Source: Dysgonomonas hofstadii
GTDB taxonomy: Bacteria; Bacteroidota; Bacteroidia; Bacteroidales; Dysgonomonadaceae
DNA: 50,286 bases
Assembly (NCBI RefSeq): GCF_014196915.1
Contig: NZ_JACIEP010000024.1
Span: 1-50,286 of the forward strand
Reading direction: 5' to 3'
Shown here: positions 1 through 50,286 of the stretch, one piece after another
How positions within the stretch are numbered: the first letter of the stretch is position 1
How the letters are laid out: each line of letters starts with the position of its first letter
Made by a program: the position numbers and the translations under genes
The notes under the pieces: model-generated
Database searches by the model: none
Seen by the model: only the letters and a program-made list of their open reading frames with translations
Told to the model about the DNA's origin: nothing

Positions 1-2
1 TA

Positions 3-1175
3 CAACCTTTAAAACAGTTGAAGCATTTTAAAAGGCTTTACCTGAAGAAAGGGGAGGAAAAGCGTATATCCTTTTTCATCACCAAAGACGACCTGGCAAT
101 AATCAATAAAGATATGCAGGCGGTGGTGGAATCAGGTGACTTCACTATTATGATAGGGGCTGATTCGAATGATATAAAATTGACCGAAGTGATTGCAGTT
201 GATGACCGTAAAGGTATTCTGGAGGAAGAATTTGTTGACACTGCAAAGCTTCCGTCCGTTCATTCGGCAACAATAGAGGAGACCCCAACAGGCTTGGTGA
301 CTGCTTTCTTCGGAGGAGAGTATGAAGGTCATTCGAATGTAGGTATTTATGTGAGCCGGCAAGTTGATTCTCACTGGACAACTCCTGTAAGAGTTGCTGA
401 AGGTATTGTAAATGCCACAGAGAAAAAAGCTTGTTACAATCCTGTCCTTTACCAGGTGCCGGGTAAAGAATTGATTTTGTTCTATAAAACAGGCAATAAT
501 GTACAGGACTGGACAGGATATTTAATACGTTCGTTCGATCATGGCGTCACCTGGTCTGCACCCGAAGCTTTACCCGAAGGTTTCCTGGGTCCGACTAAGA
601 ACCGGCCGTTATTGGTAGATGGAACACTGATCTGCGGTTCAAGCACAGAGAATAAAGGCTGGCAGGTGCATTTCGAATTTACGAAAAATTCGGGCAAAAC
701 ATGGAGTAAAACCCAGCCGCTCAATGATAATAAATGGGATATCATTCAACCATCTATACTGAGCCACAAGGATGGAAGATTGCAGATGTTATGCCGTTCC
801 CGAAACGGAGCAGTGGTTTCATCGTTTTCGTCAGATAAAGGGAAATCATGGGGAGAACCTTTCGCTTTGGATTTGCCAAATAATAACTCCGGCATCGATG
901 CCATAACGTTACAGGACGGCCGTTTTCTGATCGTATACAATCATGTAAAAGCTTCGGAAAGCGCCTATCTGGATAAAAAGCGGACACCATTGAATGTCGC
1001 TGTATCTGAAGACGGCATCCATTGGACAGAATCTCTGGTTCTGGAAGATTCTCCAGTTAAAGAATATTCTTATCCTTCAGTAATACAAGGCAAAGACGGA
1101 ATGATACACATCGTTTACACCTGGCGGAGAGAGAAAATAAAATATGTCAAAGTCGATCCTACCCAGTTACTCTAG
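3..1175 (+). CDS. GH3 C-terminal domain fused to BNR/sialidase-like domain (5' partial)
   Basis: The frame is open from the window edge, so the start lies upstream. The first 60 or so residues (from QPLKQLKHFKRLYLKKGEEK, ending near DIKLTEVIAV) match the fibronectin-III-like C-terminal domain of GH3 beta-glucosidases. The remaining 320 residues form a BNR/sialidase-like beta-propeller of the 'predicted neuraminidase' type (COG4692), with Asp-box-like motifs SFDHGVTW, TKNSGKTW, SSDKGKSW and SEDGIHW and an ending YTWRREKIKYVKVD. No stop separates the two parts. Such propellers act on or bind terminal sugars; the true substrate cannot be told here, and sialidase activity is not assured. It sits 26 bp before a GH92 gene on the same strand, so probably co-transcribed as part of a glycan-degradation cluster. 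Fold assignment is confident, function less so. Confidence 0.8.
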   Translation, partial: QPLKQLKHFKRLYLKKGEEKRISFFITKDDLAIINKDMQAVVESGDFTIMIGADSNDIKLTEVIAVDDRKGILEEEFVDTAKLPSVHSATIEETPTGLVTAFFGGEYEGHSNVGIYVSRQVDSHWTTPVRVAEGIVNATEKKACYNPVLYQVPGKELILFYKTGNNVQDWTGYLIRSFDHGVTWSAPEALPEGFLGPTKNRPLLVDGTLICGSSTENKGWQVHFEFTKNSGKTWSKTQPLNDNKWDIIQPSILSHKDGRLQMLCRSRNGAVVSSFSSDKGKSWGEPFALDLPNNNSGIDAITLQDGRFLIVYNHVKASESAYLDKKRTPLNVAVSEDGIHWTESLVLEDSPVKEYSYPSVIQGKDGMIHIVYTWRREKIKYVKVDPTQLL

Positions 1176-1201
1176 TCTTTACTTTCTAAACAGATATTAT
1201 T

Positions 1202-3466
1202 ATGAAATTCTCAACTTTTCTGAAAAGCTTTACAATATGCGGATTAATAACGATAAGTTCCTGCAGCACAACCGATAAAAACACGAACTCCTCATCAGAC
1301 CTTGTTCAGTATGTAGATCCATATATCGGCACAGGAGATCACGGCCATGTTTTTATGGGAGCGAATGTCCCATTTGGACTGGTTCAGTTGGGGCCGACTA
1401 ATCTGAGCTCAGGATGGGACTGGTGTTCGGGGTATCATTATTCAGACTCAACCATTCTGGGTTTCGGACATATGCATCTGAGTGGTACAGGTATCGGCGA
1501 TCTGGGAGATATCAGTTTAATGCCTGTAATCGGAGATGTTAAGCTGACCAAAGGCACATTGCCTGACGAATCTACAGGGCTTTACTCCTATTTTTCCCAT
1601 GACAAGGAAAAAGCCCAGGCCGGATATTATTCGGTACATTTAGATCGCTTTGGCATAGATGTGGAACTTACTGCTACCAAGCGGGTTGGTTTTCATAAAT
1701 ATACATTTCCTCAAACGGACGATGCCAGAATAATCATCGATCTGGAAAGGGGTATAGGATGGGATTGTCCGACTAAAGGATTCCTCCAACATGAAAATGA
1801 CAGTGTAGTCTCGGGGTACCGCTATTCAAGAGGATGGGCTAAAGATCAACGGATTTACTTTATTGCTGTATTTTCCAAGCCTATCAAGGAATTCTCTGTT
1901 TTAGATACCGTACGGATCAGTGACACCCGGAATGAAGAAATGAGAAGCGTCTTTGGGCAGGTATATCTATCTGATGTGAAAGCAGAAGAACCCATATATG
2001 TAAAGGTTGCATTGTCGCCGGTTAGCATCGATAACGCAAAACTGAATTTGCAAGCAGAGTTACCCAGCTGGGATTTTGATAAAACTGTGAAAAACGCCTC
2101 TGACGCATGGAATGAAGAATTGAATAAAATAGTTATAGAAACAGAAGATATACACGTTAAGCGGACTTTCTATACGGCATTATACCATACTATGATTGCA
2201 CCATCCGAATTCTGTGACGTTAACGGAGATTACTACGGGGCAGATCAGAAGTATCACACGAATGACGGCTTTACCAATTACACGACATTTTCCCTGTGGG
2301 ATACTTACCGGGCTGCACATCCGCTGATGACACTGATCCATCCCGAAAAAATGAGTGACATCATCAATACGATGCTTACTATTTATAAGCAACAAGGCAA
2401 ATTACCGGTCTGGCATTTAGTGGGAAATGAAACCGACTGTATGGTAGGCAATCCCGGTATTCCTGTTGTAGCAGACGCTATACTGAAAGGTTATGATGGG
2501 TTCGATCAGGAACTGGCCTATGAAGCCATGAAGAATTCGGCTATGCTGAACGACAGGGGAATGAACTGGCTCAAAGAATACGGTTATATACCTTATGATA
2601 AAGAGATTAGCTACGAAACTGTCGCCAAAGGTCTGGAATACGCATTAGCCGATTGGTCATTGGCTCAGGTAGCAAAGAAACTGGAGAAGAAAGAGGACTA
2701 TGAATATTTCTACAAAAGAAGCCTCTCATACAAGTATTATTTTGATCCTAAAACAAAATTTATGCGTGGTTTATCATCGAATGGAAAATTTCGCGAACCA
2801 TTTAACCCAGTGAAATCAAGCCATCAAGGAGATGATTATACCGAGGGCAATGCATGGCAATATACATGGCTTGTACCACACGATATTCCGGGTTTAATCA
2901 ATCTGATGGGCGGACGTGATACTTTTATTCAAAAACTTGACTCACTTTTTATAGTACAAGGAGACTTAGGAGAGGAAGCTTCACCCGATATCTCGGGTCT
3001 GATAGGGCAATATGCACATGGTAACGAACCAAGCCATCATATCTTATATATGTATCCGTATGTGAATCAACCATGGAAAACAGCAGAGAAAGTACGGCAG
3101 GTCATGTCGGAACTATATCATGATCAGCCAGCGGGACTTTCGGGAAATGAGGATGTAGGCCAGATGTCAGCCTGGTATATTCTTTCTGCTTTAGGCTTCT
3201 ACCAGGTAGAACCTGCCGGAGGAAAGTATATATTTGGCAGTCCTATAGTGGATGAAGCCGTTATCCGGATAAAAGATGGCAAAAGCTTTAAAATAGTCGT
3301 AAACGATAATAGTCCGGAAAACAGATATATCCAGCATATCACTTTAAATAGCAAATCATTCAATAATTATTATATAAACTTTAGCGATATTATGAATGGA
3401 GGAATTCTTGAAATGACGATGGGGCCGTCACCTTCCAAAACATGGGGCTTAAATAATATTGAATAA
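1202..3466 (+). CDS. GH92 alpha-mannosidase lipoprotein
   Basis: This is a 754-residue GH92 exo-alpha-mannosidase, a calcium-dependent inverting family that trims alpha-1,2/1,3/1,4/1,6-linked mannose. The N-terminus has a lipoprotein signal ending LITISSC, so it is likely anchored in the outer membrane or periplasm. Family motifs are present: YIGTGDHGHVF near the start, WDTYRAAHPL, EGNAWQYTW (E548, matching the general acid of BT3990), GNEPSHH and GNEDVGQMSAWY near residues 648-659. The position equivalent to the first base Asp (BT3990 D642) is Asn649 here, while the second Asp is kept (D651). Length is typical. It follows the GH3/BNR gene by 26 bp. It is very similar to the partial GH92 at the right end of the window (49008 on) and more distant from the GH92 at 44715. 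Linkage specificity cannot be read from sequence. Confidence 0.95.
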   Translation: MKFSTFLKSFTICGLITISSCSTTDKNTNSSSDLVQYVDPYIGTGDHGHVFMGANVPFGLVQLGPTNLSSGWDWCSGYHYSDSTILGFGHMHLSGTGIGDLGDISLMPVIGDVKLTKGTLPDESTGLYSYFSHDKEKAQAGYYSVHLDRFGIDVELTATKRVGFHKYTFPQTDDARIIIDLERGIGWDCPTKGFLQHENDSVVSGYRYSRGWAKDQRIYFIAVFSKPIKEFSVLDTVRISDTRNEEMRSVFGQVYLSDVKAEEPIYVKVALSPVSIDNAKLNLQAELPSWDFDKTVKNASDAWNEELNKIVIETEDIHVKRTFYTALYHTMIAPSEFCDVNGDYYGADQKYHTNDGFTNYTTFSLWDTYRAAHPLMTLIHPEKMSDIINTMLTIYKQQGKLPVWHLVGNETDCMVGNPGIPVVADAILKGYDGFDQELAYEAMKNSAMLNDRGMNWLKEYGYIPYDKEISYETVAKGLEYALADWSLAQVAKKLEKKEDYEYFYKRSLSYKYYFDPKTKFMRGLSSNGKFREPFNPVKSSHQGDDYTEGNAWQYTWLVPHDIPGLINLMGGRDTFIQKLDSLFIVQGDLGEEASPDISGLIGQYAHGNEPSHHILYMYPYVNQPWKTAEKVRQVMSELYHDQPAGLSGNEDVGQMSAWYILSALGFYQVEPAGGKYIFGSPIVDEAVIRIKDGKSFKIVVNDNSPENRYIQHITLNSKSFNNYYINFSDIMNGGILEMTMGPSPSKTWGLNNIE

Positions 3467-3473
3467 AATAAAA

Positions 3474-3504
3474 AAAATCCTATTACACACAACATAAGGA
3501 TTTT
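3474..3504 (+). terminator. possible weak terminator after GH92
   Basis: An 8-bp stem AAAATCCT/AGGATTTT with a 15-nt loop lies 8 bp after the GH92 stop, ending in only four T. The long loop and short T run make it a weak call. Confidence 0.35.
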
Positions 3505-3520
3505 GATTAAGGTGGGAAGA

Positions 3521-3666
3521 GGCTGTCCCAAAAGTAAGATTACACTATCAAAGTGTTACTTTCTTTTGTCATTCTGAGTGTAACGAAGAATCTCAACTCT
3601 CAAAAGAAGATCCTTCACTCCGTTCAGGATGACAGAAAGAAATCAAAAATTACTTTTGGAACAGCC
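3521..3666. repeat. 146-bp palindromic MITE-like repeat
   Basis: The ends are inverted repeats, GGCTGTCCCAAAAGTAA (3521-3537) and TTACTTTTGGAACAGCC (3650-3666), with one mismatch in 17. Inside lies a second inverted pair, 3566-3593 against 3608-3635, containing the word GTCATYCTGARYG that recurs as a dispersed repeat in many Bacteroidetes genomes. The whole segment can fold into one long hairpin. It sits between the convergent GH92 and mscS genes. There is no coding content; the 81-codon open frame across it is not credible. It is probably a non-autonomous mobile repeat and might also stop transcription from both sides. Confidence 0.75.
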
Positions 3667-3753
3667 CCTTTTGAGATAATATATCAATCTCATCTAATTT
3701 GCAAAATGAAATTTTTGGTAAGAATAATTCAACCATCTTTATTTTCAGTATCC

Positions 3754-5610
3754 CTATGCTTCTTTTCTCTTTTTAATATATTCGGGAGGCATTGCTAACG
3801 GATTGCCATCGCGTTCTGCATAATAATGAGGGGACATTAGTTCTATTCCGGCTTCATTAGCCTTATCATGTATCGTCTGATGCAGATCAGAATAGAGCTG
3901 CGCCAGTTTATTCGCATCTTTTATATATGCATTTATCTGATAAACGGCATAATAATCATGAAGCTCCGTCTCCAACACAAACGGTTCGGGTTTCGATAAT
4001 ACACCAGGGGTAGCTAACGCACTATTAATAAGTAAATCTAAAACTTCCTCTTTTGGCACTTCATATCCGAATGTCACTTTAGAGTGAATGATCAATCCAT
4101 AATCACGGGCAGAGCTACTATAATTGGTTGTATGAGAAGACATTATAAAAGAGTTGGGTATTGTCACAACTTCATTTTTAGGCGTACGTATGCGGGTGAC
4201 AAATGGAGTCTTCTCTATAACATTTCCTTCTGTCTCGCCTAATTTAATACGATCACCAATCCTGAAAGGACGCATATAAGTAATGACGAGACCTGCAATA
4301 ATATTGGCAATAGCTGTACTCGATCCCAGAGAAACAATTAGTCCCACAAAAACCGAAATACCCTGAAACACACCGGAATTCGATCCCGGCAAATAAGGAT
4401 ATATCATTGCAATCATAAAGACGTACAACAGGAATCGTATAATATTGAAAGTCGGTTGAGCCCAGTCTGGATAAAAACCTGTAATTTTCAGCTTCTCACT
4501 TTCTATTTCTCCGGCAATATATTCTACCCCCTTTATCAAATACTTAATTGCATAATAAATTACGACAATAACAAATAAATTGGGCACATAGCTAAAAATG
4601 GATTTCACAATCATTTTGATTGGATTGATCACATAACCAAATATCTCAACAGCCAGATCTTCTGTTTGTGGAAAAATAGAAAACAGTATAGGTACACTTA
4701 TAACAAGTTGTAATAAAATGATAGCATAACGGAGTAAGTTAGAAAAGAATAACAAAACTCTTCCTTGCTTATGCGTATTAAGAAATTCATAATCGCGTAT
4801 CTTTATTGACTTTAGCTTATTTAAAGACAACCATGTTATCTTACGGCGAAGCTTTCTGAAAAGATAATTTGTTGCTCTCCATAAAAGTACCTGCAGAATA
4901 ATTACAAGAATAAAAGCTCCGATGTGCTTAAGCACCTGCAAAACACTATACTCTTTTTTCAATTCTGTAATTTTGGCTGCTATTACCGGAATATAACTAT
5001 GCGCCAGGCTATCGCGCGATACATTTTGCCAGAGTGCATCCTGGTCAGTCACTGAAAAAACTACCCTGTTTCCGTACATTATATCTGTTAGATTTTCAGT
5101 ATCCAGCAAATACAACGAATCTGTTTTAAAACTATAATCCTGCCCTATATCCTTTATAATATTCTGTACGTTTTCGGCACGTGTATGCGGAGTGGTGCCT
5201 CCACGTGGCGAATAGATATAAAATAATGTATCGTACTTTACAACAACTGGTACCCCGGGAGTCAAGGCTCTCAAAGAATCTATTCTCTTTCGTTGAGCAG
5301 CTCTGCGAAGAGAATCATTTTTGAAACTGGAGTTAGCATTATCAAGCTTACCTACCAAAACTATTTCATTTAGCTTCATTTGCTGCAACTGCAGACTAAG
5401 CTCTTCTAAGCGAATAGAATCTAAACGCATCCTTTCTGATACAGAAAGAGAAGCCGTATCTCTACGTAACGTATCCGCTTTTTGCTCAACTTTATTACCA
5501 GTTAATAACTCCTTAGCTTTTTCTCTTAATTGCGCCTCAACCGGCTGAAAAGAAAATATAATACCGAATAGCATCAGAAAATATCTGATAAATAGCCTTG
5601 TATAATTCAT
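3754..5610 (-). CDS. MscS-family mechanosensitive channel with periplasmic N-domain
   Basis: This 618-residue protein has a signal peptide (about 1-26, ending QPVEA), a periplasmic region rich in charged coiled-coil-like sequence (about 27-225), five or so membrane segments (from about 230), and the MscS pore and beta domain. The pore helix region reads GLIVSLGSSTAIANIIAGLV and is followed by RPFRIGDRI and VVTIPNS, all hallmarks of MscS. MscS channels sit in the inner membrane and release solutes on hypo-osmotic shock. It is about twice the length of E. coli MscS, as in the larger members with an added N-terminal domain. It stands alone, convergent with the GH92 gene on the other side of the palindromic repeat. 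Confidence 0.92.
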   Translation of the reverse strand: MNYTRLFIRYFLMLFGIIFSFQPVEAQLREKAKELLTGNKVEQKADTLRRDTASLSVSERMRLDSIRLEELSLQLQQMKLNEIVLVGKLDNANSSFKNDSLRRAAQRKRIDSLRALTPGVPVVVKYDTLFYIYSPRGGTTPHTRAENVQNIIKDIGQDYSFKTDSLYLLDTENLTDIMYGNRVVFSVTDQDALWQNVSRDSLAHSYIPVIAAKITELKKEYSVLQVLKHIGAFILVIILQVLLWRATNYLFRKLRRKITWLSLNKLKSIKIRDYEFLNTHKQGRVLLFFSNLLRYAIILLQLVISVPILFSIFPQTEDLAVEIFGYVINPIKMIVKSIFSYVPNLFVIVVIYYAIKYLIKGVEYIAGEIESEKLKITGFYPDWAQPTFNIIRFLLYVFMIAMIYPYLPGSNSGVFQGISVFVGLIVSLGSSTAIANIIAGLVITYMRPFRIGDRIKLGETEGNVIEKTPFVTRIRTPKNEVVTIPNSFIMSSHTTNYSSSARDYGLIIHSKVTFGYEVPKEEVLDLLINSALATPGVLSKPEPFVLETELHDYYAVYQINAYIKDANKLAQLYSDLHQTIHDKANEAGIELMSPHYYAERDGNPLAMPPEYIKKRKEA

Positions 5611-5730
5611 CTCAAAATATTACCTGTACAAACGTTTAAATAAATTATTCATAAGATTACAAAATTATAATCAAATAGGAATAAACAATCCGGACAATTT
5701 TCATTCGCTATGCGAAATTAAGGAAAAACT

Positions 5731-5761
5731 ATTGTACGATTGAAAAATATTATTAACTTTG
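5731..5761 (+). promoter_or_regulatory. Bacteroidetes-type promoter for tRNA-Asn
   Basis: A perfect -7 box TAACTTTG (5754-5761; consensus TAnnTTTG) is preceded at 19 nt by ATTG (5731-5734), close to the -33 consensus TTTG. The tRNA starts 28 bp later. The spacing fits the known Bacteroidetes primary-sigma promoter. Confidence 0.65.
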
Positions 5762-5789
5762 CAGCCGGATTTAAGAAAGCTATCTATAT

Positions 5790-5863
5790 TCTTCCTTAGC
5801 TCAGTCGGTTAGAGCATCTGACTGTTAATCAGAGGGTCCTTGGTTCAAGTCCAAGAGGAAGAG
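5790..5863 (+). tRNA. tRNA-Asn(GTT)
   Basis: A 74-nt cloverleaf: acceptor stem TCTTCCT/AGGAAGA, D arm GCTC...GAGC, anticodon stem TCTGA/TCAGA with loop CTGTTAA (anticodon GTT at 5824-5826), and T arm CTTGG-TTCAAGT-CCAAG. The discriminator base is G. CCA is not encoded. All stems pair fully. Confidence 0.97.
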
Positions 5864-5872
5864 CAAAAAATC

Positions 5873-5911
5873 AAGCAGTTATCAAAAACGATAGCTGCTT
5901 TTTATTTTTTT
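5873..5911 (+). terminator. terminator of tRNA-Asn
   Basis: An 11-bp stem AAGCAGTTATC/GATAGCTGCTT (one G-U pair) with a 6-nt loop is followed by a T-rich run, 10 bp after the tRNA. Confidence 0.85.
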
Positions 5912-6038
5912 CATCCTGCAAAATCCATTTTAAGGACAAATTTGGGATCAAACATATCAATCTGTTGTTATACCCTATCGTTAAAATATTGTATCATTTT
6001 TTGTTGATCGCTCAGTATGGCCTTTACAAAGAGAGTTC

Positions 6039-7649
6039 TTATTCTATTTGAGCAATGAATATTTCAAATGGATACAAAGTAAGGCTTTCTTCCTCCATTT
6101 GAACAGTTTTTCTGTTAGTGTTGGTAAATAATATCTTATAGTTTTCCCCGAAAATAAGTTTTTCTGTTTTTCGCTTCATAAAAGAAAAATTAAGCATTAC
6201 CAATATCTTTTCCTTATTTGTATACCGTTGGTATAACAGCAGGTTATTCGCACCATTATTGATGAAGCCTATATCTCCCTTGTATAAAGCTTCATGTTGT
6301 GCCCTTATTTCTATAAGTTGTTTAATCAAAAGGTATATCGAATCCGGTTTTTCTTTTTCCGCCTCTACGTTTACATTATTGTAATCCCTGTTAACGGGCA
6401 ACCAGGGTAAAACTTTGCTAAAACCTGCATATTCGCTGCCATCCCACTGCATGGGAGTCCTCATTTTATCCCGCCCTTTATAAAAAGGATAGAACATTTT
6501 ACCGTACCGGTCTCTGAGTTCGCAACGTTTTAAGGGGGTATTTTCCATCCCGATTTCGTCTCCGTAATAAATAAAGGGTGTACCTTTGAGTGTGAGCAAT
6601 AATGCCGCCAGCACTTTTGCTTTTCCTGATTTATAACAAGGAAGGAAATATCGCTTCAGATTGCGTCCTATATCGTGATTCGATATAAAAAAACAAGGCC
6701 AGCCCTTATCAGGAATACTTTGGTAATAATTTGTAATAATTTTGTAATATCGCTTCGCCTTAAAGAAAGAGAATACGAAGGAAAAGTCAAATGATAAATG
6801 AAGCATATCTGTCCCATCTCCTAAAAAACTGTTGACCAATGTGGAATTTCCCGGAGGAGGAGTATAAATTTCCCCTATGCTAACTTTATCTTTATATTCA
6901 TCAAGCAACAGCCTTAATTCTTTCAGCAATTGATATAGTTCAGGTTGATTCCTGTTATAAACTTTTTTATTGGATAACAAGTTATAGACAGGGTTGTTCT
7001 GAAAATGCTCGTCCTTGAACAATAAATTGATGACATCGAACCTTATTCCGTCTATCCCCATATCGAGCCAGTATTTTATCATCTCAAACATAGCCTGTTT
7101 TACTTCGGGATGTCTCCAATTCAGATCGGGCTGCACATTAAAAAAAGAATGATAGTAATATTCATTCGTTTTTTCATCAAGAGTCCATGCACTTTTCCCA
7201 AAATTAGTCCTCCAGTTATTTGGTTTCTTCCCTTCAATATTTTTATGCCAGATATACCAATCCCTTTTGGAATTATTTAGCGAAGATGATGATAGTTTAA
7301 ACCACGGATGCCGGCTGGATGTATGGTTTAATACCATATCCATGATGATTCTTATATTGAAGGAATGGGCTTTGTGCAACAATTCCCTGAAATCATCCAT
7401 TGTTCCATACACCGGATTTATGGAATAGTAATCGGATATATCGTAGCCTCCGTCTATCAATGGAGATTTGTAGATAGGAGAAAGCCAGACTGCATCTATA
7501 CCCAGTTCTTTCAGATAGCCGAGTTTCTGTATGATGCCTTGCAAATCACCCGTGCCATCAGCATTGCTATCTTTAAAACTTTGAGGGTATATGTGGTAGA
7601 TGATCCCATGTTTCCACCAGACAAACGATTCACTCTGTTGTTCAATCAT
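6039..7649 (-). CDS. GH13 alpha-glucosidase-type enzyme (oligo-1,6-glucosidase group)
   Basis: A 536-residue cytoplasmic (no signal peptide) GH13 alpha-amylase-family enzyme. Conserved regions: DMVLNH (104-109), QPDLN (173-177, the signature of the oligo-1,6-glucosidase subgroup), GIRFDV with nucleophile D205, SIGEIY with acid/base E260, and FISNHD with D326. Members hydrolyse or transfer short alpha-glucosides such as isomaltose, maltose, trehalose or sucrose; the exact substrate is not readable. The C-terminal domain is short, as usual for the subgroup. Its start codon overlaps the end of the PHP-glycosyltransferase gene by 8 bp, so the two are translationally coupled, which suggests that this enzyme acts on the sugar that its partner makes or competes for the same donor-derived glucan. 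Confidence 0.92.
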   Translation of the reverse strand: MIEQQSESFVWWKHGIIYHIYPQSFKDSNADGTGDLQGIIQKLGYLKELGIDAVWLSPIYKSPLIDGGYDISDYYSINPVYGTMDDFRELLHKAHSFNIRIIMDMVLNHTSSRHPWFKLSSSSLNNSKRDWYIWHKNIEGKKPNNWRTNFGKSAWTLDEKTNEYYYHSFFNVQPDLNWRHPEVKQAMFEMIKYWLDMGIDGIRFDVINLLFKDEHFQNNPVYNLLSNKKVYNRNQPELYQLLKELRLLLDEYKDKVSIGEIYTPPPGNSTLVNSFLGDGTDMLHLSFDFSFVFSFFKAKRYYKIITNYYQSIPDKGWPCFFISNHDIGRNLKRYFLPCYKSGKAKVLAALLLTLKGTPFIYYGDEIGMENTPLKRCELRDRYGKMFYPFYKGRDKMRTPMQWDGSEYAGFSKVLPWLPVNRDYNNVNVEAEKEKPDSIYLLIKQLIEIRAQHEALYKGDIGFINNGANNLLLYQRYTNKEKILVMLNFSFMKRKTEKLIFGENYKILFTNTNRKTVQMEEESLTLYPFEIFIAQIE

Positions 7650-10275
7650 TATTTAATCCGGTATACTCAATCAGTCCATTAATAATTGTTTCTGCATCGA
7701 AATCAAGTGAGCGTTTTATCGCAGCAGCCTTGAATGACTCTTTATTATCCAGGTCCAGATAGTAATTTACTTTCTCTGCCATTTCGGTAGGATATTCCAC
7801 CAGAAATCCGCACTCCTTGTCTATTATAATATCTTTCGGGCCTTTACTATTATATGCAACAACCGGCAACCCGCAACTGATAGCCTCTAATACGGCATTA
7901 CAGAATGTATCGAAGCGGGATGGCAATAACAAAATGTCTGCTGAAGAGTATATCCCACCTAGTTTTTCCTGTTCCACCCAATCGATAAATATGGCATCGG
8001 GTGCTTCGGTTTTCAGCTGTTCGAGCGCCGGGCCTTTTCCTACCATTACAAGCCGGACATCAGGATGCACCTTTTTTACTTGTTTGTAAATATCAGGGAT
8101 TTCCAATACGCCTTTCTCTACACTTAGCCTGCCAACGTACAATAATATCGGTATGCTCTCCTCAACTCCGAAGTGAACAGATTTATTACTTGGTTTTGGG
8201 GTGAAACATGGGTTTACCCAGTGAGCAGTTTTAAAGACTTTCCGGCTATCGAGCATCATATTAGAGCCTGTCAACCATTTTATCTGGTCGGAGTTCAGTA
8301 CCAATACCCTATCGAACGATTTATAGAAGAACCTTAACATACGCCTTACCCTATCCGAATTACGGCTATTAAAGTTTAAGACCTTACGGGCAAACATCAG
8401 CCAGTCAGTATGTAAATAAAAACTGGCCTCTACGGTATAGGCATGTTTCAGATATAATGCACATATACCCATAATACCTTCAGTAGAGCAGATTATGCGG
8501 TCATATTCTCCTTCAAGAAACAGGTTATGCAACTCAACAAAATCAGGAATATTTATTATCTGATCTTGATAAGCCGGTATGTTGAATTGCATAAGAGGAT
8601 TTAATACGATAAGATGGTCATCTGCCTTTACTTTATCGCTGCAAACTATTATATCGATTGGCAGATTCCGTTGTTTGATCTGTTCGTGCATTTGCTTAAG
8701 AAATATCGACACCCCATTTTTATCTCCATAAGTATCGGTCATCCAAAGGATTCTTTTAGGATGCTCATGTTTCTTCAGTTCCCTGGAAAAACGTTTGAGA
8801 AAGGGGCGTGTATTATACAACGCTTTTGCGCTGGTGAAATGGGCTGCAAGTATAAACAACGATGTGAAGAAAGGAAATGACAAGCCATCGAGGAAACCTG
8901 CAATATCTATTTTTTTTTCATTCTCGGACTTACCTAAATAAGCTCTTACGTTGGTCGGCAGCTCCAGCTCCGAAATAAGGCTGTCAAGCGATTTGCCAGA
9001 GCTGTCTTTATCTATTTTACTTATCTTTTGCTTCAGGCGTATGGCCAATATCTCATTTATGCGGTTATTGATGGACAAAAGCGAATCGTAATATCCTGTA
9101 ACAAACTCGTCCTTATCTTTGTTATAGAAAGACGGCATATTAGCTGCTAGATCAAACACAGGCTTATATGCTGACGATACAAACAGCCGCTTGTAGAAAG
9201 CCGGCTTCTTTCCCATCATACACTCATAAAAAAGCTTAATGAAAGACATGGTTACTTTGTGATTCTGCACTTCACTGAATACATTAGAAGCCAGTATAGA
9301 GGCAATTTTTTCGGAAGTGCCCCCTTTATGTAAAAGCAACCTTATCAGTCCCGGATCTTTAAAATTCATAGCTATCTGGCATACATAATTCAGAAAAGCC
9401 AACGTTAATTTCTCGGTATTCTGATGAGCTCCATACACAGCCAGATTACCGGCCTTTATTGCCTCCAGGACCAATTGGGAGCGAGGTGTAGAACTTAACC
9501 GGTTCTCTAAATCGGGTATATGTGCATATACACCCGTCATTCCCGAAAAAATCCCCATATGGCTGTCCGATCCACCTGTGAGTATTTTCCGGTACGGATG
9601 GCTGCAATATTGGGTCAAACTGATGTTGAATTGCTGCGAATATTTGTGTAAGGATTCCTCGTCCTGCTGATCTATCCACTCTTTTACAAGTATATTTTGC
9701 CAGGTATCCCTTTGTCCGTTCAAGCATTCGAAACGCTCGAAAAGCAGGAGCATCTTGTTGAATAAATCCTGAGGCGGCATCTGCTTCACCGAATAGTGGT
9801 ACAATGGATGTGCCCATACGGTAGGAATATCGTGCTCGCGGGTATATTCCTGAAAAGCATATATATTTTTTCTCAGCTTGTTGAGCCGCACTTCCTGTTC
9901 AGGATTGAAACCATAAGTAAGGACGTGGATACCCGTGTCAAAATCGGGAACACGGCAACTGAATTCGGCAGCGGTAAGAATATCATAACCTTTATCCTGC
10001 ATTATATAACATGAACGGGCATTGTTATGATTGGTTATTGTAAAAGCATCACATTTATTCCTTTCCAGCTCGTAGATAAGTTTTTCACTGGAAATCCATG
10101 TTTCAGGCACACGAAGCAAACGGCCTATCAGTTCGTCAGGTACATCACTATTGTAATCGTGGCAATGCATATCTATTTTCAACGTATCCTTCAGTGGATA
10201 TTTATTCTTTTCGTGGTCAAGAAACTTATCCAACTCGTCCTTTAAATTCTTCTGAAAGTCTTTTTCCATAATCAT
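7642..10275 (-). CDS. PHP phosphoesterase - GT4 glycosyltransferase fusion
   Basis: An 877-residue two-domain protein without signal peptide. Residues 1-300 form a PHP metal-dependent phosphoesterase: HCH (37-39), TNHNN (81-85), AEF (103-105), AHP (155-157) and GGSDSH (234-239) place all expected metal ligands. A helical linker (about 300-500) joins a GT-B glycosyltransferase of family GT4: N-lobe from WMTDTYGDKNG (about 508), C-lobe with LLYVGRLSVEKG (about 700) and FDTFCNAVLEAISCGLPVV (about 780). The usual E-x7-E motif reads D-x7-E. GT4 enzymes move sugars from nucleotide donors with retention. One protein joining a glycosyltransferase to a phosphatase recalls the synthase/phosphatase logic of trehalose, sucrose or glucosylglycerate pathways, but that is inference. 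It is the first gene of an operon with GH13. Confidence 0.88.
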   Translation of the reverse strand: MIMEKDFQKNLKDELDKFLDHEKNKYPLKDTLKIDMHCHDYNSDVPDELIGRLLRVPETWISSEKLIYELERNKCDAFTITNHNNARSCYIMQDKGYDILTAAEFSCRVPDFDTGIHVLTYGFNPEQEVRLNKLRKNIYAFQEYTREHDIPTVWAHPLYHYSVKQMPPQDLFNKMLLLFERFECLNGQRDTWQNILVKEWIDQQDEESLHKYSQQFNISLTQYCSHPYRKILTGGSDSHMGIFSGMTGVYAHIPDLENRLSSTPRSQLVLEAIKAGNLAVYGAHQNTEKLTLAFLNYVCQIAMNFKDPGLIRLLLHKGGTSEKIASILASNVFSEVQNHKVTMSFIKLFYECMMGKKPAFYKRLFVSSAYKPVFDLAANMPSFYNKDKDEFVTGYYDSLLSINNRINEILAIRLKQKISKIDKDSSGKSLDSLISELELPTNVRAYLGKSENEKKIDIAGFLDGLSFPFFTSLFILAAHFTSAKALYNTRPFLKRFSRELKKHEHPKRILWMTDTYGDKNGVSIFLKQMHEQIKQRNLPIDIIVCSDKVKADDHLIVLNPLMQFNIPAYQDQIINIPDFVELHNLFLEGEYDRIICSTEGIMGICALYLKHAYTVEASFYLHTDWLMFARKVLNFNSRNSDRVRRMLRFFYKSFDRVLVLNSDQIKWLTGSNMMLDSRKVFKTAHWVNPCFTPKPSNKSVHFGVEESIPILLYVGRLSVEKGVLEIPDIYKQVKKVHPDVRLVMVGKGPALEQLKTEAPDAIFIDWVEQEKLGGIYSSADILLLPSRFDTFCNAVLEAISCGLPVVAYNSKGPKDIIIDKECGFLVEYPTEMAEKVNYYLDLDNKESFKAAAIKRSLDFDAETIINGLIEYTGLNND

Positions 10276-10289
10276 CTGATATATACGAA

Positions 10290-10336
10290 AAAACCGAAGA
10301 CACTGCTATACACCTAGCATCTCCGGTTTTTCTTTT
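10290..10336 (-). promoter_or_regulatory. terminator-like hairpin in the leader of the PHP-GT4 operon
   Basis: On the minus strand a hairpin (AAAAACCGGAGATGCTA ... TAGCAGTGTCTTCGGTTTTTT, two arms with small internal mismatches) is followed by a T run and lies only 15 bp before the start codon of the PHP-GT4 gene. No minus-strand gene ends just upstream, so it may act as an attenuator in that gene's own leader. On the plus strand it also ends in T-rich sequence, so it is symmetric. Confidence 0.55.
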
Positions 10337-10668
10337 TAAAAGTAGAAGTGTAGATATAAAATAAATTGTATTGATAATCGTCCTTTTTTATACAAAGAGA
10401 ATATCTTTTTGTTACAAAAACTTTAAAGAACTATTATGAAAAGATGAATATTTGGCGAAGGAGTAATATAAATACCCCAATATATATAAAATAGCGATAG
10501 CCAATTATTCGTTTATAAAAATTGAAAATGATTGAAAATCAATTATTATTTCATTATCTTTAAATACTAAACCCGGTTATAACTGTTTTGTAGTTATATA
10601 TGGTCTTTTTGTAAAATATCGCAATCACTAAAAACGTGAATAATAACCTAAGTAATAAATTTATACAC
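10337..10668. other. AT-rich intergenic region
   Basis: This 330-bp stretch separates the divergent PHP-GT4 and NTF2-like genes and must hold both promoters. I see no clean TAnnTTTG box for either gene, no repeat and no credible small gene. Confidence 0.5.
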
Positions 10669-11136
10669 ATGAAAACTTTATCTTGCCTATTTTCTATCCT
10701 GATTACATTTTTTTCTATCAGTTTAAATGGGTATTCACAGGAATTGGCAACCGAACGAAAAGAGAAAATCATTTCAGAGATCTCAACAGTCTTTGAAAAG
10801 AGTATCGAAGCCGCAGAAAATCTCGATGCAAAAATGCTGGCAGACTGTGTGGACGATCGTTTGCAAGCCGGATTCATCATCAATGGACATTTCTTCCATT
10901 CTTTTAATGAAGTAATGGAAGATTTCGAAGAAAGAGCAAAAGGTTGCAAGTCTCAAAAAATGAATATCATCAATAAAAACATTACCGTATTAGGAGAGAA
11001 CGCCGCATTGCTTACTGCCTCAGGAGACTATTCTGTCACACTTGAAAATGGGCGTACTTTAACAGGTAAATTTGCATGGTCTATTGTTTATTCAAAAGTG
11101 AACGGGAATTGGAAAATCATCCATTCCAATATGTAA
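10669..11136 (+). CDS. secreted NTF2-like / SnoaL-like (DUF4440-type) protein
   Basis: The product is 155 residues from the ATG at 10669; the open frame extends to a GTG at 10636 but the signal peptide (MKTLSCLFSILITFFSISL..., cleavage near GYSQ) starts at the ATG. The mature part (about 130 residues) has the NTF2-like pattern: an amphipathic N-terminal helix, a conserved F/HSFNEV segment, and a final beta strand WSIVYSKVNGNWKIIHSNM, typical of DUF4440/SnoaL-like calcium-calmodulin-kinase association domains. These small cone-shaped folds bind ligands or act as enzymes; no catalytic residues identify a reaction. Likely periplasmic. It is monocistronic, and the next gene on the same strand is nearly 1 kb away. 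Confidence 0.75.
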   Translation: MKTLSCLFSILITFFSISLNGYSQELATERKEKIISEISTVFEKSIEAAENLDAKMLADCVDDRLQAGFIINGHFFHSFNEVMEDFEERAKGCKSQKMNIINKNITVLGENAALLTASGDYSVTLENGRTLTGKFAWSIVYSKVNGNWKIIHSNM

Positions 11137-11218
11137 AAAGATACAAGAGAAATAAATACTAACAGACATGGTAAGTAGAAAAATCAATATCCTGCATCTT
11201 CTTTCATCTGATACATTT

Positions 11219-11983
11219 TTATAATAACCCCATCAATTTAGCTACCCGACACGCTTCGAGTGAATTTTTAACCCGAAGCTTTTCCAGTATATTCTGGCGA
11301 TGCCTGCTTATTGTATATATACTGATTGATAGTATATCGGCAATATCTTTACTCATTTTTCCTTTCTCAATTAAAGAGAGTATTTCTTTCTCTCTTTTCG
11401 ACAAAATATTACTGCATTTATTTCTATCAGGCCTTAGTATTTCCCCTGACACCGAATTAATAATTACTCCGTCAGACAAGTCATGTTCAGTTTTCTCATA
11501 TATAAAATCATATAGGCAAAGCGACAACCATAAATTACCTATGATACAGCCACTAACATAGAACATCCTGTGTTGTATGGCTATATATTTTCCTTCGTTA
11601 TTCTTCATGCGCATTTCACTTCTGACATAATAATCAGAACGTTCATTTACAGGCATGGATTTTAACAAATGAAAGAATTGAAGTTCAAGCGTATGTTTCT
11701 TTATTAAATCGTCAGGGTGTATCCTATCAAAAATATCTTCTTCCCAGATTGAATTTATATTTTTCATACTCCCTTTTTCGGCAATACCTAATGTTTCGGC
11801 GACACCACCATTATATATATAACTTTTGTTCGCTTTCAAATCGCTAAGAACTGCTAATGAATTTTCAATCAACGAATAGCCATATGCTATTTGCTGGTAT
11901 TTTGATAGCATATCAATTTCTCCCTCGCCTTTAGAGAATGGCTGTTTCAGAAGTTCTTCGGTTAATGTGGTGGCTATATTCAT
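11219..11983 (-). CDS. LuxR-family regulator with PAS-like sensor domain
   Basis: From the ATG at 11983 the protein has 254 residues; an upstream TTG at 12031 is only about 10 nt behind the predicted transcription start and is not favoured. The last 60 residues are a LuxR/GerE helix-turn-helix (LSKREKEILSLIEKGKMSKD ... RHRQNILEKL). The N-terminal two thirds resemble the PAS-like sensor seen in Bacteroidetes LuxR regulators (VAETLGI near the middle, then a DRIHPDDL motif typical of PAS folds). No phosphoacceptor receiver domain is present. It probably senses a small ligand or redox state and controls a neighbouring gene; the divergent DUF1349/VOC pair is the obvious candidate target. Confidence 0.85.
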   Translation of the reverse strand: MNIATTLTEELLKQPFSKGEGEIDMLSKYQQIAYGYSLIENSLAVLSDLKANKSYIYNGGVAETLGIAEKGSMKNINSIWEEDIFDRIHPDDLIKKHTLELQFFHLLKSMPVNERSDYYVRSEMRMKNNEGKYIAIQHRMFYVSGCIIGNLWLSLCLYDFIYEKTEHDLSDGVIINSVSGEILRPDRNKCSNILSKREKEILSLIEKGKMSKDIADILSISIYTISRHRQNILEKLRVKNSLEACRVAKLMGLL

Positions 11984-12038
11984 TTTCAGCTCAGAAAAAA
12001 TGGTTATTAATAAGTATTGACTATTATACAACAGGCTA

Positions 12039-12056
12039 TTACCTTTACAAAGGTAA
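12039..12056. promoter_or_regulatory. perfect inverted repeat over the luxR -7 box
   Basis: TTACCTTT-AC-AAAGGTAA is a perfect 8+8 inverted repeat. On the minus strand it contains TACCTTTG (12048-12055), a consensus -7 box that would start transcription near 12041, about 58 nt before the LuxR-type regulator's ATG. A dyad on the promoter suggests autoregulation or control of the divergent pair. Confidence 0.55.
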
Positions 12057-12117
12057 TTTTTATATGGTTATTTTATCTCATATATATTAATAAATAATTC
12101 ATTTTTACACATCACAC

Positions 12118-12768
12118 ATGAATAAGTTTTTAATTTTCAGTATGCTGATTTTAAGTACAACAGGAACAATGGCACAGAGTTTAGAAAAGATGCAGTGGTT
12201 TAATGAACCGGAGAAATGGGAAATTAAAGATAATTCCCTTTCTATGTATGTAACCCCTCAAAGTGATTATTGGCGCATCTCCCATTATGGGTTTACAGTA
12301 GATGATGCCCCTTTTTATTATGCAACTTACGGTGGAGAATTTGAGGTCAAAGTAAAAATATCAGGGGATTATAAAGTAAGGTTCGACCAGTCGGGGCTGA
12401 TGTTGCGTATAGACCATGAAAACTATATAAAAGCAGGGATTGAGTATGTCGATGGTAAATATAATTTAAGTACGGTTGTGACTCACAAAACAAGTGACTG
12501 GAGTGTCATTACCCTTGATAAACCCGTACCGTTTGTCTGGATAAAAGCCATAAGGCGATTGGATGCAGTAGAAGTGTTTTATTCTTTCGATGATAAAGAG
12601 TATATAATGATGCGAAATGCATGGTTACAGGATAATTGTCCTGTTATGACAGGCTTAATGGGAGCTTGCCCGGATGGTAACGGATTCACAGCCAGGTTTG
12701 AAAACTTTTCCGTAAAGCATTTGCCAGACCAACGCAGACTGAACTGGCTGAAAAACAATGCAGAATAA
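12118..12768 (+). CDS. secreted DUF1349 (concanavalin-like) protein
   Basis: A 216-residue protein with a signal peptide (cleavage after MAQ, residue 20). The rest matches DUF1349, a concanavalin-A-like beta-sandwich family that includes yeast regulation-of-enolase protein 1. Landmarks: ISHYGFTVDDAPFYY, GGEFEVKVKISGDY, DQSGLMLRID and MTGLMGACPDGNGFTARF. The family is often linked to carbohydrate binding but has no established enzymatic role. It is followed 18 bp later by a VOC-family gene and so forms a two-gene operon. It is divergent from the LuxR-type regulator. Confidence 0.85.
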   Translation: MNKFLIFSMLILSTTGTMAQSLEKMQWFNEPEKWEIKDNSLSMYVTPQSDYWRISHYGFTVDDAPFYYATYGGEFEVKVKISGDYKVRFDQSGLMLRIDHENYIKAGIEYVDGKYNLSTVVTHKTSDWSVITLDKPVPFVWIKAIRRLDAVEVFYSFDDKEYIMMRNAWLQDNCPVMTGLMGACPDGNGFTARFENFSVKHLPDQRRLNWLKNNAE

Positions 12769-12786
12769 TATTTTTTGAAATAATAG

Positions 12787-13188
12787 ATGAAAACAAATAA
12801 GATGAAAATAGAACATATTGCCGTTTATGTGGAAGACATTGAATTGGTCCGTGAATTTTACATCAGGTATTTTAATTTAAATTGTGGAGATAAATATGTA
12901 AATCCAAGGAGAAACTTCACTTCTTATTTCTTGTCTTTCGGAGAAGATAAAACGCGCATCGAACTCATGCACATCCCCGATATAGCAAGTCCTGCAAGCA
13001 AGGGGAATTTAAAAGGGCTGGCACACATCGCCATCTCAGCCGGAGGAAAAGACAAGGTGAATGAGCTTACGGAAAGGTTACGTAAAGATGGTTATACGAT
13101 TGCAAGTGAGCCACGAACAACAGGAGACGGATACTATGAAAGTGCAGTCTTAGACCCTGAAGAAAATTATATTGAAATTACAGAATAA
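12787..13188 (+). CDS. VOC-family (glyoxalase-like) protein
   Basis: A 133-residue single-module vicinal-oxygen-chelate protein. The beta-alpha-beta-beta-beta pattern is clear: IEHIAVYVEDIELVREFY at the start and a second half with GLAHIAISAGGKDKVNEL and SAVLDPEENYIEITE. Candidate metal ligands are H9 or so, E in IELMH, H in AHIAI and the final E in IEIT, as in lactoylglutathione lyase-like enzymes. Members act as glyoxalases, dioxygenases or resistance proteins; the substrate is not known. An internal ATG at 12802 (MKIEHIAVYV) fits the family start equally well. It follows the DUF1349 gene by 18 bp. Confidence 0.85.
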   Translation: MKTNKMKIEHIAVYVEDIELVREFYIRYFNLNCGDKYVNPRRNFTSYFLSFGEDKTRIELMHIPDIASPASKGNLKGLAHIAISAGGKDKVNELTERLRKDGYTIASEPRTTGDGYYESAVLDPEENYIEITE

Positions 13189-13285
13189 ACTATGGAAGAA
13201 ATGAAGAAAAAAGGAATCGCTATTTTATAGATTAACCAAAGAGAGAAAACAAATAAAACATTGACAACAAACAAATTAGAAACAT

Positions 13286-13320
13286 AATGGTCTGAAGTTA
13301 TTGCTTCAGACCATTTTTTA
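13286..13320. terminator. terminator between VOC and DUF1062 genes
   Basis: A perfect 12-bp stem AATGGTCTGAAG/CTTCAGACCATT with a 6-nt loop is followed by T6 on the plus strand. It serves the DUF1349/VOC operon and may act for the convergent DUF1062 gene. Confidence 0.85.
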
Positions 13321-13340
13321 TTCAACTATTGATAATATAA

Positions 13341-13964
13341 TTATTTATCGAACATGTCTGCAGTTAGCATCCGGTTTTTAATGGTCAGTATAGTATTATC
13401 TTTTATCCTTTCTTTTTTAATATTCTCCATCGGATCTATACAGATAATACCACTATCGATCATCAGTTCCAGCTTATTAAGAGAGAGATTTAATTTTTCC
13501 CGGATAACTCTCGATAATTTCAGATTCAGGTTATAAGGATATTTAATACTGATCCTGACTTCTTCTTTATCTAAGAAAACCATATCCTCAAACAACATAT
13601 CGCTATCTGCCCTGATTTCATATTCAATGGAATCATAGTCTATCTGAATATGGTTTTTGTATATTATTTCCTGATCCAGCGACAGCCGGAGAGCCGTATC
13701 GTAGTCGTTATCAATGAATTTATCAAACAGATTCTTATCTATCAGATGCCATTTTATACGGGAAAGAATAGTTATATTAAAGGTGTTGTCACATTCAATA
13801 CATTTGTATATGAGCCATACATCACTGTTCTTTTTCTGGTTGTTCATTCTGAACTTACTACTGTTATAGAAGCGGTTGTTGTTTTTACATTTACTGCACC
13901 GTTTTATATATATGGGAGCTTCAAGAGGAAGTATTTCCCATGAGATTTCTTTAATTGCCGACAT
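13341..13964 (-). CDS. DUF1062 family protein with zinc-ribbon-like N-terminus
   Basis: A 207-residue protein of the DUF1062 family. The N-terminal half has a four-cysteine zinc-ribbon pattern, CSKC near residues 22-25 and CIEC near 55-58, with the family phrase DVWLIYKC and a strand IKRCSKCKNNNRFYNSSKFRMN. The C-terminal half ends in a stretch LNLSLNKLELMIDSGII that looks like a helix-turn-helix or S4-like element. Function of the family is unknown; a nucleic-acid-binding role is plausible from the zinc ribbon only. It is monocistronic. Predicted promoter TACCTTTG on the minus strand (14194-14201) would give a leader of over 200 nt. Confidence 0.8.
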   Translation of the reverse strand: MSAIKEISWEILPLEAPIYIKRCSKCKNNNRFYNSSKFRMNNQKKNSDVWLIYKCIECDNTFNITILSRIKWHLIDKNLFDKFIDNDYDTALRLSLDQEIIYKNHIQIDYDSIEYEIRADSDMLFEDMVFLDKEEVRISIKYPYNLNLKLSRVIREKLNLSLNKLELMIDSGIICIDPMENIKKERIKDNTILTIKNRMLTADMFDK

Positions 13965-14269
13965 TTGAGAAAATTCTTAGCAACCGCTATACATCCGACA
14001 ACTCAATCAGATATATACCAGCTAACAAGACCAGTGTGGCCTTGTCATAGTTATTTGATAATATAAATTAGATATGTCCGGAAAGGAAAATCCGGACTTT
14101 AGCATTCAATCTAAAGAAAATAGATGGAATGATTTTAAGCCATTATCAATAGAAGAAGAATCTTTCTCAAAATGCAATATTTAGAATTCCGGACAAAGGT
14201 AAGAATTAATACTGAAAAACGAGGATATAATTGTTCAGGAAAGTTTCGATATAAAATATCAATGTAAGT
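13965..14269 (-). other. leader/intergenic region with a hairpin
   Basis: Between the DUF1062 start and the small lipoprotein stop. It holds a minus-strand -7 box TACCTTTG (14194-14201) and a hairpin GTCCGGA/TCCGGAC (14076-14097, 8-nt loop) that would lie in the DUF1062 leader. I see no coding potential. Confidence 0.45.
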
Positions 14270-14620
14270 TTACAAAGAATCAGTAGCAACCGACAATGAT
14301 ACTATATTACTGCTGGTGGTAGTTTTTATATTATCATTACAGATAATCTTTCCCGTATATTTTATTTTTGCTCTTGTTTGAGGTATTATCAACAGAGAAG
14401 CGGCATCCCCTGAGCCCAAATATACATCTTTTGTCCATTCTCTATCGATATATAATGTTTTATATCCGTCTGAGTCCTTGTATGCTATAAAAACATTGAA
14501 TGGATCTTCTAAATCTACGGAAAAGGAATATGTTATTTGTTTTACGTCCTTACTCCGTCCACAACCAGAAAGTATTGATATCAGAAGAATCAGGAAATAG
14601 ATTTTAACGCCATTATTCAT
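14270..14620 (-). CDS. small hypothetical lipoprotein
   Basis: A 116-residue protein with a clear lipoprotein signal (LLISILSGC, cysteine near residue 20). The mature part of about 96 residues is beta-rich (ITYSFSVDLEDPFNVFIAY, KTLYIDREW, IPQTRAKIKYTGKI) and resembles no family that I recognise. It would be membrane-anchored in the periplasm or on the surface. Its start overlaps the end of the HTH gene by 8 bp, so the two are co-translated. A lipoprotein behind a Cro-like regulator is unusual; possible roles are phage superinfection exclusion or envelope stress sensing, but nothing in the sequence decides this. Confidence 0.7.
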   Translation of the reverse strand: MNNGVKIYFLILLISILSGCGRSKDVKQITYSFSVDLEDPFNVFIAYKDSDGYKTLYIDREWTKDVYLGSGDAASLLIIPQTRAKIKYTGKIICNDNIKTTTSSNIVSLSVATDSL

Positions 14621-14822
14621 CAGAATTCTCTGTTTCAGTGATTTTCCCCCATCGTTCCATCGCTACAAGTTTTATTTTTTCATAATTATAGCCTTTTCCC
14701 CTTTTTAAAGAATTTGTTACTGTATTAACATGAATACCCAACAATATAGCTACCTCTTTTTTCCATCCATGCGGCAGAAAGTCGGGCAATTCAGCTTTAT
14801 GTATTATTGTAGTTTTTGCCAT
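14613..14822 (-). CDS. small HTH protein (Cro-like)
   Basis: A 69-residue basic protein. The middle (WKKEVAILLGIHVNTVTNSLKRGKG) reads as a helix-turn-helix: a helix, a glycine turn and a recognition helix VNTVTNSLKRG. Size and position opposite an S24-type repressor suggest a Cro-like partner. A minus-strand -7 box TATATTTG (14874-14881) would start its transcript near 14867, inside the inverted repeat at 14854-14871. It overlaps the lipoprotein gene by 8 bp. Confidence 0.65.
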   Translation of the reverse strand: MAKTTIIHKAELPDFLPHGWKKEVAILLGIHVNTVTNSLKRGKGYNYEKIKLVAMERWGKITETENSDE

Positions 14823-14853
14823 TCGTTTAGTTCAAAAATTTATATCTTTACGC

Positions 14854-14934
14854 ATTGTGAATAATCACAATTACAAATATACACAATTGAGTACACAAAA
14901 GCAAGAAAATTTCTTGAAATATACTCTTTTGAGT
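14854..14934. promoter_or_regulatory. operator region between Cro-like and S24-repressor genes
   Basis: Three inverted repeats lie in 81 bp: ATTGTGA-ATAA-TCACAAT (14854-14871), ATTTC-TT-GAAAT (14909-14920) and ACTC-TTTT-GAGT (14923-14934). The word TTGAGT also occurs twice. The minus-strand promoter box TATATTTG (14874-14881) sits next to the first dyad. The arrangement fits a divergent repressor switch; which protein binds which site is unknown. Confidence 0.6.
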
Positions 14935-14950
14935 GCGATAAAACTGTTAG

Positions 14951-15643
14951 ATGACCATTAGCGACAGAATACAAAAAATAATTAATGATCTTTTTGACGG
15001 CAATAAAAGAGCATTTTCTTTAGCAGTAGGAGTAGTTCCATCTGTTACAGAAAATATTGTAGGAAAAAGAAAGAGCAGTCCGTCTTATGAGGTCATGAAT
15101 AAAATCTTATCCTCAGTTGAGAATCTGAGTGTAGAATGGCTGGTAACAGGTAAAGGGGAGATGTTCACTAACATTATTGTTTCCGAACAGGCTTCAGAAT
15201 ATGGAAAAAAGTGCGGGGAAATAACCAAACCTTTTTTCGATTCAGGAAATATATCCCTGAGAATACCTAAAGCATTCAGCAATCTGATAAACAGCAACGA
15301 TCATCTAAGCATATCTATTCCTTTTGCAAAGGATTATGATTTTTCGTTAAGAGTGTATGGAGACAGTATGACAAACAGCACATATGGTAAACGCAACATA
15401 TACGATCAGGACATTGTACTGTGCAAATTATGGAACGATCGCTCGCATATACGTTGGGGAGAAGTTTACGCACTGGTTACCATCGACGGATGTATTATTA
15501 AGAAAATCATGCAATCGGAAATAAAGGATCATATCAAATGTGTTTCCTTCAATGAAAAAGATTATCCCGCATACGATTTACCATTATCAGACATACTGGA
15601 CAAGGCTCTTGTTGTCGGTTCATTCTCCATGTCAATCTGGTAA
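14951..15643 (+). CDS. phage-type repressor: HTH plus S24 (LexA/CI-like) domain
   Basis: A 230-residue regulator. Residues 1-70 form a CI-like helix-turn-helix (AFSLAVGVVPSVTENIVGKR, then the phrase VEWLVTGKGEMF that ends such domains in Bacteroidetes phage repressors). Residues 110-230 form an S24 domain: RVYGDSM carries the expected nucleophile serine, and a lysine in CIIKKIM fits the general base of the Ser-Lys dyad, so self-cleavage on DNA damage is plausible. It is divergent from the Cro-like/lipoprotein pair. No integrase, terminase or structural phage genes are near, so this is either a relic or a domesticated switch. Confidence 0.88.
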   Translation: MTISDRIQKIINDLFDGNKRAFSLAVGVVPSVTENIVGKRKSSPSYEVMNKILSSVENLSVEWLVTGKGEMFTNIIVSEQASEYGKKCGEITKPFFDSGNISLRIPKAFSNLINSNDHLSISIPFAKDYDFSLRVYGDSMTNSTYGKRNIYDQDIVLCKLWNDRSHIRWGEVYALVTIDGCIIKKIMQSEIKDHIKCVSFNEKDYPAYDLPLSDILDKALVVGSFSMSIW

Positions 15644-15794
15644 AATTCTTTTTTCAGATACAGGAATTCATCCCTGAAAAACAAATATCCACATTTTGCT
15701 AACTCTGCCTTACAAAAGGTCGGCAAAACAGATTCCATACCATAATTTTCACTATATTTTCATTTCCAAGTAAAATTTCTCGCACAGAAATTTG

Positions 15795-15802
15795 TATATT
15801 TG
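15795..15802 (+). promoter_or_regulatory. -7 box of pgk promoter
   Basis: TATATTTG matches TAnnTTTG exactly, 78 bp before the pgk start. No clear TTTG at -33 is seen. Confidence 0.5.
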
Positions 15803-15879
15803 CATCTCTTTTTGAAAATAAAGGAAATAAAACAAAATTCTGATAATCAGTTATATTAATATATTTAATTTGAACAATC

Positions 15880-17142
15880 ATGATTACAATTGACAAATTT
15901 AATTTTGCGGGTAAAAAAGTTTTCGTCAGAGTAGACTTTAATGTACCTCTGGATGCAAATTTTAACATTACAGACGATACACGTATCCGTGCTGCAATGC
16001 CTACACTCAAAAAAATTATCGCTGATGGCGGCAGTCCTATTATCGCATCACACTTAGGCCGTCCCAAAGGCGTTGAAGAAAAATATTCACTGAAACATAT
16101 CCTTACTCATGTTTCAAAACTTCTTGGTGTTGATGTACAATTCGCAAACGACTGTGTTGGTGAAGAAGCCGGAGTAAAAGCAGCGGCACTTCAACCGGGA
16201 GAAGCTCTTCTTCTCGAAAACCTTCGCTTCTATGCCGAAGAAGAAGGAAAACCTCGCGGATTGGCAGACGATGCCAGCGACGAAGAAAAAGCAGCCGCTA
16301 AAAAAGCCGTAAAAGAAAGCCAGAAAGAATTTACCAAAACACTTGCTTCTTACGCAGATGCTTATGTAAACGACGCTTTTGGTACAGCTCACCGCGCGCA
16401 TGCTTCTACAGCCCTTATCGCCGATTATTTCGATGCAGAGCACAAAATGTTCGGGTATCTGATGCAAAAAGAAATAAATGCAGTGGAAAAGGTAATGAAA
16501 GATACTGCCCGTCCGTTTACGGCAATTATTGGTGGAGCCAAAGTATCTTCAAAAATAGATATCATTGAAAACCTGTTGGATAAAGTGAACAACCTCGTTA
16601 TTGGCGGAGGTATGGCATTTACTTTCATCAAAGCCGCAGAAGGCCAGATCGGAAACTCACTGGTTGAAGACGACAAACTGGAACTTGCAAATGATATCGT
16701 AGCCAAGGCTAAAACGAATGGCGTAAACATTGTTATTGCCAGCGATGCGAAGATAGCAGACGCTTTCAGCAACGATGCCAATGCTAAATTTGTAGATGCA
16801 GACCAGATTCCTAGCGGATGGATGGGACTTGATATCGGCCCTAAAGGTGAAAAAGAAATCGCAGATATACTTATGGCTTCTAAAACTATCCTTTGGAACG
16901 GTCCTGTAGGCGTATTCGAATTCGACAACTTTGCCCAGGGAACAAAAGTTACTGCTGAAGCGGTTGCCACTGCGACTAAAGCCGGAGCATTCTCGCTTGT
17001 AGGTGGTGGTGACTCTGTTGCCGCTGTCAACAAATTCGGACTGGCAGACCAGGTATCTTATGTATCGACAGGTGGCGGTGCATTACTTGAGTTCATCGAA
17101 GGTAAAGTTCTTCCCGGAATTAAAGCGATCAGAGGATATTAA
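15880..17142 (+). CDS. pgk: phosphoglycerate kinase
   Basis: A 420-residue phosphoglycerate kinase, which transfers phosphate between 1,3-bisphosphoglycerate and ADP in glycolysis (cytoplasm). Recognisable parts: RVDFNVPLD near residue 20, SHLGRPKG (substrate-binding arginine), [39 protein letters not shown] and [13 protein letters not shown] near the C-terminus. Length fits the family. It stands alone with its own promoter box and a strong terminator. Codon use is cleaner than that of neighbouring accessory genes, as expected for a highly expressed gene. Confidence 0.98.
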
Positions 17143-17162
17143 TATCTCTTATAATAATATTG

Positions 17163-17195
17163 AAAGCCTGTACGATTGACCGTACAGGCTTTTTT
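17163..17195 (+). terminator. pgk terminator
   Basis: A perfect stem AAAGCCTGTACG/CGTACAGGCTTT with a 6-nt loop and a T6 run, 20 bp after the pgk stop. Confidence 0.92.
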
Positions 17196-17410
17196 CATTG
17201 AATCTGAAAAACTTTATCTATACCTAAAAATACCTAAATGAAAAAGGTAAGTCATAAGAATTTATTGAAAAGAAAGACTAATTTTCGGATAAAGACAGAC
17301 AAATGAAAAATTAAAATATGCGTCAACTTTGTCAACTTTTGAGTTCTGATTCGTATAAATACTTATCTTTATACCAAAATTAACCTTATAAAAAATAAAC
17401 ACTTAAAACC

Positions 17411-18766
17411 ATGACACTGTACGACATTGCTATTATCGGCGGAGGCCCTGCCGGATATACCGCTGCCGAAAGAGCCGCGGCAAACGGACTAAAAACCATC
17501 CTGTTTGAGAAAAACGCTTTAGGTGGCGTATGTCTCAATGAGGGCTGTATACCGACTAAAACCCTCCTCTATTCGGCAAAGACATTAGACAGCATCAAAA
17601 GTGCTCCTAAATACGGTGTATCGATAGAAGGCTCACCGGATTTCGACTTAGGAAAAATAATAGCACGCAAGCAGAAAACCGTTCGTAAACTGGTTGCCGG
17701 AATTAAACAAAAACTGGCAGCCCATGAAGTTACGGTAATCAATTCAGAAGCAACAATAGAGGGTGAAGACGGTGAGCGTAATATCCTTATCTCATACAAT
17801 GGGGAAACGATAACCGCAGAAAAGGTTCTGCTATGTACTGGTTCCGAAACGATAGTTCCCCCAATAAAAGGTCTGGCCGAAAGTGGTTACTGGACATCTA
17901 AAGAAGCACTGGATAACAAAGAAGCTCCCGATTCATTGGCTATTATCGGCGGAGGTGTTATTGGCATTGAATTTGCATCTTTCTTCAATAGCCTGGGCAC
18001 AAAGGTTACCGTTATCGAGATGTTACCCGAAATACTTGGAGCAATGGATAAAGAGCTATCTGCCATGCTTCGTGCGGAATATGCAAAACGGGGAATAGAT
18101 TTTTATCTCGAGACAAAAGTCATAGCTATTGAAGGAGTAAATGTCATTATTGAAAAGGATGGCGAACAATCACAAATAGAAGCCGGTCAGATCCTGCTAA
18201 GTACAGGCCGTCGTCCGGTTACTGCCAATCTGAATGTTGACAAATTAGGCATAGAAATGTTCCGCAGTGGGATAAAAGTGAATGAGTGCATGCAAACATC
18301 GCATCCTAATGTATATGCCTGCGGAGATATCACCGGGTATTCCCTTTTGGCACATACAGCCGTTAGAGAAGGAGAGGTTGCTGTCAATCATATAACGGGG
18401 AAAAAGGACAGAATGAGTTACAAAGCCATTCCGGGCGTAGTCTATACCAATCCTGAAATAGCCGGAGTAGGGCAAACCGAAGAAGAATTAACCGCTAAAG
18501 GCGAACCATTCAGAGTACTTAAACTACCAATGGCATATTCAGGCCGTTTTGTTGCCGAAAACGAAATGGGAAATGGCACCTGCAAGCTTATTATCGGAGG
18601 TAAGGACGAAATAATAGGTTGCCACATGCTGGGAAATCCGGCCTCTGAACTAATTGTAATTGCAGGTATCGCAATCGAAAAAGGCTTTACAGTAGAAGAG
18701 TTTCAAAAGATCGTCTTTCCTCATCCTACTGTAGGGGAGATCATACATGAGACTTTATTCTCGTAA
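17411..18766 (+). CDS. lpdA: dihydrolipoyl dehydrogenase
   Basis: A 451-residue flavoprotein of the dihydrolipoamide dehydrogenase type (E3), which reoxidises lipoyl groups of 2-oxoacid dehydrogenase or glycine-cleavage complexes with NAD. FAD motif IIGGGPAGYTAAERA at the N-terminus; redox disulfide in GGVCLNEGCIPTKT (C41, C46); NAD motif IIGGGVIGIEFAS; FAD motif VYACGDITG; and the C-terminal base pair H438/E443 in FPHPTVGEIIHETL. All active residues are kept. No E1 or E2 subunit lies nearby, so the partner complex is encoded elsewhere. A near-consensus -7 box TATCTTTA (17364-17371) precedes it. Confidence 0.95.
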   Translation: MTLYDIAIIGGGPAGYTAAERAAANGLKTILFEKNALGGVCLNEGCIPTKTLLYSAKTLDSIKSAPKYGVSIEGSPDFDLGKIIARKQKTVRKLVAGIKQKLAAHEVTVINSEATIEGEDGERNILISYNGETITAEKVLLCTGSETIVPPIKGLAESGYWTSKEALDNKEAPDSLAIIGGGVIGIEFASFFNSLGTKVTVIEMLPEILGAMDKELSAMLRAEYAKRGIDFYLETKVIAIEGVNVIIEKDGEQSQIEAGQILLSTGRRPVTANLNVDKLGIEMFRSGIKVNECMQTSHPNVYACGDITGYSLLAHTAVREGEVAVNHITGKKDRMSYKAIPGVVYTNPEIAGVGQTEEELTAKGEPFRVLKLPMAYSGRFVAENEMGNGTCKLIIGGKDEIIGCHMLGNPASELIVIAGIAIEKGFTVEEFQKIVFPHPTVGEIIHETLFS

Positions 18767-18777
18767 AGAAATAAAAA

Positions 18778-19962
18778 TTAAAGGCTTCCGGTTCTGATAG
18801 CATCCATAATATTAGCCGGAGGTCTTTTATGATTCAATTCGTTCTTCATATAGTCCATATATGGAGCCACATGTTTAAAGAATTTATAATATCCTTTACA
18901 CAAATAATTAAGGCCGCTTTCGCCTGATTTGGTCTTTATTATCCGGTTCTTAGGGCATTCGCCATAACAGGCAAATAAGAACTCGCATTCTTTACATTGC
19001 GTGGGAAGTTTATCATACTTGTCATTCCCGAAATTGATCTGCTTCTGTGAATACATCATTTCGGTCAATGTCTGATTATAAATATTTCCGATCTTATATT
19101 CGGGATATACAAAATGATCGCAGGCATACACATCCCCGTTAAATTCCATCACTCCCGCATGTCCGCAGGTTTTAGCCAATATGCATACGCCGGGCTTCTC
19201 TCCTACCCAATTAGCCAATGTGGAATCGAAATACTGAATATAAAACTGTCCGACATCCTGTTTTACCCATTCATCAAATATAGCGATCAGAAAATCGCCC
19301 CATTTTTCGGCAGGAACATTCCATGGAGCAAATTCTCCGTCTATTCTTTCTACAATAGGTGAAAACTGGATATAATGGCAATCTATACTTTTAAAGAAAT
19401 TATAGAATTCAAGCGGATAATCCACATTATAATCATTAACCACTCCCAGTATATTATACTCCACACCATGTTTCTTCAGTAATTCCACTCCTTTCATTAC
19501 CTGATAGAAAGACGGCCTGTTATCACGCGTCTTGCGGTACACATCATGGCAATGCTGAGGCCCGTCCACAGATATTCCGATCAGGAAGTTGTTTTCCTTA
19601 AAGAACCGGCACCATTCATCGGTAAGTAATGTACCGTTAGTCTGCAATGTATTCTGGATATATCGTCCCCTGCCATATTTATTCTGTAACTCGACTGCTT
19701 TTTTATAAAAACTAATATTTCGCATCAGAGCTTCTCCGCCATGCCAGGTGAAAAGTATCTCCGCCATTGTTTGCGCATTGATATACTCTTCTATAAACCT
19801 CTCCAGAAGAGCTTCACTCATCACGTGGTTCTTAATTTCGGAGTATAAGCCTTTCTTTTCTAAATAGTAGCAATACTTGCAACGCAGGTTGCAAAGGGCA
19901 CCCACAGGCTTGAGCATTACATAAAGCGGCTGTGAGAATGGTGATATATAATTTGCATTCAT
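18778..19962 (-). CDS. anaerobic sulfatase-maturating radical SAM enzyme
   Basis: From the ATG at 19962 the protein has 394 residues; the frame is open to a GTG at 20004 inside nadK, but similarity begins at YISPFSQPLYVMLKPVG. It has the radical-SAM cluster CNLRCKYC (C24, C28, C31), WHGGEAL, the SPASM-type cysteines toward the C-terminus (CGHAGVMEFNGDVYACDHFV and CKECEFLFACYGECPKN), and matches anSME. These enzymes convert Cys or Ser of sulfatases to formylglycine in the cytoplasm, which is needed to remove sulfate from host or plant glycans. No sulfatase is in the window. It lies 14 bp after nadK and is likely co-transcribed. Confidence 0.93.
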   Translation of the reverse strand: MNANYISPFSQPLYVMLKPVGALCNLRCKYCYYLEKKGLYSEIKNHVMSEALLERFIEEYINAQTMAEILFTWHGGEALMRNISFYKKAVELQNKYGRGRYIQNTLQTNGTLLTDEWCRFFKENNFLIGISVDGPQHCHDVYRKTRDNRPSFYQVMKGVELLKKHGVEYNILGVVNDYNVDYPLEFYNFFKSIDCHYIQFSPIVERIDGEFAPWNVPAEKWGDFLIAIFDEWVKQDVGQFYIQYFDSTLANWVGEKPGVCILAKTCGHAGVMEFNGDVYACDHFVYPEYKIGNIYNQTLTEMMYSQKQINFGNDKYDKLPTQCKECEFLFACYGECPKNRIIKTKSGESGLNYLCKGYYKFFKHVAPYMDYMKNELNHKRPPANIMDAIRTGSL

Positions 19963-19976
19963 TAGTATTATCTTTT

Positions 19977-20846
19977 TTAGCTTTGACGGGGGTCTATTCC
20001 CCACATCAGTTTATTTCGAAGTGTATCAAAAAATGTATTTTCTTTTCGCTTAATTACTTTCAGGCTATAAGCCCCCTTTTCTATCCTGAGCTTTGTCCCT
20101 GTTGTAAGCACATTGGAACGGCCATCCAACGAGATCAGATAGTTGTTATTACGGCTTTCCACGTCCAATGTTATAACACTGCTATCTGAAACCACCAAAG
20201 GCCTGTTACTCAAACTATGAGGGGCGATGGCAGATATGACAAAATTCGATGTGGTCGGAGCCATTATCGGCCCACCCACACTCATCGAATAAGCAGTAGA
20301 ACCGGTAGGGGTAGCTATAATAAGTCCGTCTGCCTCATAGGAAGTCAGATATTCATCATCAATATAGGCATGTACAGTGATCATAGAAGCCGTATCCTGT
20401 TTCATTATAGCAATTTCATTCAGGGCATAATTAAAACCATGATAGTCCTTATGCTCGGTCGTCAGATGCAACTGGCTGCGATGCTCAATACGATAGTTAC
20501 CCGAAAAAACATCAGTGAATGTGGCTTCAAAATCCTTTTCTCCCACATCCGCAAGAAAGCCCAACCGGCCGGCATTTATTCCCAGTATCGGAATATCCTT
20601 TTTCCCGATAATAGACGCCGTGCGCAAAAAAGTTCCATCCCCTCCGATACTTACAACCAGATCTGCTTCAAAGTCATCAGTTTTTATAACTCCGGCGATA
20701 TCATATTGTAGTTTAAGTGCATCTTTCAGATAGATATAAAACTTTTCCTGGAGATAAATCTCAGTATTATTTTTCCGAAGTATGGCGAATAGTTTCTCTA
20801 CTTGTTCCTTTTTCTGATGTTTGCTCCCAAAAACGGCGATCTTCAT
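19977..20846 (-). CDS. nadK: NAD kinase
   Basis: A 289-residue ATP-NAD kinase that makes NADP in the cytoplasm. The GGDGT motif (68-72), NAGRLGFLAD (about 90-99), LNEIAI and the loop DGLIIATPTGSTAYSMSVGG are all present, which covers the catalytic Asp and NAD-binding residues. Length is standard. It is divergent from pdxJ, a conserved neighbourhood in Bacteroidales, and is followed 14 bp later by the sulfatase maturase. Confidence 0.97.
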   Translation of the reverse strand: MKIAVFGSKHQKKEQVEKLFAILRKNNTEIYLQEKFYIYLKDALKLQYDIAGVIKTDDFEADLVVSIGGDGTFLRTASIIGKKDIPILGINAGRLGFLADVGEKDFEATFTDVFSGNYRIEHRSQLHLTTEHKDYHGFNYALNEIAIMKQDTASMITVHAYIDDEYLTSYEADGLIIATPTGSTAYSMSVGGPIMAPTTSNFVISAIAPHSLSNRPLVVSDSSVITLDVESRNNNYLISLDGRSNVLTTGTKLRIEKGAYSLKVIKRKENTFFDTLRNKLMWGIDPRQS

Positions 20847-20944
20847 TTCTTTTATTTTTCGGTTAAATACCTATCGGCAAAACAAATAACACCATAAGCT
20901 GTTAATAAATCGGAACTGGTATTCGCTATTTCACCAATTCGTAT

Positions 20945-20952
20945 TACATTTG
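20945..20952 (+). promoter_or_regulatory. -7 box of pdxJ promoter
   Basis: TACATTTG matches TAnnTTTG, 98 bp before the pdxJ ATG. It would give a leader of about 90 nt. Confidence 0.5.
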
Positions 20953-21049
20953 TAGCTTAGTATCGTTCTGCAAAGTTGCTAAAAAAGTTTATACAAACAG
21001 ACTGTTTTAAACATTATAAATAGAATTGATACTTTATTAATTGTTTTTC

Positions 21050-21778
21050 ATGACAAAACTTAGTGTAAATATCAACAAAGTTGCCACTATAAGGAATGCC
21101 CGTGGTGGCAATGTCCCTGATGTGGTAAAAGTAGCCCTCGACTGTGAAAAATTTGGAGCAGATGGTATAACCGTGCATCCCCGTCCCGACGAACGGCATA
21201 TCCGGTTTAAGGACGTGAATGATCTGAAAGCCAAAGTAAGGACAGAATTTAATATAGAAGGCTACCCTACGCAAAAATTCATTGATCTGATTATGACTAT
21301 CAGACCTACACAAGTAACACTCGTGCCCGATGCTCCGGATGCGATAACATCTAATGCAGGATGGGATACGATCAAGAATCAGCAATTCCTGTCCGATCTG
21401 GTAGATGAGTTCCATGAAGTAGGGGTACGCACATCTATCTTTGTTGGCACAGACCTTAAAATAATAGAAGCTGCTGCAAAAACAGGAACAGACCGTATAG
21501 AACTGTACACCGAACCCTATGCCAGCGACTATACCAGGAATAAAGAAGGAGCCATAGCTCCATTTATTGAAGCAGCTAAGCTAGCTAAAAAACTAGGGCT
21601 TGGGCTTAATGCCGGGCACGATCTGAGCCTGGAAAATCTGCATTATCTTTATAAGAATATACCCTGGCTCGATGAGGTATCTATCGGCCATGCGCTGATA
21701 AGCGATGCTTTGTATTTCGGTCTGGAGAAAACCATTAAAGCATACAAAAGCTGTTTGACAGAAACACCCGAACTCTAA
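21050..21778 (+). CDS. pdxJ: pyridoxine 5'-phosphate synthase
   Basis: A 242-residue PdxJ, which condenses 1-deoxyxylulose 5-phosphate with 3-amino-2-oxopropyl phosphate in the DXP-dependent vitamin B6 pathway. TIM-barrel landmarks: [42 protein letters not shown], and [11 protein letters not shown] followed by [13 protein letters not shown], the phosphate-binding end. An upstream TTG at 21041 is an alternative start, but the ATG at 21050 fits the family. It starts an apparent operon with a TonB-like gene 13 bp downstream. Confidence 0.97.
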
Positions 21779-21791
21779 CAATTTTAGAATT

Positions 21792-22658
21792 ATGGAAGAA
21801 CAAAAGGACAGAATGATTAGTATAGGGGCAACCATCGGGTTCCACCTCTTGGTTGTTTTAGCCCTGTTGTTATATACGATGGATCTTACTCCCATCACCC
21901 GACAGGCGGAAGATCTGGGTGGTGTTCCCGTGATGTTCGGTAATGTGGCCGATGCATTCGGCCACGATGAGCCATTCGGACGGGGAAGCGGTGAAACTGT
22001 CGGGACACAAGAAAACACATCTCCTAACGTCTCTGAAGATCCTCTTCCTATGATGGAGAATACAGTTAAAGAAGTACAACCTTCTGTAAGCAATACTAAT
22101 ACCGCGCCTGTCACTCAGGACTTAGAAGAAACTGTCGCTATAAAAGAAGCCAAACGCAAAGCCGAAGAAAAAAAAGAACAGGAAGCTGCCGAAAAAAGAC
22201 AAAAAGCAGAAGCCGACCGCATAGCAAAACTGGAAGCTGAAAAGAAAGGACAGATAAATAATCAGATGGCCGGTCTGTTTGGCAATGGCACAGGCAGCGG
22301 TAGCCGTGGAGAAACCGAAGGCACAGGTACACAAGGTGTAACAACTGGGAATGCCAGCCATGGGAAAACTTCAGGAATAGGTGGTTGGGGTTCGTTCGAC
22401 CTGGGAGGACGCAGCCTCGGAAGCGGAGGACTGGTAAAACCAAATTATTCGGTGGATGATTATGGTACTGTAGTAGTCGATATACTGGTAAACGCTAAAG
22501 GCGAAGTGGTGGAAGCCACTATTGGCAAAGGGACAAACACGCCAAACACTAACCTACGTAACGAAGCTATAAGGGCTGCTAAAAGAACCCGTTTCAACGA
22601 GGTATCATCCGTTACAAACCAGAAAGGGAAAATCACATATAAGTTTAATCTAAATTAA
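21792..22658 (+). CDS. TonB-family protein
   Basis: A 288-residue envelope protein: an N-terminal membrane helix (about 12-28, GATIGFHLLVVLALLLY), a charged coiled coil (about 118-155, KEAKRKAEEKKEQEAAEK), a glycine-rich spacer, and a C-terminal TonB-like domain (about 210-288, VVDILVNAKGEVVEATI ... ITYKFNLN). It should carry proton-motive energy to outer-membrane transporters such as SusC, or act like TolA. ExbB and ExbD genes, which commonly sit between pdxJ and this gene in Bacteroidales, are absent: only 13 bp separates it from pdxJ. Confidence 0.87.
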   Translation: MEEQKDRMISIGATIGFHLLVVLALLLYTMDLTPITRQAEDLGGVPVMFGNVADAFGHDEPFGRGSGETVGTQENTSPNVSEDPLPMMENTVKEVQPSVSNTNTAPVTQDLEETVAIKEAKRKAEEKKEQEAAEKRQKAEADRIAKLEAEKKGQINNQMAGLFGNGTGSGSRGETEGTGTQGVTTGNASHGKTSGIGGWGSFDLGGRSLGSGGLVKPNYSVDDYGTVVVDILVNAKGEVVEATIGKGTNTPNTNLRNEAIRAAKRTRFNEVSSVTNQKGKITYKFNLN

Positions 22659-22668
22659 GGTCACAGAT

Positions 22669-23211
22669 ATGAAAACAATATTTGTATTTCTTACTACAGG
22701 ATTCGAAGAAATTGAAGCGTTGGGAACAATAGATGTTCTTCGACGTGCCGAACTGGATGTAAAATCTGTATCTCTCACCGATAGTAAACAAGTAATGAGC
22801 AGCCGTAAAGTGATCGTTACTGCCGACTTAATGTTCGATCAGGTAGATTTTTCCACAGCCGGAATGCTGGTACTTCCCGGAGGAACACCTAAGTTCAACG
22901 AGCATGAGAACATGAAAAAAGAAGTACTTGCCTTTGCTAACAAAGGAGAGAAAGTTGCGGCGATCTGTGCCTCACCGATGGTACTTGGCGGACTAGGATT
23001 GCTAAAAGGCAAAAACGCTACATGTTATCCCGGATTCGAAAAATATCTTGAAGGAGCAAACCTTCAAACAGATAAAGCCGTTGTAATAGACGGCAATATC
23101 ACTACCGGACGTGGCCCCGGCCTCACTATCGATTTCGCCCTGAGCCTTGTAGAACAAGTAGCCGGCAAAGAGAAGCGTGATGCTGTTGCCGCCGGATTAT
23201 TAGTCGAATAA
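22669..23211 (+). CDS. DJ-1/PfpI family protein
   Basis: A 180-residue DJ-1/ThiJ/PfpI-superfamily protein. The nucleophile elbow AAICASPMVLGG carries C100, and the partner glutamate lies in TTGFEEIEA (E14 or E15), as in DJ-1 and YajL. Members serve as glyoxalase III, protein deglycase or chaperone; the biological role in Bacteroidota is not settled. It follows the TonB-like gene by 10 bp and ends the operon before a hairpin terminator. Confidence 0.92.
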   Translation: MKTIFVFLTTGFEEIEALGTIDVLRRAELDVKSVSLTDSKQVMSSRKVIVTADLMFDQVDFSTAGMLVLPGGTPKFNEHENMKKEVLAFANKGEKVAAICASPMVLGGLGLLKGKNATCYPGFEKYLEGANLQTDKAVVIDGNITTGRGPGLTIDFALSLVEQVAGKEKRDAVAAGLLVE

Positions 23212-23221
23212 ACATACAAAG

Positions 23222-23252
23222 GAATGATGAGAAGCGAGTCTCATCATTTCTT
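23222..23252 (+). terminator. terminator after DJ-1 gene
   Basis: A perfect 10-bp stem AATGATGAGA/TCTCATCATT with a 6-nt loop follows the stop by 11 bp. The T run is short (TTTCTT). Confidence 0.65.
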
Positions 23253-23289
23253 ATATAAATAAACATATAAAAAATAACACAACTGAAAG

Positions 23290-23976
23290 ATGGATTTTTT
23301 ACACGAAGTCTGGAATTTTTTCCTCAATCTTCTGAGAGATACCGGAGGTACTCTCGACTGGCTGGTCACTGAATATGGTATTTGGGTCTACGCCATTTTA
23401 TTTTTAATTATTTTCTGTGAAACAGGACTGGTCGTAACCCCTTTCCTTCCGGGAGATTCATTGTTATTCCTGGCCGGAGCAATAGCCGTTCGCCCTGATA
23501 ATCCCCTGCACATTTATTTCCTTGTGGCCATACTCATTGCAGCCGCTATTATTGGTGATGCCACAAATTATACGATAGGGCGATTCTTCGGACAAAAACT
23601 TTTCAGTAATCCGAAGTCTAAGATATTTAAACAAGAGTATCTGGAAAAGACAAACCAGTTTTATGCAAAACACGGTGGCAAAACAATTATCCTTGCGCGT
23701 TTTGTCCCTATAGTACGCACTTTTGCGCCATTCGTAGCCGGCATGGGTAAAATGAGCTATAAACATTTCTTCTCCTACAACGTTATAGGAGGTATAGCTT
23801 GGGTTGTAATTTTCTGTGCGTTAGGAGCTATAATAGGAAGTAACGCATGGGTAGAAAAAAATCTAGACAAAGTTGTTATTATCATTGTTATAGTATCCAT
23901 TCTGCCCGGCGTATATGAAGTACTAAAAGCCAAATGGGAATCAAGAAAAGCAGCCAAAGCAAACATTGATAAATAA
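23290..23976 (+). CDS. DedA-family membrane protein
   Basis: A 228-residue inner-membrane protein of the DedA (SNARE-associated/VTT) family, linked to lipid scrambling and undecaprenyl-phosphate or phospholipid recycling. Landmarks: FCETGLVVTPFLPGDSLLF, GDATNYTIGRFFG, FYAKHGGKTIILARFVPIVR and FAPFVAGMGKMSYKHF, with four or so membrane segments. The key acidic (E, D) and arginine residues of the family are kept. It is separated by hairpins on both sides and so is probably monocistronic. Confidence 0.95.
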   Translation: MDFLHEVWNFFLNLLRDTGGTLDWLVTEYGIWVYAILFLIIFCETGLVVTPFLPGDSLLFLAGAIAVRPDNPLHIYFLVAILIAAAIIGDATNYTIGRFFGQKLFSNPKSKIFKQEYLEKTNQFYAKHGGKTIILARFVPIVRTFAPFVAGMGKMSYKHFFSYNVIGGIAWVVIFCALGAIIGSNAWVEKNLDKVVIIIVIVSILPGVYEVLKAKWESRKAAKANIDK

Positions 23977-24087
23977 GATATAGAGATATTTTAAATATCT
24001 TAATTCTATTACCACTAACACATAATGAGCAACCCTCAAAGTGTGGAGGTGGTTTTTTATTTTAATAACCCATAAACGACCATAGAC

Positions 24088-25389
24088 ATGAATTATATGG
24101 CAAACATACCCGAATCGGGAACAAAAAAGCGCCTGGTAATTATAGGCGGAGGTTTCGCCGGGCTCGAACTCGCGAAAAAGATAGATAAAAAGAACTACCA
24201 GATTGTACTGGTTGATAAGAATAATTATTACCAATTCCAGCCCTTGTTCTATCAGGTGGCAACCGGAGGACTGGAGCCGAGCTCTATCTCCTACCCCCAT
24301 CGTAAAGGATTTCAGAAATCGAGTGATTTCCACTTCCGCATGTGTGAGGCGCTTTCGGTCGATCCCGAAAACAAAATATTGCACACAAGTATAGGCAATA
24401 TCAGCTACGACTATCTCACCATTGCCACAGGTTGCGACACCAACTATTTCGGTAACGACAAAATAAGAGAAGATACATTTGCATTGAAATCTTTATCAGA
24501 ATCGCTTCTGGTGAGAAACAGGATACTACTCAGCCTCGAAGAAGCGCTGAACGCAAAGAATGAAGAGGAACTAAAGGAAATACTCTCTTTTGTAATCGTC
24601 GGCGGCGGAGCTACAGGAGTAGAACTGGCCGGAGCCCTGGCCGATATGAAAAAATCGATATTCCCTAAGGATTACCCGGAAACAGATTTTTCAAAGATGG
24701 AAATACATCTTGTAGATGCGTCTCCGCGCTTGCTGTTTGCCATGTCGGAGCAGGCTTCTGAGAAAGCGACTGAAACATTGAAAAAGAGAGGTGTTATTAT
24801 TCATCAGGATATAGCAGTGGATTCTATAGAAAAACCTCTTGTAAAATTGAAAAACGGGAAAATACTCCGCTCCCGCAACATATTCTGGGTGGCAGGCGTG
24901 AAACCTAACAGTCTGAAAGGGCTGGCCGAAACCTCTTACAACAGAGGGCGGCTACTCGTAAACGAATTCAATCAGGTAGAGGGATATGACAATGTCTTTG
25001 CTGTCGGAGATACCGCCCTGCTTCTTTCCGACAAAAGTCCGAAAGGACATCCGCAAGTGGCACAGGTTGCCCTGCAAATGGCAAAAAGACTGGCAAAAAA
25101 CCTCAATAACAGCATCAAGGGTGAAGAATGGGAGAAGTTTGCATATTCCGACAGAGGATCACTGGCAACAATCGGGCGAAACGCGGCAGTCGCTGACCTG
25201 GGAAAGTTCCGTTTCGGCGGATGGTTTGCCTGGTGGCTGTGGCTATGGGTACACATTTTATCGATAGTAGGAATGCGCAACAAGGTATCGGTATTTATAG
25301 ACTGGGTATGGAGCTATCTTAATTATGATGTATCTTTGCGATTATTTATACGCCCTTCGTTCAATAAAATGTACAAAGAAGAACTATGA
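24088..25389 (+). CDS. type II NADH dehydrogenase (NDH-2)
   Basis: A 433-residue FAD-dependent oxidoreductase of the NDH-2 type, which passes electrons from NADH to quinone at the inner membrane without pumping protons. FAD motif VIIGGGFAGLELAKK, quinone-site phrase NNYYQFQPLFYQVATGGLEP, NADH motif FVIVGGGATGVELAGALAD, and FAD motif NVFAVGDTALL. The C-terminal region GGWFAWWLWLWVHILSIVG is a hydrophobic membrane anchor. A second ATG lies at 24097. Its stop overlaps the start of the GNAT gene by 4 bp. Confidence 0.93.
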   Translation: MNYMANIPESGTKKRLVIIGGGFAGLELAKKIDKKNYQIVLVDKNNYYQFQPLFYQVATGGLEPSSISYPHRKGFQKSSDFHFRMCEALSVDPENKILHTSIGNISYDYLTIATGCDTNYFGNDKIREDTFALKSLSESLLVRNRILLSLEEALNAKNEEELKEILSFVIVGGGATGVELAGALADMKKSIFPKDYPETDFSKMEIHLVDASPRLLFAMSEQASEKATETLKKRGVIIHQDIAVDSIEKPLVKLKNGKILRSRNIFWVAGVKPNSLKGLAETSYNRGRLLVNEFNQVEGYDNVFAVGDTALLLSDKSPKGHPQVAQVALQMAKRLAKNLNNSIKGEEWEKFAYSDRGSLATIGRNAAVADLGKFRFGGWFAWWLWLWVHILSIVGMRNKVSVFIDWVWSYLNYDVSLRLFIRPSFNKMYKEEL

Positions 25390-25928
25390 CCGGAAAAACA
25401 TTTTACAGAATAAAAGATAGCAAAGATCAATGGTATAAGTCTTTTCGCGAGATTTATACCGTTTCTTTTCCTCTTCATGAGCAAAGAAACAAATCTCAAC
25501 AAGAGGAGGCCTTCAAAGACAAACAGTATTGCCTCATCATTGAAACCAACGAGGATAAACTTATATCTTTTATTGCCTATTGGAATTTCAAAAACTATGT
25601 TTACATTGAGCATCTGGCTGTAAATCCTGCACTCCGAGGACAAAATAAAGGGAGTAAATTACTGGAAGAATTTGCCGGATTTATATCAAAAACCATTATT
25701 CTGGAAATAGACCCACCGCTTGATGGAATCTCTGAGAAGAGACTAAAGTTCTATGAAAAGCTGGATTATGAAGCTAATCCATACATACATTTTCATCCTG
25801 CGTACAAAGAATCGCTTATACCTCATGAATTAGTCGTGCTAAGCCTGAACCGGAAACTGGAAAAGAGCGAATATTATGACTTCTATGACGACCTGTGCAA
25901 TATTGTGATGAAAAATCCTAACTCCTGA
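25386..25928 (+). CDS. GNAT-family N-acetyltransferase
   Basis: A 180-residue acetyl-CoA-dependent acetyltransferase. Motif A reads VYIEHLAVNPALRGQNKGSK, with the acetyl-CoA loop RGQNKGSKLL, and a later strand FYEKLDYEANPYIHFHPAY. The substrate is unknown. It overlaps NDH-2 by 4 bp, so the two are co-translated. The rnpB promoter starts 11 bp after its stop. Confidence 0.88.
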   Translation: MTGKTFYRIKDSKDQWYKSFREIYTVSFPLHEQRNKSQQEEAFKDKQYCLIIETNEDKLISFIAYWNFKNYVYIEHLAVNPALRGQNKGSKLLEEFAGFISKTIILEIDPPLDGISEKRLKFYEKLDYEANPYIHFHPAYKESLIPHELVVLSLNRKLEKSEYYDFYDDLCNIVMKNPNS

Positions 25929-25938
25929 TTAAAAAGCG

Positions 25939-25946
25939 TATCTTTG
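25939..25946 (+). promoter_or_regulatory. -7 box of rnpB
   Basis: TATCTTTG matches TAnnTTTG exactly and ends about 8 bp before the predicted 5' end of RNase P RNA. Confidence 0.65.
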
Positions 25947-25954
25947 CTACCTGA

Positions 25955-26308
25955 TACAGTAGGCCGGTTTGCCGCTGGCTGCCTTCGGGCAGGAAGAGGA
26001 AAGTCCGGGCAACACAGAGCATCGCATTTCCTAACGGGAAGCTGTCCGTGAGGGCAAAGTAAGGCAGAAGAAAATAACCGCCCGAAAGGGTAAGGGTGAG
26101 AAGGTGAGGTAAGAGCTCACCGGTCTGTATAGCAATATGCGGAGCCGTGCCTCTTGCGAGTTGAAAGACCATGTATACCGGCGCACGTAGGACTGCTCGT
26201 CCGATGCCGGGGGGTAGGTCGATAGAGCCGGTTGGCGACAATCGGCGTAGATAAATGGCAAACACCCTGCACATCAGGGTACAGAACCCGGCTTACAGGC
26301 TTACTGTT
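25955..26308 (+). ncRNA. rnpB: RNase P RNA, class A
   Basis: The catalytic RNA of RNase P, which matures tRNA 5' ends. The conserved P4-core 5' strand GAGGAAAGTCCGGGC (about 25996-26010) and its 3' partner ACAGAACCCGGCTTACAGGC (26281-26300) are both present, along with the central CGAAAGGGTAAGGGTGAGAA segment. The ends pair as P1 (CAGTAGGCC with GGCTTACTG). A T6 run follows the 3' end. Boundaries are good to a few bases. Confidence 0.96.
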
Positions 26309-26376
26309 TTTTATTATCCTTTCCTGCATATTCTTTCAATTACTTTATCTATGTAAATAAAGGAATTATAAGTTAT

Positions 26377-26750
26377 GAGTTATGCCAATCAGTAGTCAAA
26401 TTATTATGATTGTAATAAGAAATCGTTCGTTTTTTTACTGCGCACAATCGAAGATTGCTTACCATCCTTTTTTCCTAAGCAAAAAAAGGATGCAAAAATG
26501 CTTTGGTGGCTCACCCTCCGTGCATAGGTTCCTACGACGGGCACCTGTCCGGTGAAGACGGCGTGAAACCAAATACTGTCTGAGCCGCAGGCGAGTTTAT
26601 TTGGTTTAGCCGGCAAGCCGATGACAGGTCGGCGGGGAACCAGGCACTAGCCTTTTGTTTCGTTTTGGGCAATGCCAAAATGAAAAACAAACCCGAAGGG
26701 CGCGTTAGTAAAAACGAACGATTAAAGCGAACTACTGATTCGCATGAGTT
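26377..26750 (+). mobile_element. structured repeat element copy 1 with 5-bp target duplication
   Basis: A 364-bp non-coding element at 26382-26745. Its ends are inverted repeats, ATGCCAATCAGTAGT and the complement of ATGCGAATCAGTAGT, one mismatch in 15. It is flanked by a 5-bp duplication GAGTT (26377-26381 and 26746-26750). Inside are hairpin H1 (CATCCTTTTTT 26463-26473 with AAAAAAGGATG 26482-26492), an outer stem ACCTGTC/GACAGGT (26543-26549 and 26623-26629) enclosing CGGC/GCCG and AACCAAAT/ATTTGGTT (26567-26574 and 26599-26606) with a GCC-GCA-GGC tip, and a third hairpin (26653-26691). A second copy lies at 44217-44728 in opposite orientation. No transposase is present; open frames inside are short and cross the hairpins. 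Confidence 0.85.
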
Positions 26751-26757
26751 ATAAGTT

Positions 26758-26878
26758 ATGAATGGAGGGTATAAAATGTGTCAGATGTGTCAGGTTTTAA
26801 CAAAACAAGTTTCTCGCAAAGACGCAGAGACGCAAAGAATGAAATTGTTAACTGTTCACTGTTCACTGTTGACTGAAT
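26758..26878 (+). repeat. mosaic of short dispersed repeat words
   Basis: This stretch carries GTGTCAGGTTTT, the word CTCGCAAAGACGCAGAGACG seen as a dispersed repeat in many Bacteroidetes, and two near-tandem ACTGTTCACTGTT units (26850-26870). No gene is visible. It leads into the 174-bp repeat at 26879. Confidence 0.5.
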
Positions 26879-27052
26879 GAAGTGTCAGGTTTTAGTTGAA
26901 AATGCTGCAAAAGTGTAACTTTTGTAACTTTTTTAAAATACAGAGTAAAAAGAGTAACTGGAGTTCTTTGTTGATTACCATCATTGGCACATTGGCATAT
27001 TTACTAATCAGCACATTGAACGGAGCGTAGCGAAGTGTCAGGTTTGTCAGGT
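26879..27052 (+). repeat. 174-bp dispersed repeat, copy 1
   Basis: Nearly identical, in reverse complement, to 48507-48680. Each copy is bounded by the direct word GAAGTGTCAGG (26879-26889 and 27032-27042 here). The inside contains GTAACTTTTGTAACTTTTTT and the phrase ATTGGCACATTGGCATAT. No open frame is kept between copies. It is probably a dispersed non-coding repeat. Confidence 0.8.
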
Positions 27053-27101
27053 TTTTTAAACAATATATAAAATTGATACGTTTCCTATAGAAAGAAGAGA
27101 T

Positions 27102-27109
27102 TATCTTTG
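27102..27109 (+). promoter_or_regulatory. -7 box of yihY promoter
   Basis: TATCTTTG matches TAnnTTTG. Transcription would start near 27116, which excludes the TTG at 27107 and supports the ATG at 27128 as start. Confidence 0.6.
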
Positions 27110-27127
27110 TCCATAATTTATCAGGCC

Positions 27128-28441
27128 ATGATCGATAAAATTAAGAACTTTATAACAAGAACCATACGGTTTCTTTCCTACGACATCTGGAGACTCAACA
27201 AAAGAGACAGGTCATCGAGGAAGATGAGCTTTTATAATATAGTCAAAGCCTTTATACTGACCATCCGCAATGTAGATGGATCGCAGCTATTCACCCGCGC
27301 TTCGGCACTAACGTACAGCACGTTGTTGTCAATAGTACCCCTGCTGGCCGTACTATTCGCCATAGCCAGAGGATTTGGATTCCAGAATATTGTAAAATCA
27401 CAACTTTTCAGCTATTTTGCAGGGCAGGAGGAGGTGCTGAAGAAAGCAATGGCATTCATCGACAGTTCGATAGAATATGCAAAAGGCGGAGTATTCCTGG
27501 GTATAGGTGTCATCCTTTTACTTTATACCGTAATAAATCTGCTTTCAAACATAGAAGACAACTTCAACAAGATATGGCAGGTGAAAAAGGGACGTACCTA
27601 TTTCCGTATGTTTACCGATTATCTCGCCCTGATCATCATTGCGCCCGTATTTCTCATCTGCAATGCCGGAGTTACAGTCTTACTGAATACGACAGCCGAC
27701 CAGCAATATTTTCTGGGTTTAGTCATAAGCCCTTTTATGAAAATAATACCTTTCCTCATCACGACATTGTTGTTTACCATTCTCTATATCTATCTTCCCA
27801 ATACGAAAGTAAAGTTTACAAGTGCCTTACTGGGCGGAGTCTTTACCGGAGTATGTTTCCAGATATTCCAGATGCTCTATATTAACGGACAGATATGGAT
27901 ATCGAAATATAATGCCATATATGGTAGTTTTGCAGCCTTACCATTATTATTACTATGGTTGCAGCTTACATGGTTTCTGGTTCTCTTCGGCGTACAATTA
28001 TCATTCGCATATCAGAATGTAAACAAATTCAGTTTTGATCACGAAACAGCCAATATAAGCCGGCGTTACAGGGATTTCGTCATTTTATTAGTTATGACTC
28101 TTATCATAAGACGGTTCGAAAAAGGGGAAAACCCATATACTGCCGACGAATTGTCGGAGCAGTACAAGATACCGACAAGACTGACAGGCGACACACTGTT
28201 TTATCTGCAACAAATAGGCCTGATAGTGGAAACCCCTACTGATGACGATCTGATCCCGGCTTACATCCCGGCAATCGATATAAACCAGATAACAGTAGGC
28301 TATTTATTCCAGAAAATGAATACATATGGATCGGAAGACTTTGCCATCGATATAGAATCAGAATTTAAGAAGGAATGGGAAACGATACTGGAAACCAAAG
28401 ACATTTCTACCTCAAACCCGAAACTATTAAAAGACATATAA
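27128..28441 (+). CDS. YihY/BrkB-family inner-membrane protein
   Basis: A 437-residue protein of the YihY/virulence factor BrkB family (once misnamed RNase BN). About six membrane segments fall in residues 50-310. Family landmarks: RASALTYSTLLSIVPLLAVL, NIEDNFNKIWQVKKGRTYFR, LPNTKVKFTSALLGGVFTG and YGSFAALPLLLLWLQLTWFLVLFGV. The C-terminal 120 residues form a cytoplasmic tail with a winged-helix look (YTADELSEQYKIPTRL). The biochemical role is unknown. It is followed by a palindromic intergenic repeat and a MATE gene on the same strand. Confidence 0.92.
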   Translation: MIDKIKNFITRTIRFLSYDIWRLNKRDRSSRKMSFYNIVKAFILTIRNVDGSQLFTRASALTYSTLLSIVPLLAVLFAIARGFGFQNIVKSQLFSYFAGQEEVLKKAMAFIDSSIEYAKGGVFLGIGVILLLYTVINLLSNIEDNFNKIWQVKKGRTYFRMFTDYLALIIIAPVFLICNAGVTVLLNTTADQQYFLGLVISPFMKIIPFLITTLLFTILYIYLPNTKVKFTSALLGGVFTGVCFQIFQMLYINGQIWISKYNAIYGSFAALPLLLLWLQLTWFLVLFGVQLSFAYQNVNKFSFDHETANISRRYRDFVILLVMTLIIRRFEKGENPYTADELSEQYKIPTRLTGDTLFYLQQIGLIVETPTDDDLIPAYIPAIDINQITVGYLFQKMNTYGSEDFAIDIESEFKKEWETILETKDISTSNPKLLKDI

Positions 28442-28445
28442 TTAT

Positions 28446-28554
28446 GAGATTTCAAGATCTAACATTTCAAGATTTCAAGATTGGATGTATTAAAAAGATA
28501 AATATTTATAATTAAAATTTTGAAATCTTGAAACTTGGAATTTTGAAATTAAAC
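28446..28554. repeat. palindromic repeat between yihY and MATE genes
   Basis: The whole intergenic gap is an imperfect palindrome of about 35-bp arms built from the word ATTTCAAGAT: three direct copies in the left arm (28446-28482) and inverted copies in the right arm (28517-28553). It could fold in mRNA or DNA and is probably a dispersed repeat. Confidence 0.65.
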
Positions 28555-28556
28555 TA

Positions 28557-29930
28557 ATGAAAACAGGTATTCACAATCTTACGGAAGGAAAGATCTTCCC
28601 CACCCTGCTTCGCCTGGCATTACCGCTTATGGGAACCAGTTTCCTGCAAATGGCATATACCCTGATGGCCATGTCGTGGGTAGGAAGACTGGGGACAGTA
28701 TCACACCCCGAGATAGCGACAAAATCGGAAGCGGCTATCGGGGCGATCGGCATGCTGCTCTGGCTGACTGCATCTGTCGCTTATCTGGCTATGATTGGTT
28801 CAGAGGTAGCCGTAGGTCAATCTATTGGAGCAAAGAAAATGAAACGGGCTGCTATTTACGCTTCTCATTCTACAACGGTATCTATTTTCTTAGCCATCTT
28901 ATGGGTAGCCATTCTTTTTATATTTGCCTACCCTATCCTCTCATTCTTTAAGCTGGAAGCCGACATTACGGCCGATGCCGTATTATATCTGAGAATACTC
29001 ACTATCAGCCTGCCTTTCCAGTTCCTGTCCTATAATTTTACAGGAATATATAATGGCGCGGGAAGGAGTATCGTACCATTCCGGAACAATGCGGCGGGAC
29101 TGGTTTTAAATATGATACTCGATCCTATACTCATGTTTGTCATGGGGCTGGGCTTGCATGGAGCTGCCATAGGAACGGTGTGCGCCCAACTTTTTGTATT
29201 TCTTCTGTTCTTCTATCAGATAAAGTACGGAAGCCGCATATTGGGCAATTTCTCCTTCTTCATTAAGCCTAAACTTATCTATCTGAAACGAATATTTTTC
29301 CTGGGAACACCTGTTTCAATAATGAACTCATTATATGCCATCATTAATATGAACCTTGCCCGTGTAGCGTCTATCCACGGCGGACATCTGGGAATGATGG
29401 CACAAACAACAGGTGGACAGATAGAAGCCGTTACATGGAATACCTCCCAGGGATTCTCTACTGCATTAAGTGCTTTTGTGGCACAGAATTATGCTGCCAA
29501 CAAAATCGAAAGAGGGAAAAAAGCATATATCTATACCATCAGGGTGATGCTCACATTAGGTGTCGCAGTCAGTATCTGCTTCATACTTTTCGGAGCACAG
29601 ATATTTGGTATTATCGTACCCGAAGAGAACGCTATGAAAGCAGGTGCAGAATATCTCTTTGTGATGGGACTGGTGCAGATATTCATGATGTTTGAACTCA
29701 CAACCCAGGGTATGTTTAATGGCATTGGCCGGACAATAGAACCGGCTGTTATCAGTATTACGTTTAACGCATTACGAATACCGCTGGCATATTATCTGGC
29801 TTCCCAGATGGGGATTACCGGAGTCTGGTGGGCTATCGCCATATCTACAGTCTGCAAAGGTATAATCCTGCCGACATGGTTTGCTGTGGTATATAAACGA
29901 ATAAAGAAGAAGCGGCCTAAGATAGGATAA
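28557..29930 (+). CDS. MATE-family efflux transporter
   Basis: A 457-residue inner-membrane transporter with twelve predicted helices in two similar halves. Landmarks: LPLMGTSFLQMAYTLMAMSW in helix 1, EVAVGQSIGAKK after helix 2, IYNGAGRSIVPF in the first half and GMFNGIGRTIEPAVISI in the second half. MATE pumps expel cationic drugs or metabolites using Na+ or H+. The substrate is unknown. It begins 3 bp after a palindromic repeat. Confidence 0.95.
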   Translation: MKTGIHNLTEGKIFPTLLRLALPLMGTSFLQMAYTLMAMSWVGRLGTVSHPEIATKSEAAIGAIGMLLWLTASVAYLAMIGSEVAVGQSIGAKKMKRAAIYASHSTTVSIFLAILWVAILFIFAYPILSFFKLEADITADAVLYLRILTISLPFQFLSYNFTGIYNGAGRSIVPFRNNAAGLVLNMILDPILMFVMGLGLHGAAIGTVCAQLFVFLLFFYQIKYGSRILGNFSFFIKPKLIYLKRIFFLGTPVSIMNSLYAIINMNLARVASIHGGHLGMMAQTTGGQIEAVTWNTSQGFSTALSAFVAQNYAANKIERGKKAYIYTIRVMLTLGVAVSICFILFGAQIFGIIVPEENAMKAGAEYLFVMGLVQIFMMFELTTQGMFNGIGRTIEPAVISITFNALRIPLAYYLASQMGITGVWWAIAISTVCKGIILPTWFAVVYKRIKKKRPKIG

Positions 29931-29962
29931 AAAGAGAGGGATATAATGACTTACATCCCTCT
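29927..29962 (-). terminator. terminator for queCF (minus strand)
   Basis: A perfect 8-bp stem AGAGGGAT/ATCCCTCT (29935-29942 and 29955-29962) followed on the minus strand by CTTTTT, 9 bp after the queF stop. Confidence 0.75.
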
Positions 29963-29970
29963 GCATACTT

Positions 29971-30447
29971 CTATTTGTTATTCATAATATACTGAGGATA
30001 ATATTTGAGAAGACGCTCTTTTGCCATCATCTCATACATGGTACCCGAACGCCCATAGTTACAATATGGATAAATACTGATCCCTCCCCGTGGCGTAAAT
30101 ACTCCTATAACCTCAATATACCTGGGATCCATCAGGCTTACCAAATCTTTCATTATTATATTCACACAATCCTCGTGGAAAGCTCCGTGATTTCTAAAAC
30201 TGAAAAGATATAGTTTCAGGCTTTTACTCTCTACCATCTTTACATCAGGGATATAGTTAATATGGATTGTCGCAAAATCGGGCTGTCCCGTAATCGGGCA
30301 CAAGCTTGTAAATTCGGGGCAGTTGAATGTTACCCAATAATCGTTATCCTGATGCTTATTTTCGAAAGCTTCTAATACTTCCGGGGCATAATTATCCTTA
30401 TATTCCGTTTTCGAACCTAAATGACTAAGACCTTCAATGCTACTCAT
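29971..30447 (-). CDS. queF: NADPH-dependent preQ0 reductase
   Basis: A 158-residue short-type QueF, which reduces the nitrile of 7-cyano-7-deazaguanine (preQ0) to preQ1 in queuosine synthesis. The thioimide-forming cysteine is C50 in [12 protein letters not shown] with the catalytic Asp57; the QueF motif [21 protein letters not shown] follows. Length fits the unimodular B. subtilis type. Its start overlaps queC by 8 bp, so the two steps preQ0 formation and reduction are coupled. QueD and QueE are not in the window. Confidence 0.97.
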
Positions 30448-31102
30448 AATCTCTCTTTTTTAAATAATTTTCCAATCCTTGTTTACGCAACTTACACGCA
30501 GGGCAATGTCCGCAGCCATCTGCGATTATACCATTGTAGCAGGTCAGGGTTTGATTGCGAACTATATCAAAAACGCCTAACTCATCCGCCAGTTCCCACA
30601 CCGCAGTTTTGTCGCGCCACATAAGTGGAGTATGAATTTGAAAGTGTTCGTCCATCGCCAAATTGATAGAAGCATTAGCAGACAGAATGAATGTATCTCT
30701 GCAATCAGGATAGCCACTATAATCGGCCTCCGATACACCTGTTACAATATGGCGGATACCATGCGAACGAGCAATAACAGCAGCAAAGGTCAGGAACAAT
30801 AGATTACGGCCGGGAACAAATGTATTCGGATACGAATCGGCTGGTTTCTCCTGATCCATTACTATATCGCTCGTTAACGAGTTCACTGATAATTGGCTGA
30901 TAATAGATGCATCCAACAGTTGGAACGGAACACCCGCTTCCTCAGCAATTATCTTCGCCACTTCTACCTCTTTAGAATGGCGTTGTCCGTAAGTAAAGCA
31001 TAGAGTGCGAACTGATGAAAAGTTTTTAAGTGCCCAATACAGGCACGTAGTAGAATCTTGTCCTCCGGAGAACAAGACTAGGGCTGATTCTTTATTATAC
31101 AT
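30440..31102 (-). CDS. queC: 7-cyano-7-deazaguanine synthase
   Basis: A 220-residue QueC, which turns 7-carboxy-7-deazaguanine into preQ0 with ATP and ammonia. The PP-loop is [10 protein letters not shown] (residues 10-19), and the zinc site is in [13 protein letters not shown] near the C-terminus. It is the first gene of the queCF operon. Confidence 0.97.
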
Positions 31103-31174
31103 TATAATTCTTTGTTTTTTACGTGGTTAATCCTAAGCTACACGGAAAAGAATATCTTTTCAATTACAAAAATA
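31103..31174 (-). promoter_or_regulatory. queC promoter and leader, possible preQ1-like aptamer
   Basis: A minus-strand -7 box TATTTTTG (31167-31174) gives a leader of about 58 nt. The leader holds a 4-bp stem CGTG/CACG with a 15-nt loop, followed by the A-rich tail TAAAAAACAAAG. That order (short stem-loop, then A-rich tail near the start codon) recalls preQ1-I riboswitches. The loop is longer than usual and the pseudoknot pairing is not clear, so the aptamer is only a suggestion; the promoter is better supported. Confidence 0.35.
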
Positions 31175-31250
31175 GTGAAATAAAATGAGAATGAGCTATA
31201 TCCCGAAAGTAAGATATGGCTCATTCTACATTTTTCTATATTGTTTGTGT

Positions 31251-32798
31251 CTATTCTCCCCGTTGGAACAGCTGCGAGGCTATCAATATACGCTGTATTG
31301 TTTCTCCATTCAGATTTTTGGTGCTTTTGGAAATATTCTGCTGAAACGGACCAGGTGTAGCTTTCTGTTGTCCGATCCTTTTATTGCCGTTATAGTAGAT
31401 TGCCGAATCGATATCGATAACAATATAACCATCTTTTTCTCTAAAATTTTTCCATTCATCAAAGTTTATCCTCTTCCCATTCAAGTAGGACTCTACTCTG
31501 TACTTTTTCAGATCGATTGAGTTTAGGAAGTTATCTTTACCTCCTGCAGCTTTTAGCATATCACTTTGTCTTACAAACTTCATTGCGTATGCTGCAATCA
31601 ATTTCTGTTGTATCGTTTCGCCACTTAGCTTTTTGTTTTTTTCGGAGACATTAAGAGTTCCTCCGACGGTATGGGCTATCTGCACTCCATTCCGGTAATA
31701 ACGCGCCGAATCTGTTGTTACAAGGATATACCCATCTATTCTTTCAAAGTTTTTCCACTGGTTAAAATCTATTCTTTCCCCATTCCGGAAAGCTTCCACC
31801 CGATACTCTTTCAGATCGATTGTGTCGGAAGGATCGGCAAGTTTGTTTTGCAAATAAACATTTTTTTCTGTACTTTCAACCTCTGGAAGTCCGCCTATTC
31901 TACTTGTAAGTTCGGGACGGGCAAAAAGGGATACGGCAATTGCAAATGCAGGAATCAGAAGTAGATACTTCAGTCTCGCATACGGATTGTTGTTGTTTTT
32001 TAACATCATAGTGATTCTTTTTTCGAGTTTACTGTGATTAAAGCTGTTGGTCATAAAGGTGAGATATTGTGAACCAGCAGCTTTTTTAATTAATAAAAAT
32101 TGATATGTTTTAGCATCGATGCCTGATTTTAGGACACTATCATCAGCTTCAAATTCATGAACATCCCGAAGTTCTCTCCGAAAAAGCCATGCAATAGGAT
32201 TATACCACTGAAATAGCAGAAAAAATTCCGAAATTAACAAGTCCAGGGAATGCTTATTCCGGATGTGAGATAATTCGTGCGTCAGAATTATATCCTTATT
32301 TTCATCATAGTCTTTCCGGGAGATTATTATATATTTCATCCAGCTAAATGAGGGGACAATTTTATCTACCAGAATAAGGGTCGCTTTATCCATTTTTTTC
32401 TTTTCGCAGCCTTTTGTAATAGATAATATGTATAGGATAGAATAGATAATACGCAGCAACACAAAGAATACTCCTGTTAGGTAAACGACACCGATGACAT
32501 TCATCCAGTTTATTGGAGTATCGCCTGCGGTTTCAATTACAGGTGTCTGATGTTGAGATACAGATATTACCTCTGTAGTTAACAATACCTCATATTTGGC
32601 AATAACATGTTGTGCTTCGAATGTATCAGCTTCTATTCTTATAAGAAAAATGAAGAGGCTACTGAGGTAAAACAAAAGAATACAGAGCCGGTTGATTCTG
32701 AAAAATACACTCTGGCTACATATCAGTTTATATATTATATAAAAGAATAGCAATAAAATAGAAATCTTGATATTGTATATTAATAGATCTACCATCAC
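31251..32798 (-). CDS. M56-family (BlaR1-like) sensor peptidase with duplicated C-terminal domain
   Basis: A 515-residue inner-membrane zinc peptidase. Membrane helices lie near 7-24, 35-54, 100-126 and 277-293. The M56 site is HELSH (174-178) with the third ligand glutamate in HEFEADD (about 217). These proteases sense a signal and cause cleavage of a BlaI-type repressor. The usual penicillin-binding sensor is missing. Instead the periplasmic C-terminus carries two tandem copies of a domain of about 100 residues: IDLKEYRVEAFRNGERIDF at 327 and IDLKKYRVESYLNGKRINF at 428, each ending in a GETIQ helix. It overlaps the repressor gene by 4 bp. Confidence 0.9.
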   Translation of the reverse strand: MMVDLLIYNIKISILLLFFYIIYKLICSQSVFFRINRLCILLFYLSSLFIFLIRIEADTFEAQHVIAKYEVLLTTEVISVSQHQTPVIETAGDTPINWMNVIGVVYLTGVFFVLLRIIYSILYILSITKGCEKKKMDKATLILVDKIVPSFSWMKYIIISRKDYDENKDIILTHELSHIRNKHSLDLLISEFFLLFQWYNPIAWLFRRELRDVHEFEADDSVLKSGIDAKTYQFLLIKKAAGSQYLTFMTNSFNHSKLEKRITMMLKNNNNPYARLKYLLLIPAFAIAVSLFARPELTSRIGGLPEVESTEKNVYLQNKLADPSDTIDLKEYRVEAFRNGERIDFNQWKNFERIDGYILVTTDSARYYRNGVQIAHTVGGTLNVSEKNKKLSGETIQQKLIAAYAMKFVRQSDMLKAAGGKDNFLNSIDLKKYRVESYLNGKRINFDEWKNFREKDGYIVIDIDSAIYYNGNKRIGQQKATPGPFQQNISKSTKNLNGETIQRILIASQLFQRGE

Positions 32799-33166
32799 TT
32801 TTTATTTCTATGTGCACCCTCTACTTTCTCAACTAATTGTTTTAAGTCCTCCAAGGAGATTTTTTCCTCTTCAACAAGGGTAGAAACTACCCCCAAATAA
32901 GAGTTATTAAAATACTTGTTAATGACCTTTTTCAGAGTGTCTTTTTTAAAATTATCTTTACTCACTAAAGCATAGTATTTATAAGCTTTTCCAACAGGCT
33001 CGTGCCCGACAAATCCTTTGTCCTCGAGTATGCGTATTAGTGTGGATATCGTATTTACATGTGGTTTGGGATTTTTATATAAATCCTGTATATCTTTCAC
33101 CTGCATTGGTCCTTGCGTCCAGAAAAAAGACATTATTTCTTCTTCTTTTTTAGTTAAATTTTTCAT
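32795..33166 (-). CDS. BlaI/MecI/CopY-family repressor
   Basis: From the ATG at 33166 the protein has 123 residues; a GTG at 33184 lies at or before the predicted transcription start and is not favoured. The winged helix reads LTKKEEEIMSFFW, GPMQVKDIQDLY, VNTISTLIRILEDKGFVGHE and GKAYKYYALVS, typical of BlaI. The C-terminal helices (TLKKVINKYFNNS and EEEKISLEDLKQLV) dimerise. It is the first gene of the pair with the M56 sensor and should repress its own operon until cleaved. Confidence 0.93.
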   Translation of the reverse strand: MKNLTKKEEEIMSFFWTQGPMQVKDIQDLYKNPKPHVNTISTLIRILEDKGFVGHEPVGKAYKYYALVSKDNFKKDTLKKVINKYFNNSYLGVVSTLVEEEKISLEDLKQLVEKVEGAHRNKK

Positions 33167-33186
33167 ATTTAGTATTTTATTCACGA

Positions 33187-33218
33187 CAAATATAACTAAA
33201 AAATTTAGTTATAACTAA
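33187..33218 (-). promoter_or_regulatory. promoter and palindromic operator of the BlaI/M56 operon
   Basis: A minus-strand -7 box TATATTTG (33187-33194) lies 20 bp before the repressor ATG. Directly upstream are two overlapping dyads, AACTAAA-AAA-TTTAGTT (33194-33210) and the perfect 14-bp palindrome TTAGTTATAACTAA (33205-33218). The position across the core promoter fits a BlaI-type operator. Confidence 0.7.
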
Positions 33219-33302
33219 ATGTCATAGTTAATAAATGTAGATAAATTAATATCACCAAAAGATATTTTTGAAGTTTAATTTTTAAAAAAGGAATAATTAT
33301 TA

Positions 33303-33310
33303 TACTTTTG
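33303..33310 (+). promoter_or_regulatory. -7 box of tRNA-Lys
   Basis: TACTTTTG matches TAnnTTTG and ends 12 bp before the mature tRNA. Confidence 0.6.
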
Positions 33311-33322
33311 CATTCACCAAAC

Positions 33323-33395
33323 GACTCCGTAGCTCAGTTGGTAGAGCAAATGACTCTTAATCATTGGGTCGAGGGTTCGAGCCCCTCCGGGGTCA
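33323..33395 (+). tRNA. tRNA-Lys(CTT)
   Basis: A 73-nt cloverleaf: acceptor GACTCCG/CGGGGTC (one G-U), D arm GCTC...GAGC, anticodon stem AATGA/TCATT with loop CTCTTAA (anticodon CTT at 33356-33358), T arm GAGGG-TTCGAGC-CCCTC, discriminator A. CCA is not encoded. Confidence 0.97.
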
Positions 33396-33430
33396 CAGAA
33401 AGCCAGAGTCAAATCTGGTATAAAAGAAAG

Positions 33431-33467
33431 AAAAGCCTTCTAAAAAATTTATTTGGAAGGCTTTTTT
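33431..33467 (+). terminator. terminator of tRNA-Lys
   Basis: A perfect 10-bp stem AAAAGCCTTC/GAAGGCTTTT with a 15-nt loop and a T run. Confidence 0.85.
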
Positions 33468-33882
33468 ATTTGAGAAGAAATCAACCCCAAAAGAATGGCC
33501 TAACATTAAAGTAATTTTGATTCAGGGCTTCAAAATAAGTAGATAAACTAAAATCATTGATAGATAATAAACTTAATGGACAAACGTATTTAATATACAA
33601 AGTTCATGAGACTATTAATCACGGCTGAGTTTTCAGAACAAAAAATAATTATTAAACTAAAACTGATGAATGCAGTGGTAAATATTGTATATTATATATC
33701 AAAGATTAGCTAATGATGAACATCCTTTGATGATAAGAGTTATTAGGTTCGTTACTTGTATCTAAATTTTCATCTAATTATAATGCGGAGGAGGCAGAAA
33801 GAATTAAATAATACAATAAAGTTGAAATATCTTTATTTTTTCTTAATTTTATTAGTTTTTCAATTCAATATAAAAACTGACT
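33468..33882. other. AT-rich intergenic region before the ECF sigma gene
   Basis: Over 400 bp without a credible gene. A 60-codon open frame at 33756-33938 runs into the sigma-factor gene in another frame and has no family likeness. The region must hold the sigma-gene promoter, but I see no clear TAnnTTTG box. Confidence 0.5.
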
Positions 33883-34437
33883 ATGGAAAAAGCAAACGAG
33901 AAAATAATGTTACTAAAAGCGTTATCCTTAGGGGATAGGAATGCTTTTAGGACTGTATTTCTTAATTATTTTCCAAAAGTTAAGGGGTTTATAGCGCATT
34001 TATTAAAAAATACGGTTATTGCAGAAGACCTTAGTCAGGAGATTTTTATAAATATATGGGAGTCCAAGGAGACATTGACAGCAATCCGCTCATTTGATGC
34101 TTATATATACCGAATGGCTAAGAATGCAGTTATCAATCAGATAAAACGGGATTTATACCATAATGAATATATAAAATATGAGACAGCCAAGTCTGAAGAT
34201 TTCTCTTTAGAAGAAGAAATTTTTGCTAAAGAAATCCGTTTACTTATTGATCTTACGGTGACTAAAATGCCCGATCAAAGGAGGCGAATCTATAATATGA
34301 GCCGCGTTGAAGGCTTAAAGAATGATGAAATTGCAGAAAAACTACACATATCAAAAAAGACAGTAGAGAACCATTTAAATATGGCTCTCAAGGAGATACG
34401 CAAATCTATTTCTTTTATGCTGTTATTCTTCATTTAA
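33883..34437 (+). CDS. ECF-type RNA polymerase sigma factor
   Basis: A 184-residue sigma-70 family ECF factor of the Bacteroidetes PUL type. Region 2 (about 20-95) includes AEDLSQEIFINIWE and FDAYIYRMAKNAVINQIKR; region 4 (about 125-180) includes KMPDQRRRIYNMSRVEGLKNDEIAEKLHISKKTVENHLNMAL split by the usual helix-turn-helix. It would direct transcription of the downstream SusCD genes when released by the FecR-type anti-sigma factor encoded 43 bp downstream. Confidence 0.94.
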   Translation: MEKANEKIMLLKALSLGDRNAFRTVFLNYFPKVKGFIAHLLKNTVIAEDLSQEIFINIWESKETLTAIRSFDAYIYRMAKNAVINQIKRDLYHNEYIKYETAKSEDFSLEEEIFAKEIRLLIDLTVTKMPDQRRRIYNMSRVEGLKNDEIAEKLHISKKTVENHLNMALKEIRKSISFMLLFFI

Positions 34438-34480
34438 TATTTTTCGAGATCGATTAGGTGCAAAACTAATTTCGTTTGTC

Positions 34481-35485
34481 ATGAGTATAAATGGACTATT
34501 CATGGCTATGATTAAACGTATTTTAAATCTCTTCATTAAATATGATTATCCTAAAGATATTCAACGCCAGTTTTGGCAATGGCTTGCCGAACCGTCCCAT
34601 AGTGAGCAGAAAGATGAAGCATTAGGTTTAATATGGAATTCAATAAATTCAGAAGTCACCCAATCTACACTTAATTCGCTTCAGGAAGTTGAATGCAAAC
34701 TTGGCTTAATGGATAATAAGATACAGCGAAAGCGTTCAATCTTTATCCGCTTTATGAAAATTGCCGCAGTCTTATTATTTCTTATATTATCCGGGCTATA
34801 CACTTATATTCATATATCTGATACTGATGATTCTGTAAAATTCACGGAATGCTTTGTATCTGAAGGAGAACTGAAAAAAGTCTTGCTTCCTGATGGTTCT
34901 GAAGTTATAATCAATTCAGGAAGTATTATTATCTATCCGGAAGTACAAAAAGGAAAACAACGCTCTGTATACCTTAATGGTGAAGCTTACTTTAACGTAG
35001 TTCATAATCCCGATTTACCTTTTGTTGTAAAAACTGATGGGGTAGATGTAGAAGTATTAGGTACAAAGTTCAATATTTCTGCATATTCAAATGATCCTGA
35101 TATAACAACGACACTAGAGGAAGGTAAAGTTAAACTGAACTTCAAAAATAAAGAATTGAGGAGTTTAGACCTGTCCCCAAATGATAAAACTATCTACAAC
35201 AAGAATTCCGGTCAGTTAATCAACTCGAGAGTCTCAGGTAAATATATTGCAGCCTGGCGCGACGGCCTGTTATTGTTCACAGATGCAAATATCCATACAG
35301 TATTACGCGCATTCGAACGTAAATACGGAGTCTCTGTTTATCTGAATTCTGATAAATATGAGGATGCGAAATTAACAGTCAAATTCATACACGGCGAAAC
35401 ACTGAAGGAATCTTTGCATGTGCTTGCAAAAATTATTCCGGGGCTAAGGTATGAGTTGGAAAAAGATAAATTATTCATTTATTAA
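34481..35485 (+). CDS. FecR-family anti-sigma factor
   Basis: A 334-residue single-pass protein. The cytoplasmic part (1-85) holds the sigma factor, the membrane helix is near residues 86-108 (FMKIAAVLLFLILSGLYTYI), and the periplasmic FecR domain reads LLPDGSEVIINSGSIIIYPE, YLNGEAYFNVVHNPDLPFVV and VLGTKFNISAYSND, then the C-terminal domain DUF4974 (FTDANIHTVLRAFERKYGVS). It receives the signal from the STN domain of SusC and controls the ECF factor. Other ATG starts exist at 34502 and 34508. Confidence 0.94.
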   Translation: MSINGLFMAMIKRILNLFIKYDYPKDIQRQFWQWLAEPSHSEQKDEALGLIWNSINSEVTQSTLNSLQEVECKLGLMDNKIQRKRSIFIRFMKIAAVLLFLILSGLYTYIHISDTDDSVKFTECFVSEGELKKVLLPDGSEVIINSGSIIIYPEVQKGKQRSVYLNGEAYFNVVHNPDLPFVVKTDGVDVEVLGTKFNISAYSNDPDITTTLEEGKVKLNFKNKELRSLDLSPNDKTIYNKNSGQLINSRVSGKYIAAWRDGLLLFTDANIHTVLRAFERKYGVSVYLNSDKYEDAKLTVKFIHGETLKESLHVLAKIIPGLRYELEKDKLFIY

Positions 35486-35531
35486 CCTATTAAAATAGAA
35501 GCCTATGAAGTAGAAAAATGCCACAAAATCT

Positions 35532-35589
35532 ATTCGAAAAAATACTGAGATAGATATTAAATTTCGAATTTGTTCAGAATAAACAAATT
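35532..35589 (+). promoter_or_regulatory. two inverted repeats in the susC leader
   Basis: ATTCGAAA (35532-35539) pairs with TTTCGAAT (35562-35569), and AATTTGTT (35567-35574) pairs with AACAAATT (35582-35589). The two overlap by three bases, so the folds exclude each other. They lie just before the susC start at 35613. Role unknown. Confidence 0.4.
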
Positions 35590-35612
35590 AATAACCTTAA
35601 AAAATAAAATCT

Positions 35613-38600
35613 ATGCTAATATTAAACTCTTTTTCACGAACAAAGAGCGATGCCTTAATTAAATTGACATTAGTAATACTTTTACTTATGTGCATTCCGG
35701 CACAGGTATACTCACAGAACCAAAATATTACGATCACCAGCAAACAAGCGAAAATTTCTACCTTGTTTGAGGATATTGAGTCACAAACAGGTATGACAAT
35801 AGCCTATAATTCGGCTATAATAGACATTAATAAAGTCGTCTCTGTAAATATCAGCAATAAGACTTTATCTGAGGCCCTTACCGAAATACTGAAAAACACA
35901 GGAACAACCTTTACTATACAGGGAAAACAAATTATTATCTCTAAGGCAGACGGTCAGGCTAAAAGGAGAATTAGCGGTACCATAACTGATATAACCGGAG
36001 AACCGATAATCGGAGCCACTGTAAAGATAAAAGGGACAAATACTGCCACTATTACAGATATGGATGGTAAATATACAATAGAAGCCAGTCCAAATTCTGT
36101 CTTGCAGGTTTCGTATGTTGGATTTACAACCGCAGATACGCCCATAGGAGATAAACAACAGGCTGATCTGATTCTTCAGGAAGATACTCAGGCTCTGGAT
36201 GAAGTTGTTGTTGTTGGATATGGCGTACAAAGGAAACGCGATCTTACAGGTGCTGTATCGTCTATCAAGATGAGTGATTCCCCCGTGGGAACATTCTCAT
36301 CTGCTAGTCACGCCCTAGCCGGGAAGGCGGCAGGCCTTAGAGTAACTCAAACAACGGCACAACCCGGAGCAGGAGCTTCATTCCGCATTCGTGGGGAAAC
36401 TTCTATCAATGCCAGTAATCAGCCGTTGATTATTGTTGACGGTTTTCCAATTTCATCATCATCATCTCCAAGCAGTGGTAACCGTTACGATGCAGGAAGC
36501 CAGGATAATGTATTGGAAATGATGAACCCGAATGATATAGAAAGTATAGAAGTTCTCAAAGATGCTTCGGCAACAGCTATTTACGGTTCCCGTGCAGGTC
36601 ATGGTGTAATCATCATTACCACAAAACGGGGTAAAGCAGGTACTCCAAATGTTACTTATTCAGGAAATGTTGCAGTACAATCTATGAGTTCAAAATACAA
36701 GATGCTTGATGCGCAAGGATATATGAATCTTAGTAATATGTATGAACTGGAGACCTGGAGACGTAGTACCGGAACAGGCATTTATGCCGATTATGTTACT
36801 CCAAGTTCAACAGCAGCTTATACTCCTAAATATACGGACGAAGAAATCGCAAATGCGAAAACGACAGACTGGATGGATGAGATTACACGTACCGGTTTTC
36901 AGACATCGCACAATATTTCTATTACAGGTGGAACTGAAAAATCAAAATATCTGGCTTCTTTAAATTATTTTGATCAGGAAGGTGTCCTCAAAAATAGCGA
37001 TATGCAAAGGATAACAGCTAATCTGAATAGTGACTATGAAATATCGAAATATGTAAAAGCCGGATTATCATTCAACATTAGCCGAAATAAGTATGGCAAT
37101 GTGCCATTAGGTACAGGAGGAAATGAATATTCGGGTATCATAGCTGCTGCAACATTCTTTGAACCAAACATTCCTGTATATGATGAAAATGGGAATTATT
37201 CTGAATCTAACGTTTACAAACAACGACCTAACCCGGTTTCTCTGTTGGAAATAGAGGATAAGACAACCAAAGACAGGGTACTGGGTACAGGATTTATTTC
37301 AGTAGAACCGATCAAAGGCCTCATCCTTAAGGCTAATCTTGGATTCGACCGTAAATCGGCAAAACGACAAAACTATCTGCCTACAACTACTTTATATGGT
37401 AAAACACAGAATGGTAGTGCTTACCAAAGCCAAACTGATGGAATGGACTACTTATTCAATCTAACAGCTAACTATATGAAAACAATAGGTAAGCATAGTT
37501 TTACAGCTTTAGCGGGTTACGAATGGCAAGAATTTAACAATGAGTGGTTTAGTGCGGGCAATACTGATTTTTCCCTTGACAGTTTCCTTTACAACAATTT
37601 GAATGCAGGTTCGGGCGAAAAGTCTGTTGCATCAAATTCCACTAAAAATTCTTTGGTTTCGGTTTTTGGACGTGTCAATTATTCATATGCAAATAAATAT
37701 TTAATTACGGCTACATTACGTGCAGATGCATCTTCTAATTTTAATAAAGATAATCGTTGGGGTTATTTTCCGTCAGTGTCAGCAGGATGGCGCTTTATCG
37801 ATGAAGATTTCATGAAAGATATTCAGCACATTTTATCAAATGGTAAATTACGTGGAGGATATGGCCAAACTGGTAATACAAGTGTAGGCAACCGCACGCA
37901 AAGCTATTATAAATCAGACAACAAGTATGTTTTCGGAAGTACAGGGACGAATGGAATGGTAATTACATCTTTAGGAAATTCGGGAATAACATGGGAAACT
38001 ACGAGTGAATTTAATATAGGGTTAGACCTAGGTTTCCTAAACAGCCGTATCAATTTCACCGCAGAATATTACAACCGTGAGATTTCGGATCTACTAGTCA
38101 CTAGCAAACGCTTGCCATCTTATAATGAATTGACCACTATAACTGCAAATAGTGGATCCACACAGAGTAAAGGTGTCGAATTTACCCTCAATACAGTAAA
38201 TATCAAAAGCCAGGATTTAGTATGGACTTCGGATTTAACATTCTATAAGTATAAAGATACATGGAAAGAGCGTGATCCAAACTGGATACCTGCAGCTTAT
38301 CAATCAGAAAAAGATCCTATCCGGGCTATATTTACATATAAATCAGACGGCCTATTACAACCCGGGGAAGAAGCTCCGGCATGGCAAAAAGGATTATTGC
38401 CCGGACAAATCAAGCTAAAAAAGATGAACGCTGATGGAGACCAGAGTGTGCTTGAAGATAGTGATAAGGTATACATTGGTACGACCGATCCGGATTTTTC
38501 TTTTGGATTCAATAATACAGTACGTTACAAGAATTTCGATTTCAACATGTATCTCTATGGCGAAATAGGACGTTGGCGCGACGCCAGTTACTACGATAGC

Positions 38601-38987
38601 TGGTTACCTTATCGCTATTTTGCACCAAGCGGCGGTCTTTATAATATGTCTCAAAAAGCTCTTGATAGCTGGACAATGGATAATCAGAATTCATCGACAC
38701 CAAGTTTGTTGACTTCAAGTTATTCTGCAGGAGATTATTTTTATAAAAAAGTATCATACCTGCGTTGCCGTAATATTACTGTAGGCTATACCATACCGGG
38801 ACTTAAAAATATAGCACGTAGCATAAGGGTAAATGTCAGTATAAACAATCCGTTCGTGATTAGTAACTGGAACGGTTTGGATCCGGAAACAGACTATAAT
38901 CCGTCAGATTCAAATACTGAAAATGCATGGAGTTATTCTTATCCGAATGTACGTACATTCAGCTTCGGAGTGGATATTAGTTTTTAA
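35613..38987 (+). CDS. SusC-type TonB-dependent transporter with STN signalling domain
   Basis: A 1124-residue outer-membrane glycan importer. Order: signal peptide (to about 35, PAQVYSQ), STN domain (about 38-108, ITSKQAKISTLFEDIESQTG), carboxypeptidase-like beta-sandwich (about 117-200, ISGTITDITGEPIIGATVKI), plug (TGAVSSI, PLIIVDGFPI, YGSRAGHGVIIITTKRG) and a 22-strand barrel ending in FSFGVDISF. The STN domain means that it also signals to the FecR/ECF pair just upstream. It works with the SusD protein 21 bp downstream. The substrate is not evident but GH89 downstream suggests a GlcNAc-bearing glycan. Confidence 0.97.
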   Translation: MLILNSFSRTKSDALIKLTLVILLLMCIPAQVYSQNQNITITSKQAKISTLFEDIESQTGMTIAYNSAIIDINKVVSVNISNKTLSEALTEILKNTGTTFTIQGKQIIISKADGQAKRRISGTITDITGEPIIGATVKIKGTNTATITDMDGKYTIEASPNSVLQVSYVGFTTADTPIGDKQQADLILQEDTQALDEVVVVGYGVQRKRDLTGAVSSIKMSDSPVGTFSSASHALAGKAAGLRVTQTTAQPGAGASFRIRGETSINASNQPLIIVDGFPISSSSSPSSGNRYDAGSQDNVLEMMNPNDIESIEVLKDASATAIYGSRAGHGVIIITTKRGKAGTPNVTYSGNVAVQSMSSKYKMLDAQGYMNLSNMYELETWRRSTGTGIYADYVTPSSTAAYTPKYTDEEIANAKTTDWMDEITRTGFQTSHNISITGGTEKSKYLASLNYFDQEGVLKNSDMQRITANLNSDYEISKYVKAGLSFNISRNKYGNVPLGTGGNEYSGIIAAATFFEPNIPVYDENGNYSESNVYKQRPNPVSLLEIEDKTTKDRVLGTGFISVEPIKGLILKANLGFDRKSAKRQNYLPTTTLYGKTQNGSAYQSQTDGMDYLFNLTANYMKTIGKHSFTALAGYEWQEFNNEWFSAGNTDFSLDSFLYNNLNAGSGEKSVASNSTKNSLVSVFGRVNYSYANKYLITATLRADASSNFNKDNRWGYFPSVSAGWRFIDEDFMKDIQHILSNGKLRGGYGQTGNTSVGNRTQSYYKSDNKYVFGSTGTNGMVITSLGNSGITWETTSEFNIGLDLGFLNSRINFTAEYYNREISDLLVTSKRLPSYNELTTITANSGSTQSKGVEFTLNTVNIKSQDLVWTSDLTFYKYKDTWKERDPNWIPAAYQSEKDPIRAIFTYKSDGLLQPGEEAPAWQKGLLPGQIKLKKMNADGDQSVLEDSDKVYIGTTDPDFSFGFNNTVRYKNFDFNMYLYGEIGRWRDASYYDSWLPYRYFAPSGGLYNMSQKALDSWTMDNQNSSTPSLLTSSYSAGDYFYKKVSYLRCRNITVGYTIPGLKNIARSIRVNVSINNPFVISNWNGLDPETDYNPSDSNTENAWSYSYPNVRTFSFGVDISF

Positions 38988-39008
38988 TTCAAAAAAGAAT
39001 TTAGAAAA

Positions 39009-40481
39009 ATGAAAAAGACAAATTTATATATAATAGCATTACTATGTATTACATTCATCTGGCAAAGTTGTAGCCTTAATTCAGAAGATTATAGTGAAGT
39101 AGACTCCTCCCGATACCCTGCCAACGGACAGGATGCTTTTGATTTGGTGACAGGAAATGCTTATGCCGCATTTCGTAATAATAGCTATGATGGAGCATTT
39201 AATGTAGCCACAGGATTCCATCTTTTGGGCGATATGGCTACCGATTTTGGTTTCTGCTCATGGGGTGAAGGAAATTGGGGACAGCTTGAGTTTGCTAATT
39301 TTCAGAATGTAGATGGAGAACGTAACCCAAGAAGAAACTGGGAACCTTATTTGCCTTGGATAAGTAAGATGGAATTGACAATAGACCGTATCAACAGTAT
39401 TAATACAGATGCCGATATGGATGAAACCCTCAAGAAACGCTACATTGCAGAGTTGGAATGTGGACAGGGCTTTATGGCATTCCTTATGTGGGATTTTTAT
39501 GGACCTCTCATTATTGCTGATCTGGAAACACTAAAAAATCCTCAGGACGAAATTATTCTTCCCCGTAAGTCTAATGAAGAAACCATTGCATATATAGAAA
39601 CTAAGTTGAAAGCCGGTATCGGTATTTTAGACAAGACTTACGATTACAATAGCTCAAATTACGGACGTTTTACCGAAGGTTTGTGCCATATGCTATTGCT
39701 TAAGCTTTATATGCAAACACAACAATGGGATAAAGCCATAGAACAAGGCCGCGAGCTGATGGATGGTGGATATGGTTACTCTCTTGTAACTGATGCAGGT
39801 AATGCGTCTTCAGCTTATGCGAATATTTTCGCATCAGCTAACGAAGGTAACAAAGAAACGATCTGGGCTGTAAACTGCTTACGCGAATATCAAAGCCATT
39901 TATGGTACGCTCATGTAATTTCGTGGGGTGGTTATAAGATGGTCCGCCATTTCTATGAAACATTCGAAACAGGTGATCAACGTCTGACAGTTATTACAGA
40001 CAATGGTTCGACAGATGGTGTTTTACCTGTAAAATATGATATGGTTGACCGTGTTGGTGATGAATGTTATACTGATTGGATAGTATATCGTTATGCTGAT
40101 GCCATCACCTTATTGGCCGAAGCCCTTGTGCATAAACAAGGTGCAGTTGTACAAGAGTCGGTAGACCTACTTAATCAGGTTCGTACCCGTGCCGGACTTG
40201 AGGCTTATAAAATGTCAGACTTCAGTAGTGCAGATGATTTTATTGACAAGTTGTTATGGGAACGCGCTCATGAACTTTGGTACGAGGGTTGCCGCCGTCA
40301 AGATCTGATCCGCAATAATAAATATGTGGAAATCATGTCCGAAAAGTGTATCCGGATGGGAAAAACAGATTATATAACAAGTCTGGGTACCAATTCACAT
40401 CTTTTCCCACTTCCATCTTCTGCTATAAATGAAGGTAATAAAGGTGGATTCAATTATCAGAATCCAGGCTACGGAGACTAG
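39009..40481 (+). CDS. SusD/RagB-family glycan-binding lipoprotein
   Basis: A 490-residue SusD homologue. The lipobox cysteine is C21 (FIWQSC). TPR-like helices run through the protein, for example GFMAFLMWDFYGPLIIADLE, RFTEGLCHMLLLKLYMQTQQW, LLWERAHELWYEGCRRQDLIR and the C-terminal LFPLPSSAINEG typical of the family. It caps SusC at the cell surface and binds the glycan. A hairpin terminator follows, so the downstream GH89 gene may be expressed at lower level. Confidence 0.96.
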   Translation: MKKTNLYIIALLCITFIWQSCSLNSEDYSEVDSSRYPANGQDAFDLVTGNAYAAFRNNSYDGAFNVATGFHLLGDMATDFGFCSWGEGNWGQLEFANFQNVDGERNPRRNWEPYLPWISKMELTIDRINSINTDADMDETLKKRYIAELECGQGFMAFLMWDFYGPLIIADLETLKNPQDEIILPRKSNEETIAYIETKLKAGIGILDKTYDYNSSNYGRFTEGLCHMLLLKLYMQTQQWDKAIEQGRELMDGGYGYSLVTDAGNASSAYANIFASANEGNKETIWAVNCLREYQSHLWYAHVISWGGYKMVRHFYETFETGDQRLTVITDNGSTDGVLPVKYDMVDRVGDECYTDWIVYRYADAITLLAEALVHKQGAVVQESVDLLNQVRTRAGLEAYKMSDFSSADDFIDKLLWERAHELWYEGCRRQDLIRNNKYVEIMSEKCIRMGKTDYITSLGTNSHLFPLPSSAINEGNKGGFNYQNPGYGD

Positions 40482-40565
40482 CTTTAATTTTATGACAGAC
40501 TATCCAACCGCCCCTTTCTTCTGCTCTAAAGGATAATAAAAAGACCTTAAGTAGATATTATAAAT

Positions 40566-40624
40566 AAACAGCTTCCCATATGAAATTAGGAAATCTAGTA
40601 TATAATGAGGGGAGCTGTTTTTTG
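40566..40624 (+). terminator. terminator between susD and GH89 genes
   Basis: AAACAGCTTCCC (40566-40577) pairs with GGGGAGCTGTTT (40609-40620, one G-U) and is followed by T6. The loop is long (31 nt). An ATG at 40580 lies in the loop, so it is unlikely to be the GH89 start. Confidence 0.7.
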
Positions 40625-40666
40625 ATTAGATTAATTAATTTTATTTATATAGATAAAAAGCTCGAA

Positions 40667-42838
40667 ATGACGCATAAAATTATTTATTTAGTAATAACGA
40701 CTATTGTCTTATTGGGATGTTCACCAACGAAAAGTACAGCTGACGATTTGGTTAACCGGATTTCTAATCATACTGCGAAAGGCATTCAGACAGAGATTAT
40801 AAAATCAGAGAATGAAAAAGATTATTTCGAAATAGAAGGTAAAAACGGAAATATAATCGTCCGGGGGAATAATACAAGCAGCATTACAGCCGGCCTCAAC
40901 TGGTATCTGAAATATGTGGCGGGAATACACATTTCATGGAATAATCTTACACAGGATTTTCCAGATCAGCTCCCCGTTCCCGAACGGATGATAAGAAAAG
41001 AAACAGATCAACATCTGCGTTATTATCTCAATTATTGTACTTATTCTTATTCTATGGCTTTTTGGGATTGGCCCCGATGGGAAAAGGAGCTTGACTGGAT
41101 GGCTTTGCATGGAATTAATCTGGTACTGAGCATTACTGGCAATGAAGTCGTATGGTACAACCTGCTGAAAAGAAACGGATATACAACAGAAGAAATAAAT
41201 GAATTTATTGCAGGCCCGGCATTTTTGGCGTGGTGGCAGATGAATAACCTCGAAAGATGGGGAGGCCCTAATCCCCATGAATGGTATAGGAATCAAGAGA
41301 TATTACAGAAAAAGATTATTGCACGGATGCACGAGTTAGGAATAGAACCAGTCATGCCCGGATTTGCGGGCATGGTACCTCGTAACATCGGCGAAAAGCT
41401 TGGTTATAATATTTCTGATCCCGGTACGTGGTGTACTTTTAACCGTCCTGCCTTCATAAAACCAGATGATCCGCATTTCAACAAATTTGCCGATATGTAT
41501 TACGAAGAACTGGAAAAGTTGTATGGAAAAGTAAAATACTATGCAATAGATCCGTTTCATGAAGGGGGAAGTGTAGAAGGTATAGATCTTGATGCGGCAG
41601 GACAAACTATTATGGCTGCAATGAAACATGCAAACCCCGATGCCATATGGGTAGCGCAGGCGTGGCAGGCAAATCCTCGTCCGGCGATGATAGAAAACCT
41701 CAAACAACATGATTTGCTTGTATTAGACCTGTATAGTGAGAAAATGCCCCAGTGGGGTGATCTTAATTCTGCTTGGTACCGTCCGGATGGTTATGGTAAG
41801 CACAACTGGCTATACTGTATGCTGCTAAACTTTGGCGGGCGTGTAGGACTTCATGGACGAATGGATCATGTAATAAATGGATTCTACCAGGCTCGTGGAC
41901 ACCAGAACGGAAAGACATTATCGGGAGTTGGAACCACTCCGGAGGCGATAGAAAATAATCCAGTTATGTTTGAACTGTTATATGAACTGCCCTGGCGGAG
42001 TGAAAAATTCACAAAAGAAGAATGGCTATCCTCATACACAAAAGCACGGTATGGAGAATCGAATGCGGAAGTAGATGAAGCATGGAGCCTGTTAGCTCAG
42101 TATCCTTACAATTGTCCGAGAGAATATCCGGGAGAAGGTACGGTAGAGTCTTTATTTTGTGCCCGTCCGAGTATCAATCCTAAACGGTCATCAACATGGG
42201 GTTCTGCGTTGCTTTTCTATGAAGCGGATATTACAAGGCAGGCTGCCGAAAAGCTTCTGTCTGTCGCAGACCTGTTTGATGATAATGTGAATTTCAAATA
42301 CGATCTGGTAGATGTCTTGCGTCAGAGCCTTTCTGATAAGGGGAATGAACTTTCGTGCAGAATTGGAAAGGCGTATGAAAATAAGGATATTGAAAACTTC
42401 AAAGTTTTGACAGATCGTTTTCTGTATATTATCCAATGTCAGGACAAATTACTGGCAACCCAATCGAACTTCAAGATTGGCAACTGGTTGGAACAGGCAA
42501 AATCACTATCTCAGGCAAAGGAGAACCGAGACCTGTATGAATGGAATGCCCGTACATTAATAACTGTATGGGGTAACAAATCGGCTGCCGAAAAAGGAGG
42601 ACTGCATGATTATTCCGGTCGTGAATGGAACGGGCTTTTATCTGATTTGTACTACTATCGCTGGAAATTGTTTTTTGATAATACGACAAAAGAAATGTTG
42701 GGAGAAAATGTATCTCCGATAGATTTTTATGCAATAGAAGAAGCGTGGACACATCAACAGAAAGAATACAATAACAAACCAGAAGGTAATGTATTGCAGG
42801 TAGCTGCAGATGTTTACAAAGAAGTATTTGGAAACTGA
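40667..42838 (+). CDS. GH89 alpha-N-acetylglucosaminidase lipoprotein
   Basis: From the ATG at 40667 the product has 723 residues with a lipoprotein signal (VITTIVLLGC); an in-frame ATG at 40580 lies in the upstream terminator loop. GH89 enzymes (human NAGLU, C. perfringens AgnC) release terminal alpha-linked GlcNAc, as found on heparan sulfate ends and on gastric mucin O-glycans. Motifs: NAEVVWYN-like GNEVVWYNLLKR, AGPAFLAWWQMNNLERWGG, GFAGMVPRNI, catalytic E299 in DPFHEGG and E440 in YELPW, which match human E316 and E446. It is the only catabolic enzyme adjacent to this SusCD pair. Confidence 0.96.
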   Translation: MTHKIIYLVITTIVLLGCSPTKSTADDLVNRISNHTAKGIQTEIIKSENEKDYFEIEGKNGNIIVRGNNTSSITAGLNWYLKYVAGIHISWNNLTQDFPDQLPVPERMIRKETDQHLRYYLNYCTYSYSMAFWDWPRWEKELDWMALHGINLVLSITGNEVVWYNLLKRNGYTTEEINEFIAGPAFLAWWQMNNLERWGGPNPHEWYRNQEILQKKIIARMHELGIEPVMPGFAGMVPRNIGEKLGYNISDPGTWCTFNRPAFIKPDDPHFNKFADMYYEELEKLYGKVKYYAIDPFHEGGSVEGIDLDAAGQTIMAAMKHANPDAIWVAQAWQANPRPAMIENLKQHDLLVLDLYSEKMPQWGDLNSAWYRPDGYGKHNWLYCMLLNFGGRVGLHGRMDHVINGFYQARGHQNGKTLSGVGTTPEAIENNPVMFELLYELPWRSEKFTKEEWLSSYTKARYGESNAEVDEAWSLLAQYPYNCPREYPGEGTVESLFCARPSINPKRSSTWGSALLFYEADITRQAAEKLLSVADLFDDNVNFKYDLVDVLRQSLSDKGNELSCRIGKAYENKDIENFKVLTDRFLYIIQCQDKLLATQSNFKIGNWLEQAKSLSQAKENRDLYEWNARTLITVWGNKSAAEKGGLHDYSGREWNGLLSDLYYYRWKLFFDNTTKEMLGENVSPIDFYAIEEAWTHQQKEYNNKPEGNVLQVAADVYKEVFGN

Positions 42839-42934
42839 ATGAAATAAAAACTACCTGAAAATGAATAGAAGCCGAAAGAGAAAGTTGAAGATATGATATA
42901 GCAGTGAACATTCTTCAAGGGGGAAAAAATGTCT

Positions 42935-42942
42935 TACCTTTG
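42935..42942 (+). promoter_or_regulatory. -7 box for the hypothetical/RarD operon
   Basis: TACCTTTG matches TAnnTTTG, 35 bp before the start of the small gene. Confidence 0.6.
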
Positions 42943-42977
42943 TCCTGCCTTTAATATTAACTCTATAAGAAATCAGA

Positions 42978-43280
42978 ATGAAGGAAAAAGTAATATCAAG
43001 AATTAAAACGCTTGGAATTCCTGAACTTGTGAATATTGAACATCTGGAAGAATTGAATGGAGACTATATCAATTTGGAGAGTCTTTTACCCAATGGAAAA
43101 CGAGGTAAGATTTTAGATGATAATAAAAAATATCTGGCAACGCAGGTTGAAATTCCGCACAGTGACAGATGCTATGGAATAGCGGCCGATGAAAATATGA
43201 TTGCCATATTTCAGTATGGTTGCGAAGGGAAAGAAAGCGAATTAGTTGCATGGATAAAATTGAACCAGGATCTGGATTAA
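42978..43280 (+). CDS. hypothetical small acidic protein
   Basis: A 100-residue soluble protein without signal peptide or membrane segment. I do not recognise a family. It reads as an alpha/beta protein: an N-terminal helix VISRIKTLGIPELVNI, then strands around KKYLATQVEIPH, CYGIAADENMIAIFQYG and ESELVAWIKL. Two cysteines (CYG and YGC) are present. It has its own promoter box and ends 2 bp before the ATG of the RarD-type transporter, so the two are co-transcribed. Confidence 0.75.
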   Translation: MKEKVISRIKTLGIPELVNIEHLEELNGDYINLESLLPNGKRGKILDDNKKYLATQVEIPHSDRCYGIAADENMIAIFQYGCEGKESELVAWIKLNQDLD

Positions 43281-43282
43281 CG

Positions 43283-44188
43283 ATGTCATCTACACACAAA
43301 AATTTAAGTTACAATCAGGGTATTCTTTATGCTCTGGCATGTTACGTTGCCTGGGGGCTCTTTCCGGTTTTCTGGAAAGCTATTACCGGGGTACCTGCCG
43401 TAAATATACTGGCTCACCGTATTGTTTGGTCTTTTGCTTTTCTCCTTATTTGGGTATTGCTTACCAACCGGGAAACTTTTGCCAGTTATATAAAACAACC
43501 TAAACTTTTGATCAGGCTTGGTTTGGCAGGATTTGTCATCAGTGCCAACTGGGGTATATACATCTATGCAGTAGGGAGTAATCATATTGTTGAAGCCGGT
43601 TTGGGTTACTATATAAATCCGTTGGTCAACGTATTATTTGGTTATATTTTTTTAAAAGAACGTCTGGCTACCATGCAGAAAATAGCTGTTCTGCTGGCTC
43701 TGACCGGTGTTGTGTATTTTACAATCAGTTACGGCAAATTTCCCTGGATATCACTACTTCTTGCTACTTCTTTCGGTTTGTACGGACTCTTGAAAAAGAA
43801 AGCTAATCTTGAATCTATGCCTGCGCTTACAGTAGAAACGATGATGGTTTTTCCGTTTGCTTTAGCATTCTTGTTTTATACAGCAGAAAGTAGTGTAGCA
43901 ACACCCTTTTTCCCTTCATCTGCGATAATCAGCTTATTATTGGTTATTAGTGGCCTTATCACAGCTATCCCACTCTTTTGGTTCGGGAAGTCTGCACAGG
44001 TTATCCCTTTATCTACAATGGGGTTTATCCAGTATCTAAGTCCGACTCTTCAGCTACTTCTTGGCGTATTTGTATATGGTGAAACTTTTGGTATAGAGTA
44101 CCTTGTTTGCTTTACTTTTGTATGGTCTGGATTAGCATTTTATACAATCAGTATTCTTAAAGGTAAAAAAGTGACATTCGCTAAATAA
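43283..44188 (+). CDS. rarD: RarD-type EamA-family transporter
   Basis: From the ATG at 43283 the protein has 301 residues; the open frame to 43220 overlaps the small upstream gene and is not needed. Ten membrane helices in two EamA halves. RarD landmarks: GILYALACYVAWGLFPVFWKAI near the start, AHRIVWSF, SANWGIYIYAVGSNHIVEAGLGYYINPLVNVL and IPLFWFGKSAQVIPLSTMGFIQYLSPTLQLLLGV in the second half. RarD proteins are thought to export drugs or metabolites such as chloramphenicol-like compounds or amino acids; the substrate here is unknown. Confidence 0.93.
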   Translation: MSSTHKNLSYNQGILYALACYVAWGLFPVFWKAITGVPAVNILAHRIVWSFAFLLIWVLLTNRETFASYIKQPKLLIRLGLAGFVISANWGIYIYAVGSNHIVEAGLGYYINPLVNVLFGYIFLKERLATMQKIAVLLALTGVVYFTISYGKFPWISLLLATSFGLYGLLKKKANLESMPALTVETMMVFPFALAFLFYTAESSVATPFFPSSAIISLLLVISGLITAIPLFWFGKSAQVIPLSTMGFIQYLSPTLQLLLGVFVYGETFGIEYLVCFTFVWSGLAFYTISILKGKKVTFAK

Positions 44189-44211
44189 AATGCCTATACT
44201 CTATTATTATT

Positions 44212-44733
44212 TATTTATGCCAATCAGTAGTTAAATTTAATCGTTCTATTCATCTAACGCGCCCTTCGGGTTTGTTTTTCATTTTGGCATTGCCCAAAAC
44301 GAAACAAAAGGCTAGTGCTTTGTTCCCCGCCGACCTGTCAACGGCTTGCCGGCTAAACCAAATAAACTCGCCTGCGGCTCAGACAGTATTTGGTTTCACG
44401 CCGTCTTCACCGGACAGGTGTCCGTCGTAGGAACCTATGCACGGAAGGCTGACGCACGACAGGGAATTACCCTACCTTGGGGTGGCTTCGCCCGGTGGCA
44501 TTAAGCCGTAGTGCGGGGCACCCGTCAGGCGAGAGGGGCGTGAAATGGAAAGCGTCCGCAGGACAATCTTTCCATTTAGTCCCTGAGCCTGTAACGGGTC
44601 GCACGGAGGATGAGCCACCAAAGACTTTTTGCATTCTTTTGGGGCTTTGGCCAAAAGAATGACAAGCAATCTTCGATTGTGCGTAGTAAAAAACAATAGA
44701 ACGATTAAAGCGAACTACTGATTCGCATTATTT
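44212..44733 (-). mobile_element. structured repeat element copy 2 with 5-bp target duplication
   Basis: A 512-bp non-coding element at 44217-44728, in opposite orientation to copy 1. The ends are inverted repeats of about 34 bp (ATGCSAATCAGTAGTT...TTTAATCGTTCTATT, four mismatches). The flanks are TATTT on both sides (44212-44216, 44729-44733). It keeps hairpin H1 (44632-44642 with 44651-44661) and module A (ACCTGTC/GACAGGT at 44333-44339 and 44413-44419), and adds an inverted, diverged module B (ACCCGT/ACGGGT at 44520-44525 and 44594-44599; AAATGGAAAG/CTTTCCATTT at 44543-44552 and 44568-44577; tip GTCC-GCA-GGAC). The extra block is bounded by GCACGG (44439, 44601). One end supplies the stop codon of the neighbouring GH92 gene. 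Confidence 0.85.
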
Positions 44734-47033
44734 GATAACGAATATGGCCTATCTTTTATATCAATTCCTCTTTCCTGATTAGGGCTATCCGACATCCGAT
44801 AATTAATATCAGCACCATTCATTAACATTTCATGTGTAAGGAAACTCTTTGAATATGGTTTGCCGTTTACAGCCATAGAATTTATATACCGGTTCTCTTT
44901 ACGGTTGTTATCCGCTTTTATCCTTACTTGTTTGCCATTTTCCAGAGTTATGGCAATTTCTTCAAATAAAGGAGAGCCAAGCGCATACAGGTCTGTCCCC
45001 GGACAAACAGGATAGAAACCAAGAGCTGAAAACACATACCAGGCCGACGTCTGGCCATTATCTTCATCACCGCAATAACCATCGGGTGCAGGAGTATACA
45101 ATCTGTCCATAATCTCCCGTGCCCAATATTGCGTCTTCCACGGTTGTCCGGCCCAGTCGTAAAGGTATATCATATGCTGTATGGGCTGATTGCCATGCGC
45201 ATAGTTACCCATGTTCATTATTATCATTTCAGTTATTTCATGTATCTGAAGGCCGTAATAACTGTCGTCGAATACAGGAGGAACAACAAATACCGAATCC
45301 AGCATCTGTGCGAATTCCTTATCTCCTCCCATAAGATTTATCAGGCCTTGTATATCATGAAATACGCTCCATGTATAATGCCAGCTATTGCCTTCGGTAA
45401 AAGCATCACCCCACTTATACGGACTGAACGGTTCCTGAAAACTACCGTCTTTGTTGCGCCCACGCATCAGGCTTGTGGAAGGATCGAATACATTCCGGTA
45501 ATTAAGTGCCCGCGAAGCCCACTTATCCAGTTCTTCCTGCGGGCGTCCCAACTTTTTCGCTATCTGAAGAATACACCAGTCATTGTAGGCATACTCCAGA
45601 GTACGGGCTACATTCTCATTGATATCTACATCGTATGGTATATAGCCCAGGGTATTGTAATATTCATGACCAAGCCTGCCTGTCGAGTTCACTCCCGGAT
45701 AGGTATTTTCGGTTCCGTACACCAGTGCATCGTACAATACCTGAAGGTCTTGCCCTGTTATGCCTTTGATCATAGCATCGGCTACCACAGAGGCCGAATT
45801 ATTTCCGATCATACAGTCCCTGTGTCCCGGACTAGCCCATTCGGGAAGGAAGCCACTCTCGAGGGCTACATTTACCAAACCTTGCTGTATCTCCCGGTTA
45901 ATAGATGGATAAACAAGATTAAGCAAAGGGAAAAGGCTACGGAATGTATCCCAGAATCCTGTGTCAGTATACATATATCCCGGAAGTATTTTCCCATTAT
46001 AAGGGCTGTAATGCACAATATCTCCATTTTCGGTTATCTCATAAAACTTACGGGGAAACAAAAGACTACGGTAAAGGCAGGAATAGAACGTACGGTATTG
46101 CTCATCGGTCCCTCCTCCTACCTGAATACGCCCCAGCACATCGTCCCAGCTTTGTTGGGCTGTGTCCTTTATTTCATCAAACCCATGACCGCCGACTTCT
46201 TTAAGATTAGTGAAAGCCTGCTCCATGCTTATGAATGAAGAAGCGATACGGGCATGTACCTGCTGTCCACGCTTTGTATCAAAACCGATTATAGCGCCGG
46301 CATGGTCTCCTTTATACTCGTCCTTTTCCGGGATGACCTTTCCTCCGTCTTTCCAGACATCAGCACTGACAAAAGGTGTATCGAATTCAACAACAAACCA
46401 GTTACAGAAATTGTCGGGAACCCCACCACTGTTTCGGGTGGTATACCCTACAACCATATTCTTTTCGGGAATAATCTTTGTATAAGAGCCTTTATCGAAA
46501 GCATCAATCACCACGGCACTTTCATCGCTTTCGGGAAAAGTAAACCTCATAATGACCGCACGCTCGGTAGGTGCCACCTCTGCCATAATATCATGGCTAC
46601 CTAGATATACGCTGTAATAGTAAGGTTTAGCTATCTCAGATTTATGAGAAAATTTACTTTTGCGGCTTTCCTGATCTATTTTATGCCGTCCGTTAACAGG
46701 CATTATCGCAAACTGTCCGTAATCGTTTATCCATGGACTGGGCTGGTGCGTTTGCTTTATTCCCCGTATTTCATCATCAGCATAATTATATGTCCATCCA
46801 TCACCCATTTTGCCAGTCTGAGGTGTCCAGAAATTCATTCCCCAAGGCATGGCTGTGGCCGGATAAGTATTTCCTGTAGATAATGAAAATGTAGAAAGCG
46901 TACCTACCAGTGTGCTCACATAATCTGATGGACGAACCTTATCCTGCCGGATATCCGAAGAGCCTGTATTACAGGATATATTTATAAATACCAGATAGAC
47001 AAACAGTAATGAATACAAAAATACTTTTCTCAT
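44715..47033 (-). CDS. GH92 alpha-mannosidase lipoprotein (second paralogue)
   Basis: A 772-residue GH92 exo-alpha-mannosidase. The lipobox is FINISC (C21). Motifs: LVGTLSTFSLSTGNTYPATA, WDTFRSLFPLLNLV, HRDCMIGNNSASVVADA, EGNSWHYTW (E547, general acid), GNYAHGNQPIQH and CGDEDNGQTSAWY (D656 and D658). The spacing from the acid to the two Asp residues equals that of BT3990, so all catalytic residues are kept. It is clearly a different subgroup from the GH92 copies at both window ends. Its last codons and stop fall in the end of the repeat element at 44217-44728. It is preceded 11 bp upstream by the GH125 gene, forming an operon for alpha-mannoside breakdown. Confidence 0.96.
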   Translation of the reverse strand: MRKVFLYSLLFVYLVFINISCNTGSSDIRQDKVRPSDYVSTLVGTLSTFSLSTGNTYPATAMPWGMNFWTPQTGKMGDGWTYNYADDEIRGIKQTHQPSPWINDYGQFAIMPVNGRHKIDQESRKSKFSHKSEIAKPYYYSVYLGSHDIMAEVAPTERAVIMRFTFPESDESAVVIDAFDKGSYTKIIPEKNMVVGYTTRNSGGVPDNFCNWFVVEFDTPFVSADVWKDGGKVIPEKDEYKGDHAGAIIGFDTKRGQQVHARIASSFISMEQAFTNLKEVGGHGFDEIKDTAQQSWDDVLGRIQVGGGTDEQYRTFYSCLYRSLLFPRKFYEITENGDIVHYSPYNGKILPGYMYTDTGFWDTFRSLFPLLNLVYPSINREIQQGLVNVALESGFLPEWASPGHRDCMIGNNSASVVADAMIKGITGQDLQVLYDALVYGTENTYPGVNSTGRLGHEYYNTLGYIPYDVDINENVARTLEYAYNDWCILQIAKKLGRPQEELDKWASRALNYRNVFDPSTSLMRGRNKDGSFQEPFSPYKWGDAFTEGNSWHYTWSVFHDIQGLINLMGGDKEFAQMLDSVFVVPPVFDDSYYGLQIHEITEMIIMNMGNYAHGNQPIQHMIYLYDWAGQPWKTQYWAREIMDRLYTPAPDGYCGDEDNGQTSAWYVFSALGFYPVCPGTDLYALGSPLFEEIAITLENGKQVRIKADNNRKENRYINSMAVNGKPYSKSFLTHEMLMNGADINYRMSDSPNQERGIDIKDRPYSLSNNANQ

Positions 47034-47044
47034 AATATAACATT

Positions 47045-48478
47045 TTATGGTATAGAGTTTAGAACGTCGAGTTTACCATCGTTAATAAGCTTTATTATCA
47101 ACTCCCCGAAAAGCGTATTCTGCCAGGCAAACCATTCTCGTGTAAAATCATCAGGATTATCCTTGTTGAAAGACTCGTGTATAAAACCTTTTCCGGCATC
47201 AGTTTCCAGTATCATTTTTATACAATTCCTGATCTCTGTGTCATCCTGTGATGTGAAAGCTTTCATCATAATGCTCATAGGCCATATCATATCGTATCTG
47301 CCGATGTGTGGGCTACCGATCCCCTCCCCTGCCTTTCCTTTAAAGAAATAAGGATTTTCACTGCTCCATACAAAACGGCGTGTATTCTGATAGACCGGAT
47401 CGTTAACATCCACATCGCCCAGATAAGGCATTGCCAGCAGGCTGGGTACATTCGGATCATCCATCAGGTAATAATTGCCGAAACCATCTACTTCATAAGC
47501 ATATATAGTTCCGTATACAGGATGCTCGTAAGTCGCATGTTTTTTAAGGGCAGCCTCCACCTCGTCAGCTAATGCTGAACATTGTGTAGCAAGACCGTTG
47601 TTATTATTCACCAATGTAAGTATCTCGGCAGCTTTACGTAACGATGTTACCGCCATAAAATTAGATGGGATAAGAAACTCATAAGATGTTGCATCGTCTG
47701 ACGGCCTGAACGATGATGCAATCAGACCTACAGGTTTGACAGGATTACCCCAGCCGCGATTATTTTTAGTATCGAGTTGACGGTCAGTTATCCGCAGGAA
47801 AAAATATTCTCCGGGATTTTCTTTACGCTGCTGTTCTCTCATTGTCTTTAACACATTCTGAACAGCCTTTACCCAATTATCACCGAAGACGCTCACATCT
47901 CCTGTAACTTTCCAGTATTCATAGGCCAGGCGTATAGGATAACAATGTGAGTCTATTTCCCATTTACGTTCATAAACAAGGGGATTTGCCGGCTCGTTCG
48001 TTACATCGCTTGCCCAGCGGCTGTTTTCCACAGCTCCGTCATTGAAAGCATTGGCATAAGGGTCTATCATCAGACAGATAAACTGGCGATTTATCACTCC
48101 GGCAAGCATTTGTTTCAGTTCCGTGTCTTGATTGGCAAACTTTACATAAGGCCATACCTGAGCTCCCGAGTCGCGTAGCCACATAGCATGAATATCTCCT
48201 GTGTAAACGAAAGTGTCAGGTTTTCCATCCGTAACACGGTAATGGACTGTCGTTTCGAGCGTATTTGGAAAACAATTCTCAAACATCCATTTCAATTTAG
48301 GATTGGTCAATAACCCTGTTACCCGGTTTATCTCGGCTTCGACAGCTTGCGATGTAAAAAGTCTTTCAGCAGCAGGTTTGCGTTGTGACACGTAACTTGC
48401 TGACGTTTGCCCACTCACAGATAGAGATCCCAGTGTGGCAAACAATAAGAAAGATGTAATATATGATCTGAATTCCAT
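47045..48478 (-). CDS. GH125 exo-alpha-1,6-mannosidase
   Basis: A 477-residue secreted GH125 enzyme (former DUF1237), an inverting exo-alpha-1,6-mannosidase. The N-terminus has a signal peptide (LLFATLGSLSVSGQ). Landmarks: YTGDIHAMWLRDSGAQVWPY, CLMIDPYANAFNDG, ERKWEIDSHCYPIRLAYEYW, SSFRPSDDATSYEFLIPSN and GIGSPHIGRYDMIWPMSIMM, then FTREWFAWQNTLFGELI. GH125 with GH92 is a frequent pair for trimming fungal mannan or N-glycan cores. It is the first gene of the operon with GH92. Its upstream region contains the 174-bp repeat. Confidence 0.96.
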   Translation of the reverse strand: MEFRSYITSFLLFATLGSLSVSGQTSASYVSQRKPAAERLFTSQAVEAEINRVTGLLTNPKLKWMFENCFPNTLETTVHYRVTDGKPDTFVYTGDIHAMWLRDSGAQVWPYVKFANQDTELKQMLAGVINRQFICLMIDPYANAFNDGAVENSRWASDVTNEPANPLVYERKWEIDSHCYPIRLAYEYWKVTGDVSVFGDNWVKAVQNVLKTMREQQRKENPGEYFFLRITDRQLDTKNNRGWGNPVKPVGLIASSFRPSDDATSYEFLIPSNFMAVTSLRKAAEILTLVNNNNGLATQCSALADEVEAALKKHATYEHPVYGTIYAYEVDGFGNYYLMDDPNVPSLLAMPYLGDVDVNDPVYQNTRRFVWSSENPYFFKGKAGEGIGSPHIGRYDMIWPMSIMMKAFTSQDDTEIRNCIKMILETDAGKGFIHESFNKDNPDDFTREWFAWQNTLFGELIIKLINDGKLDVLNSIP

Positions 48479-48506
48479 ATGATAATCTTGTTTTTAAATT
48501 GTTAAA

Positions 48507-48680
48507 ACTTGACAAACCTGACACTTCGCGACGCTCCGTTCAATGTGCTGATTAGTAAATATGCCAATGTGCCAATGATGGTAATCAACAAAGAACTCCA
48601 GTTACTCTTTTTACTCTGTATTTCAAAAAAGTTACAAAAGTTACACTTTTATATCTTTTTCAACCAAAACCTGACACTTC
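48507..48680 (-). repeat. 174-bp dispersed repeat, copy 2
   Basis: Nearly identical in reverse complement to 26879-27052, bounded by CCTGACACTTC at both ends. It begins 29 bp before the GH125 start codon, so the GH125 promoter lies in or beyond the repeat. Confidence 0.8.
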
Positions 48681-49007
48681 TTTTAGCTGTTGGCTATTAG
48701 CTAATAGCTATTGGCTTTTTAGTTAAAACCTGACACGCCTGACAGATTGTTCAGTTAACAGTTAAAAAAATACTTATAATTTCTCATCCCATCAGATTAC
48801 AACCAACGGTCAACGGAGAGAAACGTAGTAAAATACAAAAAACGAAAAACGAAAAACTTGTTTACTTGTATCCCGTTTACTTGTCAACTTTATCCATTTC
48901 AAAGATCACTTCTTCATTAGCACATTGACATATTATCACATTTGCTCATTGTTTATCCTATAGATAAAGTTTTTAAAGAAAAATGCAACCTCTGTTATCC
49001 CTAACTA
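48681..49007. other. repeat-rich intergenic remainder before GH92
   Basis: It contains the perfect 16-bp palindrome GCTATTAGCTAATAGC (48693-48708), another AAAACCTGACACGCCTGACAG word (48726-48746), and a short tandem AAAAACG run (48836-48855). No gene is visible. Confidence 0.5.
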
Positions 49008-50286
49008 TTACTCGAACCATACGGTATGTTTCGCCCCCATTTCAAATTCGAGTATTCCTCCCGCCGATAGATCCGCGAAACTGATATATGCCTTATTGTA
49101 TGGCTTATTGTTAAGCCTTATGCCCTGGATATATTTGTTTTCCTTCGAATTATTGACAGCCTTTATGGTCAGCGATTTCCCATTCCCTACATTCACAACG
49201 GCTTCGTCAATTATCGGAGACCCGAAGAAGTAACGGCCTCCGGCCGGCTCCACCTGGTACATGCCAAGCGCCGAGAGGATATACCAGGCCGACATCTGTC
49301 CCACATCCTCATTCCCGGACAGCCCGTCAGGCTGGTCATGGTACAATTCCGAGAGTACCTGCCTGACCAAATCAGCCGTTTTCCAGGGCTGCCCGGTCAT
49401 GGTGTAGAGATAAAGCACGTGATGGCTAGGCTCGTTACCATGGGCATACTGGCCTATCAACCCGCTTATATCAGGCGAGGCTTCTTCCCCCAGGTTGCCT
49501 TCAACCGTAAACAGCGAATCGAGTTTATGATGGAAACTTTCCCGTGAACCGAAAAGTCCCATCAGGCCTTCTATGTCGTGGGGCACCAGCCAGGTGTATT
49601 GCCAGGCATTGCCTTCCGTGTAATCGTCTTCACGGTGTGTAGACCGGACAGGATCGAAAGGTGCGCGCCATTTCCCGTCGGAAGAAAGCCCTCTCAGGAA
49701 ATGTGTCTGCGCATCAAAATAATACTTATAAGCCCTGCTCCTGTCGTTGAAATACTGGTAATCCATCTTCTTGTCGTTTTGCAGGGCGACCTGTGCCAAA
49801 GCCCAGTCTGCCAAGGCGTATTCGAGGCATGTGGCCACCGATTCGTTATACTTGTCAAAAGGGATATAGCCATATTTCTTATACAGGTCGAGCCCGCGTT
49901 CATCAAGCATAGCCGATGTTTTCATCGCTTCGTAAGCCAGCTCATGGTCAAATCCGTTGAATCCCTTCAGTATGGCGTCTGCCACAACCGGAATGCCGGG
50001 ATTACCCACCATACAGTCTGTTTCACATCCCATCAGATGCCAGACAGGCAATTTGCCTTGCTGCTTGTAAATGTGCAGCATGGTATTTATCATATCGTTC
50101 ACCTTTTCGGGATGGATCAGTGTCATCAGCGGATGTGCCGCCCGGTAAGTATCCCACAGGGAAAATGTCGTGTAATTGGTAAAGCCGTCATTTGTGTGAT
50201 ACTTCCCGTCCGCTCCCCTGTAATCACCATTCACGTCACTGAATACAGAAGGGGCGATCATCGTATGGTACAGCCCGGTGTAGAAT
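49008..50286 (-). CDS. GH92 alpha-mannosidase (third paralogue, 5' partial)
   Basis: The coding frame runs past the window edge, so the N-terminal third is missing; about 426 residues are visible. It is highly similar to the GH92 at 1202-3466 (same phrases DVNGDY, GADxKYHTNDGFTNYTTFSLW split by small changes, WDTYRAAHPLMTLIHPEK, CMVGNPGIPVVADAILKG, GNEPSHH, SGNEDVGQMSAWYILSALG). Catalytic acid Glu is kept in EGNAWQYTW; the first base position is Asn as in the 1202 copy. It is visibly richer in G+C than that copy, which may mean separate histories. It lies on the same strand as GH125/GH92 but is separated by repeats. Confidence 0.93.
   Translation of the reverse strand, partial: FYTGLYHTMIAPSVFSDVNGDYRGADGKYHTNDGFTNYTTFSLWDTYRAAHPLMTLIHPEKVNDMINTMLHIYKQQGKLPVWHLMGCETDCMVGNPGIPVVADAILKGFNGFDHELAYEAMKTSAMLDERGLDLYKKYGYIPFDKYNESVATCLEYALADWALAQVALQNDKKMDYQYFNDRSRAYKYYFDAQTHFLRGLSSDGKWRAPFDPVRSTHREDDYTEGNAWQYTWLVPHDIEGLMGLFGSRESFHHKLDSLFTVEGNLGEEASPDISGLIGQYAHGNEPSHHVLYLYTMTGQPWKTADLVRQVLSELYHDQPDGLSGNEDVGQMSAWYILSALGMYQVEPAGGRYFFGSPIIDEAVVNVGNGKSLTIKAVNNSKENKYIQGIRLNNKPYNKAYISFADLSAGGILEFEMGAKHTVWFE

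Follow-up and report, generated by a model that had tools for sequence, protein, structure and literature searches.

Probable transposed MITEs of Dysgonomonas carrying an inverted pair of a covarying structured unit

Two segments of the window, that is, of the whole 50,286-nucleotide stretch of Dysgonomonas hofstadii DNA that was analysed, are likely to be non-autonomous transposable elements (MITEs) of Dysgonomonas with an inverted pair of a structured unit in their interior. An earlier note on this DNA had placed two copies of a structured element at 26382-26745 and 44217-44728; both are present, and these limits coincide with the element ends to the base. The conserved fold that it proposed holds, while the status of the copies as transposed MITEs, their terminal repeats, their IS982-like partner and the inverted pairing of the unit had been missed. 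More tentatively, the unit could represent an undescribed, Bacteroidales-wide family of structured RNAs or of functional single-stranded DNAs, captured inside IS982-like terminal repeats in the Dysgonomonas family. If so, it is a unit whose shape persists although almost all of its helix sequence is replaced, that occurs singly, in the same orientation or as inverted pairs, and for which the IS982-like terminal repeats are a second way to spread in the Dysgonomonas family.

Ends, target duplications and the partner insertion sequence

Both copies end in terminal inverted repeats of 16 bp, ATGCSAATCAGTAGTT, and are flanked by perfect 5-bp target duplications, GAGTT for copy 1 and TATTT for copy 2, and it is from these two features together that each is taken to be a transposed MITE. 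They belong to an interspersed element of which about 40 loci in the window's genome hold copies, some of them partial. Their features are as follows.

Copy 1
26377-26381, no strand: target-site duplication GAGTT, left
26382-26745, +: copy 1, a 364-bp MITE, module 1 and centre lost
26382-26397, +: left terminal inverted repeat, one mismatch
26421-26434, +: terminal stem, left arm, perfect complement of 26710-26723
26445-26457, +: small hairpin a, CAATCGAAGATTG
26463-26492, +: hairpin H1, which is hairpin b of the half with the lost module; arm variants seen
26516-26528, +: deletion junction at CCGTGC repeat
26542-26630, +: module 2, a long four-helix hairpin with bulges (model R1)
26654-26691, +: hairpin b of the module-2 half
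26710-26723, +: terminal stem, right arm
26730-26745, -: right terminal inverted repeat
26746-26750, no strand: target-site duplication GAGTT, right

Copy 2
44212-44216, no strand: target-site duplication TATTT, low end
44217-44728, -: copy 2, a 512-bp MITE, both modules
44217-44232, +: terminal inverted repeat, low end
44239-44250, -: terminal stem arm, perfect complement of 44695-44706
44271-44308, -: hairpin b of the module-2 half
44332-44420, -: module 2 (model R1)
44519-44600, +: module 1, inverted relative to module 2 (model R1)
44632-44661, -: hairpin H1, which is hairpin b of the module-1 half
44667-44679, -: small hairpin a
44695-44706, -: terminal stem arm
44713-44728, -: terminal inverted repeat, high end; its TAG ends ORF 44715-47033
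44729-44733, no strand: target-site duplication TATTT, high end

Copy 2 therefore holds two inverted modules and copy 1 the second only, in which one of 89 bases differs between the copies; copy 1 has lost the segment between two short CCGTGC repeats, which lie 162 bp apart in copy 2. Two-module elements measure 504-924 bp (median 565). As the earlier note held, the copies carry no protein gene, there being no ORF of at least 90 aa inside either. The ORF at 44715-47033 simply ends in the terminal repeat of copy 2, the TAG of which stops it.

Across the 84 listed repeat pairs, an exact 5-bp duplication is found in 30, the expectation from mis-pairing being 3.8%; the 84 pairs correspond to 76 distinct right ends (L145 and four other right ends are paired twice) and still include wrong pairings of chance repeats. 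An earlier repeat-pair list gave 5-bp duplications in 22 of 90 pairs against 2.4 expected, and 6-bp duplications in none of the 90. In genome G011, homology with the orthologue of the gene adjoining copy 2 starts 4 bases past the edge of that copy, and in G021 the rnpB match and the next-gene match are separated by 33 bp. A terminal-repeat pattern scan of genome contigs, from which records near the window's genome were possibly left out, returned 0 matches. No description of the Dysgonomonas element was found in the portions of the open PMC set that were consulted.

Apparently intact insertion sequences of 1064 bp with these ends, and with duplications of this length, occur in a further Dysgonomonas (L260, genome G001) and in a different genus of the family (L261, genome G546); their repeat pairs enclose 303-aa ORFs and are flanked by the exact duplications TAATT and ATATA, respectively. 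In NCBIfam, with which alone these intact copies were scanned, the best match of both is IS982 (E 6.6e-34 and 5.1e-33), at scores of 117.6 and 114.7 bits which lie below the curated cutoff of 130, and the partner is therefore called IS982-like. In Pfam, matches above cutoff are DDE_Tnp_1_3 in L251 and DDE_Tnp_1 in L256. A protein search of the window's own genome (G000) for the partner transposase found none alike, the best match having an E-value of 1.2e-4 at 25% identity. A transposase of the L260 type, or a close relative, would have moved the MITEs in trans. MITEs are usually viewed as shrunken insertion sequences. Between four MITE copies and two insertion sequence copies, significant DNA similarity is confined to the terminal 15-27 bp, which argues that the MITE interior is not derived from the insertion sequence. 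Retron and group II intron readings, considered on anatomy alone, were rejected, a transposon being what the terminal repeats, the target duplication and the DDE partner suit.

Fold, covariation and the nature of the folded strand

The unit, more than 100 nt in length, consists of a long four-helix hairpin, the internal loops of which are conserved, then a linker and a second hairpin. The element interior is one such unit as an inverted pair (<- ->), an arrangement (<>) seen in 42 of the 44 distinct elements that contain at least two modules, the other two being <>> and <<>. Both copies fold far beyond chance, with z-scores of -9.5 and -8.3 for the strands of copy 2 and -7.7 and -7.2 for those of copy 1; for each strand, 0 of 100 shuffles fold as well.

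The helices of the module vary widely in sequence and keep their pairing. In the genus set of 105 distinct hairpins, 97.5% of cells are paired, as against 80.5% when shuffled and 27.6-49.9% when slid; 404 cells are changed on both sides as against 132, and two-sided changes occur at 15 of 21 pairs. This alignment (A1) comprises 105 modules from 164 full-length modules of 172 matches. Locus L076 was dropped for overlap, and so were repeats, N-containing rows and rows not 78-92 nt long; the length limit places long-tip modules outside its pair counts. In a set from outside the genus (56 distinct matches), 94.7% of cells are paired, as against 68.7% shuffled and 29.7-45.6% slid, with two-sided change at 20 of 21 pairs. 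The distinct halves that could be parsed numbered 132 of 162, and 132 of 154 in a separate parse.

In this regard, the change of three base pairs on both sides that the earlier note described in H1 is borne out, with CATCCTTTTTT/AAAAAAGGATG at 26463-26473/26482-26492 and CATTCTTTTGG/CCAAAAGAATG at 44651-44661/44632-44642 (minus strand). Its contrasts within the internal modules (ACCTGTC/GACAGGT versus ACCCGT/ACGGGT and others) are indeed compensatory, backed by the 105 genus modules and the 56 matches outside the genus, but they do not compare equivalent parts of the two copies: since copy 1 is without one of the two units, the modules compared are paralogous. The note had named two outcomes that would speak against it, an absence of covariation and a match to a known element; the pair counts give strong covariation both in the genus and outside it, and Rfam, searched at gathering thresholds over the whole window, gives no family match to the elements. 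A known RNA family was rejected on the latter ground, in agreement with the note, which had recognised none. Ranked by E-value, the best Rfam matches to the elements are eukaryotic microRNA models far under their gathering scores (mir-343, E 0.0017, 26.2 of 70 bits; MIR918, E 0.0058, 35.5 of 268 bits), and the sole match above a gathering score in these searches is a neighbouring tRNA in L307.

Half-compensated pairs on the outward strand bear on the nature of the folded strand. G.T outnumbers A.C by 32 to 16 events in the genus set and by 16 to 4 outside the genus, where the model used to find and align the set (A3) allows G.U pairs; one genus-set count is 46 to 16 with pair 12-81 (a mix of U-G, C-G and U-A) left out and 93 to 16 with it, and in one of three tip classes the events are nearly even, at 5 to 4. 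The asymmetry is modest, and the events are not independent. The excess of G.U relative to A.C in the outward strand points to a folded single strand, and the unit probably acts as such, as RNA, to judge from these substitution patterns. It would be read from the element centre outward, the folded strand most likely being RNA from transcription running through the element; such an RNA might stabilise or process neighbouring transcripts, or bind a protein, and the MITE would be one vehicle that copies the unit.

It is rather unlikely that the hairpins act instead as DNA, in the form of cruciforms or of single-strand folds in replication or transposition, aiding the movement or survival of the element. 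Consistent with such a role, the element is two-fold symmetric, its strands fold about equally well, and DNA hairpins, too, tolerate G.T better than A.C. Four repeat pairs with an exact duplication, moreover, contain no detected module (L142, L143, L144 and L159); L143 and L159 hold, on reading, unit remnants or an undetected module, and the interior is truly different only in L142 and L144, in which it too is strongly palindromic. However, the cargo is absent from L260 and L261, which share the ends and have exact duplications, such that the ends do not require hairpins; the unit is present in other families without these repeats; and the repeat pairs L140 and L163 have unstructured interiors, though these two are without exact duplications.

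Still less likely is an origin of the pairing without selection, in which template switching between arms, together with hairpin exchange among copies, keeps the palindromes and leaves covariation as a mutational by-product. Mismatched intermediates are few, and hairpin cassettes are shuffled between modules (P1 of one type with P3 of another), as such a process would have it; the covariation counts are probably raised by the exchange of whole hairpins from unit to unit. Correction between arms, however, predicts no bias of G.T over A.C such as the one seen outside the genus, and the helices have been replaced around asymmetric internal loops that stay mostly the same (GTR opposite A; GAAG or GCAG opposite CAA or TGA).

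Distribution and gene context

The unit was found in 33 of 61 family genomes and in 12 of 384 order genomes. Several Dysgonomonas genomes are without the element (no DNA match in 8 of 25), and several species have from 20 to more than 70 module matches per genome among the at most 72 candidates scored in each. In other Bacteroidales families it stands singly or in same-orientation series; at L320 and L330 the units share one orientation. An exact hairpin pattern, which is too strict to gauge distribution, matched the window's genome alone among 296 phylum genomes. Outside the genus, ten proteins from the vicinity of units revealed no common gene. Plasmid records gave no match, on which ground a plasmid origin was rejected, as was a phage origin, one Microvirus record sharing 46 bases of one hairpin and two viral-contig pattern scans giving 0.

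Counting only one of the two L066 pairings, 26 elements of the window's genome could be placed: 10 between divergent genes, 8 between convergent genes, 7 between tandem genes and 1 at a contig edge. These mixed contexts suggest that there is no fixed regulatory place. They led to the rejection of a plain terminator, and they bear on the wider proposal, which is unlikely, of an ordinary bidirectional terminator or mRNA-stabilising repeat that was dispersed by transposition, as several known bacterial MITEs have been. None of the 26 lies inside a predicted ORF of at least 120 aa, as would suit such a role, and bacterial MITEs are described as often transcribed and able to stabilise or destabilise mRNA in the part of PMC3733652 consulted. 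Between divergent genes, however, there is no upstream gene to end, and a terminator needs less than a hairpin of four helices in which the internal loops are conserved.

The preferred reading remains that of a folded, probably RNA, unit carried as cargo: the ends are IS982-like, and between them stand two inverted copies of a fold that has a wider distribution of its own and is conserved in shape, not in letters. With so many module matches per genome in several species, the elements offer a natural test case for the retention of RNA-like folds by mobile repeats, for which an alignment and a covariance model now exist for direct comparison with transcriptomes.

Relation to known systems

REPINs are inverted pairings of hairpin units, as are the elements here, and REP and REPIN sequences are likewise dispersed palindromes. 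REPs are 20-40 bp and GTAG-tagged in the consulted part of PMC3733652 and are associated with RAYT tyrosine transposases, whereas here the unit exceeds 100 nt, terminal repeats and target duplications are present, and the transposase frames between the repeats are of DDE type. The letters GTAG are present inside the terminal repeat of the elements here.

With bcr1 and related Bacillus cereus repeats the likeness is in an interspersed distribution at tens per genome, mobile features and a link to a 5-base motif (excerpts of PMC6542083), and Bcr1 is listed with a predicted conserved structure (excerpts of PMC2267715). By description, which is the basis of comparison rather than sequence, bcr1 is 100-400 bp according to those excerpts; the present elements differ in their 16-bp terminal repeats common to IS982-like insertion sequences, AT-rich 5-bp duplications, inverted unit pair and phylum.

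RUP, NEMIS, ERIC and Nezha are also non-coding with terminal inverted repeats, and structured transcripts are reported for their class, in the consulted part of PMC3733652. Their range there is 70-300 bp, outside which fall both copies here (364 and 512 bp) and two-module elements generally, though size is not a mechanistic feature; the unit also exists outside the MITE. In common with MITEs, the elements have no coding capacity, terminal inverted repeats within 15-30 bp (16 bp), a target-site duplication, and ends shared with the autonomous-type elements L260 and L261. Also comparable are insertion sequences of the IS982 family and their MITEs, with which the partner shares a DDE transposase (best NCBIfam match IS982), terminal inverted repeats and a short duplication, and from which the system differs in a partner score under the curated cutoff and in a MITE interior that is not derived from the insertion sequence.

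Mobility of the two copies

Both loci are, on strong evidence, MITEs belonging to an IS982-like element. The span ends proposed in the earlier note proved exact for both copies, each end carrying a 16-base inverted repeat which, on direct reading, is ATGCSAATCAGTAGTT with small variants, and a perfect 5-base direct repeat borders each copy. The features concerned are as follows, where a module is a long bulged hairpin of four helices.

25956-26311: RNase P RNA gene of class A (243 bits), next to copy 1
26382-26745: copy 1, flanked by GAGTT, with module 2 only
26760-27060: spacer past copy 1, where a further dispersed motif occurs as AAACCTGACA and as its complement
44217-44728, on the opposite strand to copy 1: copy 2, flanked by TATTT, with modules 1 and 2 in inverted order
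44715-47033: 772-aa ORF, which we take to resemble a GH92 glycosidase

The sequence lost from copy 1 is the stretch between two CCGTGC repeats, which stand 162 bp apart in copy 2. The AAACCTGACA motif and its complement also occur inside some repeat-bounded elements (L071, L080, L140).

The stop codon of the 772-aa ORF sits within the terminal repeat of copy 2, and hence the insertion supplied the last codons of this gene. Its orthologue in a compared genome, G011, has a different end, the homology between the two genes starts four bases past the element edge, and a DNA search of G011 gave no match to the element. In genome G021, the sequences matching the rnpB RNA gene and its next gene are separated by 33 bp, as compared with 791 bp around copy 1 in the window's own genome. 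Over the extracted loci, a list of 84 inward-facing repeat pairs, which counts wrong pairings too and has 76 distinct right ends, contains 30 with an exact 5-base duplication, as compared with 3.8% expected when a left flank is paired with the right flank of another element; in an earlier pair list, 5-base duplications numbered 22 of 90 (2.4 expected) and 6-base duplications 0 of 90. The same terminal repeats, with exact duplications, also enclose a different 245-bp interior, again strongly palindromic, at L142 (4945-5189) and L144 (4733-4977), while the repeat pairs of L140 and L163 have unstructured interiors and no exact duplications.

In the window's own genome, at least 107 matching pieces were found by DNA search among the best 40 of 81 candidates, which form about 40 loci when grouped by position, fragments included; these were taken with their flanks, and extra repeat-pair copies with other interiors were added from a pattern search. 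None of the 26 module-bearing elements in this genome lies inside a predicted ORF of at least 120 aa, their gene context being divergent in 10 cases, convergent in 8, tandem in 7 and a contig edge in 1, with one of two pairings at L066 omitted from the count. Four loci (L039, L049, L057, L062) hold both modules without terminal repeats; their terminal stems again compensate, with GGTC...GACC in three of the four.

The structured cargo

The evidence is likewise strong that the cargo is an inverted pair of one conserved structured unit, made up of module, linker and hairpin b. Profile searches gave 172 module matches, 164 of them full length, and 42 of the 44 distinct elements with at least two modules are arranged <- ->, the others being <>> and <<>. 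From the centre outward, as read among the copies listed, a half consists of module, linker, a T run with G, hairpin b, a small hairpin a, terminal stem and terminal repeat. The linkers are mostly constant and the stems variable: a perfect stem of at least 7 bp is present in the hairpin-b interval of 139 of 162 distinct halves, with highly diverse arms. In 19 of 40 elements, the two ends agree in the 8 bases GTTCNNNN near the terminal repeat (shuffling gives 7.3 expected, maximum 16). In several copies (L040, L044, L053), the short repeat AATCAACGATCGACGAAGCGAAGGCGAG falls within the hairpin b loop, as if it preferred hairpin tips.

The earlier note had also claimed a conserved fold with compensatory changes. 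For either strand of either copy, folding scores are indeed far beyond those of shuffled sequences and, in H1 (hairpin b of the half with module 1), three base pairs differ between the copies with both sides altered in each. The earlier note's contrasts of internal modules need revision in that the paired differences exist, but the parts compared were the paralogous modules 1 and 2, not equivalent ones. In an alignment of 105 distinct modules from the genus, two-sided changes occur in 15 of 20 predicted pairs; over 21 named pairs, 97.5% of cells are paired as compared with 80.5% when shuffled and 27.6-49.9% when slid, and two-sided cells number 404 as compared with 132 shuffled, these shuffles ignoring the relatedness of the modules. 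Outside the genus, a covariance model was applied to 40 loci chosen by prior matches to it or to the terminal repeat, giving 57 matches and 56 distinct rows. Here 94.7% of cells are paired (68.7% shuffled, 29.7-45.6% slid) and 20 of 21 pairs show two-sided change, in a set that is biased towards structure, since the model served both to find and to fit it. Strong pairing with two-sided changes is common to both sets. The more constant parts of the module are its internal loops and tip motif, and some of the variety stems from whole hairpins being exchanged among modules, visible as a mixing of hairpin types.

Strand of the fold

Half compensation of a pair leaves G.T on one strand and A.C on the opposite one. 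On the outward strand, the distinct events in genus modules number 22 for G.T and 12 for A.C (46 and 16 cells, omitting one mixed pair), divided by tip class as 6 to 3, 11 to 5 and 5 to 4, the last class being nearly even. Hairpin b contributes 10 to 4, making 32 to 16 with the modules (one-sided p 0.015). Outside the genus, the figures are 16 to 4 events and 46 to 5 cells (p 0.006), in a set aligned by a model which accepts G.U; in neither set are the events independent. This G.T excess favours a cargo that would act as a folded single strand in the outward reading direction, and favours RNA over DNA. From sequence comparison, it is a moderate inference that the structured unit probably acts as folded RNA.

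Distribution and the IS982-like partner

By DNA match, the element is present in 17 of 25 genus genomes and the module's end occurs in 19 named records, 16 under Dysgonomonas titles and 3 under Prevotella. Under strict filters, by which weak matches are lost, the covariance model places the module in 33 of 61 family genomes (9 of 15 genera), including 26 of 48 outside the genus, and in 12 of 384 order genomes (8 of 205 genera), 7 of the 12 lying outside the family. Among the 40 loci outside the genus, the terminal-repeat pair accompanies the module only in G450 (8 of its 12 loci). Within the family, the unit without repeats is single in G546 and G704 and an inverted pair in G709; in other families (G397, G500, G587, G392, G554, G617) it is mostly solitary, and in G359 several units share one orientation. 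A more diverged second module alongside any single one may have been missed. Copies share some 100-340 bp around the module in G397, G500 and G704, and often more in G546. Ten proteins neighbouring units included no shared gene. The hairpin-b linker and stem also occur outside annotated genes in a Microvirus, MT135430.1 (pig gut phage record; L068 4351-4394).

Loci outside the genus or the window's genome
L320 1-1801 (G359): three full units and one partial, same orientation, uneven spacing, a hairpin then TACAAGCG after each
L260 (G001, a Dysgonomonas): 1064 bp between repeats, 303-aa frame, exact duplication TAATT
L261 (G546, another genus of the family): 1064 bp between repeats, 303-aa frame, exact duplication ATATA

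Exact terminal repeats were found in 10 of 384 order genomes (8 of 205 genera), a reversed-pattern control giving one match. Two repeat pairs outside the genus (L251, L256) enclose broken DDE transposase frames, and a protein search of 28 genomes located open copies, L260 and L261 among them. Among NCBIfam models, L260 and L261 match the IS982 transposase best (E 6.6e-34 and 5.1e-33), with scores of 117.6 and 114.7 bits respectively that fall under the curated cutoff of 130, and hence the name IS982-like. In the window's own genome, a protein search for this transposase gave a weak best match (E 1.2e-4, 25% identity). Significant DNA shared between L260 or L261 and four MITE copies is limited to the terminal 15-27 bp. 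These insertion sequences lack the cargo but share the MITE ends and the 5-base duplication, and hence the transposase would seem to require the terminal repeats rather than the hairpins.

The cargo, in which the earlier note recognised no named RNA family, is absent from Rfam, nor was any description of it found in the open literature searched, as judged from listings. The mobile frame of these MITEs is of a known kind.
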